Positions 1 through 64,000 of a DNA stretch of 64,000 nucleotides are shown here, one piece after another (position 1 is the stretch's first letter; the number at the start of each line of letters is the position of its first letter). Source of the DNA: Buxus sempervirens (Eukaryota > Streptophyta > Magnoliopsida > Buxales > Buxaceae); assembly GCA_947561395.2 (NCBI GenBank), contig OX387183.1, forward strand, positions 36,010,853-36,074,852. The letters run 5' to 3'. Position numbers and translations under genes: made by a program. The notes under the pieces were generated by a model. The model worked only from the letters and a program-made list of their open reading frames with translations, made no database searches and was not told where the DNA came from.

Positions 1-981
1 CATGCCACCTCTGATGAGTACGTGTGCAATAAGTCAGTGACTACGGCTCTTGTCTAAGCTGTGCTGCCTGGGACTTGAGTATCATTAGTAGCACTGCTCC
101 TAAACCGCACGGTGGTATAGCGATTGGTCGAGAGTCATCCCAAAAGGTTTATCTATCTTTGTGAGTCCTACAATGACACTAAAATCACAAACACATGTTG
201 TTACTATTGCATACATGCTGGAGGCATGTAATTGGTATATTGGCTGGATGTGACTATTTAGTGCATCCTAGTAACGTATGGATTATGCTATTGATTTCTG
301 ATATTGGATTCCTATAATAGAACTTGCTGAAATTTATATTTAGAACTGTCTATTATACTGTTTTATATTCATGATCGATACGAATGGTTAGACGAGCCTG
401 TTTAGTCGAGATTGCTTAATCGTGCATGAACTGTTATTTTTACTTATATGAACTGTTTAAACATGCATGTGTTACCTACTGGGATATTTGTATCTTACCC
501 TACCTTTATCTCATTTTTCAGCTGATACGCGAGAGGGGGATCATAGTAGTGATTTCCAGGGAGAGCTAGCTGATTATTCGCCGGAGTACTATTATCCGGA
601 TTTTGTCTGAGGTTGTGGATTGATATGGATTTAGTTATTTTTAACTAGATTATTATTCATATGTTGGTTTGATGTATTAGATAGATGAGAGAGTAGTGAC
701 CCTTTTTATTTTACCAGACTTTAATATTGATTTTGATGGTTAACTATATCTTAGTTTCTTGAGGATATTAGACTATACTTCCGCACATACATGTTCCGCA
801 GTCTAATAGTTAATTAATGAATGGATCATTTATTTCTTAGTCTGGTATATTCTTGATGTTTATTTGATATGGGCCAGTAACATCTCGGATTTGGTTGATG
901 AACTGAATTCGGGTTGTTACAGTAGCGAACCGGGTTCGGGTTGGGTGCCGGTTTGCACTGACCCGGGTTCGGGGCGTTACA
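1..981 (-). mobile_element. Family B LTR, left part cut off by the window edge
   Basis: Read on the minus strand this starts at 981 with TGTAACGCCCCGAACCCGGG. It matches, block by block, the start of the complete solo LTR at 15750-18681. The clearest shared block is the stretch reading cagctgaaaaatgagataaag followed by a run ending in taacacatgcatg (plus-strand 460-530). The other end lies outside the window, so target duplication and element completeness cannot be judged. Its start abuts family A LTR sequence, which suggests it inserted into that older LTR. No coding potential was recognised. Confidence 0.75.
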
Positions 982-3478
982 ACGGCCAAACCATCTAAAA
1001 CTATCCAAGCATGCTTCATGTTAGGCCTTAATTGGGCCTCAAAGGGTATGGCTCTTAATTAGGTTAATTCTTGTTTAATTAATCAAAGTAAGTTAGTTGG
1101 AAGGGGTGGGCCCCATTGGAAGGCCCATCAGTATTCAATTTTGGTCCGATAGGCCCAAGGCCCAAGTTGGGTTAAGGGAGAGCCCAAAACCCTATTGTTT
1201 TTATTAGTCCATAATTTAAAAATGGGTTAAAACAATGAGAGATCAAAACATAGCACTTTTGGGTTTTATCTAGGTTTGACCGAAAAGACAAATGGATCAA
1301 ACCTTTATTTATTCATGATTGAAATTTAATTTCGGTCATGCAATAAAATATGTATAGCCAAAAATTAATTTCAGCTATAAACATATTAATGCTTGACCAA
1401 ACTATGTTTTTGGCCAAGCACAGAAAACCCTAAATTGTCTTTTCTGATCTAGGGTTGGGTTCCATGGTCTCTTGGGGAGGACCAGGGTCTCTGTGGGCCC
1501 CTAGGCAAGCCCACATTGGTCTAATATTGGGGTGTTTACCCTAATTCAATTATCTTAATCCATTTTTAAACAAAATAGAAGGGGGTCAAGGCTTGGGGCC
1601 TTGCTCCCCCACTTTGATCTGAAACTCAAGTGATAAAACAAGGACCTTAAGTGTCCCTGTTCTTGTGCTAATGACATCCCCCCTCTCCCATGGGAAGAGA
1701 AAAGGGAGTGGCTCGATTGGCCTATGTCTTGGTCTAACCGGCCAAACCATGTTCATACCCACACAATCTACCAAAACAACACATCTAACATGAAGTGTTC
1801 TAATATTACAAGCATGATGAGGAGCTTAGTGAATGCGTGTTTAACATGGAGTGTGCATGAAGAGGATCATTGAAACAAGAATGAAGAAAAAGACTACTAT
1901 GCCTTGGTGTAGTATGTGTGTGTGTGCATGAACAACCTTAACAAGGGTGAGAATATAACATACAGACTTGCTATGAGTGAGTGATATGCATGTGCGCTAT
2001 CATGGAGTGTGCATGGGGTTAAAACCTACTTGGGAGCTAAAGAAACATGCCTGGAAGATTGCAAACAGTGGACTATACTCATGCTTCCTTTTGCTTACTT
2101 GAATCAACATGCTCATGAGATCTAGGATAAACAAATCAAGGAGGCAAATAACTTCATAAGGGTACGAAATGAACTGAATAGAGAAGGGAAACAGGGGGTT
2201 TAAAGGGTTACATTAGATGAGGAAGGGAAGAACAAGCTCATCCTTCAAATATAAAAATGAATCATGAGCTAGGATGACCCACTAAGTGATGCTGTTGCTC
2301 CCTCTTATCCTCCCATTTACCTTACCCTACTCCCCTTACCATGGGAGCATCATCTTAGGGAAGAAAATGAAGAGAAAAGGAAGGAGAAACAAGCTAAAGT
2401 GAACATCTAACACTTGGATAAAATTATGCATATATTAACTTCAAAGTTACATATGTTATGTAAATGATGCTTAGGAAGCTCACATTGGGGAAGAGAAGCC
2501 TTTTGGGTGTCTCTTGGAGGTCCCTTGAAGTGGAGACAACAGCTGGAGCTCTTCTCTTCAGGTCTAAGACTCTTCTTTCTCATCTTCTTGGTTATAGTGG
2601 AGAAAGGGAAGGATTTTGGGTGGTTGGATGAAGCTTAAGAGGCTTAGGGAGGGAGATAGAGGGGTAGGAGAGAGGGGCGTACATGGGGGAGAGGTGAGAG
2701 AAGGCAAAAAAAAATATCAGAACCCCCTGAAATGAGCTGATTTTCATCTTATATAGGCAAAAATGGCATAACTGAAAACATAATTCGGTTATGCTATTTT
2801 TATGTATAGCCGAAATATAGTTTCGGCATCTATACATAAAATTATTTGTGACTGAAATATAATTTCGGTCACATTTACATCAAATCACACTGATTTGTGT
2901 CGGAGATTTGCATAGAGAATCCGAACACAAAAATCTAGGAAAAAAATCTTAGAACCAAAATTATATTTCGGTTATGCATGTTTTTATTTATATCTAAAAT
3001 ATAATTTCGGTTCATATCAAATGTTCAAAAATCCGAATTTTTCTCTCTCCAATTTGTTTGAGACGATGTTAGATTTTCCATGATTCCTAATAAATGAGAG
3101 AATCTGAATTTTTTATTTTATTAATTAATTAAAGTAAGCTATTTTAGAAAATAATATTATTTTAATCAAGATATTTTCTTTTTGTGTTTTGTCTTTTCTC
3201 TATTTTGTCCTTTAATCTGCCACTTGGCAGGAAAGAATTTCTGCATTTATTTACAATTTTGCCCTTAGGGTTGTTCTACTAATATCTTCTTCATCTGGAC
3301 TCCGATTCTGGCAAACTTAGTTGCGTTGGAACCATGTCAGGATTTCCTATCCATTGGGGTATGGTATGGTAGTCAATTAAGCTTGATCAGAAAGTCAATT
3401 TCTGTTCCCTAGGGTTTGACCTGTCTTTGAGGGTTTTCATTTCTAGCTTTTAGGGGGTGCAAAAATGAGGTGCTTACA
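982..3478 (-). mobile_element. Family A LTR, partial, interrupted at its left side
   Basis: On the minus strand it begins at 3478 with TGTAAGCACC and then follows the first few hundred bases of the complete solo LTR at 22198-25612: the gcaccccc run, the 'gtcaaaccc', 'gttgactttttgatcaag' and 'ggttccaacgcaactgag' blocks recur in order. The lower-coordinate part is rich in GGGCCC and AGCCCA words, as in the reference copy. The LTR terminus is not found before it meets the family B LTR at 981, so this copy was either split or truncated. Confidence 0.7.
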
Positions 3479-4379
3479 CCATAGATTAATGCAAACTAGT
3501 GATGACACGTGCATACTGCACGTCCTTATCTTAACAGTAGCATATAAGTAGTGATTTTTATTCAAGTGAAGAAAGAGTTGTGGGGTGATTATAGTTAGGA
3601 AGGGCAATAGTTGTTAAAAAAAAGGGAGGCCAGAATCTAGGACGAATATTCCCCCATCTTCCCTTTATTAATAGTATAGATGAAAGGACTTAATTGTATA
3701 TAACCTAGAAAAGCTTGAACCGGCCCTAGATTGCACACATTTGAATTAAATTGGTCCAATGCTAATCGAACCACGGTACGTAAGAAAGGTGTGATGTGGC
3801 ATGTTAGGATTAGTTCAACCATCAACTTTTGGGAATCTGCTCATTGTAGGGTGACCCTAGGTGTCTAATGACTTCCCTGGGTAACTGGACTAGACCATTT
3901 TTAGACCGGGTGACCACCTACACCCAAACTCGATAGGTGGCGGCGACTCTTAACCCTACTGACTAAGACTAAATGAAATCAAACACCAAATAAAAACAAA
4001 GCGAGTCAGCCCGCCCACACTTACAAGTGCGACCCGTGAAGGGGTGCACACACTACCAAATTGGAACAATCTGCTTCATACACAAATCTGTCACTAAAAC
4101 AGATTGGCTCATGATCTATTATAAATTTCTAAACAATTTATCAATCTCTCTTGAAGTTGCCCTTATTAGCTTCTTGGTATTTATGAACAATCTGCTTCAT
4201 ACACAAATCTGTCACTAAAACAGATTGGCTCATGATCTATTATAAATTTCTAAACAATTTATCAATCTCTCTTGAAGTTGCCCTTATTAGCTTCTTGGTA
4301 TTTATGACCACCTAATCTATCGAAGCACCTATCTCATCCCTAAAATCTCTAAGCCAAAGTAGAAGACAAAATTGGCAAG
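3479..4379. other. Unassigned repeat remnants
   Basis: No gene was recognised. Around 3841-4035 the wording (ggtgtctaatgacttccc, then ggcggcgactct) resembles the 3' ends of the family A LTRs, so this is probably a decayed LTR end. A perfect 121-bp tandem duplication lies at 4065-4306 and is listed separately. Confidence 0.4.
4065..4306. repeat. Perfect 121-bp direct tandem duplication
   Basis: The unit beginning acaatctgcttcatacacaa occupies about 4065-4185 and is repeated, apparently without mismatch, at 4186-4306. An open frame of 63 residues spans the junction, but it is a by-product of the repeat and not a gene. The lack of divergence implies a recent duplication. Confidence 0.95.
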
Positions 4380-7320
4380 TAGTTCTTTACACCGACATAT
4401 ATGTGGGCACGTGGAGGTTTTTATAATGGACCCATCTTTTTGAAATAACAAGCCCATAATAAAGAGAATTCTGAGCCGATTCCGATGCATCAAACCGTTC
4501 CCAAATCGGATCTCAAACGGCTAAATTATGAATAAAAGAAATAAAGGGTAGTTTGGGGATTTTTATAATACCGAAATTGGATGCCACATGGCAGCCACGT
4601 GTACGCCATGGTGGCTGCCATGTAACCAATGATAAATTAAAATTTTGTGGGGTTGTTTTAGTAAATAAGTAAGTTTCCTAATGGGGTTTCTTATACAAAT
4701 AAATAAAAAAGTTAATAAAAGTTTAAGATTAAAAAATAATAATAATAAAAATAAACAAAGAGAAATGAGTTGGACAAATTGATCTAACTCATATTCTCTT
4801 GAGATATTGAGACAAAGCTTAAAAATATATATATATATATATATAAGCCTAATAAAAATGTGGGACAAAATAGACTTTGACCAAACCTAATTGAATGAGG
4901 GTGTTTAAGTGAGGAAGAGGAAGGGTTAGTTGTTTAAGAGAGGAAGAGGAGAAGTTAAGGAAATGAAAGATTTAGGAGAGGAAGAGGAAAGGTTAGGGGT
5001 TAAGAATTTGAAGGGGTGGGAATCCTCTATAAAAGGGCTTGAAGTTGGAAGCAAGGGAGAGGAGAACCAAAAGAAGAGAGTTCTAAAAAAGAAGCAAAGA
5101 GGGAAGTGAGAAAAAGGAGGAAGAAGGTTGTGCAAGAGGAAAGAGGGAACATCTATAGTTGAGCTCATTAGCATCCGGGAAATCAATCCTATACCAGGTT
5201 TTTTTTTCTCTATTTTTGTATGTTTATTTTTAATCAAGTATTTTTATGTTGTTGGATTGTCAAATAGTATAAAACATGTCACTGTTATCTTATGGCCAAA
5301 TTATTATTATTTTTTTTCTCTTTCTTAGTGTTGTTCAATTGTCACATAAAAAATGATTTGTCAATATTATGGCCAAATTTTTTTTAGTGTTGTTTAATTA
5401 TCCAAGAGATAAAAGAAATGATATGATAATCACTTTTTCTTTTATGGCCGAAGCATGCTTGTGTCCTAAGTTCTAAATTTGAATCACTGTTATGGCTAAG
5501 ACATAACAGTGGTTCTTGGTTAAAATCTCTGAGTTTTTTTGTGTTAAATTGTTAATGAATGGAATGATAACCAAGCTTATTGATTTTTTTTTTTTTTTTT
5601 TTTGTAAAGCATGATTATTTGATGCATGGCCAAACCTGTTAAATTTTTTAAAATAGATGAGGTGTTCGGCCATGGTTGATTTCATTTGGCATTTACTCAT
5701 TCTCATGTTGCTCAAATTAACATGTTTAGATAAAAGAAACAATAGCAGAAATTTACAATTGAAAGGAGCCTGGTAAAAAAAACAATAGCCTAATAAAAAA
5801 AACAAGCAACAGCCGTAGGTGGCTGTTCTTAGATTTCTTATTTTTCTGTCTAAGAGATAAACAAACAAGAAGGAGAAGAAGGAGAAGAAATGAAATAAAA
5901 AAGAGAACATTAATCGGGGATTGTGGCTGAGCCTGATTCTTAAATTGTTTTTTCTTTGGTTTAAAAGTTGGGAAGAATTAGAGAGGTATTGGAGGAAATA
6001 AAAGGGGGGAGAATTGAAAGAGAAATTGTGTGAGATGATAAGAAAACAGCTGCTGTTTTTTTTTTTTTTTTTGTTCCTGGTTAAGAAGATAAACAGCCGC
6101 CAATAGCTGTTCTTAATTTGCTTTTTTTCAGCAGATGAGAGTTGGGAGGGAATGGAGAGAGATTAGAATGAAAAGAAAGAGGAAGGATTAGAAGATAGGG
6201 AAGCCAAGCAAAAACAAACAAACAAAAATTCTATTGAACGAATGGTTTTGGGGGTGGAATTTTAAAATTTTGATGAACTTTTGTGGTTAGTTTGTTATGA
6301 TGAAAAGTTAGAGGATTTAAACAGAAATTATTCTATTTCATTTTTTACCCTTTCTTTAAATTTTTTTTAAAACAACCCTAGGCCTTTATTTGTTTTGTTT
6401 TTTTTTTTTTTTTTTTGTATGATTAAAGCACATACTAAAACACATACTAAACAATACTAACCAGATTTTTTTTATTCTTAATTCTTTAGATAATATGCTT
6501 AATTAATATACTTTACTAACCAGATTTTTTTTTCCTTTTCTTAATTCTTTAGATAATAGGTTTGACTAACATATTTAATTTTTTAATTTATTAATTTCTT
6601 TTAATTTAGTAATTCTTTTAACCAGATTTTTTTTGTAACTTTTATTAATTTCTTATAATACTTCTTCTCTTATCCAAATCCTTAGAAATAAGAATAAAAA
6701 AATGTGGAAAAATAAAGTGTAATCTTCAATGATTAAATATAATTGAATTTTTTACACATGCTTTGTGCAAATAAATTATCATAAAAAAAATAAGAAAACA
6801 ATAAACAATGATTAGGATAATGGAGCATGTTAATTCCTCTAATCTCTTGTATATATAAGAGAGATAAGATAAAAAAATAAAAATAAAAAGATAAATAAAT
6901 AAATATTTTGAAGTAACCAAGTACATTGCTCCATGATAAAATGTTTGATTTAGATTTCTTTATTTTTTGGAGTTTTTATATATGTATTATACATGATGTA
7001 ATATAGCAACCTTCATTCCTCCAATATTTGTATACATGTGATCATAAAAAGAATAAATAAAAAATATATAAAAGATAAAAGAAAAAAAAGAATTAAATAA
7101 TAGTAAAACAACCCAAATATTATCCAACTAATTTAAGGGAACCCATTTCGGTGGGGCAACCCAAGGTGTTCAAGGACTTCCCTAGGTTGTAATTGGGTCA
7201 CTTATCCGGAATCACTGGTTCAGACCAAAAGTCAACAAGGTGTCTATCTGCACCATTTCAGGTAGTGGCGACTCCATAATACATGTAACACGCTTTTACC
7301 GCGCGCTCGAGGTGCGCACA
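4380..7320 (+). mobile_element. Probable solo LTR related to family A, about 2.9 kb
   Basis: The right end (ggcgactcc ... gaggtgcgcaca at 7320) matches the terminus of the complete LTR at 22198-25612. The left half matches the partial copy at 9755-10200: ggatctcaaacgg, the 'gccacatggcagccac' block, and 'aaagagaaatgagttgga'. Flanking 5-mers are GCAAG (4375-4379) and GTAAG (7321-7325), a 4-of-5 match that could be an aged target duplication. The left terminus does not begin with TG, so that boundary is tentative. A TATA-like box lies at 5028. Long T and A runs fill 5150-6900; no coding region was recognised. Confidence 0.55.
5028..5034 (+). promoter_or_regulatory. TATA-like box within the LTR
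   Basis: TATAAAA precedes ggg about 650 bases into the LTR-like block and follows a purine-rich direct-repeat stretch (gaggaagagg words, 4905-4990). LTRs of this size normally carry the Pol II promoter of the element, so this is a plausible transcription start region. There is no direct evidence of use. Confidence 0.4.
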
Positions 7321-8962
7321 GTAAGCAGCTCAAAAGTGGGTTTTGCACCAAACCTTTTAAAATCAATAATTGTGGGAAACTGTTTCTGATTTTGTTTAAA
7401 TGTTCATAAAAATCATGACGAAAAACTGATCATTGAAATCTCCATATTACGCATGTAAATCACAAAAGTAATGAGAACTGATTTTGGAAATATGCCTCAA
7501 AACATGAGATTAAACCAAAGCAACAGAAATTAGAGGTTGTTTAGAACCTTAGAACCTAATATCAAGAGCTCTTTGATGAAGTACTACACCCACAAAACAA
7601 GCAATGACCACTTAGAAAAGCACCTCAAAGGAAAGCCCAACAAATAATGACAGAAAAATGGAGGTGGGTAATTACCATAAACATCAGAAGCAAGAAGGAT
7701 CCCTTCTTGGAGTGAGAAGAGCCAGCAACATATTTCTTGATGCCTTCAGTTTCTTCAATATACCCTTCTCCACTACTTGAGTTGAGAGCTAGTGAGTTAT
7801 GAATGAACTACTCATGGCCTAAGCGAAAAGGAGATCTAATTCTCACGTGATAAATTTCTTAAAAAATAATCCATTACTGTTCTCTCGTGATAAATTTTTG
7901 GGGAATTGGTTTTTAGTGGGGAAAATTGGTTTTTGTGATTTTCTTAAAAAAGAATCCATATTTAGTTACCTAGTTCTTGGTAATTTGAAAGCAATGATAT
8001 TTCTTTTAAATAATTGAGAATGAGTGTCATTTTACTGTTTACAAATGATGTCTTCGAAAAATGCCCTCATTATTATTTTAATCCGATTAATTATCAAAAA
8101 GTATCATTAGTTTAAGTTGATAGAGATTACTCCCATCATGAGACTAATTCTTAATTATTTTAAAAAATTGTCATTAATTTATAATTATAAAAAAGTAACC
8201 CATTATTTAAACTAAATATATGTATACTCATTCTCAACTACCAGCCAAATCAATATTTTGTCCAACAATATATGCCTACTGTCAAAATTTTTAAACCAAA
8301 ATAATTTTTTGCTTATTTAAAAAGTACATTTTTTCTATGTTTTTGTAATTTTTTTAAATTATTGGTGCATTATTTAACATATATAATGTCAAAATGTCCT
8401 AATCATAAATTTAATGAAAATAATATATATTTTACATTATTTAATAAAATATTATGTATGAAAAATATATCTTCCTATGCTTAACACAAGTAAATCAACT
8501 AGTTTTAATTAATTTCATTCCATTTTCATTTCCTATTTTTAGATATTAGCTAATCACCTCATAATCTCACTTATTTACTAATTTAGGGTCCCTAATTAAG
8601 TATAATTACCAATAGATCCTTTTTCACCTATTAGGCCACAAATAATGCTATTTAAATCCAAATTAAGCTCAACTTAAATTTAATTAAAATTTTCAGATTT
8701 AATGATTATTTAGTTAATCAATTCATTAATTTGGCAATCTAGGAAAAGACTAAAATACCCTTTTTATTTAAACCATATTTAACCATTGGATTTCTTTCAA
8801 AATTCTTAGATTTGATCTCCTTATTGTTCTTTACTAAATTATACCTTTGGATCATAACCTAACTCCCAAAATCTCCATATTTTTTAGATTTATTCCAGAT
8901 TTATCCTCCAACATTCTTATTTATATATTATTATTATTTTCCCAAAAATTCAAGGTATTACA
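7321..8962 (+). mobile_element. LTR 3'-end fragment resembling family B
   Basis: The right end (…tttcccaaaaattcaaggtattaca at 8962) parallels the terminus of the complete family B LTR (…tttgggaaaattcgaggttttaca). Upstream sequence is AT-rich and has no TGTAATGCC start, so this copy is 5'-truncated or only distantly related. No gene was recognised. Confidence 0.4.
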
Positions 8963-9754
8963 TTATGACACTGTTTGAACGAGTGAGGTGTGAGGGTCCA
9001 ATCCCGAAAGTCGCCAAAAGTCTTAGTTCATTATTTGTACATGTCATGATGAGGACTTTCCATGGAGTCCAATACATGACTTGTAAGAGGTGGCTACCAA
9101 AGTGATGTAAAGAACTTAATGTCAAACTTCCATAAGGCATTATAAATTGAGCTTGTGTTAATGTTTAGAGCTGGATTTCACAAAGATGTTGTAGCATTTT
9201 AGGTGTATTTCCCCTTTCCACAAATAGTGGCTCGGCATAGTGCTTTTATCGATTGTAAGCTCATAGAACTACGATGTACATGTATAATATCACAGAGGAA
9301 ACTATCATTATAGGTGGGAGAAGGTCACATGATTGGAATATGTGTCAAGCCAGAGGTATCTAAAAAAACTCACAATGCATTACATAGCAATTCATCGCAT
9401 ACATTACATGTTTAGTTGAGCTTGACTTTGTGTATTTTTTGTGTTTCTTTCATATAAAATATGCTTAGGTAAACATGCATTCTAGACCTCATATAGAGAT
9501 ATTTGGGGTCTTTCATGTCACATGCACCTTAACGTTATTTACTTGCTTTAATTATTGTTTAGAATGCCATATCTATGGTCATGATTATTGTTATTTTATT
9601 AGTTGATTCTGCAGGTTGTAGTTCTGCTTGGGACTTGATCTATAGGATGATACCTATTGGGCATATTTGCTCATTCCCTACTATCTTTGCATTTGTATAT
9701 GATGCAGGATACGGGGAGCAGAACAATGCCTAGAATATTGGCTTGATACTATGT
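8963..9754. other. Unassigned sequence
   Basis: No open frame with recognisable protein similarity was found on either strand. A stretch near 9600-9730 has the look of a short exon between tgcag sites but is not recognised. Confidence 0.3.
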
Positions 9755-10200
9755 GTGTAAGCACCTTGGATTGGGCACAAAAATCGATGAGCAAACATCT
9801 TTTTAATTTTAGCCTATGTAATAGAGCTCGGAAAATTGAAAACAAAGGCAGAAACCGTGTTCGAACTGGATCTCAAACGGCCAAGTTATGGATAAAAGAA
9901 GATGAGGGATAATTTGGAGATTTTTTATCAAAACCAAAATTGGGCGTCACATGGCAACCACTTGTGCGCCATGTTTGCTGCCATGTGACAAATGCTGGAC
10001 TAAAATATTTGGGGTCAATTATATTAAATGTGTTAGGATTCCAATGAGATTTGTTATGCAATTTCTTAAAAAATAACAAGAAGTAAATAAACGCTTCGAA
10101 TTTCTATCAAGAAAGAAAAAAAAATACGCATAAAAGAGAAATGAGTTGGACGAACGGGCCAAACCCATGTTCTTTTTGGACTTTGAGAGAAAGTAAAGGC
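9755..10200 (+). mobile_element. 5' fragment of a family A-related LTR
   Basis: It starts with TGTAAGCACC and then parallels 4440-4800: aactggatctcaaacggccaa, the 'gcgccatgtttgctgccatg' block and 'aaagagaaatgagttggacg' occur in the same order. The similarity stops at about 10200, so only the first 450 bases remain. About 190 bases of other DNA separate it from the MULE. Confidence 0.55.
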
Positions 10201-10388
10201 TGCATTTGGGGCTTTGCTTATTTAAGTGTTTAATAGAGCTTAAAACTTATTAAAACACTTTTTTAAGCTGATTAAGTGTTTGGTTCAAGTCAAATGGGTA
10301 AGTGATTACCCATGAGCAGTAGAAGAAGGGGACCAGTAAGGAGAAGCTCTTTGAGCTCCTCTCTCTTCAGTCTCGATAGAGCTCTACG

Positions 10389-10397
10389 AAATCTTTT
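10389..10397. repeat. 9-bp target-site duplication of the MULE, left copy
   Basis: AAATCTTTT lies immediately before GGGAAAATTATG, the MULE terminus. The same nine bases follow the mirror-image terminus at 33336-33344. A 9-bp duplication is the hallmark of Mutator superfamily insertion. Confidence 0.95.
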
Positions 10398-10945
10398 GGG
10401 AAAATTATGAAAAAGTGATACTTTACAGCCATTATTCGAAAAACATGCCACAAAGATGCGTAATTATAAAAACATGCCACTTTGAGAAATAATTAAGGGA
10501 AGGGGTCATTGCACATTTACCGTATTTGGAATGCCCAAATTACCCCTGAAAAAAAGGGGGGGAAAGAGAGGGAAACACGTGTGTGTTTCCCTCTCGTCTT
10601 GTTTCTCTCCTATGCTGTGCAAAAAATACCAGGGTTGACGAACATCTAGTTCCATGTTTCTTCCTCTCTTTGCCAGCGAACGCGTCTTGTTTCCCCACTA
10701 ACATTTTCTTCGTCTCCAAGGCCGACGAACCCCGACGAACATTACCCCATTCTCCTTCCCCATTGACCTCTTCTTCTCCAAAAAAAACCCCTTGCTATCT
10801 TGACAAAACCCTCTCCTTCCTCCATTCCTCTCTTCGCCGGCAAATGCAGGTTGTTTACCCACTCACATTTTCATCTTCTTTAAGGCCGACGAACGCCGAC
10901 CAACTTTCCCCCATTCTCCTTCCCCATTGACCTCTTCTTCTCCAA
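10398..10945 (+). repeat. Left terminal inverted repeat of the MULE
   Basis: It matches the reverse complement of 32725-33335 from the terminus through landmark blocks: catgccac…gatgcgtaattataaaaacatgcc, taattaagggaaggggtcattgcac, gaaagagagggaaacacg, accagggttgacgaacatctagttcc, and repeated 'ccgacgaa'/'ccattgacctcttcttctcc' units. Differences are scattered substitutions and small indels. In MuDR-type elements the TIRs contain the promoters for the inward-facing genes, and that is the likely role here. Confidence 0.9.
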
Positions 10946-10965
10946 AAACGCCGACCAACTTTCCG

Positions 10966-13771
10966 CCATGCCCTAGCTCGCAGCCATCCCCTAGGTTGCC
11001 GCCGTCGTCCACCTTGCAGTATCATTTGGAGGTATTGTTCCTTCTCTTCCTTGGCACACAAATAAGCTGTTAATGGCATTATTGAAATCGATGTACATGA
11101 GTTGCAACTTTTATATGGTTAGATCAGTTTTGTGTTGAAGGGCGACTTTAGATTGATTAGAGAAAAATATGAATGAACTTTTGTTTTTAGTATGAGTAAT
11201 AGAAATACTTCTCTGATAGGATTGAACCTGAACATGTTCCAAATGCAATAAATGTGATCTAAGAATACCAGTTTTCTTAAGAGTTGGAATGACGCTTTCT
11301 CCTCCACAATTTGACTAAATCCAATTGATGATGCCCCCCCGGCTCCACAGTGCATTTGACAGTGGCATGTTTCGGCTCCATAACTAATGTTAGGATCTGC
11401 ATAGTCATTTTAGGATAATTTCCTCATGCATGCATTATGAGAAAACTAACTTTCTTAATAAAGAGAATTTACTTCAACATGTTAGCAGGTTGTCCTTTGT
11501 GACACATGCTACTGCAGTGTTATTAGATCTTGATTATGTTAGTTGTCTTGCACCATGTGTGCCTCAACTGTTTTTATTTTTTTCTCATTGTTTTCTATAA
11601 GACTTGCATGATTCTTAATAGAAAGTGGTTTCAGTTCAGACAAGAAACTGGTCTCTCTAATGAGAAATTATTTAGAAATCTACAAGTTTCTGGTTAGTTT
11701 ATGATGCTTTTTGCGTTATTACTCAATTTATTTTATTACTGAAACTGCAACTTGAGGGTTGGTTCTTTATGATACGAACTGCAGTTCAACTTCTAGTTGA
11801 CACTAAGAATTCACCTAATGAATATGTAAGATTTTAGACCACATGATTTGGGGCCCCATTATGGAGTGGAGAAAGCTTTCAGTTTGGAAAAGGGGGCTAT
11901 CTCCAAGTCTTCCTAAATATTTTTTGAGGACGCTTTCAATTCTCTTGAAGTGAGGAAACTTGATCTTACTATGAGAGCCAAACTCCAAGTCTTCCTACAA
12001 GTCGGCTCCATATGCTTGTCTATTTTGCTAAGCAGCTGGAAATACCATAACAAAATTTCCTGCTGATTGGGACGAATGGAATTTTAATTAATGTTTGTTC
12101 AAGGCAGAAATGGAATGTACTTCACCAAATCTAGGAGTTTGGTCATGACCTCTTTCTGTGTTCAACAAACACTCCTAGGAAAATGGCTTTGGCACTATGG
12201 TAAGAAGAGTAGTAGTTTGTGGAGAATCACAACTGAGCCAAAATGTGGGAGAAATGATGTTTATTGGACTTCCAGCTCACCCTATTTGTTTCATGAGTTT
12301 AGCTTTGTAATTCTGTTTCCAAGATTTATAATAATTTCTCTGAAGAGGTCAGCTTTCTGGTTGGATATGGGGATCAAGAGCAATTCTGGATGCCTGATAG
12401 AGATTAATTCCTCCTTGATATTTATTAGGTCTTCCCAACAAGAAGCATTTGTCAGGGAAATATTATTGAGGTAAAGGCCTTGTTAACTGTAGGGACTTCA
12501 AGATTTTTTGGATCAATAATGAAGATATATTATTAAATAGAAGAAAACAATATACAGATAGTGCTGCTAGATACAGGCAAAAAGCTGACCATCCCATCAT
12601 CTAATCATGGGCAACTAAGATCATTCCTTTTACAACTCATCTAAAGATGGAATTTAAAATGGGATCTCAGTACTTGTAGCTCCTGCCTCGAACGATTTTT
12701 CTACAAAATCATTTGCCATTCTGGGCAGCTAGTTGAACTAAGTACTCAACTCAAGTGCAAGAATAATTTTAGGAAACAATTGTCTTAACAAAAATACTAA
12801 TTAGAAGTTTACCAACTAATTCCTGCAAAACCATTTTGGAGAAATGGGGAGTCGATTGTGTCTAGAGAATTAGAATTTTAGTGAAACGCTTCATTATGAA
12901 TTGCTTGTTAAATATGTTTTACAAACAGTAAATGTGCATTACTAAATCACTTCTAAGCTCAAGAATCACTTCCAAGGTCCAAATGAAGGGGGGAAGAATT
13001 AGTTCTATGCCTAATAAAAGAACGGAAGGGGAAAGAAACTAAACTAAACTGAAAATCTTGATCTTGAAATTGTAAATTTGATCATACTCAGCTGAATAAA
13101 GGGGGAAGAATTAGTTCCATGGCAGCTTAGGCACTTGTTGGGACACAATAGATATATTGTTTGTTTGTTGAACATTTAATTCCACAATTTTTGTCATCCA
13201 CTGATCATCCCCTTTGGCCATCCAAGAAATGGTGATTGCTTCCTTTGTACTCAAGAAATCTTTGCCTTCCTTATTTCTTTAATCCTATGTTGTAGTGTAG
13301 ATTAATTTTCTGTTCAGTATCTTTGGGTGCAGAAGCCTTTGTTTGACCTAAATAATTGAATTCAATATTTGCGTACTCATGCAAGCATTTCTTTGGTCAT
13401 GAACTGCTGAAGTTGGAATAAATAAATAGTTCAAAGTACTTTTTGTGTATCCTTAACCATCTGATGCTTGCTGCAATTGCCTAGACTATGTTCAAATATA
13501 TAAATTTTTTTGGAACAGACCATGGAAATTGTGCTTTCGAACTTATTTCTTTCTGGTCTCTTTAGAAACAAGTGGAACATTTTAATCTATTCTTAACAAA
13601 ATCCGATTGCACAATTCCACCATTTAACATTTTTGTTCCTGCTTTCTTGAAACTAGCCTATTTTATAGACGGAGATATGTTCTTTTGAGTTTAAACAGGA
13701 ATGAGGCAAGGTGGCATCTTGTATTAAAGTTTAAAATCATATTTTGTGTGTGAATGTTATGCGCCTTAGGC
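10966..13771. other. MULE interior between left TIR and Ulp1 gene, including LINE scraps
   Basis: No intact gene was found. At about 12091-12474 (+) an open frame reads like the ORF2 tail of a plant L1 (LLGKWLWHYGKKSSSLWR, 12172-12225). At 12501-12545 the reverse complement of a LINE 3' tail appears (a T run, then ggatcaataatgaag). The rest (10966-11900, 12600-13700) has no feature I can name, though splice-like cag sites are frequent, so unrecognised exons or introns of the Ulp1 transcript may lie here. Confidence 0.45.
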
Positions 13772-15736
13772 ATGGATTTTGCACGGGAGAAGGAGCGGGC
13801 AGATGATGTCACTGACGTGCCGACAGATATAGATCCGGTAAGGCACTCCATTGCATTATTTCTTTTATTTTACACATTCTTCTATACATCTCCTTTCATC
13901 AATATTTTTTCATTGTCATAGGTATTACGGTGTCATATTGTTCGTATGATCGGGTTTGCCCGTGACTTCACACAGCATTGTACCGACTTTGCCCCCTCTT
14001 TAAGCCACTCCCAGCCACATCCACCTCCAGATGCCGAGCCCGACCGGCCTTCTTGTGATGATGTGCCTCCTCCACCACCTCCAGATGCCGATGGCACGGT
14101 TGATGCACACCCAGATTTTCCATCGCCTCCTTTTGCTGGAAGTGTACCACACAATGAACCCGCGACTACATCTGAGGGTCCAAGTACTATGCAGTCTTGT
14201 CCCAGAGGTAGAGGGAAGCGAGTAAAGCACATTGCACAGAAATTGAGGTCCCCTTTGTCGAGACGCATAGATTCCCCCCATTACATGATCCAGAGACAAA
14301 AGCGTGGATGTATGCCATGACAGGGGGGTCGCCGATGTAAGTATATATCTTCTGTGATTGATAGCAATTAAGAGATTTACACCATTCAATATTGTGTTCA
14401 TAGTTGGTTGTTGTTTTTTTTTTTTTTTTTTTTTTTTTTTGGCCTTATAAGTGGAATTGACGCATGCAGGGAAAAACTTGTTGATTTCGGTGTTTGCTAT
14501 GCGACTCGAGGCGAGCTAGTTGGTCTTTTTCCACGAGGAAGGATTAGCGACCTGGTAAGTTTTTTGTATTGAAAATTGTATCATTTGTTTTAGGTTACAA
14601 AGGTACTTGGATTAGGTTTCTCACTAAGGTGACTATGGAATAGGTTATTCACATGTATGTGATTGCCCGTGTCAAATCTACGCAGGAACATGCATCAACT
14701 ATCCGTCGTCACTATATTACACCCTACACATCTGTATGTATACAGGATTGTATGTTAGGACGCTTACAATAAATAATTATCAATGCATATGGAGTACTAC
14801 AGCAGACTAATATATTATACTTGTGGTTTACAGGGTGCAATCCTAAAAGGAACATTGACTGTAGAAGATGGTGTACAAAGTCAATTTTCACGAGATGTTC
14901 TAGGATGTAGTTTGCTTCGATGTCATATGGTATGATAAACTTTGAATATTTTATTACTCTCTCTTACATAATTATTAACGCCTAGTACACCTTGTATTGT
15001 CATTTGATAGGTTTTCCTACCGATCTTGAGGAGGAGCCATTGGTTCCTGGTTGTTTTGAACATCAAGGAGCAGCGGGTCGAAGTGCTAGATTCGATATCG
15101 AAGAATCGGCCTAATGATTATCATGCCGTATCAGCGAAATTGGTATGTAAAGAACTATATAGTTTCAATGTATTATATAATTTGATATTGAATGGTTCAA
15201 TTTTCATTGCAGACAAAGTTTTTTGCAAAAGTCTTTGAGGAGCTTAAACCTGGCTGTGACAAGAGAGTGCAGGAGTGGTCACTGCTGCCTGTGTCCGTAC
15301 CCTGTCAACATAGTTCGTAAGTTCCCAACTTTATCACTCATATGTTACCATAAGTTACATGAGCATAGATATGATATTGGATAATGCCCTTAGGTTTCTT
15401 ACTTGGTTATTTCCATTGACCCCCAATAACACCCGTATTTTCCAGTTATTTGCCATGTCTACCTTGTCCTGATCTGTTCCATTTGTTGTGTAGTGACGAT
15501 TGTGGTGTATTTGTAATGAAGTTCATGTAATATTGGGATGGGCATCAATTGTCGACTAGGTTTGTGCAGGCAAGTATATATTTTCCTATGCAACTTGATG
15601 TGGTTAAGACTTACACATTTTTTTTATAGCAAGTGTTTCATTTAAATTGTAATAGGAAAATATTGGACACTTTCAGAAGGAATTGGTAGCATACCTGATG
15701 CTCCACCCTGCAAATGAAATCAAGTACCCGTACTAA
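13772..15736 (+). pseudogene. Ulp1-like (C48) SUMO-type cysteine protease gene of the MULE, one premature stop
   Basis: Nine exons join at consensus sites: 13772-13837, 13922-14336, 14470-14554, 14644-14733, 14834-14929, 15011-15142, 15213-15316, 15494-15569 (GC donor) and 15656-15736. Catalytic elements are in order: His in SHWFLVV, Asp in VEVLDS, Gln in VPCQ and Cys in DDCGVFVMKF. The product ends KYPY-stop just before a solo LTR. Family role (known): Ulp1 proteases cleave SUMO or related modifiers, and MULE versions are of unclear use. Defects: an in-frame TAA at 15528-15530 between KFM and YWDG, and a reading-frame change around 14205-14265 in the proline-rich second exon. Exons 1-2 parallel the last exons of the minus-strand mobile-domain gene (…IDP, then a helical segment), so the gene may have lost an N-terminal mobile domain. 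Confidence 0.85.
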
Positions 15737-15744
15737 TTGAGAAG

Positions 15745-15749
15745 CTTAA
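15745..15749. repeat. 5-bp target duplication of the family B solo LTR (left)
   Basis: CTTAA sits just before TGTAATGCCC. The same five bases follow the LTR end at 18682-18686. It lies nine bases after the Ulp1 stop codon, within the presumed 3' UTR. Confidence 0.9.
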
Positions 15750-18681
15750 TGTAATGCCCCGAACCCGGGTCTATGGAAAACAAGCACCAAACCCGAATCC
15801 GAAGTGATACTGGGCCCAAAGCTACTAATTACCAAACATTTAAATTCAACAAATTCCATTAATTATCAGAGTGCGGAAAATTAAAACATTAATTTCATCA
15901 ATATGCGTGGCTAACTATAACCATCAAACTAACTCATCAATATAAATTCATAAATTTGGTAAATGGGTTTTCTAACACACTTTCTCTCATATTCAATTAA
16001 ATCATAAACTATCTATCAAGTTACATCTATATCAACCTCTAATAGAAAGATCTAAACTAAATAAGAAAGATCCTCAGCTCAGTAATCTGCAACTTCCCCT
16101 AGAGTCAACCCCAAGGACGCTCTCACGTGGAACAGCTGAAAAATAAGATAAGGAAGTAGGGTGAGATACAACTATCTCAGTGGGTAACACATGCATGCTA
16201 GAAACAGTTTTTATATATAAAAGTAATCATTCATGCACGATAAAACAATCGGGTAGTCACGGTCGATAATAAGAACGAGTAATCATCATACGAAACCAAC
16301 ATTTATTCAGTGCTTGAGATAAAAAGAGTTTATTGTGTAACCTTCATTTCAATTAGAAAGGCAACGTATTATAAATCTCATCTAAAGGATTTTCCAATTC
16401 ACTGCAAGTATTGTTTTCCTACAATAATTCTATAATTAATTCATGGCTCATTTATATTCTATTTTAGAGTCAATCAAATCAAGTCACAGCTAAACCGTTT
16501 AATCAAACTCTTCTGATTCAAATGTAGATCATGTCATTCAAAATTAATAGTAAATCTCAATCTGATAACAACATTCTCACATGTAAGATGCAATCACGTA
16601 GTAATCACATCTACCCTACATGAGGTCTCTCCCGCAGGAGTCATCACATCTCACCCGCAGATGGTCACATCTCACCCGCAGGTGGTAATCACATATATCT
16701 CCCTTGTGGGATGCAATCACATCGTGATTACATCTCCCCCACAAGAGGTCACATCTCTCCCACAGGAGGTCACATATCTCCCATGTGGGATGCAATCCAA
16801 TCAGGATCACAGCTCCTCTAACAGGAGGTCTCATCTCACCCGCAGGTGGTCACATATCTCCCCTGTGGGATGCAATCCAATCAGGATCACATCTCCCCCA
16901 ACAGGAGGTCTCATCTCACCCGCAAGTGGTCACATATACATCTCTCTTGTGGGATGCAATCACATCATGAATACATCTCCCCCACAAGAGGTCTCTCCCG
17001 CAGGAGTTACACATCTCACCCGCAGGTGGTCTCATATCTCATCCGCAGATGGTACAATCTCTTATAGCCATCATGGCATTCAGTCCACAGTCCAATTATA
17101 TTTTGAGAAGAAATTTACCTATATAGAATCCTTGTAATCATTTCAAGTGAATTTGATCCTCTTTAAACCCCAAATTGTACTAAATCATAGAACAATGTGG
17201 TTAAATATCTAATATGAACTTTTTAGTGTAATTGGCCTTCAGAGACACCTTAAGAATAATCTTAGAGAAGTGTTACAAATGGTGGAAATCAAATATCCTA
17301 TTTTATAATGATTTGGAACTAAGAATGTCATAAAGTTCTCAAAATATATTTTGGATGAGTGGAATAGTCTTAGGATCCCTAATAAGGTTACCATACCAAA
17401 AATCAATCGATTCTGAAATAAAAAGTTTCGGACCCCAAAAATATTCTAAGTCTGGTTTAAAACGTTGACGTTTTGATATATAATTTTTCTAGACAAATCT
17501 ACAAGGAGTTTCGGGCTCAAATTTTGGTTGTAGTCTATTGAAGGGTAAACACATCTCCTAGAATTTTATGGGCTCCTGTATCACTCATCTGGGTATCAAA
17601 CCCAAAACAGGCTTTTTGATAAAAACCGGGAAAACTGGAAATTTAGGCATGAGCTGGAAAGTTGACTTTTTATTGGTTGGGAATTGGACCTTGGAAGTAT
17701 TTTTATTGGTTCCAAATGGGGGGTAAAACCTTATTTACATGTAAAGACTTAAGTAAATTGAGCAATAAATACACAGGACATTTACTTAAATGTCTTTCAG
17801 GTAAATAAGGGTGCTGTGTAGGGAGGCTCAGGTTATTTGGAAAAGGGTTGGAGAAGAAAAGGGGATGAAAAACTGTCGAAATTGCATTTTTTTTGTTAGA
17901 GCGCCTAGGATCGCCTAGGCGGTCAAAGGTCAGCGGTAGTTAGTTTTTGATCGCCAACGATACGTCTTCAAGCGATCTTCGGCGGTCTCAAATTTTACAC
18001 TAGCGCTGAGGATCGCCGAGCGCAGAGAGGTAGGCGGTCTCCCAAAAACGAACATACAATGTTTAAAAATCTGATTTTTCATGTCCAGGATGATTCTAAC
18101 ATAATTATATGATTGATATCAAGCTAAATACATGTATATACAACACTAAAACATGCAACACAATCGATTAACCTCCAGAACACAAAACGAAACGAAAATC
18201 GGTGCTACCTACCTCTGTTCATGCGTTTCACTCCTCCTCCGAACAGCGACTAACACAGACGCCAAGCAATGCTCAGGAGATGAAAACTCAAGCCTTTCTC
18301 TCTCTCCCTTCTTCTTCTTCTTCTCTTCTTCTTTCGGTAGTTCCCAGTCGCTCTTTGGTCTTGCGGCTGTTGAATACCAAACAAATACACAAAGTATTCC
18401 CAGCGTCTCTGTTAGGGCTAATACCATACTTATTTATATATATGATTCCACACAACACACTTGCATCAAACACAACGCACTCGCCCAATCAAAATACAAC
18501 TATTTTAAAATTTTAATCTTACCGCGATGACTCACAATCAAATGGTCTAATCTACGCCAAACTCCTGATCCCCACTAATTATAATATCACCTACAATAAG
18601 ATATTATTTCCATCCATAATAATCCTCAAAAATATTAATTATTATTTTATTTTAATATTTGGGAAAATTCGAGGTTTTACA
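15750..18681 (+). mobile_element. Complete family B solo LTR, 2932 bp
   Basis: It starts TGTAATGCCCCGAACCCGGG and ends GAGGTTTTACA, so it has TG…CA termini, and it is flanked by a perfect CTTAA duplication. No internal retroelement coding is present, so it is a solo LTR left by LTR-LTR recombination. It carries a minisatellite (16605-17060). Around 17880-18060 are gatcgcc/aggcggt palindromic words. The 18150-18430 part contains several short open frames in different frames, which I take as chance. It inserted into the MULE after the MULE's own insertion or during its history. Confidence 0.92.
16605..17060 (+). repeat. Degenerate minisatellite in the family B solo LTR
   Basis: Short units such as cacatctcacccgcaggtggt and cacatatctcccctgtggga alternate. 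They form higher-order units of roughly 100-110 bases that each include gtgggatgcaatc. Several units contain short inverted words (cctgtggga/tcccacagg). Open frames here on both strands simply reflect the repeat. Confidence 0.85.
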
Positions 18682-18686
18682 CTTAA
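18682..18686. repeat. 5-bp target duplication of the family B solo LTR (right)
   Basis: CTTAA directly after the LTR terminus TTTTACA, identical to 15745-15749. Confidence 0.9.
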
Positions 18687-18714
18687 ACCTTCCTGAGAAT
18701 CTTTTCTTTCTCCA

Positions 18715-18905
18715 GGTCCTGCTCAAGAACGTGTAGGTGTAATGGGGATTTTTGATACAGCAGCAAGAGCATTAAGACCTGGTGGTGTTCTTTGTAACAT
18801 GGCAGAAAGTATGTGGCTCCATACACACCTTATTAAAGATATGATATCTATTTGCCGTGAAACATTCAAATATGTTCATTCGTTGCTTGGGCAAGTGTTC
18901 CAACA
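18715..18905 (+). pseudogene. Captured exon of spermine/spermidine synthase
   Basis: After an intron-like acceptor (ttttctttctccag) the reading GPAQERVG…[20 protein letters not shown] followed by [15 protein letters not shown] matches the conserved core of plant spermidine/spermine synthases, which transfer an aminopropyl group from decarboxylated SAM to polyamines. After ETFK the frame slips: the expected AWASVP appears one base out of register and then decays. Only this exon with part of the upstream intron is present, so it is a genomic fragment and not a retrocopy. It lies between the solo LTR and the minisatellite inside the MULE, consistent with gene capture. Confidence 0.82.
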
Positions 18906-19119
18906 TGGTTATGCTGATAATTTTTTCCATTCACTATCCTTGCTATTTTTCTGTTTGAACTTTTTACGAGTTGTAATTTACAATTACTAAGGGTTCCAAG
19001 GGCAAAACGCAATCCATTGGCCTCGGTTCCTTTTAAATTTTTATGATATTGAATGAAATTTTATTAGTGTTTATCCCGAGTCAACAGTTTGCGATTACAT
19101 GTTTATCCAAAGTCAGCAG

Positions 19120-19945
19120 TGATCTCAAAACTAGCTCGTGTCCAACGGATCCTTGGCTCGAGTCCTCGTAAAATAGCTCGAGTCCCACGTATCCTTAGCT
19201 CTAGTCCCACGTATGATAGCTCAAGTCCCACGTATCCTTAGCTCGAGTCCCACTTCTCCTTAGTCCCATGTAAAATAGCTCGACTCCTACGTATACTTAG
19301 CTCGAGTCCCACGTAAAATAGCTCGAGTCTCGCGTATCCTTAGCTCGAGTCCCGCGTAAAATAGCTCGAGTCCTACGTATCCTTAGCTCGAGTCCCACGT
19401 ATACTTAGCTCGAGTCCCGCCTAAAATAACTCGAGTCCCGTGCATCCTTAGCTCGAGTCCCACGTAAAATGGCTAGAATCCCATGTAAAATATCTTGAGT
19501 CCCACTTAAAATAGCTCGAGTCCCACGTATCCTTAACTCGAGTCCCACGTAAAACAGCTTGAGTCCCACTTAAAATAGCTCGAGTCCCGCGTATCCTTAG
19601 CTCGAGTCCCGCGTAAAATAGCTCGAGTCCCACGTATCCTTAGCTCGAGTCCCATGTAAGATAGGTCGAGTCCAACGTATCCTTAGCTCGAGTCCCACGT
19701 AAAATAACTCGAGTCCCGCGTATCCTTAGCTCGAGTCCCACGTAAAATAGCTCGAGTCCCACATATACTTAGCTCGAGTCCCACTTATCCTTTGCTCGAG
19801 TCTCGCGTAAAATAGCTCAAGTCCCACGTATCCTTAGCTCGAGTCCCATGTAAGATAGCTCCAACGTATCCTTAGCTCGAGTCCTGCGTAAAATAACTCG
19901 AGTCCTGCGCATCGTTAGCTCGAGTCCCACGTAAAATACTACTAA
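19120..19945 (+). repeat. Minisatellite of about 21-22 bp units, often alternating
   Basis: Dozens of units of the form tagctcgagtcccacgta, followed alternately by tcct or aaaa, form a dimer of about 43 bases. Units vary by a few substitutions (gcg for acg, ctt for gta). The core contains CTCGAG (XhoI-type) palindromes. Open frames across it (for example on the minus strand) are repetitive and not genes. Confidence 0.93.
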
Positions 19946-20117
19946 AAGTCCTATGTTGGTGTGCTTGAGTCGTACATCAAGTACGGTCGAGTCCTTAGTA
20001 AATAGGTCAAGTCCCCTCATATTTTTGGCGCTCGCATCTCCTAATACAACCAACGTGTTTCATGTGGGCCTGCCTTCCGAATTGTTTATAAATACGAGTG
20101 TTTCAAGCGAGTCAATT

Positions 20118-20816
20118 ATGCGCTACACTCTGTGTGAAGGAAGAATGGAAGTTTCGCCAAAGGCTACCGATCCCCACGCTCAAGTCCCATGTTCATACGG
20201 GAAAGGGATGCTTAAAAGAAAACTCTCCCACACCTCACGTAATCCAGGGCGCTATTTTTTCACTTGTCCATCGTCTGTAAATATGCACTTTTACGAATCT
20301 GGCCATTCAACTATTATAAGACTGTCTAAATTAAATGCATTATTTCTTACAGGGCAATGGTGGGAATGGATGTGGGTATTTTGTTTGGTGCGATGAGTTA
20401 TTTCTGTGTGAATGTGGGAGGGGACCATGTCGTGTGTTAACCGTAAAAACTCCAACAAACAAAGGGAGAAGATTTTACCAATGTCCTTTTGAAGTATGTG
20501 TGAAGTTGTATAGCACTCGAATACGTTCCTCCCACATGAGATATTTTGCAAAATAGGGACTTCCTAATTGAGCTTCATGTCATTGTATTTCCAGGGCGAA
20601 CAAAGTTGCCATTTCTTCTCCTGGTTGAACGAAGGTGGGGTAGAAAAGGGTGAATCGTCGAATTCATGCGATGCAGAAAACACTGAACAAAGACAGCCAA
20701 GGGCATGGGAACTAGAACGACGGCTATTGCAGGAGGAGCGTGACCATGCGAGAAGGAAGTCCGACATATACCGTGAGTTGCTTCACGACATTGACAAAGT
20801 TAAACTGGACGAATGA
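20118..20816 (+). CDS. Double GRF-type zinc-finger protein, 173 aa, carried inside the MULE
   Basis: Three exons, 20118-20276, 20353-20493 and 20595-20816, join in phase 0 with GT-AG borders and no stop. GRF finger 1 is CSYGKGMLKRKLSHTSRNPG, then RYFFTCPSS, then GCGYFVWCDE after the first intron. Finger 2 is CECGRGPCRVLT…NKGRRFYQCPFE, then QSCHFFSWLNE after the second intron. The tail (about residues 125-173) is charged and helical (WELERRLLQEERDHARRKSD), likely a coiled coil. GRF fingers bind single-stranded nucleic acid in proteins such as topoisomerase 3 and APEX2/NEIL3; small plant GRF proteins are mostly uncharacterised. Met at 20118 is chosen as the first in-frame Met; Met 20145 is an alternative. 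Finger 1 has Cys-Ser-Tyr where Cys-x-Cys is usual, so its first ligand pair may be altered. Confidence 0.78.
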
Positions 20817-21359
20817 GTTGGTTTACCAGTGATTAAGATGCATGTTTGGTGTGGTTATCGTTGAGTTTTGGTTAAAAAGTGCTACTAAAAGTAGTTTTAT
20901 TTGGTCAGACAATTTCCTAGTAAATATTATTGTAATATGTAACTAAAGACCATGTATGAGAACCTAAAAAGTAGTTTTATTTCCATTTTCATGAAAAAGA
21001 ACATTATGTTTGATACAATGTTCACATTCACTAAAGGTTTTATGAAAAAGAACTTACATCATATAGTCCCCAAAAAATAGGAATAAAGGAAAAAGTGAAA
21101 ATGGAGGCCTCAATCACTCTTCATTAGTTAACTGTAATTAATGAGTAGAGCTGGTGATAAATCTTATACTTGTTGAAATTACGAGGTGCCTATTAACCAT
21201 GGGTGTAAACTATTTCCCAACATTTAGGAAGCAAAAACTAGAGCACATGAAGCAAGAACTGCCAACAGAACATCTAGTATTTCACAAAGCTAGTGTTCTT
21301 CTGAGCCTTTCCCAAAATTGTGAAAACGCTACCCCTGTATAAGTCCAGTGTTCTTCTGA
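20817..21359. other. No recognised gene
   Basis: This is the downstream flank of the GRF gene, AT-rich. A 20-base phrase, agtgttcttctgagcctttc, occurs at 21291 and again near 21349, marking a small local duplication at the edge of the anthranilate synthase fragment. Confidence 0.4.
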
Positions 21360-21425
21360 GCCTTTCATCAGGATGACTGTCAGCAACAATACCGGCTCCA
21401 CTTTGAATGTAAGCAATCCATTCTC
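21360..21425 (-). pseudogene. Captured C-terminal fragment of anthranilate synthase alpha subunit
   Basis: The minus strand reads WIAYIQSGAGIVADSHPDE (from about 21419), matching the conserved W-x-A-x-x-Q-x-GAGIVADS-x-P-x-x-E motif of anthranilate synthase component I (chorismate to anthranilate, tryptophan pathway, plastid). After this the reading diverges from the family. The VTGEL…SGAPK exon lies about 460 bases upstream in gene order (21887-21973), but the intervening family exons are missing. Confidence 0.7.
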
Positions 21426-21886
21426 AACGCGTAATTAGGTCCCTGTATCACAATTGAAGCTCACATTCATAAATGCAACAGGTACCACCCAAAAAAAAAA
21501 AAACAAAGAAAGTGTTTCTTTTACCATCTTAGGATCTCACAATCTCAATACATAACACCAATTTTCAAACACCAAACAATGGAAAACTAGGATCTCGTTC
21601 AATGGAACCGAAATCTTGATGAGTCCCACCCGTTCAATATCAACAGGAAAGGACTTCCGAATGAGTAATTGATCATATGAACATAAATATTTCAAAGAAT
21701 CATTTTTATTCAAACTAATGAATTCTCTACAAGTCAGCCAACTTAATCCTAGCATTATAATACCTCGGGGCTAAAGAAACAAAAATCAAAGATGTGTGCC
21801 CATTCATAGGTAAGCCAATTCAACTTTTGGACAAATACCACTTGGAGATAGGACATTTAGTCAAGAATAAATCACAGACTACAAAC

Positions 21887-21973
21887 CTTTGGTGCTCCAC
21901 TAACTGTTCCCACAGACAAAGCTGCACGCAAGGCATCCCAGCTAGTAAGATGATCAAGCAACTCCCCTGTAAC
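21887..21973 (-). pseudogene. Captured exon of anthranilate synthase alpha subunit
   Basis: This is a clean 87-base exon between a cag acceptor and a GTTTGT donor. The 29 residues read [20 protein letters not shown] then VGTVSGAPK, which is a signature block of plant anthranilate synthase alpha (chorismate-binding fold). It has no stop. With the fragment at 21360 it shows that a piece of a plant gene, introns included, resides in the MULE on the minus strand. Confidence 0.85.
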
Positions 21974-22192
21974 CTGCAAAACGTAAAATGATAATGGCCA
22001 TTAAAAAATCCTCTTATACAATAAAATGTAACATTTGTCCACTCATATGAAATTAAAATGACAATCTCCTCAAAAAAAGGTCATTGTAATTTCAGCCTTA
22101 TCCCCAACTATTTGAGGGTGGGAAATTACAAGAATCTCTTGACACTGTTTCACTCAATTGGAAGGTCTATCCTCTCCACCAAATCTTTTGAG

Positions 22193-22197
22193 GCTAG
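22193..22197. repeat. 5-bp target duplication of the family A solo LTR (left)
   Basis: GCTAG directly before TGTAAGCACC; repeated at 25613-25617. Confidence 0.9.
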
Positions 22198-22659
22198 TGT
22201 AAGCACCTCATTTTTGCACCCCCGGAAATGCAAACCCTAGTTGAAAAGTCAAACCCCGAGGGGTGAAAAGTTGACTTTTTGATCAAGTGATAATTGACCG
22301 CCTTGCTTTATCTCAGTGGATAGAAAATCCCAACATGGTTCCAACGCAACTGAGTTTGCTGGAATCGAAGTCCGGATAAAGGATCTATGAGCCGGTCAAA
22401 CTTGAAGGGGAGCAGAAAGTTGACTTTTTGCACAACCCCGAATCAACTGCTTAACCCTACGCCAATGGATAGAGGGCTCTGATACGATTCTAACGCAATT
22501 GAGTTCGCCTGAATCAGAGTTCGGATGAAGAAGATGTAAGCAGTTGAAGTTCTAGGGCAGCAGTGCTGGAAAACTACACGTGGCAAAAGTCTGCACACGT
22601 GACAAGCAGCAGAGCAAAAAGGTTTCAGGGATTAAATCTGTAATTACCCAAATCAATGA

Positions 22660-22890
22660 AAAATATCTCAATGGTAAAGCTGCAGATATCCAAGGGTATC
22701 AGGGACTAGATCCATAAGTATCCAAACTTGAGAAAATATCCCAGGGACCAATCTGTAAATATCCAAAAGTATCAGGGACTAAATATGTAAATATCCAAAG
22801 TATCAAGGACTAAATCTGTAAATATCCAAAAGTATCAGGGACTAAATCCGTAAATATCCAAAGTATCAGGGACCAATCCACAAATACCGA
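22660..22890 (+). repeat. Tandem 35-40 bp repeats in the family A solo LTR
   Basis: Units of the form agtatcagggactaaatctgtaa followed by atatccaa recur about six times with substitutions. They precede the CT microsatellite. Confidence 0.8.
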
Positions 22891-22919
22891 GATTTGCTCA
22901 TGATTGATGTCTCCTATGG

Positions 22920-22943
22920 GTATGCATGGGCATCATCCATGCA

Positions 22944-22981
<38 letters not shown>

Positions 22982-23120
22982 CCACATGGGCATGCATCAT
23001 CCTCATTCATGCATGCATCTCTCTCTCTCTCTCTCCCACATGGGCATACATCATCATCCATGCATGCAACACTATCTCTCTCTCTCTCTCTCCCATGATG
23101 GTTGTCCCCCATGCATGCAT
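22920..23120 (+). repeat. Compound microsatellite: CATGCATG words and (CT)n runs
   Basis: Three blocks each join catgcatgc or similar, a (ct)6-13 run, and cccacatgggcat. The layout suggests tandem duplication of a microsatellite-bearing unit of about 60 bases. The Leu-Ser-rich open frames here come from the CT runs. Confidence 0.9.
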
Positions 23121-25612
23121 GCACATGACATTGCCACATGATAAAAGTCCTCCCAATCCCATACGTGAAGGGTCTCTCATTTTTTGGTTGCTGGAGTTTT
23201 TTCAAGAGAGCTTTCTCTTTCTCCATCTCCCCAAAAAACCCTAGCCTAAAGCCTATCTTGACCCTCCATCCTCCATCCTTTCTTCATCTCCATCACTTAA
23301 ACACTTAGAGGAGAAGAGAAGCTTGTTGGTGGTGTTTGAAGGTGCTGCTCCAGCTGCTGCTCAGCCTCAAAGAAGTGTCCCTACACTTCTCCAGAGCCAA
23401 AGAACCCCAGGTGAGGTTCCATATCACGTTGTATTACACATATATTTTAATGGGGATTTTCTAAAGATTTTCTAACCTTGTTTTCTTCCCTAGCATAAGC
23501 CTGATTTTAATGCCTATTGGCATGGTTTTTTCTTTTGTTTTGGTGATAACATGGAGGTCTCCAAGGGTGAGGGAGACCCCATGCATGATTCCATGGGTGT
23601 GTGAGCAATCTCTCCCCATTTCTCATGGCTTTTAGGGGCTGTCGGCCAGCATTCCCATCTCACTGGTTTGAAGAAGGAGCTTGTTCCTTCTTGATTTTCA
23701 ATCTTTTGTATTCCTTGTGTAACCCCCCTTTACCCTTTCTTTAAATGTTTTTCTTAAGCTAGATAGATTAATATAAATATGCTATAAATTTGTATGGGAT
23801 GCATGTTGAATTTCATATTCTTTATTTAGTTTGCTTGTGCATGGTTTAACTATTATTTTAAGCATATATAAAGTTCACTCATCATTTATTAGTACTAGGA
23901 ACATGCATATGAATTGAGCAATGGTTTTCTTGTTAGTATCTTGCATATTCTTGCCTTACCATATTTTTACCTTATATCGGTCATTGTTTGCCTATGAGAA
24001 ATCAGTCCCCTTTTTTCTTCATGTATAAGATTACATGACCATGCATTAGGAAAATACTTTAGCTATTTCTCCTTTCATTCATTATTTAGTTGTAAATTGT
24101 ACATGAGTACTTACTTCGGCTTTTAGGCACAGAAAAGCTCACACACACACATACTTTTGAAGTGAAGCATATCTCTTTGAATCCATGTCATTAACTCTTA
24201 TTCATATACCTTGGTTCTTGATTTTTGGAGTGAAGGAATGACCAAAACAGGGACTCTTGTGTTCCTGTTTCTTCACCAAATCTGGTTCAAAGCAAAGAGA
24301 AGCTGAAGCCCTAGCCTTCTCCTTGGATCTTGATTTTAAACCCCCAAAAAGAAACCCATGAGCTTCTGTCGAAACCACTGGAAGCCCACACAGGGGCCCA
24401 CACAATTGCTGGAACATCTCTAAGAGCCCAGAAATCCGAACCCAAAGTAGAAATCTCAAAAATCCTGTTTTTGAGCTGATCTGACAACTCAGGTCGGATT
24501 AGCAGAGGTTTTTATTTGTAGCCGACACTTTAGGTCGGCTACACTGCTGAAATGCCCATTGCTGCTGTTTTGCGATCTTTTGCTATTCTTGTGCCTTGTT
24601 GATCAATCCGAACGAACCAAAAGGGTTACCGGGTCAACCGGAGACCCAAGATGGACCATGGACTGACCCAGTCCAATTTGATTTCCGGTGGGCCTTCCAA
24701 CGGGGCCCACCAAGCCCGACAAACTTACTTTTGCTAAATCAAGATAACCTAACTGAATGAGTGGGCCACACCATTGGAGGCCCACCAAAAGCCCAACTTG
24801 GGAAGCATGATGCTTAGATTTAGGCATGGTTTGGCCGAGACCACGGGTAGGGCCTATCGGGCCCACTAAGCCCATTGAACCTAACCAAGGTTAAGGTTTC
24901 AAAGCCTTAACTCAAGAAGCCTTAGGCTTTCAAGCCCAAGCCCAAGTAAAGGGCCCCAAGCCCAATGCCTGGCCCATTTTGGCACAGTTAATCAAGATAA
25001 TCTCAAAATCACTTGGCAACCAACTGTGTGGCCCACTCAAGGGCCCACAAAGCAATCCCGGCCCACTTTGGCATGAAAATCCACTTAAATAATCAAACTT
25101 GAATTTCAAAATAAAATCAATTCATTGAACCAAAGCCCAAAGGGCCTCGCAGGCTTAGACCGAGGCCCACCAGGGGACACGTGGGCTCAACCAAACCCAC
25201 CAAGGAATCCGCGGGCCTTCTAACGGGGCCCGCCCAATCAGACTCATCTCATCTTTAACTAAAAAGATAAAATCAAGTAAAGGGACCCACACCGCTTTGA
25301 CGGTCCCGCCAGACTTAACCAAATTGAATGCTGGAATAGGAATCGGGTGAATGAGAGACCAAAGTTGACTCAAACTAGGGAAACCCATGGGACCCGTCTT
25401 TTGACGGGGCGGACCGGGGTGTCTATGGACTTCCCCGGATCGTAACCGAGAACTTGCTTAGAATCTCAAGTCACAAACCAAGCCATAATAGACAAAAATA
25501 GGCAACCAGGTGTTTGCCTACACCCCATCAGGCAGTGGCGACTCCAAACAAATCCCGAGGCACGCATCATTTTGCATGCGCCTCGTCGTGTGACCAAAAT
25601 CAGGTGCGCACA

Positions 25613-25617
25613 GCTAG
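25613..25617. repeat. 5-bp target duplication of the family A solo LTR (right)
   Basis: GCTAG after GGTGCGCACA, identical to 22193-22197. Confidence 0.9.
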
Positions 25618-26189
25618 GTACGCTGATAAGATGTACTAGACCAAGATGCCTGACACAACTCATTTTGCAGGTTACAAATGACCCCACTTGATGTATCAAA
25701 TGCTTTTCAAATGGTAAAGAGCCAGATTTCTAAAAGTGGCAAATGTTCGGCAAACTCCCATCTGTCCATGCATATTTCTACATGACCGCAATACATGAAC
25801 AAAATTTCAGTCCAGATAACACTTTCCACATGCTAAATAATCATTTCCTAAAATTTAAATTCTTTCTTATAAATAACTCAAAAATATTAAAATTCTTTCT
25901 TAGTGGTCAACAGAAAACTTTGAGAACAATGGAGGCCACCTTTTGAGCTGTTATACTCAAAACAGTTCTGATCATGGGATATGAAAAACATGAATTGATA
26001 TTTATTCAAGAGGTATATAACAAAAAAAAACAAATAGATTATGAAAAATTGACCTCTACTCCGTGAAGAAGGGCACTTTGAGAAATGAAGCCTGGCAAGT
26101 GAAAAATAGGAAACAGTGAAAGTTATATGATAAAAATTTGTATATTGAACAAAATGCAAGCAAATTTCATAATAAAAAGCGAGAGGGAC

Positions 26190-26322
26190 CTCTTCATCAA
26201 ACAATACGATCGCATGCTGTAAAGCCTCTGTTATATATGAAGGGAACAATTCATTGTGATTTGCAGCCTTTACTCCCAAACGATAACTTGATGGTGGTAA
26301 AGGTGTTACATATTACAGATGT
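26190..26322 (-). pseudogene. Captured exon resembling a plant FAD-dependent oxidoreductase
   Basis: The minus strand reads PSSYRLGVKAANHNELFPSY, then ITEALQHAIVLFDEE, then a possible GT donor. This resembles the C-terminal part of plastid FAD/NAD(P)-binding oxidoreductases, which have a 'SYRLGVK…LFP…I..AL..SI..FD' stretch. I recognise it only from memory of the family, so the identity is tentative. Its exon shape and setting next to the acetyl-CoA acetyltransferase fragment fit gene capture by the MULE. Confidence 0.45.
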
Positions 26323-26425
26323 TACAACGTAAATATTAAGCACAAAAATAAAAATCCATGAATATGCATGGTGAAAATCCATGGACAGATTCACATGGAG
26401 CACATGGGTTGAGGAAAAAAAAAAC

Positions 26426-26564
26426 CTGCTACACTCTTGTTATTCTATGCTGATCTGCACATAGTTCAGCACAAACTCCCATGCCAAAATCATTATAAAC
26501 ATCCCACAAGCCATCTTTAACCATCCCATCGATAACAGTATCATGCCCAAGTCGAGAGCCCTTT
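26426..26564 (-). pseudogene. Captured exon of acetyl-CoA C-acetyltransferase (thiolase)
   Basis: Between a ctgtag acceptor and a CAG/GTTTTT donor the minus strand reads KGSRLGHDTVIDGMVKDGLW, then DVYNDFGMGVCAELCADQHR, then ITRV-stop-Q. This is a signature segment of cytosolic acetoacetyl-CoA thiolase (two acetyl-CoA to acetoacetyl-CoA, first step of the mevalonate route). The expected acidic residues after ITR are replaced by Val and a TAG stop, so the fragment is decayed. It is the same strand as the anthranilate synthase pieces. Confidence 0.85.
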
Positions 26565-26906
26565 CTACAGAAACAAATACGATCAAGTAGTAAGCAAATA
26601 GTAGCATTTCTTTAAAACTATTTTATCAATGGGTATCAAATACCTTATAAACTAGTGCAGGACCAATTCGGCCTATTAAGGAAGTTTCATTTCTGGGCTT
26701 ATAAATCTGGTGAATAACGCATGTCCCTTACAAATGTGCTCCAAATTTATCTCTTTTCTTCCTCATTTTGTAGCTGGACCTGCATTCACAGATTTCACAT
26801 TCACTTAAGTAACTATAAAGAACAAAGACGAAACAAAACCAATTTTGAATGACAATAATAGTCAGCACATGTTAAGTATTTATACAATTCTACTACAATC
26901 TCTTTT

Positions 26907-28652
26907 CTACAAGACTTGGTTCTCGGAACCAGGTCTAGTGCGGAACATACCATCTTGCCCACCCATTTGGGATACATAAGCGATAGCCATCTCATACTCA
27001 TCCTGCAATATGCGCAACGATGCACGCATGCGATCCAATGCTTGTTGGGATACCTAACAACAAATTATTCATAATTTAGAACATTGTAAAACATGTCAAC
27101 AACGCCGACGACCCACGTAGGGGTGACAAGTCTTACTGGATCAATCCCTGGAATAGGTCCTTCATCAACATCTCTAACTCCTTCCTCAGAACGCACCATG
27201 AGTGGCACCACCTGCATCGACTACACTATATTAATAGCTCATTCACAGTAGACCATGTAGAATATGAATGGGCATAGAAAATGATGTTTTACCTCCCCAT
27301 TGCCATAGCCGCCCGCTGATTTTTCAGCCTTCTCCCGTGACTTCACACGATCGTCGGGCCACCACCCCAGACGTGGCGTTGGACGACTTGATTCAATATC
27401 ACCAAGCCATACAACTTCATAGTAGAAAAGCTGAAACATTAAGAAAATATGGGACATCATGGTGTTTTCAGCATATACTTGTCGCATTGAACCAATACAA
27501 CCAAAAACAAATCAGGGACAAACATACCTGTAAAAATAGGAGGCATCCACCAATGTTGGTTTTTTTTTCTCCCGATATATCACAATTTCATTAAACAACA
27601 CATCAAGTACAAAAGCAGCCCAATTGTACTGCCCAACCCTACTAATATTAGCTACGGCATGTAGAAAATGAAGCTTCACATGTGGATTCGAACCCGGGCA
27701 TAACAAACATCCCACAAGAAATAGTACAAATGCCCGTTGAAAGGCATGGGCGGACCCTAGAGTGTCCAATCTGGACTCTATATCGTTTAGTGCTATGCCA
27801 TGCCTATCAAAAGTAAAGCTTGCACGAAGCTGGGCAAGCTGCTCACTGGGACCATCTATGACAACCTTGGGGCCTTCGCTCCTAAGGCCCAAGATGGTAC
27901 TTACAGCGGCGGGGGTAATGGGGACAACCGAGGGACCAATCCTCAAACTACGACTATCTACATCAATGTGGTCTACTAACCAGGCGCAAAGCTTCACACA
28001 TAGGGATGTGCAACGCATCTGGAGAAGAGAACCAAATCCTATCCAACAACTACACGTCGCTGGTCCTCGTCAAGCAAAGTCACAAAATGCACAAATCGCT
28101 TTGGGGAGCATCTTGTTCCCAGAGACACCTACACTTAGATAAACATGTGTTAGTATAATGCAACTGCATACAAAACATTCATAATGTTCAAGAAATCAAG
28201 TTATACCTTTCCTCTTATTTTTCCTATTGGAGTCGGAGTCGCTACCAACCACTCTGTCATTCATTCATTGTATAATTCTTTATACTTCTGCTTTGCACTA
28301 TCATCCATCGCTTTCCATAGCCCTTGTGCCTCCTACGTGATCTACAAAATAGTGATGCCATTGTATTTATTACAATTGACACTATAAACATTATCAATTG
28401 ATATATAGTACTTTAACCAACTCACCGTCGTGACATTTATGGAAGACCTACTGCCCCGGCACGTTTGAAGGTACTCATTCCTGTAAGAAGTAAGCATAAC
28501 ATTAGAAATCCCCTTAGTTCGGGTTTGGAGAGTAAAACAACAATGCTTTATCAGTTTATACTTCATCACCTGAATATGAGGAAGGCGTTGGCAGGACGCG
28601 ATGGGCCACTAGAAGAACTAGCGGACACGACATTCTTCTTGTTCTTACCCAT
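26907..28652 (-). pseudogene. MULE gene joining an HMG-box-like N-terminus to a transposon mobile domain
   Basis: Exons on the minus strand: 28652-28570, 28480-28426, 28341-28207, 28128-27528, about 27440-27290, 27211-27137 and 27053-26907 (stop TAG). Exons 1-3 read MGKNKK…SRPANAFLIFR, then NEYLQTCRG…INVTT, then IT-stop-EAQGLWKAMDDSAKQKYK. The PxNAFxxFR…W…K.KY layout is that of an HMG box. Exon 4 holds a domain (RFVHFVTLLDEDQRR … LCAWLVDHIDVDSRSLRIG … FVLDVLFNEI) of the kind linked to Ulp1-bearing MULEs and plant mobile-domain proteins. Exons 6-7 read VVPLMVRSEEGVRDVD…IDP and VSQQALDRMRASLRIL…. Defects: TAG and TGA stops in exon 3, a one-base slip in exon 4 near 28030, and an unclear exon 4-5 junction. 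The fusion itself is inferred from exon order and phase; exons 1-3 and 6-7 are in phase. Confidence 0.7.
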
Positions 28653-29104
28653 TATTGAGTTGCAACTAACTAGATTGAGGCTCACGAATACTAAAACCAA
28701 AGAAGGTTAGTAGTAATTACATACCAGGTAAGATTACAAACACAAACAGTCATAGTAAGGCAACATTACAACTACCCAAAGTCATAATAAACACACAAAA
28801 AATGTTTCACAATGCCACTAAAAAACAACCAACAACAAAGTAAATATGTTTCACAACCAACATGTTTCACAATGTTACTAACACGACTATGTGGCAAACC
28901 ACTTCTTCATAAAATAGTAATAAAAATAAGAGATCGTGGGGTTGTTGATCAAATGTTGCCACATACTACAACCCCCAGCAAAACACATCACGCCAACCTG
29001 CAAATTAGACGTCGGTAAGTCAAAGTTAATTACAGCAAGAACTTAGATGCATGAATAAATGTAAGGTGGACTACAACAACCTGCACATTATACCATGCCA
29101 GTCT
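28653..29104. other. Spacer between the two minus-strand MULE genes
   Basis: No recognised coding. It contains the transposase 3' flank and the upstream region of the HMG-box gene, with repeated caacatgtttcacaatg words (about 28810-28880). Confidence 0.4.
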
Positions 29105-31394
29105 CTATATTGAAGCTCCGCAACTTGCTCGGTTGTGTCCAACACCCTTGCATCTGGAACAATGAACCTGTCGCTTGTCTTGGAATTGCGATTCAATGCG
29201 CTTCTGCTTAGGGCGCCCTGGACGTCTTGCTGTCTTTGGTGGGAACGAAATAGATGGGGTTTCACTTGAATCTGCTATGGAAACCATGCCGATGTCCTCA
29301 ACCATGGGGAAGTCATGTGTTAACACAACATGCATCAATTCGTCGTATATCAACCCTTGCGTTGCCTTGTGGTAGCATAGGTCGACAAAGTCATACACAT
29401 TGAGCCTTACCAAGTTCTGGACGGCACATGCGTGTGCACAAGGAATGCCCACCATCTGCCACTGTTTGCACATACACTCACAACGGATTAAATGCACCAT
29501 GATATATGTTTCATCACCTCTAACTTCGTATTCGTGTTGCCCACATTGAATGACACCCAGCCCCAATGCTCTAGTGAGATTCTCCTAAATCTTGGCATCA
29601 ATTCGACCACCGACATTGAACGCCCACGTGTCAATACAACTCTTCTTCCTCACCAATAGCTCTGTCAGCTTTACTCGATGTGCATTAATAAACCACATTA
29701 CAAGCAATTTCCTTTCTTCCACCATCCAATCATTGAATGACTCCGCTAAATTTGAATTCAGCTTATCCCACCGTTTCATAGGGAACAATGAATTTGCCCA
29801 ATGTTGGGGCCCATTTCTCCTCACCCAGTCAGCTAGGTCAGGTGCATATTCATGCATGGCAAACAATGGCTTATCGTAGTCCCAAGGGAGCCTTGCGTAA
29901 GTAATATCATCAAGTAACCGTAAGGCAAATTTCTTTCCCTCCCTCAAATGAAAGGATCCGACGAATTTACTAAAGTTTTCCTTCAGATGTCGAAGACAAT
30001 GAGAGTGGTTCCTAGCGCCAAAGGTAGAACTTACTGTAGTTATAATGCTTTGATTCCTGTCACTTACAATGACTAAATCCTCTCTGGCACCTATGGATGA
30101 CTTAAGAAGTTATAGAAACCACATCCAATCCTCATTATTCTCAGCACTAACAATTGCAAAGGCAATTGAAAACATGCCGTCATCAGCATTGAGGGCTGTA
30201 GCAGAAAGCAACGTGACCTGGTATGGCCCGCTAAGATGACTTCCATCAATGAACAGTAGTGGTCTGCAACCGACCGCAAATCCCCTCAAGGAACAACCAT
30301 AAGCAATAAACAATTGCTTAAATTTTCCATCTTCACTTGTTAACCAACTTGCCACTGTGCCAGGATTAGTCTCTTGCAGCCATTCACACATCCATGGGAT
30401 GAACTTATAAGACTCCTCCACAATACCATCTATCCTCTGTTTCGCCTTTTCATTGCTCCTCCGACATTGATGATATGTCAATGGCATTGCATGATCATGA
30501 TAAAAGTCCTTGCCAATTTGTCGTGGCAAGTAACTTGGAGTGTTCCTAATTGTCTTCTCAATCACACCCGAAAGCCACTTCGTTCTCACAACCAGTTTCA
30601 TAGAAAATTGGTCTTGGGCTGAGTGTCTATGCTCCTTCTCAAACTTCATCACCCTCATAAAACTCGTATCCCTCACACGTCTTGCAGTTACCTTCCAAGG
30701 ACAATCCGTGCCTGCACAACGGACACTAATATATGCTAGACAATTTTTTTTCATCACATATTCAAACCTATTGGCAATGGCATGCTTGTACACTGCTTTT
30801 CTAAACTCCTCAAGGGTCTTAAATATCTGGTCGACCTCAGTAATTGCATCCTGCCATAGACTAGATACAAGCGGACCTCTGCTGAATTCAGTGCAACTTT
30901 CAAGAAGCGGAGTCTCCCAATCCTCTACTTCATCGTCATTGCACGGAAGTACAGAGTGACCACTTAAAGGTACACTCGTCCTAAAATTACAAAATATATG
31001 ACTATCACTACATGCAATATGGAGAAAACGTAATCCCATGTACGGTTAATGAAAATTACCTCCGACAAGTGTCTCGTTCTTGTGATGATCCCTCATCATA
31101 ATAGACATAAATGTTGGCGCAACCCTCGTTGTAGCGAAATAGGTACGATAATGCATCTTGATCAGTGAGTGCCAGTAGAACGCTCTTGTCAAACTTGACT
31201 GAGTACTTCATACTCACACTCACCGGGGATATATTCAATAACCGACAAACAGCGTCAACTACCTCAGTATAATTCATGTTGCTATTTAGATCGATACCCT
31301 TACTACTTTCCCCACTATACCCCATTGACCCATCTTCCTTGGTGATTATTTGTCCTCCAATGTGAAAAAAACAGAATAGAATCGTTGCTGACAT
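29105..31394 (-). pseudogene. MURA-type MULE transposase, two in-frame stops
   Basis: Exon 1 (31394-31060) encodes a PB1-like N-terminal region (GGQIITKEDGSMGYSGESSK … LTDQDALSYL … IYVYYDEG). After an 80-base GT-AG intron, exon 2 (30980-29105) holds the MuDR DNA-binding region (FKTLEEFRKAVYKHAIANRF … CPWKVTARRV), the DDE core (first Asp in LLFIDGSHL, second in LVIVSDRNQS), a SWIM finger (CMCKQWQMVGIPCAHA) and a C-terminal CCHC knuckle (CSRCKGVGHNRASC). The joined frame is about 736 codons, normal for MURA transposases. Stops interrupt it at 30112-30110 (TAA after WMWFL) and 29587-29585 (TAG before ENLTRA); otherwise it is one frame. Function of intact relatives: binding TIRs and catalysing excision and insertion in the nucleus. 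Its promoter probably lies in the right TIR. Confidence 0.92.
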
Positions 31395-32724
31395 TATGCA
31401 CTGTCCACCGAATTGAATTCAATTCTTCATATCAAAATATTATGGAAAAAATCTAATTTGAAATATTACAACATACTAAAATAAATATGGCTCACAAGAT
31501 AAGAATACATAGACAGATCAGGTATGTCAGTCAATTCCCCTCAAATCCCCTCAAATTAATTGAAGACAGATGTTGGGGAAGACTTTAGACAAAAAAAGAT
31601 TGTAAATAAAAAAAAAGGTAATGCTTTAGACTAACACCATGGTCTGAACTTCACAATAGTTAGGATGCATTCACCTAGAGGCACCTTGGCACCTAGAGGC
31701 ACTTTGGCACCTTTGCCTTCATATACAAAGATTACCTCTTCATAATACTTCAAGAAGACTCAGAACGTCAAAAATATACTTCAAAAGCACTTCTATTCCA
31801 ATATAATAACACTTAATGGATCTCTTCTTATCCTAGTAACCACCAATAGAAATATCCCGATTATGGGAATGGCTACTAAACCTCAACATTAACCAAAACC
31901 TAGTAAATCAATAATCAAAGAAGGCAATTGACACAGTTTTTTCTACCAAGGCAACACTAACCACCGTCTACATCAAGACAACCCACAAACATCTCTACAA
32001 CAACAAGGATTAGAACTTCTTAACATCATGTACAAACTACAATGACCAAATAATTCACTGACAAATGAACGAAAAAAATTGACTCCTGTGAGCTTCTCAT
32101 TAAATTGCCCATTTCAACTGAGACCTGTGAGCTTCTCATTAAAGCAGTCACAGAATAGAACACAGAAACACCCTTAAACAGAAGATTTCCAAACGCCCCA
32201 GTTAAAATACCAAATAAACGAAGAAATAAGCCGAAATTCAAATACCAATAAACTCAAGAACCCCATTTCGTTAAGGCAAACAACTCATATTCAAATTCAA
32301 GCCTTTTTTGCAACAAGATTACCATTTAAATAGGTGGAAATATGCAAATGTGCAAATTCAAATTCAATTAAATATGCAAATGTTTTAGGGAAAATCAAAT
32401 TCAAGGAACGCACTCGGCAGCTACCTGGTCGCCGGCGGCAGCATTCCCTATGGCGACGAACAGCAACTTCGATGAAACAACAAGGTTGCCCACAGCAACA
32501 CTCCACACAGCAACAAAAACCAACTTCAATGAAACAGCAAGGTCATTGACGGCAACACTCCCACGGCGATAAACTTCAACCGCAGTGGCTCTCCAACGAC
32601 CAATGCCTCAATGTGTGCAAACAGAAAAGGGGTTTCGATTATAGAGGGTTAATGAACGATGGAGAGGGAAAAATGAGCGAAACAAATGGAGGAGGAGAGG
32701 GTTTCGTCCAGATAACAAGGGGGT
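31395..32724. other. MULE interior between the transposase and the right TIR
   Basis: This should be the 5' leader/promoter side of the transposase. No open frame is convincing. Small repeats are visible: cacctagaggca twice at about 31672-31700, ctgtgagcttctcattaaa twice at about 32086-32140, and a caac/gatgaaacaacaaggt repeat at about 32455-32550. Confidence 0.4.
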
Positions 32725-33335
32725 TTTTGGAGAAGAAGAGGTCAATGGGGAAGGAGAATGGGAGAAAGTTGGTCGGCGTTCGTCGGCCTTGAAGAAAACG
32801 AAAATGTGAGTGGGGAAACAACCTGCATTCGTCGGCGAAGAGAGGAATGGGGGAAGGAGAGGGTTTCGTCTAAATAGCAAAGGGTCTTTTGGAGAAGAAG
32901 ACGTCAATGGGGAAGGATAATGGGGTAATTTTCGTCGGAGTTCATCGGCCTTGGAGACGAAGAAAATGTTGGTGGGGAACAAGACACGTTCATTGGCGAA
33001 GAGAGGAAGAAACAGGGAACTAGATGTTCGTCAACCCTGGTATTTTCACACAGCAGAGGAGAGAAACAGGACGAGAGGGAAACACGCACGTGTTTCCCTC
33101 TCTTTCACCCTTTTATTCAGGGGTAATTTGGGCATTCCAAATACGTAAATGTGCAATGACGTGCGTGTTTCCCTCTCTTTCCCCCTTTTATTCAGGGGTA
33201 ATTTGGGTATTCCAAATACGTAAATGTGCAATGACCCCTTCCCTTAATTATTTCTCAAAAGTGGCATGTTTTTATAATTACGCATCTTTATGGCATGTTG
33301 TTGGTAGTAAAGTAGCACTTTTTCATAATTTTCCC
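32725..33335 (-). repeat. Right terminal inverted repeat of the MULE
   Basis: Reverse complement of the left TIR, ending …CATAATTTTCCC. It is longer because a 75-base segment is tandemly duplicated: tgtttccctctcttt…gtgcaatgac starts at 33091 and again at 33166. The inner part holds the ccattgacctcttcttctcc and gccgacgaa repeats seen on the left. Confidence 0.9.
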
Positions 33336-33344
33336 AAATCTTTT
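33336..33344. repeat. 9-bp target-site duplication of the MULE, right copy
   Basis: AAATCTTTT, identical to 10389-10397, directly after the MULE terminus CCC. Confidence 0.95.
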
Positions 33345-33644
33345 CTGCAAGAGCTCTTCTGCGACAACTGTCGCTCTTCTGCCCCAACGACAACTGTTTC
33401 TGCGGCGACTTTCCCAACGCCACGTTCACGCACGGAGTCTCATCTGCCTCAGCCGGCTTTTCTCCTCTTCCTCTATACGGTTTCTCTTTCGGCCACCACC
33501 TATTTCCGGCCAGTGTGATGCTGCTGTTCCTGGCGACCCTGTCCACGCTTGCAAGTCGATGATAAACCTAGATCGTGTTGCCTTGATCCCTCTTGGTTTT
33601 TGGCGATCCCAGCAACTTCCGCGGCCGTTTAATCCCCAAAACAG
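33345..33644 (+). other. Possible 5'-UTR/first exon of a host gene beside the MULE insertion
   Basis: This stretch is less AT-rich and pyrimidine/CG-richer than its surroundings (ctcatctgcctcagccggc, ttcctggcgaccctgtccac) and is followed by ttaatccccaaaacagtgag, in the style of plant 5' UTR exons. No protein is recognised. MULEs prefer to insert near the 5' ends of genes, so a gene start here would fit. The next convincing downstream coding exon on this strand is the TatB-like gene at 57389, too far away to connect without transcripts. Confidence 0.3.
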
Positions 33645-34266
33645 TGAGTTAATAAATTCGTTTCTCCCCCTCTTTAAGTCCTCCGTTGAATCCATCCGTT
33701 GCATGGCCGAATGCTGCAACCTGTTAATACTTGAATTGTTGGCCGAATGCTCCTACTTTGTAATTTTAGTCTTTGGGATTTCATCCTACGGTGGGATGGA
33801 ATGTTTCCTGCAAGGAATTTTTAAACTCAGTATAATTCTTGATCATCTCGGTTATAAGCTGTTCTCAACATTGCGGAGTAGCATGTTGAATTTGTTTCTA
33901 ATAACACGAATGTCTCATGTTTGTTGAAGTGCTTGAGTTAACTGGATTTTTTTTTCTTTGTTTTCCTTCATTCCCCATTTCTCATGTTATTCTGTGTTTT
34001 ATTTTTCCAACAACTTGCCATGACCAAATGATCAAAATACCTCAAGGAATTCATGTTGATCAAACCCCTCTAAACCTATGGGCACACATTCTTTGTTTTC
34101 CTTCATTCCCCATTTCTCATGTTTTTTTTTATTTATGTAAATAAAGGGAAAATATATGCTTTATCAACAACCCTTTAATGCTTCTCCTGTTTGAGAAATC
34201 ATAGCTGCCTCTGTTTTCTAGCTCAAGTAGAGGAGAAAAATAAGAGGAATTAAGAAGTTTGGGGAG

Positions 34267-34324
34267 ATGAGGATGAGGGTTTTCCAGAGTTTCATACTCC
34301 TCTTTTGTCTTCTCCTCTGTTCAG
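34267..34324 (+). other. Orphan signal-peptide-like exon
   Basis: ATG AGG ATG AGG GTT opens a 58-base reading MRMRVFQSFILLFCLLLCS followed by G and a GTGACT donor. A short basic start and a run of Leu/Phe/Ile/Cys is what a secretory signal peptide looks like, and the purine-rich leader (aagtagaggagaaaaataag) is UTR-like. No following exon was recognised in the next kilobases, so it is either an orphan exon or coincidence. Confidence 0.3.
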
Positions 34325-37300
34325 GTGACTTAGTTTTGTTTTGCAATCTTTGTTCTATCTTGTCTTTTTATCTCTAAATAGTGATACTAATATTGGTTTG
34401 AAAATTTTGTTCTACTGGGATATCATTTCTGTGATGACGAGGCTGTGTTTCAAATGGGTTCCGGACTTTGTATCCTCTTGTCTGAACTTTATTGATTTGC
34501 TAAGTCAATAGATGGTTTTCCCTTGCTCTGTTCTAGGGGTTTCAAATAGATCTCTTGGATCTCCTGTACCATGTGGGGCTCTCTTTATTATCAAATGTAG
34601 TTCTTACCTCACATCTTCTAATTTGAATTTAATTTCTTTTTCTTTTTCTTTTTGCTTTTACTTTATACTTGTAATTTAAATTTTGATTGCCCTTTTACAT
34701 TTGTATTATGTAATTTATTTTAGTTTCTAAATCATGGTCCTTGATGATTGCAAGTTTGGTTATGTGAGTTTCTTGTTCTTTTTTTGCTTTGATGAGGTCA
34801 TTGTTTTCCCAATAAAGCTTTCAGTTTATTTTGACTGAATTAAAGATGACTACAACTGAATCATTAGATTGATACTTGAATCAGCTGATTTTTCTTAGTT
34901 TGGATTTTAGTTAACTAATGACATTAATTTCTTGACTTGAATGAAATAGGAGATAAATGGAAAATCGAGAAAAAGTAACTGCCTCCTTACATGGGAAGGT
35001 AAAAGCCCATAGGACAGCTGAACACTACAAAGTATTTGTGGAGTTATGCCTAGAGCAAAGATTAATTAGTAATAGGCGTGGCATACACCTTAATAAATAA
35101 AGGTGGTTGGAACATTGTCTTGGAAGAATTTTTTAAGAGAACGGGCATAAGGTACGAGCAAAAAAAATTGAAGAATCACTAGGATTTTACTAAACTTTAG
35201 TGGCAAGCATGGAATAAAATGCGTAAGGAGTTTATTGGGTTAGGATGGGATCCCATTCTTATTTTTAACATATTTTTCCTTTTTTTTTAGTTTTTGTTTT
35301 TTATAGGGATCCAAATAAAATGCAAGGCTTTGATATGGTTAATTTGTATAAAATAAAAAATTAAGTGCTTTAATATATATGTTACCAAATACTTTCCTAA
35401 TGTAAAAAGCACTTACTAAGTGCTTAATACATGTGTTTACCAAACACCAATTTTTTTAGATGAGCACTTTTTTACAACTACGGATAAGTACTTAGATAAG
35501 CCAACTTATCTTTTAAGTGCTTATCCATAAGGACTAGCAATCCCAAATGCCACCAAAGGGGAGGTCTTGGAAAGGTGAGAAAGGGCTCTTGGGAAGATAC
35601 TTGCGGTGGACGATGGAGATGGAAAGAGGAGAGAATTGCTTGCTTAAAAAGGGGAGAAAACAAGATGGAAAGGAGGAACATTGAGAGAAAGGGAGCTTGA
35701 AGGAGGAGAGGGCAAAGGGAAGAACTGAAGGAAAGACTCTCCGTTAAACCACCTAAGCGAGAATGTGCCCTACCACCTCTTGCATGGTAAATAAAGCTCC
35801 GAGGATCACGTTGGAATAACTTTAAGGATTTACCCATCTTTTTTAGCCATAAGCATTAACTCAAAAGAACGAGATTTTAGATGTTGAGTTGATCAATTCT
35901 TCAAGGTGTTAGGCTTTTAGCCTGGTTGTGCAAAGCAAGCATTAGGCTTATTCTTCTCATTTGATTTGTCTTGATGAGGTTAAAATCATGCTAAATATAT
36001 AAAAGAAGAGAACAGTTGTTTCAGTTTTGAGAATTTCGGATGGGTTGGCACAAAGAAGTTAGACAACACAGAGCATCATTTGCGCCCTTTTTGCTCAAAA
36101 ATCTTAATATAACTGAAGTATTCGTCATGATTGTCGAAACCCTTTACCCTTCTGAACCTGAAACAAAAATAAAATGGAGGGAACAGTGCACAGTCATTTA
36201 CAGTCGAGCAAACTAGTTGACTTGTTTATTTCTTGGCATGATTTTTTTTATGACCATACGGTCGTGCATAGCTGAACCACACGCAGCTGAATATGGTACC
36301 TTCAATTTATTTTTTACTTTCTTTAATTTGTAAATAAGTGCACACCAGAATAAAAGGCTGCTTCTGCTGTGGCTTTAGGAAATATTCCAAAATGTCGGAA
36401 TAATAAAAGAAATAAAACCTTATGCTGAATTCCCTGGGAAATTGTTATCTGCACAATGTAAAATAAAGAAAAAAAAAATCAAACCTTATATTTGAGAGGA
36501 AGAGACAGAAACAATAGTTCATTAATAGTTTTTGCACATTATACAGAATGACTGATCCCTGATGCTTCAGATCAGGGATTCATTGATTATGTGATGATCT
36601 TTGAGACCCCCCACAGAAACATATATAAGAGAACCTATAGAAAGTTTTTTGCCAGAGATGAATTAGTTTGAAAGTTTGAACAATATGATGATATTGTAAT
36701 ACAAATGTAAATTATACTATCTAGCCCCTTACAAACAAAAAAGTTAATGAAACAGAACCGCGATTTCTCAATGATTCTTGACATGAGGAAATGTGATACC
36801 TTATAATGCTTTCAGATGGTGTAAATGTGATACTTTCTGTCATTTCTGAGTGCATTTTCACATGTACCTGTTTTGATATTTTTGTATGAAAATCGATCAC
36901 TCTCCTTTTTGCCTCAAGAAATCTTTAACTATTAAACTCAGACTTGACTTTAGTTGCTTTTATTTTTAAAGATTCTGAGAAATCTAGAATAGTTGCATCT
37001 AAGAGCATGAAAGTTCATTCACATATAAGTCTGGATTTTGATGTGGATGATCTATGATTGTATATTGCATTAGATGATTTTCTAACTGAATTTTTGGGAT
37101 TTTTGGTTGATGAACTGGGTCTTCTATTTGATGATTCCTTGATACTTCATGTAATTTTTGAAGGATTTTAGGATCTACAAGAGGTTCATGTGATTTCTGG
37201 ATAAAATCCTTTAATGTTTGGGACAAATTTTGTTTACTGCATTTTATGTGTTTGTGAAACCCTACAATAACCAGTCAGTTGTTGATACCGTCAAAGGGTG

Positions 37301-37549
37301 ATTAATTTGGTTATTTACTTGTAATAGTAGTATGGTGTTGTCAATTAGGTGTACTTCGTCTACCAATTTATTTTTGTGTAGAATTTTTTGACCATCCACA
37401 AATAATTTTAGGTCTACATAACCTCATAGGTGGTACCTTGTAATTTGATGTAGATAATTAATTTGAATTCAAGGGATTCACTTCCCTTTTTGTTTTTTAA
37501 TGAATAATTAAAGTGTGTATATATTTATATATGAACTGTACAAGCAACC
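34325..37549. other. Mostly featureless AT-rich DNA with MITE-like and gag-like hints
   Basis: At about 35330-35560 aagcactt/aagtgctt words on both strands and aatcccaaatgcc resemble a hAT-type MITE, as does 10200-10330. At 36999-37226 (-) there is a 75-residue proline- and histidine-rich reading (LVDPKILQKLHEVSRNHQIE…) that looks protein-like but is not assigned. Nothing else is supported. Confidence 0.35.
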
Positions 37550-38830
37550 TATGCCATGAGCAACACGAAACTCCTCATCATACAACTCACCCCTGTAAAT
37601 CCAACAAAATACCAAAAAATAGCAAAAACACTGGTCCTCCTCACATCCACTCCCTCATGCTCACCCCTTGATAATTACTACTACCTTGCCCCTCATAGCG
37701 AGCCTTGGATCAAAGATGAACAAGCCGTTCAACTTCATTCCAAGGGAATCTCATATCTAATACTCTTAACCATCTCCACCATCTTCCGTGATCGCGGCTG
37801 GAGCCATCCCTCTCGATGCTCCTACCCCCTCGGTAGGTGTTGAGCAACACCATCTAAGACACTCTCTCACTATATCTATTGGACGAGCACCTTGAAATTC
37901 TGGCAGAACTGATGCTCATGACGCAACAGCTACCAATAGAGTATCCATCACCTGATACACCGATGATCGAGTATATTGAAATATCTTGCTATTACACTCT
38001 CACCATAAAAACCATAACACCGCATGGAATAGAAAACTATACATGATGAATCCTCTCCTCCCCGAACCCCTAACCCGCCATTGGTCAAACCATGCACTCA
38101 AAGAATCAGGTAAAACCCAGAAAACTCCAATCACCTGGAACAGCCTCATCCAAATAGCTCTCGCGAATTGACACTAAACGAACAAGTGGTCTATGCTATA
38201 TTCTGCCCCTCCATACACATAAAGCATATCTGTGGGGATAAAGCAATCATCCTCCATCTTCTCTGGATCCGATTAGCCGTATTTATCATGTACAGAAGAG
38301 CAGTCCGTAAAAAGATCCTAATCTTAAGAGGCACCTTAGGCTTCCATAACTGGGACATAGAAAAGGACACGTTAAGAATCCATGGATTGTGACTGACCAT
38401 GTTAAAGAAGGAATTGCATGAATAAGAACTAGAAGAACATGGGGATCAAAGAACCTTATCGGGAACTAATGGGTCAATAAGAACCTCCTTAAGGTTATCT
38501 AGTAGCGATGCAATTTCTTCCCTCTCAATAGGACGGGGATCTCTCCTAAACGGAAGGTTCCAAGAAATGTCAGAAGAGGACCAATCTAGGATGTCGGCCA
38601 TAGAAGCATTAGGATGGAGAACTAGTGAGAATAGGCGAGGGTACTGGTTTGATAACGCTTGCCTACCCCACCAACGATCATGCCAAAAACGAACAAATGA
38701 ACCAGAACCAATACACATCTTAACATGAGGATAAAAGGAAGGTGCTTGTCTCATAATAGCCTTCCACGGGCAGTTTCCTGAGGCTCGTGCTCTCAAATTA
38801 ATGGACCACCCGTTATAGCAAAAAACCTCT
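37550..38830 (-). pseudogene. LINE ORF2 3' fragment (plant L1), broken
   Basis: The minus strand reads, from 38796, CPWKAIMRQAPSFYPHVKMC…GSGSFVRFWHDRWWGRQALS, and from about 38340 LWKPKVPLKIRIFLRTALLY…SPQICFMCMEGQ. These are the post-RT region and the zf-RVT-like Cys region of plant L1 ORF2. Further on (38170-37990) come the C-terminal VIGVFWVLPDSL…FIMYSFLFHAVLWFLW words. Stops and frame changes separate the blocks. The reverse transcriptase itself is absent. It belongs to a different L1 subfamily from the two LINEs at 40-56 kb. Confidence 0.7.
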
Positions 38831-39976
38831 AGTTTGCTTTTACTTGGGTGTGCTTAAGGAATGGGATCAAAGCCTGAAGGGAAGGTCATTCGGAAGGAAA
38901 AATCTTTGAAGATATCATGGTTTTGGCTTCTACTTGGGTGTGATTAAGGGATGAGTTCAAAGCCTTTTCATCCTCAGATGTTTTCTCTCATTAAACAGGT
39001 TTGGTTATCTTGTCATAGTGAGGGGTCTCCTAGTGTGGCTTTCGTCTCCTTGCTTCTTCAGTTTTTTGGTCTTTTGCTTTGTCTTCTTTTTGTGCAGTGC
39101 TTTGGTTTAGTCACTCATTTCTCATGGGTGTTCTGGACGCCTTTCTATAAGCCTTTAACATTTAATATAATTTTCTTCTCATTATTTTATTCATAGGAAA
39201 AACCACTAAGAGAACATGATCTAGGTTCACGGTGAACCTTGTCCTTAGGCATGATAGACTTCCTCTAATGAAATCCTGATCTTTCTTCTATAAATTGTCC
39301 TCTTAACTAGAAATATCAATTTTAAAAATTATATCAAATTGTTTAGTGATATTTTAGATATGAGTTGCTTGTTTGGGTACACATTATGATGAACCTATTT
39401 ATTCATTGGTTTTGGATTCTTTTTAAATGTGGGAGATGTGAGTTCTTTGCCATATATTTCCATTTTGGTTTATAGATAGCTGCATTTTCCCTTTCCATCA
39501 CTTCCATCCATGGTCTATGATTAACTCACTACTTGTAATGTCTAAAGAGAAGCCAAATCATGCTTGCCTAGCTATTTCACATCTGAACAAGCAATGCTCT
39601 ATAGTTGCTTGCTTTGCAACCACAATAGACTTGAGAGGACTTATATATTGGGTTTTGCAAGTAGAATCTTATGTAGCTTATTTGAGGGGAGTCAAGCAAA
39701 ATTTTTCTTTTTATCAATTTTGAGAACCATGCTAGTTCATTAAAAAACCCATTTGGCTGCTTCAAGCCATATATTAATTTTTTATGAATGAATTTCTACT
39801 GCTAATGGTGAGTGTTGTAAGACTTATAACTGCTTTTTTGAATTTTCATTTTCATTTTTATTTTTATTTCTTTTATGACATACAGATGGGGAAAGTAAAG
39901 CAAATTAATGCCATAAATAATTTATTGGCCATATTATTCTTCATGCCATGTGTTAGAAGTTCTATTTTCTTTACAA
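38831..39976. other. Unassigned flank before the truncated LINE
   Basis: A near-repeat (tttacttgggtgtgcttaaggaatg…/tctacttgggtgtgattaaggga) occurs at about 38840-38950. The stretch 39060-39200 (…ttctggacgcctttctataagcc…) resembles a plant L1 3' tail, at low confidence. No gene was recognised. Confidence 0.3.
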
Positions 39977-39993
39977 TAACAACTCTTTAAGGG
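39977..39993. repeat. 17-bp target-site duplication of the truncated LINE (left)
   Basis: TAACAACTCTTTAAGGG, repeated exactly at 46079-46095 after the poly(A). Confidence 0.95.
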
Positions 39994-41443
39994 TGCCGGA
40001 GGTAAACCAGAAGCTAATCAAAAGTTGGAGAAGCCTGTTTGCTGGAGAAGAAGGTGCCAATGTGGAAAGAAGGGGGCCTCGTGGCAGATTCGGGGAAGGT
40101 CAGCAGATGATTAGGCAAGGTGGTGGCGGCTATGAGGGACAATCAGTACCTGCTATGTCAGGCCCTCATCAATCAGTAGCAGATGTGGTCGATTCAACAA
40201 TTCAAATTAATGGGTTCAGTGGGTTTCAAAACCTTATCCAAGACCCTAGTGGGGTTATGGGCTATCCTTTAGATGGTGTTGATAGGGAAAGGGGTGTGAA
40301 CTTTATATAGCATGGCCCAGGATCTGGTATTGGGAATACCCAATATAGGGTGCACCCAAATGGGCTGGAAGATAATCATATGGATCAGCCTATGGAAGTG
40401 GACCTGGACCTGGACCAGGGGATTGGGGTCGACATGAGTAGAAGGGCTGTAAGAATAGTTGAGGAAGATGACAATGTTTATGGGTCTTCTTATAATGAAG
40501 ATGAGGCACATGAGGGGGTGTCACTTGAGCAGGAGGAAGAACCCAGATTGAAGGTGAGTTTCTCGGAGATAAGCTGCACAGTTTCTCATGGTACAACTTG
40601 TGAAGACGGCGATTACCCAGCTCGTGTGAGATTGGCTTCTGATGTGAAGTAGAGTACTCAGATCTAGAAATGTCAGAGGAAGAGTTCAGGTGTGATGATA
40701 ACAGCAAGATGATGAACTATTCAAAGGAGCTAAATGTCATAGATCATGACGAACAACCTGCAGCAGTTTCAAAGGAATCAATGGCAAGAGAAGAGAGGAA
40801 CGGTGATATAGACAATAACCAGCAAACATGCTCACCTCCGATGAGGGGAGAGAAGAGCTGCGCAGTTATATATGATCCCCAAGATAACTGCCTGGAGTCT
40901 CCTGCTAGCAATCAAAAAGGAAGTAATTCAGAACAGCAGGAAAATTACAGCATCGAAGAAGTGCTAGCAACGATGGATATAGATGGCATCTGTCAAGTAG
41001 AAGACCCAAAGGATTCAGAGAAAAATATGAAAGGGGCTGAAAGGGATGATGAAGGGGATGAAGGGGCTGGTCTCCAACATGCTCCAGGTGAAAACATCTC
41101 ACAACTCCAGGTGGTGTTCCCGCATGAAGATGGGGTCAATCTGTCCTAAAAAATGATCACATTGGCTGATAAAGAGGAAGATGAACATGTTGAGATCCTG
41201 GACAAAATTTTAATGATGAGTAAGATGTTGGGAGTTTCTATTGAAGGTTTCAAACTAGAGGTAATGGCTTTCTTTACTGCGATAGAAGCCCAACAGTCCA
41301 AAGAGAAGGAGATGAATAAGAAAATAGCTAGGGAACTTCAGAAATTAACTTGGTCAGTAAAAGATACGCCTAGATCTGCAGGGGGTCGCAATAGCAGTAG
41401 AATTAAAAGTAAGAGGGGAGAAGCAACTTCTCATGAAGATTAA
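39994..41443 (+). pseudogene. LINE ORF1 remnant, 5'-truncated and broken
   Basis: Reading begins with the first bases of the element (PEVNQKLIKSWRSLFAGEEG) and continues in pieces interrupted by stops at 40308, 40650 and 41147. The last segment (ILDKILMMSKMLGVSIEGFK…) matches the ORF1 C-terminus of the LINE downstream (ILKLSKALGVSFQG). ORF1 proteins of plant L1s are nucleic-acid-binding and chaperone-like. Its stop at 41441-41443 overlaps the ORF2 start at 41433. Confidence 0.75.
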
Positions 41444-44400
41444 AATATTATCTTGGAACGTAAGGGGACTGAACACATGTGATAAGAGGGATGTTGTGAG
41501 AATATCTCTAAGATTATGGAAACCAGATGTTGTAATGTTGTAGGAATAAAAAATGGAAGTTGTGGATACCAGAGTCATCAAGGACATTTGGGATTATGGG
41601 AGGATCCAGTGGCTGTGTTTGCCATCAAAAGGAAGTTCTGGAGGGATAATTTTGGCATGGAAAAGTGACGCTATACTTGTAAACCAAACATGGGTTAGAG
41701 ATTATTCAGTTTCAGCCTCGATGAACATACCTAAACTTGCAATTTCAGTTCTCATAAGTGCAGTCTATGGCCCTAATTCAAACTCTCTTCTTCCAAATTT
41801 ATGGGAAGAGTTGATGGAAATAAGGCAAGAGTGTAATCTTCCGTGGTGTATTGGCGGAGACTTTAACGTGGTGAGATTTCCATCGGAAAGAAGAGGCTGC
41901 AATAATATATCGATAGCAATGAGAGGATTCTCGGACTTTATCAATAATTTAGCTCTTGTAGACATCCCTTTGAAAGGAGCAAAGTTCACCTGGTCAAGCA
42001 ATCAATCAACGCCATCCCTATCTAAATTAGACAGATTTCTGGTTTCATTGGAGTGGGAGGATCTATTTTCAGGTTTAATTGTTGAAGCTATGCCAAGACC
42101 AAGATCAGACCACATCCCGCTCTCATTAAGCTGTGAGGATGGGATCAAGAGAGCGGCTCCTTTTTCGCTTCAAGAACATGTGGTTAGAACATAAGTCATT
42201 AATGAAGAGAGTAGAAAGCTGGTGGGCTGAGATAAAAGTGGAAGGTACCCCTAGTTTCGCATTATGCAAAAAATTGAAGATGCTGAAGGGGAAGATCAAG
42301 AAATGGAATAAGTAAGAATTTGGGAAGGTGGAGGACAACATGGCAGCCCTCCTAAAGCAAATCAAGGAGTTGGATGACATTGAAGAAACGGCGGACTTGA
42401 GCCCGAAAGATTGGGTTAGGAGGGAGAAGTTTAAATCAGAATTTAGATCCTGGACTAGACGCCAAGAGATATGTTGGCGTAAAAAATCAAGATCATTATG
42501 GTTGCAAGTAGGTGACAAGAACACAAGATTCTTCCATAGAGTGGCCAATGCTAGATTAAGGAATAACGCCATCACTAAAATTGACATAGAAGGGAATCTC
42601 TATGACGATGAAGAGTCCATAAGAAGGAAGATACCAGAATTCTTCTCTAATTTGTACAAGGAGTTTGGCTTTAGACCTAAAGTGGATGGGTCGCATTTCA
42701 GCAAGATTATGGAGGAGGATAGAAATGAATTGGAAAAACCATTCTCCGAGGAGGAAGTCAAAGGGGTGATAGACCAAATGAATGGAGACAAAGCTCCAGG
42801 ACTGGATGGTTATTCCATAACCTTCTTTAAGTCTTGTTGGAATATCATAAAAGGAGACCTAATGGCAATGATTGAAGAATTTCAAAAGACCGGCACATTT
42901 GAAAGGAGTATGAATGCCACGTTTATAGTTTTGATCCCTAAGAAGGAAGGTACTTGCAAGATGAAGGAGTTTAGGCCAATAAGCTTGGTGAGTAGTGCCT
43001 ATAAAATCATAGCAAATTTGTTGGCCAACAGGTTGAAATTAGTGCTACAATTTCTGATTTGGAAAACACAAGGAGCATTTGCTGGGGGAATGCAACTACA
43101 AGATGGAGTGTTGATAGCAAGCGAATGTATAGACTTGTGTATAAAAAATCAAGAGAATATGATCATGTGCAAGCTAGACTTTCAGAAGGCGTATGACCTA
43201 GTTAATTGGGAGTTTTTGATGTACTTGCTGAGAAGAATGGGATTTGGGTATAAGTGGAGGAAGTGGATCTTCACATTTATATCTACAGCTTCTAACTCGG
43301 TCCTTGTTAGTGGGTCAGCAGAAGGTTTCTTTAAGAGTTCAAGAGGGTTGAGGCAAGGGCATCCTCTATCCCTCCGCCTTTTCACTATAGTTATGGAAGC
43401 ATTCAGTGGGATGGTATCAAAAGCATTAGAGTGTGGGATGTTGAAGGGTGTATCATTTGGGAATTCTATAGAAGTCAATCATCTTCTCTTCTCAGATTTT
43501 GACTTTTTTCAAACCAACCCATCAACAAATCCTTTGGTTAAAAGGTATTCTCCTAAGTTTCCAGGCATGCTCGGGATTGAAGATCAACCTAGCCAAAAGT
43601 GAAGTATTTGAAATTGGGAAGGTACATAATTTTTCTCGGCTAAGCCAAGAGTTGGGTTGTAAGAAAGGAAAGCTTCCAACTATATATCTTGGGATCCCTT
43701 TGGGAGCCGGATACAAGAAGGCATCTACATGGAACCCAATTTTAGAAAGAATGGAGAAGAAACTTGCATCATGGAAGAGTTGCATTTTATCAAAAGGTGG
43801 AAATATGACATTGATTAGAAGTGTACTAGCAAGTGTTCTGGCCTTTTTTATGTCCATATTGAAGATTCCCACGGCGGTGGCCAAGAGATTGGAACAGATT
43901 CAAAGAAACTTTTTGTGGGAAGGCCCAGGTGGGGAAGGCAAATACCACTTAGTGGCTTGGAATTAGTTATGTAAACTAAAAGGAGGCTTGGGACTGAGAC
44001 CTCTAGTGTTGTTCAATAAAGCACTCTCTCATAAATGGATTTGGAGATTTGGGAATAAAGAAGGTAATCTGTGGAGAGAGATCGTGAAGCAGATTCTTCT
44101 TCTTCAGGATGGTTCCTTGCCCCCTCAAAAAGTCCATTTGGTGTTAGCTTATAGAGACCTATTGTGAAACTAATTGAATCTGTTGAGAAGAAGTGTAAAT
44201 ATAGAGTTGGAAACGGGCTAAACATCAGATTTTGGAAGGATATTTGGTGTGGTAATGCAAGGTTAAAGGAGAGATTCCCTATGATATACAACATATGCAG
44301 AAATAAGGATGCATTGATTTTTGACTATGTTATGAGAAACGATGCTGGAGTTGTTTGGAATGTGTACTTAAGAAGGAATTTTTTGGATTGGGAAGTCAAC

Positions 44401-44606
44401 AGCTATGTAGAATTGTTGGGAGAACTATATAATGCTGAAGTGGGGATGGAGGAGGATAGAAGGGTTTGGTCAAAAGAGAAATTTGGAGTGTTTTCAGTCA
44501 AATCAGCGTTTGTAGACCTTAATTCTTCAAGTATGAAGTCCCGGGTTTTTGAAGAAATCTGGTCAAATCCAATACCCAGTAAGGTGTCTTTCTTTATGTG
44601 GACAGC

Positions 44607-45441
44607 TGTGAGATCCCAAGTCCCACATTGCTTGGTGAGGAGAAGGTGAAGGTCTATATATATAGGCTTGTGACTCCCTCAAGCAACGAGGCCTTTTGGG
44701 GTAAAACCAAAGAGCAAAACTGTGAGGCCCGATGGGCCAAAGCGAACAATATCGTTGCAACTAGAGAGTCGGGGCGTGACAGAATGGTATTAGAGCTAGA
44801 TCCGGGTCCAGTAGTCCGTGGCTGGTGTGGGTCTTGGCGTTGCCCGGGAAAGGTATTGGACCGACGAGGGCGGGCCCATGAGGGGTTTGTAGGCTTCTAG
44901 GTGGCTACTGCACGGGGACGTGCAGCCCTGAGGGGGGGATATTGTGATATTCTAATCCCACATTGGAAACGGATGAATACTCGGTATGGTATAAGAGTGA
45001 GGGAGAACGCTAAACCAAGCGAGGCGCCTTTTGAGAACAAAACCGTACGGGCTGAGGTCCAAAGCGGACAATACTTCGCTAGGTTGGGTTGTTACAAATG
45101 GTATCAGAGACTGCCCCGACCGGAAAGTGTGGGGGTTTGGCTCAACTCGAGGACGCGTTGTCCCATGGAGGGGAGTATGTGACATCCTCGCTATCTGAGT
45201 GGGCGATGAATGGGTAATCTCACTGGGCGAGCTATCAGGCGAGGATGTGCATATGGTTGGGATCCCACAACGCTCGGGGATGCTATAAGTAGTCTTGTGA
45301 TCCCTTACAAAGCAAGAGGCCTTTTAAGGCATAACACGGGACTAAATCCCCTGGGAACCTTCAAGTTAAGCGTGCTCGGGTGAGAGCAGTGCTAGGATGG
45401 GTGACCACTGAGAAGTTTTCTCGTGTTATCCCTTGAGAACA
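44607..45441 (+). mobile_element. TRIM array: three LTRs with primer sites, the last Cassandra-like with 5S rRNA sequence
   Basis: LTR1 44607-44781 (TGTGAGATCC…GGCGTGACA) is followed by a primer site TGGTATTAGAGCT (44785) and a short non-coding internal part ending in a purine tract (44929-44940). LTR2 44943-45096 (TGTGATATTC…GTTGTTACA) is followed by TGGTATCAGAG (45099), another internal part, and LTR3 45178-45441 (TGTGACATCC…). All three share a caag..gaggccttt block. Such a LTR-LTR-LTR chain arises by recombination or nested insertion. TRIMs encode no proteins and depend on other elements. The target duplication is not clean (ACAGC on the left, ACAGA on the right if the end is at 45437). 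Confidence 0.82.
45331..45432 (+). repeat. 5S rRNA-derived segment within the Cassandra-like LTR
   Basis: The phrases aagttaagcgtgctcgggtg and ctaggatgggtgacc are the internal Pol III promoter region (A box at about 45363, C box at about 45395) of plant 5S rRNA. The flanking gggactaaatcccctgggaac and tctcgtgttatccc are altered 5S arms. Cassandra TRIMs are known to carry 5S sequence in their LTRs. It is not a functional 5S gene. Confidence 0.85.
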
Positions 45442-45510
45442 GATACTAACGTTAGACCATCTGAAAAATAAGATAAGATACTAACGTTAAGATACTAACG
45501 TTAGACCACC
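45440..45510 (+). repeat. Local triplication at the TRIM/LINE junction
   Basis: agatactaacgtta occurs three times (about 45441, 45477 and 45491), with gaccatctgaaaaataa or gaccacctgaaatat following two of them. The last copy continues into LINE ORF2 (ILTLDHLKYRGWQL). The first copies are duplicated LINE sequence created at or after the insertion. Confidence 0.8.
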
Positions 45511-46078
45511 TGAAATATCGGGGTTGGCAGCTTCCAAATTGGTGTTGCATTTGTAAAGAAGAGGAGGAAAATGTAGCACACTTATTAGTTCATTGTAAAG
45601 GTGCTAGAAGGTTTTGGGGGATGATCTACCAAAAGCTAGGAATATCATGGGTTCAACCTAAGGAGGTAAGACAAGTTCTTGAAGCATGGGGGAGGAGGAA
45701 AGGTAAATCCTATATAGACTTAATATGGAACTCTATTCCTTCAGCTGTTGCTTGGGTGATCTGGAAAGAGAGAAATAGAAGGACTTTTCAAAATATTGAA
45801 AGGAAGGAGACAACATTAGATTGAGCTGTCCTGAGATTAATACATAGCTGGGTTTCAAGTCAACTCGTGGGAGCGAACATTCCTTTCGAAGAATTCCTGG
45901 GGTGCAATAAATTTTTTAAGATGGGAAGGGGGTAGTGTTTGGTTGTGGGTTATGTTTCTGTAGTATTGGGATAGTAATGTGTTCTACTACTGGTACACAG
46001 TTTGTGTACTATGTAATCTTATCTAATTATTTATAATATTTCCCTTTGATTACTGATCAAAAAAAAAAAAAAAAAAAT

Positions 46079-46095
46079 TAACAACTCTTTAAGGG
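46079..46095. repeat. 17-bp target-site duplication of the truncated LINE (right)
   Basis: TAACAACTCTTTAAGGG directly after the LINE poly(A) tail. Confidence 0.95.
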
Positions 46096-46148
46096 CAAAT
46101 TTAAACATGTTTTGGATTGGTTATTGGACCCTATTGAAATTATTACTT

Positions 46149-46308
46149 TATGACGCCTTGATCCTAATAGCGACGGACTTTGGCCGATTCAGCTTCATGG
46201 TTTTGCTATTAAGTTTTACCCCAAAAGGCCTCGTTGTTTGAGGGAGTCATAACCCTACATACTGAACCTTCACTTTCTCCTCCTTGAGCAATGGGAGATT
46301 CTAGGATC
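46149..46308 (-). mobile_element. Solo TRIM LTR, reverse orientation
   Basis: The minus strand reads TGAGATCCTAGAATCTCCCA…gtgaaggttc…gactccctcaaacaacgagg then ccttttggggtaaaac…ggccaaagtc…aaggcgtca. It parallels LTR1 of the TRIM array (44607-44781), including the 'ccctcaagcaacgaggccttttggggtaaaac' block. It is a separate, older insertion. Confidence 0.75.
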
Positions 46309-46316
46309 TCAAAATC

Positions 46317-48060
46317 CACCCACCTTATGGTATCTTATTTTCTATTTTGTGTATATATGCATGTGATTGCTAATTTGAGTATTAACTTGGTATCCTCTTG
46401 CTAGGAAAGTATTTAATTATTTAAGCTTTTATTATAATAATTATTGGTGTAATTGCTATTTATATTTGTCTTATATTTTATTTATGTGCATATTTGGGTC
46501 TTATTGATGATTGGTGTAGCATGCTTGAGTGGTACTGCGTGCTACGAACTTTAGTGGCTTAGAATATAGACCAATATTGTCCTCATTCTCTCATTTCTTT
46601 CATTTCAATATTTCTCTCCTTGCGTTTTTGGGGTTTGTCGATTAAGGTTTGGGTGTCTTCCATCTTCACTCCATCTTCTTCTCATCTTCTCCATCTTCTT
46701 CATCAGTTGTGCTTGGTGACTGCTTGGAGGTGCTTGGAGTTGACTTGGTGAGCTTATGGTGGTTAGTTTTCATCTTCCTTTAGGTAAGTCTGAAACCTAT
46801 TATTTATGCAAACCTAACCTAATTTCCATATCTATTATGTAAGTGGATTTTGATAAACATGATTTAAGCATGTGATTGTTTGATTTTTGGAAGGTTTGAA
46901 CATGGTCATGGAAATTTGGGAAAATTCATATGAGTTTTCATTTGGCATGTTTTTGGGTTGTGCAAAGTGTTGTTTTAAGCTTTAATTTGATTATTTTGAG
47001 TTGGTTCGATGCATAATAGGTGGAATAGGTTGGATTTTGTTTTACACATGAAAGCACCCCATTATGTAGAAATTTCATTGGATTTCAATCATATAATGTT
47101 TTAGCTATTTCTTTATGTAGAAATTTCTTTGGATTTCGATCATATAATGTTTTTGCTATTTTTGATGTGATCTGGGAGTATGGTTTACTCCTAGAAATGT
47201 TTCTAGATATGTTTTGAAACTTGGTTTAGGCAGATTTGGTTTTAGGTTGAGCTGGTTTCCAAAAAACCTAGAAATCTATCATTTATCATACCTTCGACAA
47301 GCCTCGATATGGGCTTCGATATGCTGAACAGTGGATGTTCTTCATATCGAACAATGTCGATATGCCGTGGATGGACCTTGATAATGGCCTCAATATGCCG
47401 AGAACCTTCGAGTCACAAACCTGAGTTGAGTTTCTTAGGGTTTTCTTGACATAGATCCTCGATATGTTGAGGATTGTCTTGACTCGACATGGAAAATTGA
47501 GAGTTGGGGTGACTGTTAGGTGTTTCGATATGGTCTTCAGCAAACCAAATTCTACTTGAAATAGGGTCTTCAATATATCGAAGAAGCTTTCATATGCCGA
47601 AGTCGATATATCAAAAAATTTTCGATATGTGTCGATATGCATACTGTTCATCAAGGTATTCAATGTGATGTTCGATTTCCTTCGGCATAGTTGCTCAATA
47701 TATTGAACAATACTCTTCTATGTGATTTGTGCTGACTGCAGCAATGTTTATTGTGATTTGCTTTGCCTATGCGTCGTATTAAATTTCCAACTGAGCTATG
47801 ACTGATTGTGATTGTGGATTTGCCATTGAGTTGAGGATTTCTCCTAGTATAACTTGGTGAGCGATTATGTTGACTTTACTTGGTAGAATTAGTCCAAAAT
47901 TTTGTGTGTGTGTGTGTGGATGATTCACCTGTGACTCCTGTGGAGTCCTATATTTATGAGATTGTGGTAAAAGAGGGGCTTTACATCCGTGCTTGAGTAG
48001 TATAGTTGTAGCATGGTTGATATCAATGGTTCTAGCTCGCATTATTCTGATTAGATAGAT
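46317..48060 (+). mobile_element. LTR-like copy, plus orientation, of an inverted pair
   Basis: From about 46400 to 46800 it matches the reverse complement of 48509-48120: aagtatttaattatttaagc, gcatgcttg, ctcattctctcatttct, catcttcttc…gtgcttg, ggtaagtctgaaacc versus ggtaatctcaaaacc. It also contains a 51-base imperfect tandem duplication (47074-47171, tatgtagaaatttc…) and many tcgatatg words (47290-47650). No coding was recognised. Confidence 0.5.
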
Positions 48061-48506
48061 TTGAGTTATACTATAAAATGGATTTGAAATTACATTATTT
48101 TTGCATGTAAATCAAAATGGTTTTGAGATTACCTTGGGGAAGATGAAGAAACAAGCCAAGAACTCACCACCAAAAACTCCAAGAATTCACCAAGCATGCA
48201 TTAATCCACCACAAGCACAAAGAAGATGAAGATGGGAAGAAGTTGATGAAGATGGATAGGTAGAAAGAAGCTCCCTTGCTTCAGTTGACACACCCAAATG
48301 CACAAGGGATGGAGAGAAATGAGAGAATGAGATGAAATGAAGGCTTATATAGTAAGCCACTATAGTCCATAGCACACAATGCCATGCAAGCATGCCATAT
48401 CAATAACCAAGAAGACCTCAAATGTGCACATGCATAGAAATAAGATCAATATAAATAATATTTACTTCAATATTCACTATAATAATAGCTTAAAATAATT
48501 AAATAC
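48061..48506 (-). mobile_element. LTR-like copy, minus orientation, first part; split by the LINE
   Basis: The reverse complement parallels 46400-46800 as described for the plus copy. At 48506 it is interrupted by the poly(T) of the LINE. Its continuation, matched by gctaatt.gag and catatgcatgtg-type wording in the plus copy (46340-46400), resumes at about 55815 on the far side of the LINE. Confidence 0.6.
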
Positions 48507-48612
48507 TTTTTTTTTTTTGATCGGTAATGAAGAAATATATTAAATAGAAGCTGAAAACAGGGTACAGTGCTGTACACCAAAGGTGTACATAACTCTCATC
48601 CCCTCCCCATCC

Positions 48613-51600
48613 TTACAAATCATTGAAATCCTTACACATTAACACATCATGACATTCCAATCCCTTACAAGATTCCACAGCAGACGCCCAATAAAGGATA
48701 AGACTAAGAGAGTATTTGAAAAGAGCATCCCGAGATCTTTCCTTATTCTCAAAAATCCTGTTGTTTCGTTCCTTCCAAACTGCCCACATCACTGCCCCTG
48801 GTGTTAACCGCCAAAAGACCTTGAAAGGAGAGTCTCCTCTTGAGATCTTCCAACATAAAAGAAGCTGAGAAACATCTTGAGGCTGGACCCAAGCAACACC
48901 AAACCTGGCTAAGAACTCATTCCAAACTCCACTTGTGGTTGGGCAATGAATGAGGAGGTGATTGACTGACTCCGCATCCGCTCTACAAAGACTACATCTA
49001 TTAGGAAGCTGCCAGCCTCTCTTCATTAGATTATCCAAAGTCAAAATTTTCTCCAGCACCGCTGTCCACATAAAGAATCCTACCTTTGATGGGAGTAAAG
49101 GTTGCCATAGCAGATTGTGGACCTTGAAATTAAGATTCCGCTTACTAATAAACCCATACAGGCTCTTCACAGAGAAAACCCCATCACTGCTCCTTGACCA
49201 TGTCATAACGTCATGATGAGAACCAAAATCCTTTCCATTGATGCACTCCAGAAACTGGGACAAGTCTTCCAATTCCCAATCAAACATACCTCTTCTGAAC
49301 TGCAAATTCCATTGTATGCCTCCCACTCCTTGGGAGTACAGGTCTGCAACAAAGGCATGAGGGGCTGAAGATATATTATAAAACGTAGAAAATTGCTCCT
49401 TGAGAGCTCCACCAGAGCACCAAGGATCCGACCAAAACTTAACCCTATCTCCCCTCCCCACCTGAAACTTCACTCCTGCCTCAACCAGGGGAGACAATCT
49501 GCATATGGGCCTCCATAAGCTGCATCCGATTCTCCCATTCACCTGGTCAGGAAGCCACCTTGTCTCATCATAGCCATACTTAACAACAATTAATTTCCTC
49601 CAAAGACTGTTTACCTCCTGGCCAAACCGCCAACACCACTTCGCCAAAAGGGCTCTATTAAAGAGCCGCAGATTCCTTATACCCAAGCCACCATCCTCCT
49701 TTGGGTTACAAACCTCCTTCCAAGAAACCAGATGATAATTACTGGACTCCTCCCCTCCTGCCCATAAGAAGTTCTTCGGTAACTTCTCAATGGCCTCCAG
49801 CATTGAAAACGGAGCTAATAAAACAGAGAGCATATAAGTTGGGTGGTTAGATAAAGAACTCTTGATCAAGACTGTCTTACCCCCTTTCGATAAAAGACTC
49901 CCCTTCCAAGCCGACAACTTCTTTTTCATCCTCGATATTGTTGGTTCCCAAATTAATTTGGATTTAAAAGACGCCCCAATAGGAATTCCGAGATAAGAAG
50001 TAGGAAAAGACCCCAAACGACACCCCAAGAGACCACAGAAAATAGAGGAATTTCCACTTCCTCCAACATCAAAAAGCTCGCTCTTCTGAAAATTCACTCT
50101 CAAACCCGATAGCGCTTCAAAGCAATTCAGGATAGATCTCACCACAAGAAGTTGAGAGGCTTGCGCCTTGCAAAAGAGCATAGCATCATCTGCAAAAAGT
50201 AAATGAGAGATGGATAAAGAGCCTCCTCCCACCTTCACCCCTTCAATAAGCCCTATATTTTCCGCCCTAGCAACCAATCGACTGAGAGCTTCCATAACCA
50301 GCAAGAAGAGTAAGGGGGAAAGGGGATCCCCTTGTCTCAAACCCCGAGATGACCGAAAGAAACCAGCCGCCACTCCATTAACCAAAACAGAGAAAGATGC
50401 TGAAGAGACGCAGGCTTCCATCCAAGATCTCCATTTGGCCCCGAATCCCATCCTCCTCATAATGTACCATAAAAACTTCCAATTCACATGATCGTATGCC
50501 TTCTCAATATCCAACTTGCAAAGAATCCCATTAACACCCTCCCTTTGAATGGAGTCCACACATTCACTAACAATCAAAACACCATCCAAAATTTGCCTCC
50601 CCCCTATAAATGCATTTTGATAAGGAGAAATAACATCCGAAAGCACCTCCCTCAATCTTTTAGCAAGAACTTTAGAAATGATTTTATAGAAACTCCCCAC
50701 CAAACTAATGGGCCGATAATCTCTCAATGATGCCGCCCCTTCCTTTTTAGGAATGAGGGAAATAAAAGTGGCATTCAAACTCCTTTCAAAATGAGATGAA
50801 TTATAAAATTCTTGAACTGCTCTCATGAAATCCGCCCGGATATGGCCCCAACAAAGCTTATAGAATTTGATAGTAAACCCATCCGGCCCCGGGGCCTTAT
50901 CACCCTCCAACTCCTTGATAACCTCCAACACCTCTTCTTCCCCCAATTGCATTTCCAACATATCCCTGTGATAATATGAAATCAAGTCAAACTCCATACC
51001 ATCCAGCAGAGGTCTAACATGAACTTTCTCTATGAAAAGGTCTTCAAAGTAAGCTGCTGCTGCCTTCTTAATTTCATCTTGCTCAAGCAATAGGGACCCA
51101 TCCACCTCCAAGTGGTCAATGGAATTAGCTCTCCCTCTAGCTGAGGCCATCCTATGGAAAAAACCTGTATTTTTATCACCAGCCTTCAGCCATAAAGCCC
51201 TTGATTTCTGCCTCCAACTGATCTCCAATAATGATGCAGCCTTCTTGAAGTCCAACTTCAAACTTCCCATCTCCTTCCAATCATCAAGCGACAGGGTCCC
51301 TTCCTCTTCAGATTTTTCTAACTCTTTTAATCTCGCCATAATACCCTCCAGCTTCTTATCAACTCTACCAAACACATCTCTATTCCACTCCTTAATCTTG
51401 CACTTTAGCGCGCGAAGTTTTCTGGAAAACACAAAGGAGGCTGACCCTTTAAAATCCATCTCACTCCACCATTTTCCCACCAAGTCAATGAAGGATTTAT
51501 CTTCAAACCACATATTTTCAAATCTGAAAGGTGTTGCTTTCCGAAACTCATTCTGACTAGTGAGTAATAATGGAGAGTGGTCAGAAACTGATCTCGGCCA

Positions 51601-52257
51601 AGCAAAGACACTAAAATTGGGAAAAGATCTCTCCCACTCCAAAGACACAAGGAATCGGTCCAATTTAGACAGATTACGGGAAAGCTGACTTTTAGACCAA
51701 GTAAACCTCGAGCCTTTAAGGGGAACATCAATGAGATGAGAACTTTCAATAAAGGAAGAAAAGTCGGCCATGGCTTTAGAACAACTCCTCCCACTTGTTC
51801 TTTCCTCCGGAAATCGAACCACATTAAAATCACCTCCGATACACCAAGGAGTTCCCCCTATTCCCCTTGCCTCTGATAACTCCTCCCAAATTAACCTTGA
51901 CCTGGAATGGTCATTCGGCCCATAGACAGCCGAGAAAAGCATTAAGTCCGAGCTAACCGAACATTTCAGCAAAACAGATAAGGAGTAAACACCCACCCAA
52001 GACTGAGCTAAAAGAAACTTGTTACTCTTCCATGCTAGAATCATACCACCTGACGCTCCCTGAGCCGGTAGGGAAACCCAATCCACACTATCCTTCCTCC
52101 AAACCTCCCCCAACACAGACTTGGAGACCGTGGCTAACTTCGATTCTTGAAGCATAAGAATGTCAGGATCCCACATCCCTAAACTTGCCTTGACTCTTCC
52201 CTTCTTATCCTGGGCATTTAGCCCTCTCACATTCCAAGAAATAATTTTCAAGAGCAT
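48613..52257 (-). CDS. LINE ORF2: APE endonuclease - reverse transcriptase - zf-RVT, 1214 aa, open
   Basis: Start chosen at ATG 52257 (MLLKIISWNVRGLN), because the endonuclease domain starts there; the open frame extends 20 codons further with no ATG. Domains: endonuclease residues 1-230 (LQESK, VYGPND, GGDFNVVRF, SDHSPL); reverse transcriptase about 430-750 (KAPGPDGF, YRPISLVGSFYKIISK, LDIEKAYDHVNW, GLRQGDPLSP, and catalytic HLLFADDA); a post-RT region (KLSAWKGSLLSKGGKTVLIK); and a C-terminal Cys-rich zf-RVT region (CSLCRADAESVNHLLIHC). No stop interrupts it, and all the RT and endonuclease motifs I know are intact. It mediates target-primed reverse transcription of LINE RNA. ORF1, 61 bases upstream, is broken, so retrotransposition in cis is doubtful, although the ORF2 product might act in trans. 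Confidence 0.95.
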   Translation of the reverse strand: MLLKIISWNVRGLNAQDKKGRVKASLGMWDPDILMLQESKLATVSKSVLGEVWRKDSVDWVSLPAQGASGGMILAWKSNKFLLAQSWVGVYSLSVLLKCSVSSDLMLFSAVYGPNDHSRSRLIWEELSEARGIGGTPWCIGGDFNVVRFPEERTSGRSCSKAMADFSSFIESSHLIDVPLKGSRFTWSKSQLSRNLSKLDRFLVSLEWERSFPNFSVFAWPRSVSDHSPLLLTSQNEFRKATPFRFENMWFEDKSFIDLVGKWWSEMDFKGSASFVFSRKLRALKCKIKEWNRDVFGRVDKKLEGIMARLKELEKSEEEGTLSLDDWKEMGSLKLDFKKAASLLEISWRQKSRALWLKAGDKNTGFFHRMASARGRANSIDHLEVDGSLLLEQDEIKKAAAAYFEDLFIEKVHVRPLLDGMEFDLISYYHRDMLEMQLGEEEVLEVIKELEGDKAPGPDGFTIKFYKLCWGHIRADFMRAVQEFYNSSHFERSLNATFISLIPKKEGAASLRDYRPISLVGSFYKIISKVLAKRLREVLSDVISPYQNAFIGGRQILDGVLIVSECVDSIQREGVNGILCKLDIEKAYDHVNWKFLWYIMRRMGFGAKWRSWMEACVSSASFSVLVNGVAAGFFRSSRGLRQGDPLSPLLFLLVMEALSRLVARAENIGLIEGVKVGGGSLSISHLLFADDAMLFCKAQASQLLVVRSILNCFEALSGLRVNFQKSELFDVGGSGNSSIFCGLLGCRLGSFPTSYLGIPIGASFKSKLIWEPTISRMKKKLSAWKGSLLSKGGKTVLIKSSLSNHPTYMLSVLLAPFSMLEAIEKLPKNFLWAGGEESSNYHLVSWKEVCNPKEDGGLGIRNLRLFNRALLAKWCWRFGQEVNSLWRKLIVVKYGYDETRWLPDQVNGRIGCSLWRPICRLSPLVEAGVKFQVGRGDRVKFWSDPWCSGGALKEQFSTFYNISSAPHAFVADLYSQGVGGIQWNLQFRRGMFDWELEDLSQFLECINGKDFGSHHDVMTWSRSSDGVFSVKSLYGFISKRNLNFKVHNLLWQPLLPSKVGFFMWTAVLEKILTLDNLMKRGWQLPNRCSLCRADAESVNHLLIHCPTTSGVWNEFLARFGVAWVQPQDVSQLLLCWKISRGDSPFKVFWRLTPGAVMWAVWKERNNRIFENKERSRDALFKYSLSLILYWASAVESCKGLECHDVLMCKDFNDL

Positions 52258-52318
52258 TGGAACAAACAAACAACCCAGCCAACTCCAGTATCGACTCCTC
52301 TGATGAGGTCCTCTCAAA

Positions 52319-55254
52319 TTAGGACGCCTTCAAGGGGTCTCTCGACGCTCCCTTATTCAACCCCCTCTCCCTCCTTTCTTCAATCGCTGCAAAAAGGGCC
52401 TGCACCTCCTCCTCAGACCCCTGGAAAGAAACTCCAAGTGCCTTGCTAAGCTTCAATATATTATTGGCAACCCATGCGGATGCCTCACTGTTCCCAATAG
52501 GCGCAAGAGAGCAAATCTGGTTGTCCTTGATGAGACCACCATTGTTGGCCAACAACATCAACCCATCATCCTTGAAAGGGAGAGGACTCGATGAAAGAAT
52601 CTCCACCGAAGAACCATCACCCCCCTTACTATCAAGACACGAAGCTGAAACAGGACTAGATCCCTGACAGATGGGGTTAGCAACCAAAGCCCCCACCTAA
52701 GTCCTACCATCCTCCTCAACCGAGAGACAATGATCGGAAGAAAAAGATTCAATTGCCTGGGCAGACGGCACAATAGGCAATGAAGGAACCAGATGAGGAA
52801 TCTCTACACCAGCATGAGGGCCACCATCATCCCCTTTTACATAGTCATGCGGCAGCACAAGTGGAAGGAAGCCATCAATAGAGTGCGCTTGCTCCAGATC
52901 CAAGCTCTGACTAAGTTTCCATTCCCTCTTGCGACGACGCCTTGAATAACAGACCAGATTTTTCTGCTCATCCCCTGTAAAAACCTTCGATTCCCCCATC
53001 TTAGCATTATCTACCATTTCAAGGGATGTCTTCTCCATTCGTAAATCCTCCACCTTGCCATGACGAGCCAAACACCACACATTGCTATTTCGCGACACCC
53101 ATTCTTCAATATGGGCTATACGTCCATCGAATGAGGAAATCGATCTCTCCATACTACTGCAAAACGACTTGAGATTAAGATCTGGGAAAGGATCCCCTTC
53201 CACCTGACAAGATCCGGGAAAACTTCCGCTTCTGATCAAGTCAACGATCCAGTTGAAAGCTTCAACACCATGATTCTCTCCACCGTCGACCTCCCCAATG
53301 CAATTTGCCCCATCACTACCCTCTCTAATGTGCGTCATCAACACACCATTCTTCGCAAGACCCTTCTTAGATTCACCATGACTCCTCTCTTTTCTAGCTC
53401 AAGCCCGTACCTCGCCTCTAGCTTTGCCTTCCCCTCGTCGCTGGTTTCAGAGCACGACTGCAACGACTTCCCAACAGGTTTCGAAGGCCCGACGACTCCT
53501 CTCGAGTCAAAGCCCTTGGACGGAGAACCCAACCCAGCCACCCCACTGCTTGGCCCAATACTTGGCCCAGAACCCCCGCCACTCAGCCCATCACTTGGCC
53601 GAGAACCCTCACCATTCAGTTCCTCACATGGCCTTCTTGAGTACGCGTGACCTTCTACCCCGATTCTCTGGGCCTTCCCTTGGGGTCCATCGCCATTCAA
53701 AATAAACCCCTCTGACACAATAGGACTGCTACCCTCAGCTAGTAGCACATCAAGCACGACTTCCAACCTTAAAGGTTGACTTCCACCAATATTTTCCCCA
53801 AGCTGCCCTTCAACGACCAAATGATTTCCCACAAACTCCTTGCCACATCGGTCATCATCTACCTCCCTTACCTTCTTCGACTGCATGTCAAGTTCTGGAA
53901 ACTCCAACGTCTCATGATGCACTAACTCAATAAAAATTTCAGACCAGAACTCCCCATCCCAGATATTCAAGCTTCTAGGTATCCTTCGAGCAATTGATTC
54001 ACCAACTTTAATTGATATAGCACCATCGGACTGGACATTGCCCAACTGCTTAAAACCTCCCAAGCAATCCCCAATACCATTAAAAGTTTGCTGGGCCAAA
54101 AGATGCGGAGGAATTCCATACAAACGAATCCACCACCCTTCTTCTCTTATAGGTCCAGCTTCCGGTTTGAACTCTTTACACCACCAATTAACTGAAACCA
54201 GTGATCCCTTACAACTAAAAGGGCTATTAGCAACGGCCCTCTCAGCATCCAAAACAGAAGACACAAATACCACAGCTTCCTCCGAGCCTAGAGGGATGAA
54301 AGATGGCCTCCAATTTCTTCCCCTCTTCTGGAAGCAGCAATCCAGAAACTCTTCCCACTTAATAGGCGCCGAGGCCCTACAACAAAGTGGAAACTCCCAC
54401 CGACTTCCCATGCTCTGTTTTGGTCTTCTAATTTCCATAGCTAAATCCCTGCCTTCCCTCAAGAGCTTGGATGAAGTTAAATTCACCTTACATAAGGATG
54501 GGAAAGCAATACTAGGAGGGATACACTGTTCCATTGAACCCTGCCGGCCATTCACTCCAAGGGGCAGAGGAGGCCCGTCCACACACAAACTATCCTCTCT
54601 CAACCCTTTCTCCTCACCAGACACCTTCGACTTCCCTTTCATTTCAAATGATAAGCTCTCCCAAGCATCCAGAACAAACTTCCACTTTGTCTTTTTATCC
54701 CCCATTGGAAGCATCACCATCCCACCTTCTTTAGATTTCTTAAACACAGACACCACCAACATTCTGTCTCTGTTGTTCGTCCAAACTTTTGCATTGAAAA
54801 AACGACCGCCCATCTCCGATCGACCCAAGGTACCAACACTTCGGCCAAAATTCTGAGCCTTATCAACTACGTTCAGGAACCATCCAATATCTCTACCCTG
54901 GAATTGAACCCAAGTAGTGAACTTACTATTCCTCTCCACCAAACGAAAGGTGACTCCCTGCTTCCCAGAAAACCGAACAAACTGAAAGACTTTGTTCTCA
55001 ATCCTTACTGATCTTCTCGCGACCTCCATCCTCCGATTACCCTCTGCCTGACGCCTACAACCTCCCTGGGCCGGTTGCGTTCTCTTAACGACTTCCGCAT
55101 AGGATGGAGCCGCTCGAGACATGACCTTCAACGGCGGCTCTGTTTCACACTCTTGATGCAGAGCTGAGGCGACAAACTCCTCAATCTCGCAAGACGAGTA
55201 CCCCGCTTGCAGTAAATCTTTGCAAACGTCTCGCAGACCCGAGACATCCGCCAT
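52319..55254 (-). pseudogene. LINE ORF1 with DUF4283-like region; split by a frame change and a stop
   Basis: The first open segment (55254-53338, 638 codons) starts MADVSGLRDVCKDLLQAGYS. It has a segment like the plant retroelement DUF4283 domain (SFIPLGSEEAVVFVSSVLDA … GPIREEGWWIRLYGIPPHLL). It ends in TGA, overlapping ATG as TGATG at about 53337-53341, where a second frame (to 52697, 215 codons) takes over. That frame stops at TAG (52699-52697), and the same frame continues 125 codons to TAA at 52319 (…SKALGVSFQGSEEEVQALFA). The segments together would be about 980 residues. A single-base frameshift plus a nonsense change is the simple explanation. ORF1 proteins bind element RNA. Confidence 0.8.
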
Positions 55255-55812
55255 ACTTCACTTCGCCGATGAAATCACTTCCAACGATAACTCCAATCGA
55301 GAGCTCCACCGGCGAAATCTCCCGTCCAAATTCCAGTCAAAACGATCTGCAAACCTCAGACGCAGCTTCTTCTCCAGTCGGAACTCCAACTCCAGTCGAG
55401 AGCTCCTACTACAGACGGAACTTCTTCTCCAGTCGGACCTCCTACTCCAGTCGAACCTCCTACTCCAGACGAGAGCTCCAGACAAATGCTCCAGACCAGT
55501 CGGACCTCCAGACGAAGCTCCAGTCGAATGGCCCAGACGAAGCTCCAACTCCAGTCGGACCTCCTACTCCAGTCGAGAGCTTCAGACAAAAGTCCAGTCG
55601 AAACTCCTACTCCAGACGAAACGACGAAGCTCCCACTCCAGACGAAGCTACTTCTCCAGTCGAGAGCTCCTACTCCAGTCGGAACTTCTTCTCCAGTCGG
55701 AACTCCTACTCCAGTCGGACCTTCTACTCCAGTCGAGAGCTCCAGACGAATGCTCCAGACCAGTCGGACCTCCAGACGAAGCTCCAGTCGAATGGTCCAG
55801 TTAGTCCCATAA
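55255..55812 (-). repeat. Tandem-repeat 5' UTR of the LINE
   Basis: Dozens of units around ctccagtcgg / ctccagacgaa / tcgagagctcctact (plus strand) fill this interval. There is a higher-order repeat of about 264 bases: the block caaatgctccagaccagtcg at about 55483 recurs at about 55747, each followed by gacctccagacgaagctccag. In mammals, L1 5' UTRs built of tandem monomers act as promoters; a similar role here is an inference. Long open frames on both strands are due to the repeat. Confidence 0.85.
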
Positions 55813-55814
55813 AT

Positions 55815-55998
55815 TAGCAACCACATGCAAATATGTGGAAAATGGAAGATAATAACCCATAAAATCAAATAAACTCCCATAATTTCCAAATAAATCCATA
55901 ATAATTCATAAAGAAGTCAAACTTGTCAATTCACAAAATACTGAAGGGTAAAATCGTCAGTACACTTAATACTCAAAAATCAGGATGTTATATACTCG
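55815..55998 (-). mobile_element. LTR-like copy, minus orientation, second part (start of LTR)
   Basis: The reverse complement starts TATAACATCCTGATTTTTGAG (a variant of the common TGTAACATCC LTR start) and leads through ggttgctaatttatggg to the LINE boundary. The plus-oriented copy at 46317 has the corresponding gtgattgctaatttgag next to its aagtatttaatt block. This is the far side of the LTR into which the LINE jumped. Confidence 0.55.
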
Positions 55999-56427
55999 TG
56001 ACTCGTCTATGTTTGCCAACCAATTCACATTGGATATTGATTAACTTTTGGATTATACTTAAAATGTCCTTTTTGGTTGTTACTTGTTACACACACTTGC
56101 AGCCTTGTAGAAATTATAAGAATCTTCTAGGTTCTTAAGAATCTAAGTGATGAATCCCAATAGTTTGAGAATAAAAAATAGTTTTTTTTTTCTTTTCACT
56201 AGAAATTCAGACAACTATAGAATCTACGTTGATAGAATGGATCTCAATCCATACAGAATTTACTAGAAGAAAACTCCTTATATCATTAATACATTACTGT
56301 GGCTCAATTTTCAAACATCTAATTTCATGGCCAGAAACTTTGTTTTAAAGATTTTTTTTCGGCTATTCCAGGGTAATTCTGGGATAGATATTCAGTTGCT
56401 CAAAGCAGATCTTGCTATTGGAGTTTC

Positions 56428-56596
56428 AACATTTTTCATAATTTGGGGGCTTCATGTGTTTATGTAGATAAATCTTTTCATCTATGTCTTTCTTTCTCTA
56501 GCGGTACACGATTTGTATACTTGCTTGTATCTATGTTTTATTTATATAAGATATTCATTATTACCGATCCAAAAAAAAAAAACATTTTTCATAATT
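56428..56596 (+). mobile_element. Severely 5'-truncated LINE insertion (137 bp) with 16-bp target duplication
   Basis: AACATTTTTCATAATT at 56428-56443 is repeated at 56581-56596. Between them, 56444-56580 reads as a plant L1 3' tail: ctagcggtacacgatttgta, tctatgttttatttatataag, attaccgatcc and an A run. The tail matches the ends of the two larger LINEs here. It lies about 0.8 kb upstream of the TatB-like start codon. Confidence 0.93.
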
Positions 56597-57388
56597 GGAA
56601 ACAATTCCTTAGACAGCCATTCTACATTGTTGCAAGGCAATGCTTGTCATAATTCTTTTAAAACTATTAGATTCATCAGCAATTGATGACCAGATGTTTA
56701 CTGTGGGCCTTCTAAACTGCGGCATATCATCAAAAGATTTACTCTGCTGCATTAGGAGGTCACCTTGTTGTTTCCTGTTTTAGATTTTTCATTTCTTTAT
56801 TGTTTCACTTCAAAATCTGGACAATACTGTAGGCTTGATTCTCTTTAAGTATTTTATTTTATTTTTATTTGGTGAGTCACATCTAAGGAAACTGTAAAAT
56901 CAGGATCTGTGGTCAAGCATATTTTTGAGGATAGATTTCTATTTTAAGAGTTGTTTTACTACAGTTAGTAAAAAATTAAAAACATTCTCACAACAGCCTC
57001 TATTTAGTTACAGCTTTCTTTCTTGAAAAGTATTCGGAAAGCTTCATTTTTGACTTACATCATTATGATAAACGTTAGGTAGTATTAGTACTTTTTTCAA
57101 TCTGATATTTGATTGTACCTTGTTACTTTTGTGAAGATAAACACTATTGTATCTTGTTGTTGATTTTTAATCTTCTTCCCTTGTGATTACAGATTATTCT
57201 TCATTAGTCTTTAAAAATATATAAAGCTATGCAGATCTCCATTTCTGCGGACTTAAATCAGCTCTTGTGAGTGAGCTTGTATAAACTGCGTGGCTCAATC
57301 ATCTAATACTCACATCTAACTGCAATGTAATCTTCCTGCTGCATCTGATTGCCACTCAGAGGAAAGGTGTTTTAATTGACTGGCATAA
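56597..57388 (+). promoter_or_regulatory. Upstream region and probable 5'-UTR intron of the TatB-like gene
   Basis: No coding was recognised. A polypyrimidine-like stretch ending in ttgccactcag (57350-57360) precedes aggaaaggtgttttaattgac and the ATG at 57389, so the start codon probably sits just after a 5'-UTR splice acceptor. The upstream UTR exon is not identified. Confidence 0.4.
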
Positions 57389-58754
57389 ATGCTGGGGATT
57401 TCTTATGGAGAGCTTTTCCTCTTACTTGGGGCAACTGCTGCCGTAATTGGTTTGTCTCTCTCATGTCTTCCTTCTTCTTCTTGTGTTCTCGCACAACAGT
57501 TAGTCAGTTTTGGGCTTTGAATTTCTTTTTTTCTTCTTTTTCTAGTTTTGTTTTTATTATTAATGTTATTATCATCCAGTTGACTGAAGCTTTATTCTTT
57601 AGGTCCTTAATCTTTTCTCAGATCCTCCTGTTTAATTCTTTGGTTGGTAATATCTAGATTCTTTTCAATTAGTCATGAAATGGGTCCCTTTTTTTTAGGC
57701 CCCAAGGATCTCCCAGTTATTGCTAGAACAGCAGGACGGTTAGCTGGAAGAGCAATTGGATATGTCCAACTTGCTCGTGGGCAACTTGAAAGTGTCTTGC
57801 AGCAATCTCAAGCTAACCAGGTATTTCTCGTTTAATCATATTCTCTCTTTCCCCAAACAAATATCCATTCAAGGAAACTGGCTGAAAATTTTCACTATTT
57901 TTCTCTCAATGTACTACTTTTTATCGTTGACACTGTTTGAAATTAGCTGGAGCTGACTAATTCTATTGGTTTGCCTATATTGACAGCTGAAATAGTGTAT
58001 TAGGCTAATAGGTTTTGAACTATTAGTCTATTTGAATTTTTATTTATTTATTTAGCACGTAATTGTTTGATTGTGAAACAAAACAGTTGTTGCCATTTTC
58101 CTGAGACACAACTTTATCTTAATGCTTGTTTATATTGCCTTCTAGGTACATAAAGAACTAAAAGACACAATTGCACAGCTAGAAGCAATTCGTTATGAAA
58201 TCCGAAGCATATCTATTATGAGTCCTGGCCCTATGACTCGAAGTCTATTGGAAAATCCCTCAGAAGATACACCTGGTAGCAACAGTGCATCTTATATTAA
58301 TGGTATGATCAATATCTGAATGCTGAAATTTCTCAGAGTCCAAAAGAGTCTGCTCCCTGAGCATTTTCTCATGTTTGTCTGTAAATTTGATTTGCTTTTC
58401 TTGGGGTGCTAGGAAATACTCTTGCAGAGAAGCATGATGGAGAGCAAAGGTCAATGAACTCCATTTCTAAGGTCTTGTTGAGTAGATGGCAAACTATTAT
58501 ATACTACATTTGATTGGTTTGAAGATGTTTTCTATACTCTAATTTTTAATAAACTTGCTTCTAACCTTTTCAGAGTTATACTTCCACCGATTTAGTTTCG
58601 GGTGATTTGCATAGCAGGGCAACTGCTTATGCAAGATTGGCTGAAACGGCAGCTGCCAAGACTGTCTCTTTGAAAAGCGGAGAAAATGAAGGTGGTCTTT
58701 TTACCGTTCTTCCTGTCTCGGCTGAAAGTGCTGGATTTCTTCCAAATCAACAGG
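57389..58754 (+). CDS. TATB: Mitochondrial TatB-like (Hcf106/TatA/B family) protein, C-terminal end uncertain
   Basis: Exons 57389-57449, 57699-57820, 58146-58302, 58413-58471 and 58574-58754 splice with GT-AG borders and matching phases (580 bases). Exon 1 encodes MLGISYGELFLLLGATAAVI, a short N-terminal membrane helix. The Gly-Pro hinge (GPKDLP) spans the first intron, followed by the amphipathic helix VIARTAGRLAGRAIGYVQLA and a charged coil (QQSQANQVHKELKDTIAQLE). This is the TatA/TatB plan, and the sequence resembles the plant mitochondrial TatB, which works with mitochondrially encoded TatC to move folded proteins across the inner membrane. Later exons give a Ser/Thr-rich tail with ATAYARLAETAA and LPVSAESAGFLPNQQ. 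A short possible last exon (58946-58968, GSARNEH-stop) would end it at 200 aa, but I expect more C-terminal sequence in orthologues. A decayed retroelement begins about 280 bases further on. Confidence 0.87.
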
Positions 58755-58968
58755 GTAATTACCATTTCATTGGATTTCTGAAAAGTCAGTCTTCCTTCAT
58801 AATTTGCATAAAATATTAAAATAAGTTATCTATTAATTTTTGAATGATTTATTTAAACTACCAGCTGTATTTGGCCATAAATCTATGCTGTGTATGAAGA
58901 CAGTTTTGTTTTAATTCACCATTGTATATGACATGGGCTTTTCAGGATCAGCAAGGAATGAGCATTGA

Positions 58969-59221
58969 AAAATTTTGAAAATATTTATTTTGTCGTTTCT
59001 ATTCCTTAAAACTTTAGGAAATCATGTACACCTTATGTATGTTAGAGGGAAACACCCAATACATAGATATGTCATTCTACTTTTCAATTTTTGTATGAAT
59101 AAAATAATTAGAACATGTAATTTTACAAAAGAATTTATAGCATTTGTAATTAATGGATAACTTATTTATAAACTTTATATGTGATAAAGAGAGGCCAGAT
59201 CCATAGAGAAGTGTCATTGTC
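58969..59221. other. AT-rich spacer after the TatB-like gene
   Basis: No gene was recognised. It contains tgaataaaataattag (59095), which could serve as a plant polyadenylation region. It ends in an AT dinucleotide run (59222-59240). Confidence 0.35.
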
Positions 59222-59245
59222 ATATATATATATATATATAGATAG

Positions 59246-59256
59246 TGGTATCAGAG
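59246..59256 (+). other. tRNA-Met-type primer-binding site
   Basis: TGGTATCAGAG followed by tca, as used by many plant LTR retroelements and by plant pararetroviruses. It directly follows (TA)n gatag. No LTR end (…CA) stands just before it, which is odd for an LTR retrotransposon. Confidence 0.7.
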
Positions 59257-59974
59257 TCATTTCTTTCCCAAGGATAGTGAGTTAAGATTTTAAGTTTTTA
59301 ACCATTTCTTACTTTCAATATCTTGACTCCGTTTGACCCCAAGTCGCATAGCCACTTAAGGCCGTGTGGATTAAGCCGTGCTTTGGCGTAAATCGTCAAT
59401 GCCATAATACCCAAATGTGGAAATCAGCAAGACGCTTTTAATATCCTTACTCAAGGATTTATTGGTACATTACAAGAATGGTGGTCCATTGCAGTACCGG
59501 AAGAAGTCAAAGTTCAATTATATTGGTCTCCCTGACGAACTATGAATAATGAATCTGAAGTTGATACAAATGGTTATCCAGTCTACAATTCTGCAGCTGT
59601 CCCTTTGACTATCAGGCTACATTTCTGTGGTGATGATCTATTCGTCTCTAAGAGATATCAAACTATTTTTATGAACCTGGAGATTTCTACTCTGCAGGAT
59701 TAAAATTGGTATAAGACAGTTTGGATGTCTTGTATCTTCAAGGTGAAAAATCATCTTACCACCTTCTGGAAAGAAAAATTTATTGCAGGACTTCCTCAAG
59801 GATTCTCTAATGTTATACGAGAGAAAATCAGTCCTCGAGATCTTCACTCTATTTCTTAAGGAAATCTGTTTGCCTTCGTGGAAAAAGAACTTACAGAATA
59901 TTGCGCACGAGAAAGGCAGAAAAGAAATGGGAAAAAAATATCTGAACTTTGAAAGAGGAGATATTTGTGAATAG

Positions 59975-60940
59975 TTGGGTATGGAGCGCTGTGTTATGAA
60001 AGGACATAAGAAGAGACCCAAGAAGAAAAAGGAGCATAGAGAGCCGAAGCATCCTAAGCCTCGACCCAGGACAAAGCCTCGAAAAGATTCAAGCTTATGC
60101 TACAAGTGTTGTAAACCTAGACACATGGCCAAAGATTTCCCTGATAAGCAAGTTCGGATGCTTGAACAAGAAGCTGTACATCCTCCTTGTTCTTCTTGTC
60201 CCCTAAGGGAGGAAGGTACATGTAAAGATTGCCAAGATAGATTAATGCAGATGCAGATACAAGCATATGAGGCAGAACGAAAAACAGAAGAAATTACTAA
60301 TTCAGACTCCCCTTCTTCGTCTAGATATGTAGTAATTGGCATGATGCTAGGAAAAGATAAAGAAACTCTTTTCGATCCAAAGCATTATGTTCAAATGAGA
60401 GATACTGATGCCCTCACAGAGAGACATATTAATGGCACTCGACCTCTTACGAGAAATGAGTTTTATAACTCAATCAGACGACTTCAAGAACAAATTATGT
60501 TGTTACAAGAACGGATATGTTTACTTGAACATCAGCAACATTGTGTCATTTCTTCATTCTCCTTTGAAGAAGTAGAAACCCCAAGAAGTTTGTGGGTTCA
60601 TTTATTTGAAATTATGCAAAGGTATGTTATCAGACGTACACTTATCTTTCAGAATTTACAAGTGGAGACCTTTGCACTACTAGACACTGGAGCAGATTAT
60701 AACCGTCTTAAACAAAGGCTTGTGCCATCTGTTGAAAGAATTCACGGAGGAAAATACGTTCATGGTATAAATGGAATCCCGACTTCCTCAAATTCTCAAG
60801 CTGTCCATGTGAAGGCTCAACCCCAAAATGGCCAATTGTTATCCCTTGACTATCTTCTATTTGAACATCTAGAATATGATGCTATTCTTGGGAGACCCTT
60901 TCTAGACCTCTTTGAGCCATTTATTATTTCTTCGAAATAG
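59975..60940 (+). pseudogene. Zinc-knuckle and aspartic-protease fragment of a gag-pro polyprotein
   Basis: The basic N-terminus leads to CYKCCKPRHMAKDF. The CCHC spacing is right, but the fourth ligand is Phe, so the knuckle is defective. A Cys cluster (CSSCPLREEGTCKDC) and a coiled segment (RRLQEQIMLLQERICLLEHQ) follow. At about residues 233-240 the protease motif ALLDTGAD occurs, and near the end YDAILGRPFLD, the second conserved protease block (ILG). The frame stops 11 residues later, with no RT. The start codon is nominal because an upstream part of the same polyprotein lies in broken frames. Confidence 0.7.
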
Positions 60941-61948
60941 TTTTCTAGACAATATAATAGGAAGTCTTTTACCTTTCCTTTCCTTTAACAAGACTTTCCT
61001 TCCTCAAGACCAAAGGGTTTAACTTTCATTGGAATGTTAACCAATCCTCCTGACTCCTCAAAAAGACCATTATCAAGGTCTAACTATTATTATTGTGAAA
61101 TACCCATGGGAGATTTGGTTCTTTCTTCTCTTCCTGAACCATTTGACAATTCTCCTTGGCAAGTTGCCAATCAGTTACTTGGAAAGATGAATTTCCAAGG
61201 AGAAAGAAGCCTCTTGGATTGGAATATTGCTCATCAAATTCTAACAGCAACAGATTGTATATATCAAGATTCATCAAAATTCAGAAGATGAGATTGGCCA
61301 TTTTGTTCTTATTCTCCAAAGAATTTTATGCTGGAAGCATTTTGCAAATAAGTATCATACAAAAATGATGCATGAAATTTCGTAACATTGGAGGGATATC
61401 AATAAATTATCTGAGGTATAAAGCTACTTTCTTTAAAGCCCTTCATGTTGAAAATTTTGGTAGAACCCATACATGGGTGTCCTTTTAGGAAGAACTTTTA
61501 ATTATGGGACGAGACCACTCTGGTTTGAAGAATACTAGTGGCGAAAGTTTGGTCTTACATAAGATGGTCTGCCAATCGATATATTGCAAAAGAAATAGGT
61601 TCTGGCAAGGTGATGGATACTACTGCTTATCCAAGCCACAAAACGATCCTTCATTTGTGGAAACAAGCATGTCGATGGATACTGAAATGGACTTATGAAA
61701 TGAGAGCCCGGACGCAAAATTATCAGCTGTATAGGACCTACAAAACAAGATGGTATACTCCTTTAGTTCTTCCTGTAGAACAGGATTTATCACAAGAGTC
61801 TCAATATCTTCCCTCTATGGAAGAGGCAATGCAATGGGCAGAAAGACATCTACCTAGGGTCCATGAATATAGGAATAATGATTTGACTCCCTCTTACAGT
61901 TCTGATTTTTACTTCAGCTGGACTCCAAGTATGATGAAGGCAAAATAA

Positions 61949-63720
61949 AGGCTGGAAGAAGAATCAATTGCAGATTCCAAGAAGATCCATCCAAGAGATA
62001 TTCATCTTCACTTAATGAATTATCTTAGAGTTGTACTTTATAAGGAACATCCCCCCTACTCCCTTATAATTGCTATGTAATGCATTGTGATATTGTTTAG
62101 ATAACTCAAGCCCGTCACACATCCCAATCGTATGACCCTTCTTCTAATTTAGTAACGGGTTTTCTTTACGATATTCTATGTGTACATCGCAATTTAACGG
62201 TTTACAACTGATTGGAGCACTATACTGAGACACTATTTGCGGAAAAGGGATCACTTCCAAGATGCCCACAACATCTTTGTGAACTCCAGCTCTAAGCAAT
62301 AACACAATTTCAACCTATAATGTCTTTTAGAGATTTCCTCTCAAGGTCTTAAAAGTACTTTGGTAGTCTTAACTTGGAAGCTAGGTCTCAAACTCGGTGG
62401 AAAGTCCTCACCACGACATGTAAGGACATGAACAAGGACTTTTGGTGACTGTTACCAGACCCTCACACCTCATCCATTCCAAAACAATGTCAATAACATG
62501 TTAGACATATGTATGATATATAAACAATTCATAGTTAATGCATAATGAGGTCCACACATGGTTTTCATCAACAATCATATCAAATAATTTCAATAAGCAT
62601 GTGATGATTTCACTCAATATGTTTCAATGATCATGAAGTAGTTTATAAGCTCATAAACATGATTTGAGAAAGTAGCAGAGCATTTATCGCATTACAATTG
62701 CAATAATCATTCCAAAATATCCAAAAATAAAATTTCTGGGTTTGCTGCTTGAGCTCGCGTTGAGCATGAGTCGAGCACCAAACTCAGTCTTATGAATAGA
62801 TATTACCGCTGATCTATCACTTGAGCCTATCCTAGTGCTCGAAATCTCATGCTCAAGCGCAAGTCGAGCGTAAGATGAGCGACAAACCAACTTTAAAGTG
62901 AAATCTCTTGCTTGATTGCTACTCGAGCCAATGCGCCACAGCATAACCTGAACCATTGCTCGAGTGGTGTTTAGTGCTGCTCTCAAGTTATAAAATTTAC
63001 ACAGAACAGACACACAGTGCCTGTGCAACACTCTAGTAGGAATCATGTTGCTTATCTCGTGCTCGAGCATTGGTTGAGCGCCGAACTCGGGTTTTCCAGA
63101 ATTTTGAATTTTTGACAATTCAACCTCGTTTTTCTCAATTTTACTTCTCTAAATATGTTTCTAAGCACCCAATAATGAATTCCTAACCATACAATTGCAT
63201 CTAAGTCACCCAGATCAAAATATGTCTATCCTCCCATTGAAATTCTAACGTTTACTAGTTAGGTTTCTATACCACAAATTCATGTTCTCATCAAAACATT
63301 CATCCACTCACACAATTCGACCTCATAGCGTGTTTCTAATCTTCAAGAAGCAAAACCTATAAATAAAAGCATAAATTAAGAACATGAAATCAAACATCAC
63401 AATGATAATGCATATAATTCATGAAAATAGTGCAATTAAGCAAACAAATCAACTAAACCATAATTCATGGCATGGAATTCACATGTGTCATACGGTTCAC
63501 GGAACATATCATCCCTAAACATTAGAAATTTTCAGAAATCAATGTACACATGAATTCTACACATTAGTGTTTTGCATACAACTCTACATTGTAGATCCAA
63601 CTACCTCGTGTTCCTCCCAAATCTTACCAGGTTTGGCACGTGATGGTCATGGTGTGTTTCGATGTAGGCGTGCCAGTACCTCTTGGGTACAATGTATCAA
63701 ATTGGGTTTTGACCCTAGGC
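61949..63720. other. Unassigned repeat DNA, probably LTR sequence
   Basis: No gene was recognised. Between 62740 and 63090 gctcgagc, gtcgagcg and gttgagc words recur on both strands, in the style of several plant LTRs. Near 62105 cccgtcacacatcccaa may be an LTR terminus, but I found no partner end. Confidence 0.35.
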
Positions 63721-63737
63721 GCCTATTCTAATCTAAG

Positions 63738-63803
63738 CTGGGTTCAGCTCAGTGGTAATATATTAATGGTTAGGCGATTGTACGAAGGTTGGGGTTCGTC
63801 CTT
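63738..63803 (+). mobile_element. tRNA-like SINE head with Pol III boxes
   Basis: cagctcagtggtaa (A box, about 63745-63757) and ggggttcgtcc (B box, 63791-63801) are about 45 bases apart, as in tRNA genes and tRNA-derived SINEs. The intervening sequence does not fold as a proper tRNA cloverleaf by eye (no clear anticodon arm), so a SINE head is more likely than a tRNA gene. The body and tail were not delimited. Confidence 0.5.
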
Positions 63804-64000
63804 TGGTAAAGTATTTGCATAATAGGTATGGCAAATTGCAATAATGAAAATAATTTTAGTCAAAGCCCCGACTGCTAGAAGATGGTCAAGGTATATTCTT
63901 TATTATAATGACTCTTGTTACAATGGATGTTGCTTGTGAAAAGTAACAACCTTTGATAGCGACCAAAAGTTGACCACTACAATCATCTCTAAAGAAAATA
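63804..64000. other. No recognised feature
   Basis: AT-rich end of the window, possibly the SINE body (tggtaaagtatttgcataat…). Nothing is supported. Confidence 0.3.

Follow-up and report, generated by a model that had tools for sequence, protein, structure and literature searches.

The element and its boundaries

The window, by which we mean the whole 64,000-nucleotide stretch of Buxus sempervirens DNA analysed here, holds a transposable element spanning positions 10398-33335 (22,938 bp), in which four genes of its own lie among host gene fragments, a minisatellite and nested retroelements (Table 1). Its termini are GGGAAAATTATG and CATAATTTTCCC, and it is flanked on both sides by AAATCTTTT, a perfect 9-bp target-site duplication (TSD) whose length falls within the 8-11 bp expected of Mutator-like elements (MULEs). 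On the + strand of the window AAATCTTTT occurs four times (10389, 22181, 33336 and 56470) and on the - strand once, the expectation being about 0.95 per strand; because the probability at one fixed position is 1.5e-5, its exact presence at both ends is not attributable to chance. The copy at 22181 was considered as a relic of another insertion and is taken as chance, about one being expected per strand. Duplication and termini lie exactly where the earlier note had placed them, and the element without its two nested solo LTRs measures 16,581 bp, in agreement with the 16.6 kb or so given there.

Table 1. Features of the element, in order along the window
Feature	Position	Strand	Basis
Left target-site duplication AAATCTTTT	10389..10397	.	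sequence
Left TIR, 555 bp	10398..10952	+	BLASTN, alignment
Degenerate LINE relic (pieces 12163-12267 and 12348-12389), left spacer	12163..12389	+	tblastn
Ulp1-like (C48) protease gene, several modelled exons	13772..15736	+	Pfam Peptidase_C48
Nested solo LTR 1, 2,932 bp, TSD CTTAA	15750..18681	.	ends + TSD
Spermidine synthase exon fragment, AG acceptor before it	18715..18870	+	Pfam, PDB match
Minisatellite, ~37 units of 22 bp, CTCGAGTCC core, upstream of GRF gene	19132..19938	+	sequence
Double GRF zinc-finger gene, 164 aa	20145..20816	+	Pfam, two GRF
Chorismate-binding enzyme fragment, two exons	21343..21973	-	Pfam
Nested solo LTR 2, 3,415 bp, TSD GCTAG	22198..25612	.	ends + TSD
FAD-dependent protein fragment (weak), C-terminal piece	26190..26285	-	Pfam
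Thiolase (acetyl-CoA acetyltransferase) exon fragment, AG acceptor before it	26435..26563	-	Pfam, PDB match
HMG-box + plant-mobile-domain (PMD/DUF1985-like) gene, several modelled exons	26907..28652	-	Pfam
MULE transposase gene	29105..31394	-	Pfam, protein homology
Right TIR, 616 bp, with extra 75-bp tandem copy	32720..33335	-	BLASTN, alignment
Right target-site duplication AAATCTTTT	33336..33344	.	sequence

The terminal inverted repeats (TIRs), proposed at 550-610 bp, come out by alignment at the lengths given in Table 1. When the left arm is aligned with the reverse complement of the right, 504 of 541 aligned columns are identical (93.2%; 37 mismatches, 89 gap columns), with a score of 814 as compared with at most -115.5 in 50 shuffles. 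The likeness is even from tip to base (87/92, 95/98, 89/98, 90/98, 90/100 and 53/55 per 100 left-arm bases) and, at the point on which the earlier note had staked its claim, stays high rather than at background beyond the terminal 100 bases. The next 600 bases inward are uninformative as a control; cheap gaps align unrelated sequence there at 314/386 columns. In BLASTN the main inverted match stops at 10952/32720. The right TIR is the longer one because of its tandem copy (33084-33158/33159-33233), and each arm contains an internal duplication with a spacing of 162-164 bp.

Genes of the element

The genes run inward, those for the Ulp1-like protease and the double GRF protein from the left and those for the transposase and the HMG-PMD protein from the right, an arrangement described in the earlier note as that of MuDR, to which the resemblance is one of gene direction only. 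All four genes of that account are present but not all are intact, as three of them contain nonsense codons and only the GRF model reads open. The exon models throughout the element derive from sequence alone.

The transposase comprises an N-terminal exon, DBD_Tnp_Mut, the MULE DDE domain, SWIM and a zinc-knuckle-like tail. Along almost its full length it shares 45% identity with a protein of Vitis rotundifolia, and 48 proteins among 5408 candidates match it at E <= 0.001. Its reading frame is interrupted by two stops (TAA 30110-30112 and TAG 29585-29587), which align with ordinary residues in the relatives; one nonsense codon splits the Pfam MULE domain, each half of which scores just below the cut-off. 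The aspartates that we presume to belong to the DDE motif are present. By its predicted transposase, its 9-bp TSD and its long TIRs, the element is a MULE, as had been proposed.

The Ulp1-like gene, which lies opposite the transposase, matches Peptidase_C48 at 7.9e-14 over modelled exon joins and is broken by a nonsense TAA (15528-15530) as well as by what looks like a frameshift around 14250-14320; the His, Asp, Gln and Cys that we take to form the active site are in place. A word-based search, blind to distant relatives, returned no relative of the protein model at E <= 0.001 among 1114 candidates. The double GRF gene (3e-23, Pfam, modelled exon joins) is modelled as exons 20145-20276, 20353-20493 and 20595-20816 with no internal stop, and one of the 48 transposase matches, P0027 of Rhododendron vialii, joins a GRF finger to a related MULE transposase in one predicted protein.

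The HMG-PMD fusion is the oddest part of the element. The HMG-box/mobile-domain gene of the earlier note is borne out (HMG_box 6.7e-10, Pfam, modelled exon joins), with the PMD match lying below the Pfam cut-off. The gene is interrupted by nonsense codons at 28333-28335 and 28261-28263, and its frame shifts near 28040. Among 5.8 billion proteins, a word-limited search yielded one relative, P0049, from another contig, which also shows an HMG box followed by a PMD, with all Pfam scores below cut-off; the recurrence of this order argues for an older, kept protein. The structure predicted from P0049 and the window exon (two sequences) is poor, with a pLDDT of 44.6. No paper in the open-access library searched contains both 'plant mobile domain' and 'HMG-box'; PMC8616336, which matched 'plant mobile domain' and 'HMG', was considered and rejected, its 'hmg' coming from a journal DOI among the references.

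Nested insertions, repeats and host gene fragments

The LINE relic was detected by tblastn, the query being a LINE ORF from the window itself (E 3.6e-4). The 9-mer core of the minisatellite, CTCGAGTCC, was not found elsewhere in the element, and Rfam gave no match at gathering scores in the window. Host gene fragments, minisatellite, LINE relic and nonsense codons are all absent from the earlier note.

Pieces of host enzyme genes lie in the middle of the element, the spermidine synthase and thiolase fragments being firmly identified, the anthranilate synthase fairly and the FAD enzyme weakly. Six-frame scans (18 frames over 11000-15752, 18687-22194 and 25612-29101, E <= 0.1, one to two chance rows expected) gave whole-frame values of 2e-4 (21.4 bits) for Spermine_synth, 4e-6 for Thiolase_N, 0.018 for Chorismate_bind and 0.043 for FAD-depend_C, the first and the last two being below Pfam cut-offs. 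The TIRs, both LTRs and 29102-32719 were scanned as chosen ORFs rather than in six frames. E-values obtained after trimming the fragments are flattered, and the whole-frame values are fairer. Against the PDB, spermidine synthase matched at 1e-12 and thiolase at 2.7e-10; the chorismate stretch found no useful relative there (a single match, E 0.55), and we take it to be anthranilate synthase alpha. The first of its two exons is bordered by AG and GT, and the spermidine synthase fragment continues, frameshifted, to ~18910. AG acceptors precede all three fragments inspected for them (spermidine synthase, chorismate enzyme and thiolase), which indicates capture from genomic DNA.

Origin and decay of the element

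We put at roughly 0.88 the probability that this is a once-autonomous Mutator-like plant DNA transposon, now dead or dependent on relatives. In its active days a MURA-like transposase would have bound the ~0.6-kb TIRs, excised the element and reinserted it, leaving the 9-bp duplication that its anatomy displays, and promoters in both TIRs would, by analogy with known MULEs, have driven inward transcription of all four genes. Chromatin or SUMO-based silencing of the element was most likely the target of the Ulp1 protease and the HMG-PMD protein. The element probably also acquired, in its middle, genomic fragments of host enzyme genes together with their intron edges, although some of these fragments may be later insertions and not cargo moved with it. 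Once inserted, it was entered by two LTR retrotransposons, which recombined to solo LTRs, and its own genes decayed.

It is possible, if unlikely, that the element is instead a Pack-MULE with a transposase, its accessory genes having been captured from the host and playing no part in transposition. The host enzyme fragments suggest an ability to capture, and the available parts of PMC5418596 read MULE-encoded PMDs as host-derived captures, but the double GRF gene has stayed open while the others decayed, and the HMG-PMD order recurs in P0049, albeit at Pfam scores below cut-off. Less probable still is a composite, in which a short transposase-only MULE received later nested insertions and the large multi-gene element was never mobile as a unit. 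The two LTRs and the LINE relic do show nesting at the locus, the spermidine synthase fragment is frameshifted, and the element is known here from one copy. Yet the genes proper to the element point inward from either end and encode domains known from transposons, Ulp1 is reported in MULEs of Arabidopsis, melon, rice and grapevine (PMC13317346; PMC2528002, section 10), and P0027 pairs a GRF finger with a related transposase. That this copy is still a functional autonomous element, as the perfect TSD, the 93% identical TIRs and the presumed DDE aspartates might suggest, has next to no chance of being right and is already refuted by the sequence, unless the assembly is wrong at the stop sites, by nonsense codons in the transposase (two), Ulp1 (one) and HMG-PMD (two) genes plus apparent frameshifts.

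Within the reading as a decayed, once-autonomous MULE, we speculate that the HMG-PMD protein might be an anti-silencing factor. The PMD proteins MAIL1 and MAIN of Arabidopsis have a role in silencing, and the use of captured PMDs by MULEs against silencing is itself a speculation in PMC5418596, as far as its available text goes. A PMD that a MULE encodes and couples to a DNA-binding HMG box offers a concrete, testable candidate for such a role. A more specific version, rather unlikely, would make the protein the first of a new class of anti-silencing factors encoded by transposons and analogous to VANC of VANDAL elements, with the HMG box binding the 22-bp CTCGAGTCC array and the Ulp1-like protease helping to lift the silencing of the element; the confinement of the repeat core to one array counts against it.

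Comparison with known systems

The element is large, as the earlier note stressed, but its size is not unprecedented: the grapevine MuDR-like MULE families Mutavine-1 (Mudravi1) and Mutavine-18 reach 17.7 and 16.2 kb in Table 4 of PMC2528002. Like these it is a plant MuDR-like MULE, and Vitis is likewise the source of its closest transposase (45%). Mutavine-18, marked in the table as comprising the ULP-1 region, has TIRs of 230-263 bp; the TIRs of both families are shorter than those described here, those of Mutavine-7 measure 710 bp, and Table 4 lists no TSD for Mutavine-1 or -18. HMG-box and GRF genes, present here, are unmentioned in sections 8 and 10 of that paper. An Ulp1-like protease opposite the transposase is shared with the KAONASHI (KI) MULEs of Arabidopsis and with ULP MULEs of melon, rice and grapevine, according to PMC2528002 (section 10) and PMC13317346; unlike the KI-MULEs, which are without TIRs, our element is bounded by TIRs of ~0.6 kb, and it bears a separate HMG-PMD gene.

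VANDAL elements likewise combine a transposase with accessory genes and with tandem repeats in non-coding DNA (PMC5735166). Their anti-silencing protein VANC carries DUF1985 (PMC5735166, Fig. 5 legend), to which the PMD-like domain of our element bears a very weak resemblance; the window exon matches at E 0.11, far below the curated cut-off, and P0049 at 3.4e-4, also below it. Unlike VANDAL, our element has an HMG box, and its repeat core lies in one array instead of several non-coding regions. Abermu of barley, at >8 kb about half the size of this element, is another MULE whose additional genes run in both directions; two of its three ORFs are such additions, and their function is unknown (PMC9168764, in part). 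PMDs are known from MULEs of grasses and Amborella, where the accessible sections of PMC5418596 describe them as fused to the transposase, whereas in this element a separate gene joins the PMD to an HMG box.

Pack-MULEs, too, contain segments captured from host genes and enclosed by MULE TIRs (PMC8903248 and PMC6431247, available parts); they are non-autonomous and mostly 1-2 kb long, with no member above 7 kb in the collection that PMC6431247 cites, whereas this element has a transposase gene of its own. The autonomous MULEs that we compared from the literature have one to three genes. With four own genes and host fragments in one body, the boxwood element shows the habits of both autonomous MULEs and Pack-MULEs.

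Anatomy and gene content of the element

The analysis establishes the anatomy, insertion signature and gene set of a decayed Mutator-like element (MULE) in a window of 38.9% GC, whose relatives mark it as plant DNA. Copies of AAATCTTTT at 10389-10397 and 33336-33344 bracket 22,938 bp, which confirms the 9-bp target duplication that an earlier note had read from the sequence alone. The terminal inverted repeats (TIRs; 555 bp and 616 bp) are identical at 504 of 541 aligned columns, and the drop to background beyond the terminal 100 bases, which would have spoken against that note, does not occur: identity stays at 90-97% in all 100-base bins. The main part of the inverted match ends at 10952/32720; an additional 75-bp tandem copy in the right arm accounts for most of the length difference, and each arm contains an internal duplication with a spacing of 162-164 bp. 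On the assumption that the two arms started out the same when the element inserted, their 6.8% difference, dated with plant mutation rates, would give an age of a few million years, a rough figure only.

Features inside the element (window positions)
Feature	Position	Strand	Remarks
LINE relic	12163-12389		decayed; matched by the LINE protein of this window, E 3.6e-4
Ulp1-like protease gene	13772-15736	+	C48 match
LTR 1 (nested)	15750-18681		TG start, CA end; own 5-bp duplication CTTAA
Spermidine synthase fragment	18715-18870	+	solved spermidine synthases matched at 1e-12
MINISATELLITE array	19132-19938		about 37 units of 22 bp, core CTCGAGTCC
Double GRF gene	20145-20816	+	modelled as three exons coding for 164 aa, with GT-AG introns
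Chorismate-binding fragment	21973-21887, 21417-21343		two separate exons, in gene order
LTR 2 (nested)	22198-25612		TG start, CA end; own 5-bp duplication GCTAG
Thiolase fragment	26435-26563	-	match 2.7e-10
HMG-PMD gene	28652-26907	-	HMG box joined to plant mobile domain (PMD)
Transposase gene	31394-29105	-	Pfam domains and protein relatives

The main frame of the transposase matches the Pfam families DBD_Tnp_Mut (5.6e-16) and SWIM (1.6e-4), and its MULE domain appears as two halves (5.6e-6 and 2.6e-4), both just below the cut-off because a stop codon splits the domain. Among 5408 candidates, 48 proteins are related to it at E <= 0.001, of which 15 were taken into the alignment; the closest, from Vitis rotundifolia, matches at 45% across 589 columns, and an N-terminal exon (31379-31089) is likewise matched. 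Nonsense codons (TAA at 30110-30112, TAG at 29585-29587) break the gene.

The HMG box of the HMG-PMD gene scores 4.5e-11 for the HMG part alone and 6.7e-10 for the entire gene model, and the PMD reaches 3.8e-7 on a single exon, below the curated cut-off; two nonsense codons and one frameshift damage the gene. A search of 5.8 billion proteins, sensitive only to sequences of similar length with shared exact words, yielded 5508 candidates, of which a single relative, the protein P0049, passed E <= 0.001; it aligns with the PMD part across 195 columns at 35%. Its matches to HMG_box_2 (3.6e-4), PMD (2.8e-4) and DUF1985 (3.4e-4), every one below cut-off, support the order of HMG box then PMD, that is, the order only and not the HMG exon joins at residue level.

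On the plus strand, the C48 match of the Ulp1-like gene improves from 1.5e-4 in the whole-frame scan to 7.9e-14 with exons joined. The expected His, Asp, Gln and Cys, which we take to be the active-site residues, are all present, and the gene is broken by a TAA (15528-15530) and a frameshift. The double GRF model has two GRF fingers (3e-23) and no internal stop; in P0027 from Rhododendron vialii, one of the 48 proteins related to the transposase, a GRF finger stands ahead of the transposase, an isolated indication that GRF belongs with elements of this type. The 9-mer core CTCGAGTCC of the array is absent from the rest of the window on both strands, and shorter words from it turn up a few times.

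Host-gene fragments, nested elements and flanks

Beyond the element's own genes, a Pfam scan (E <= 0.1) of 18 frames across 11000-15752, 18687-22194 and 25612-29101 returned Spermine_synth (2e-4), Thiolase_N (4e-6), Chorismate_bind (0.018) and FAD-depend_C (0.043). The spermidine synthase fragment has a detectable frameshifted continuation. The chorismate exons cover profile positions 158-186 and 233-251 (0.004 and 0.013 once trimmed) and presumably come from anthranilate synthase alpha; the FAD piece is a weak match (9.4e-4 after trimming). An AG acceptor precedes each of the spermidine synthase and thiolase exons and also the first chorismate exon, which has a GT donor behind it as well; the source of these fragments was therefore genomic DNA, not messenger RNA.

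Self-comparison of the window found no terminal direct repeats within LTR 1 or LTR 2, and three ORFs inside them match no Pfam family; both are probably solo LTRs. Inverted partial relatives at 3289-3479 and 410-535 (77% to LTR 2, about 82% to LTR 1) suggest that both families are repeated in the host genome.

LINE and LTR-element ORFs flank the element. A plant LINE ORF2 (48616-52329, minus; endonuclease, reverse transcriptase, zf-RVT) is a single open frame of 1238 aa, with a DUF4283 ORF (53341-55257) upstream; another reverse-transcriptase ORF lies at 42316-43599 (plus; RVT_1 1.5e-21), and an aspartyl protease match of retroviral type at 59975-60937 (plus; 1e-4) is probably an LTR-retroelement remnant. 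The 4.2 kb left of the element has no Pfam match at E <= 0.01. About 1.75 kb to its right, a Myb/SANT-like DNA-binding domain (35090-35254, plus; 1.7e-5) belongs either to a host gene or to a PIF/Harbinger ORF1, and the element may possibly have inserted near a gene start. Further repeats include a head-to-tail 123-bp repeat at 4064-4307 (100% identity, probably a recent duplication), an imperfect tandem cluster at 55359-55800 (top pair 90% over 178 bp) and an inverted match between the two flanks, outside the element (8963-9392 with 62068-62496; 441 columns, 73%).

Comparison with known elements

Without both LTRs and one duplication each the element measures 16,581 bp, which bears out the 16.6 kb of the earlier note. 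Such a size has precedents: Table 4 of a grapevine survey has 3 of 35 MULE families of at least 14 kb (17.7, 16.2 and 14.4), with one family lacking a length (PMC2528002). The MULEs of another survey have TIRs of 14-500 bp (PMC6446971), a range exceeded by Mutavine-7 at 710 (PMC2528002), and barley Abermu, with three ORFs and over 8 kb, was described as unusual (PMC9168764). MULEs with a ULP gene have been described before, as have the capture of gene fragments and MULE lengths of 14-18 kb. Within the open-access PMC literature, no paper was found that contains both "plant mobile domain" and "HMG-box", nor one that mentions HMG-box together with Mutator-like elements, transposase and plant. 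Since MULEs of such size are known and the pairing is unreported in the open literature, the HMG-PMD gene and the gene combination, rather than size, are the newest part.

By analogy with known MULEs, TIR promoters would drive transcription, the transposase would move the element by cut and paste, and host genes would be captured at the DNA level. We speculate that the Ulp1 and HMG-PMD proteins counteract host silencing. The PMD proteins MAIL1 and MAIN function in silencing, and an anti-silencing role in MULEs has been proposed for captured PMDs (PMC5418596); VANC genes carrying Ulp1 (KIU) hypomethylate related elements, according to a review (PMC13317346). In Arabidopsis VANDAL MULEs, VANC proteins are sequence-specific anti-silencing factors with DUF1985, and their target motifs expand as tandem repeats within non-coding DNA (PMC5735166). 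Two differences from VANC count against the anti-silencing reading: the HMG-PMD protein resembles DUF1985 at just E 0.11, and the element's repeat is limited to a single array.
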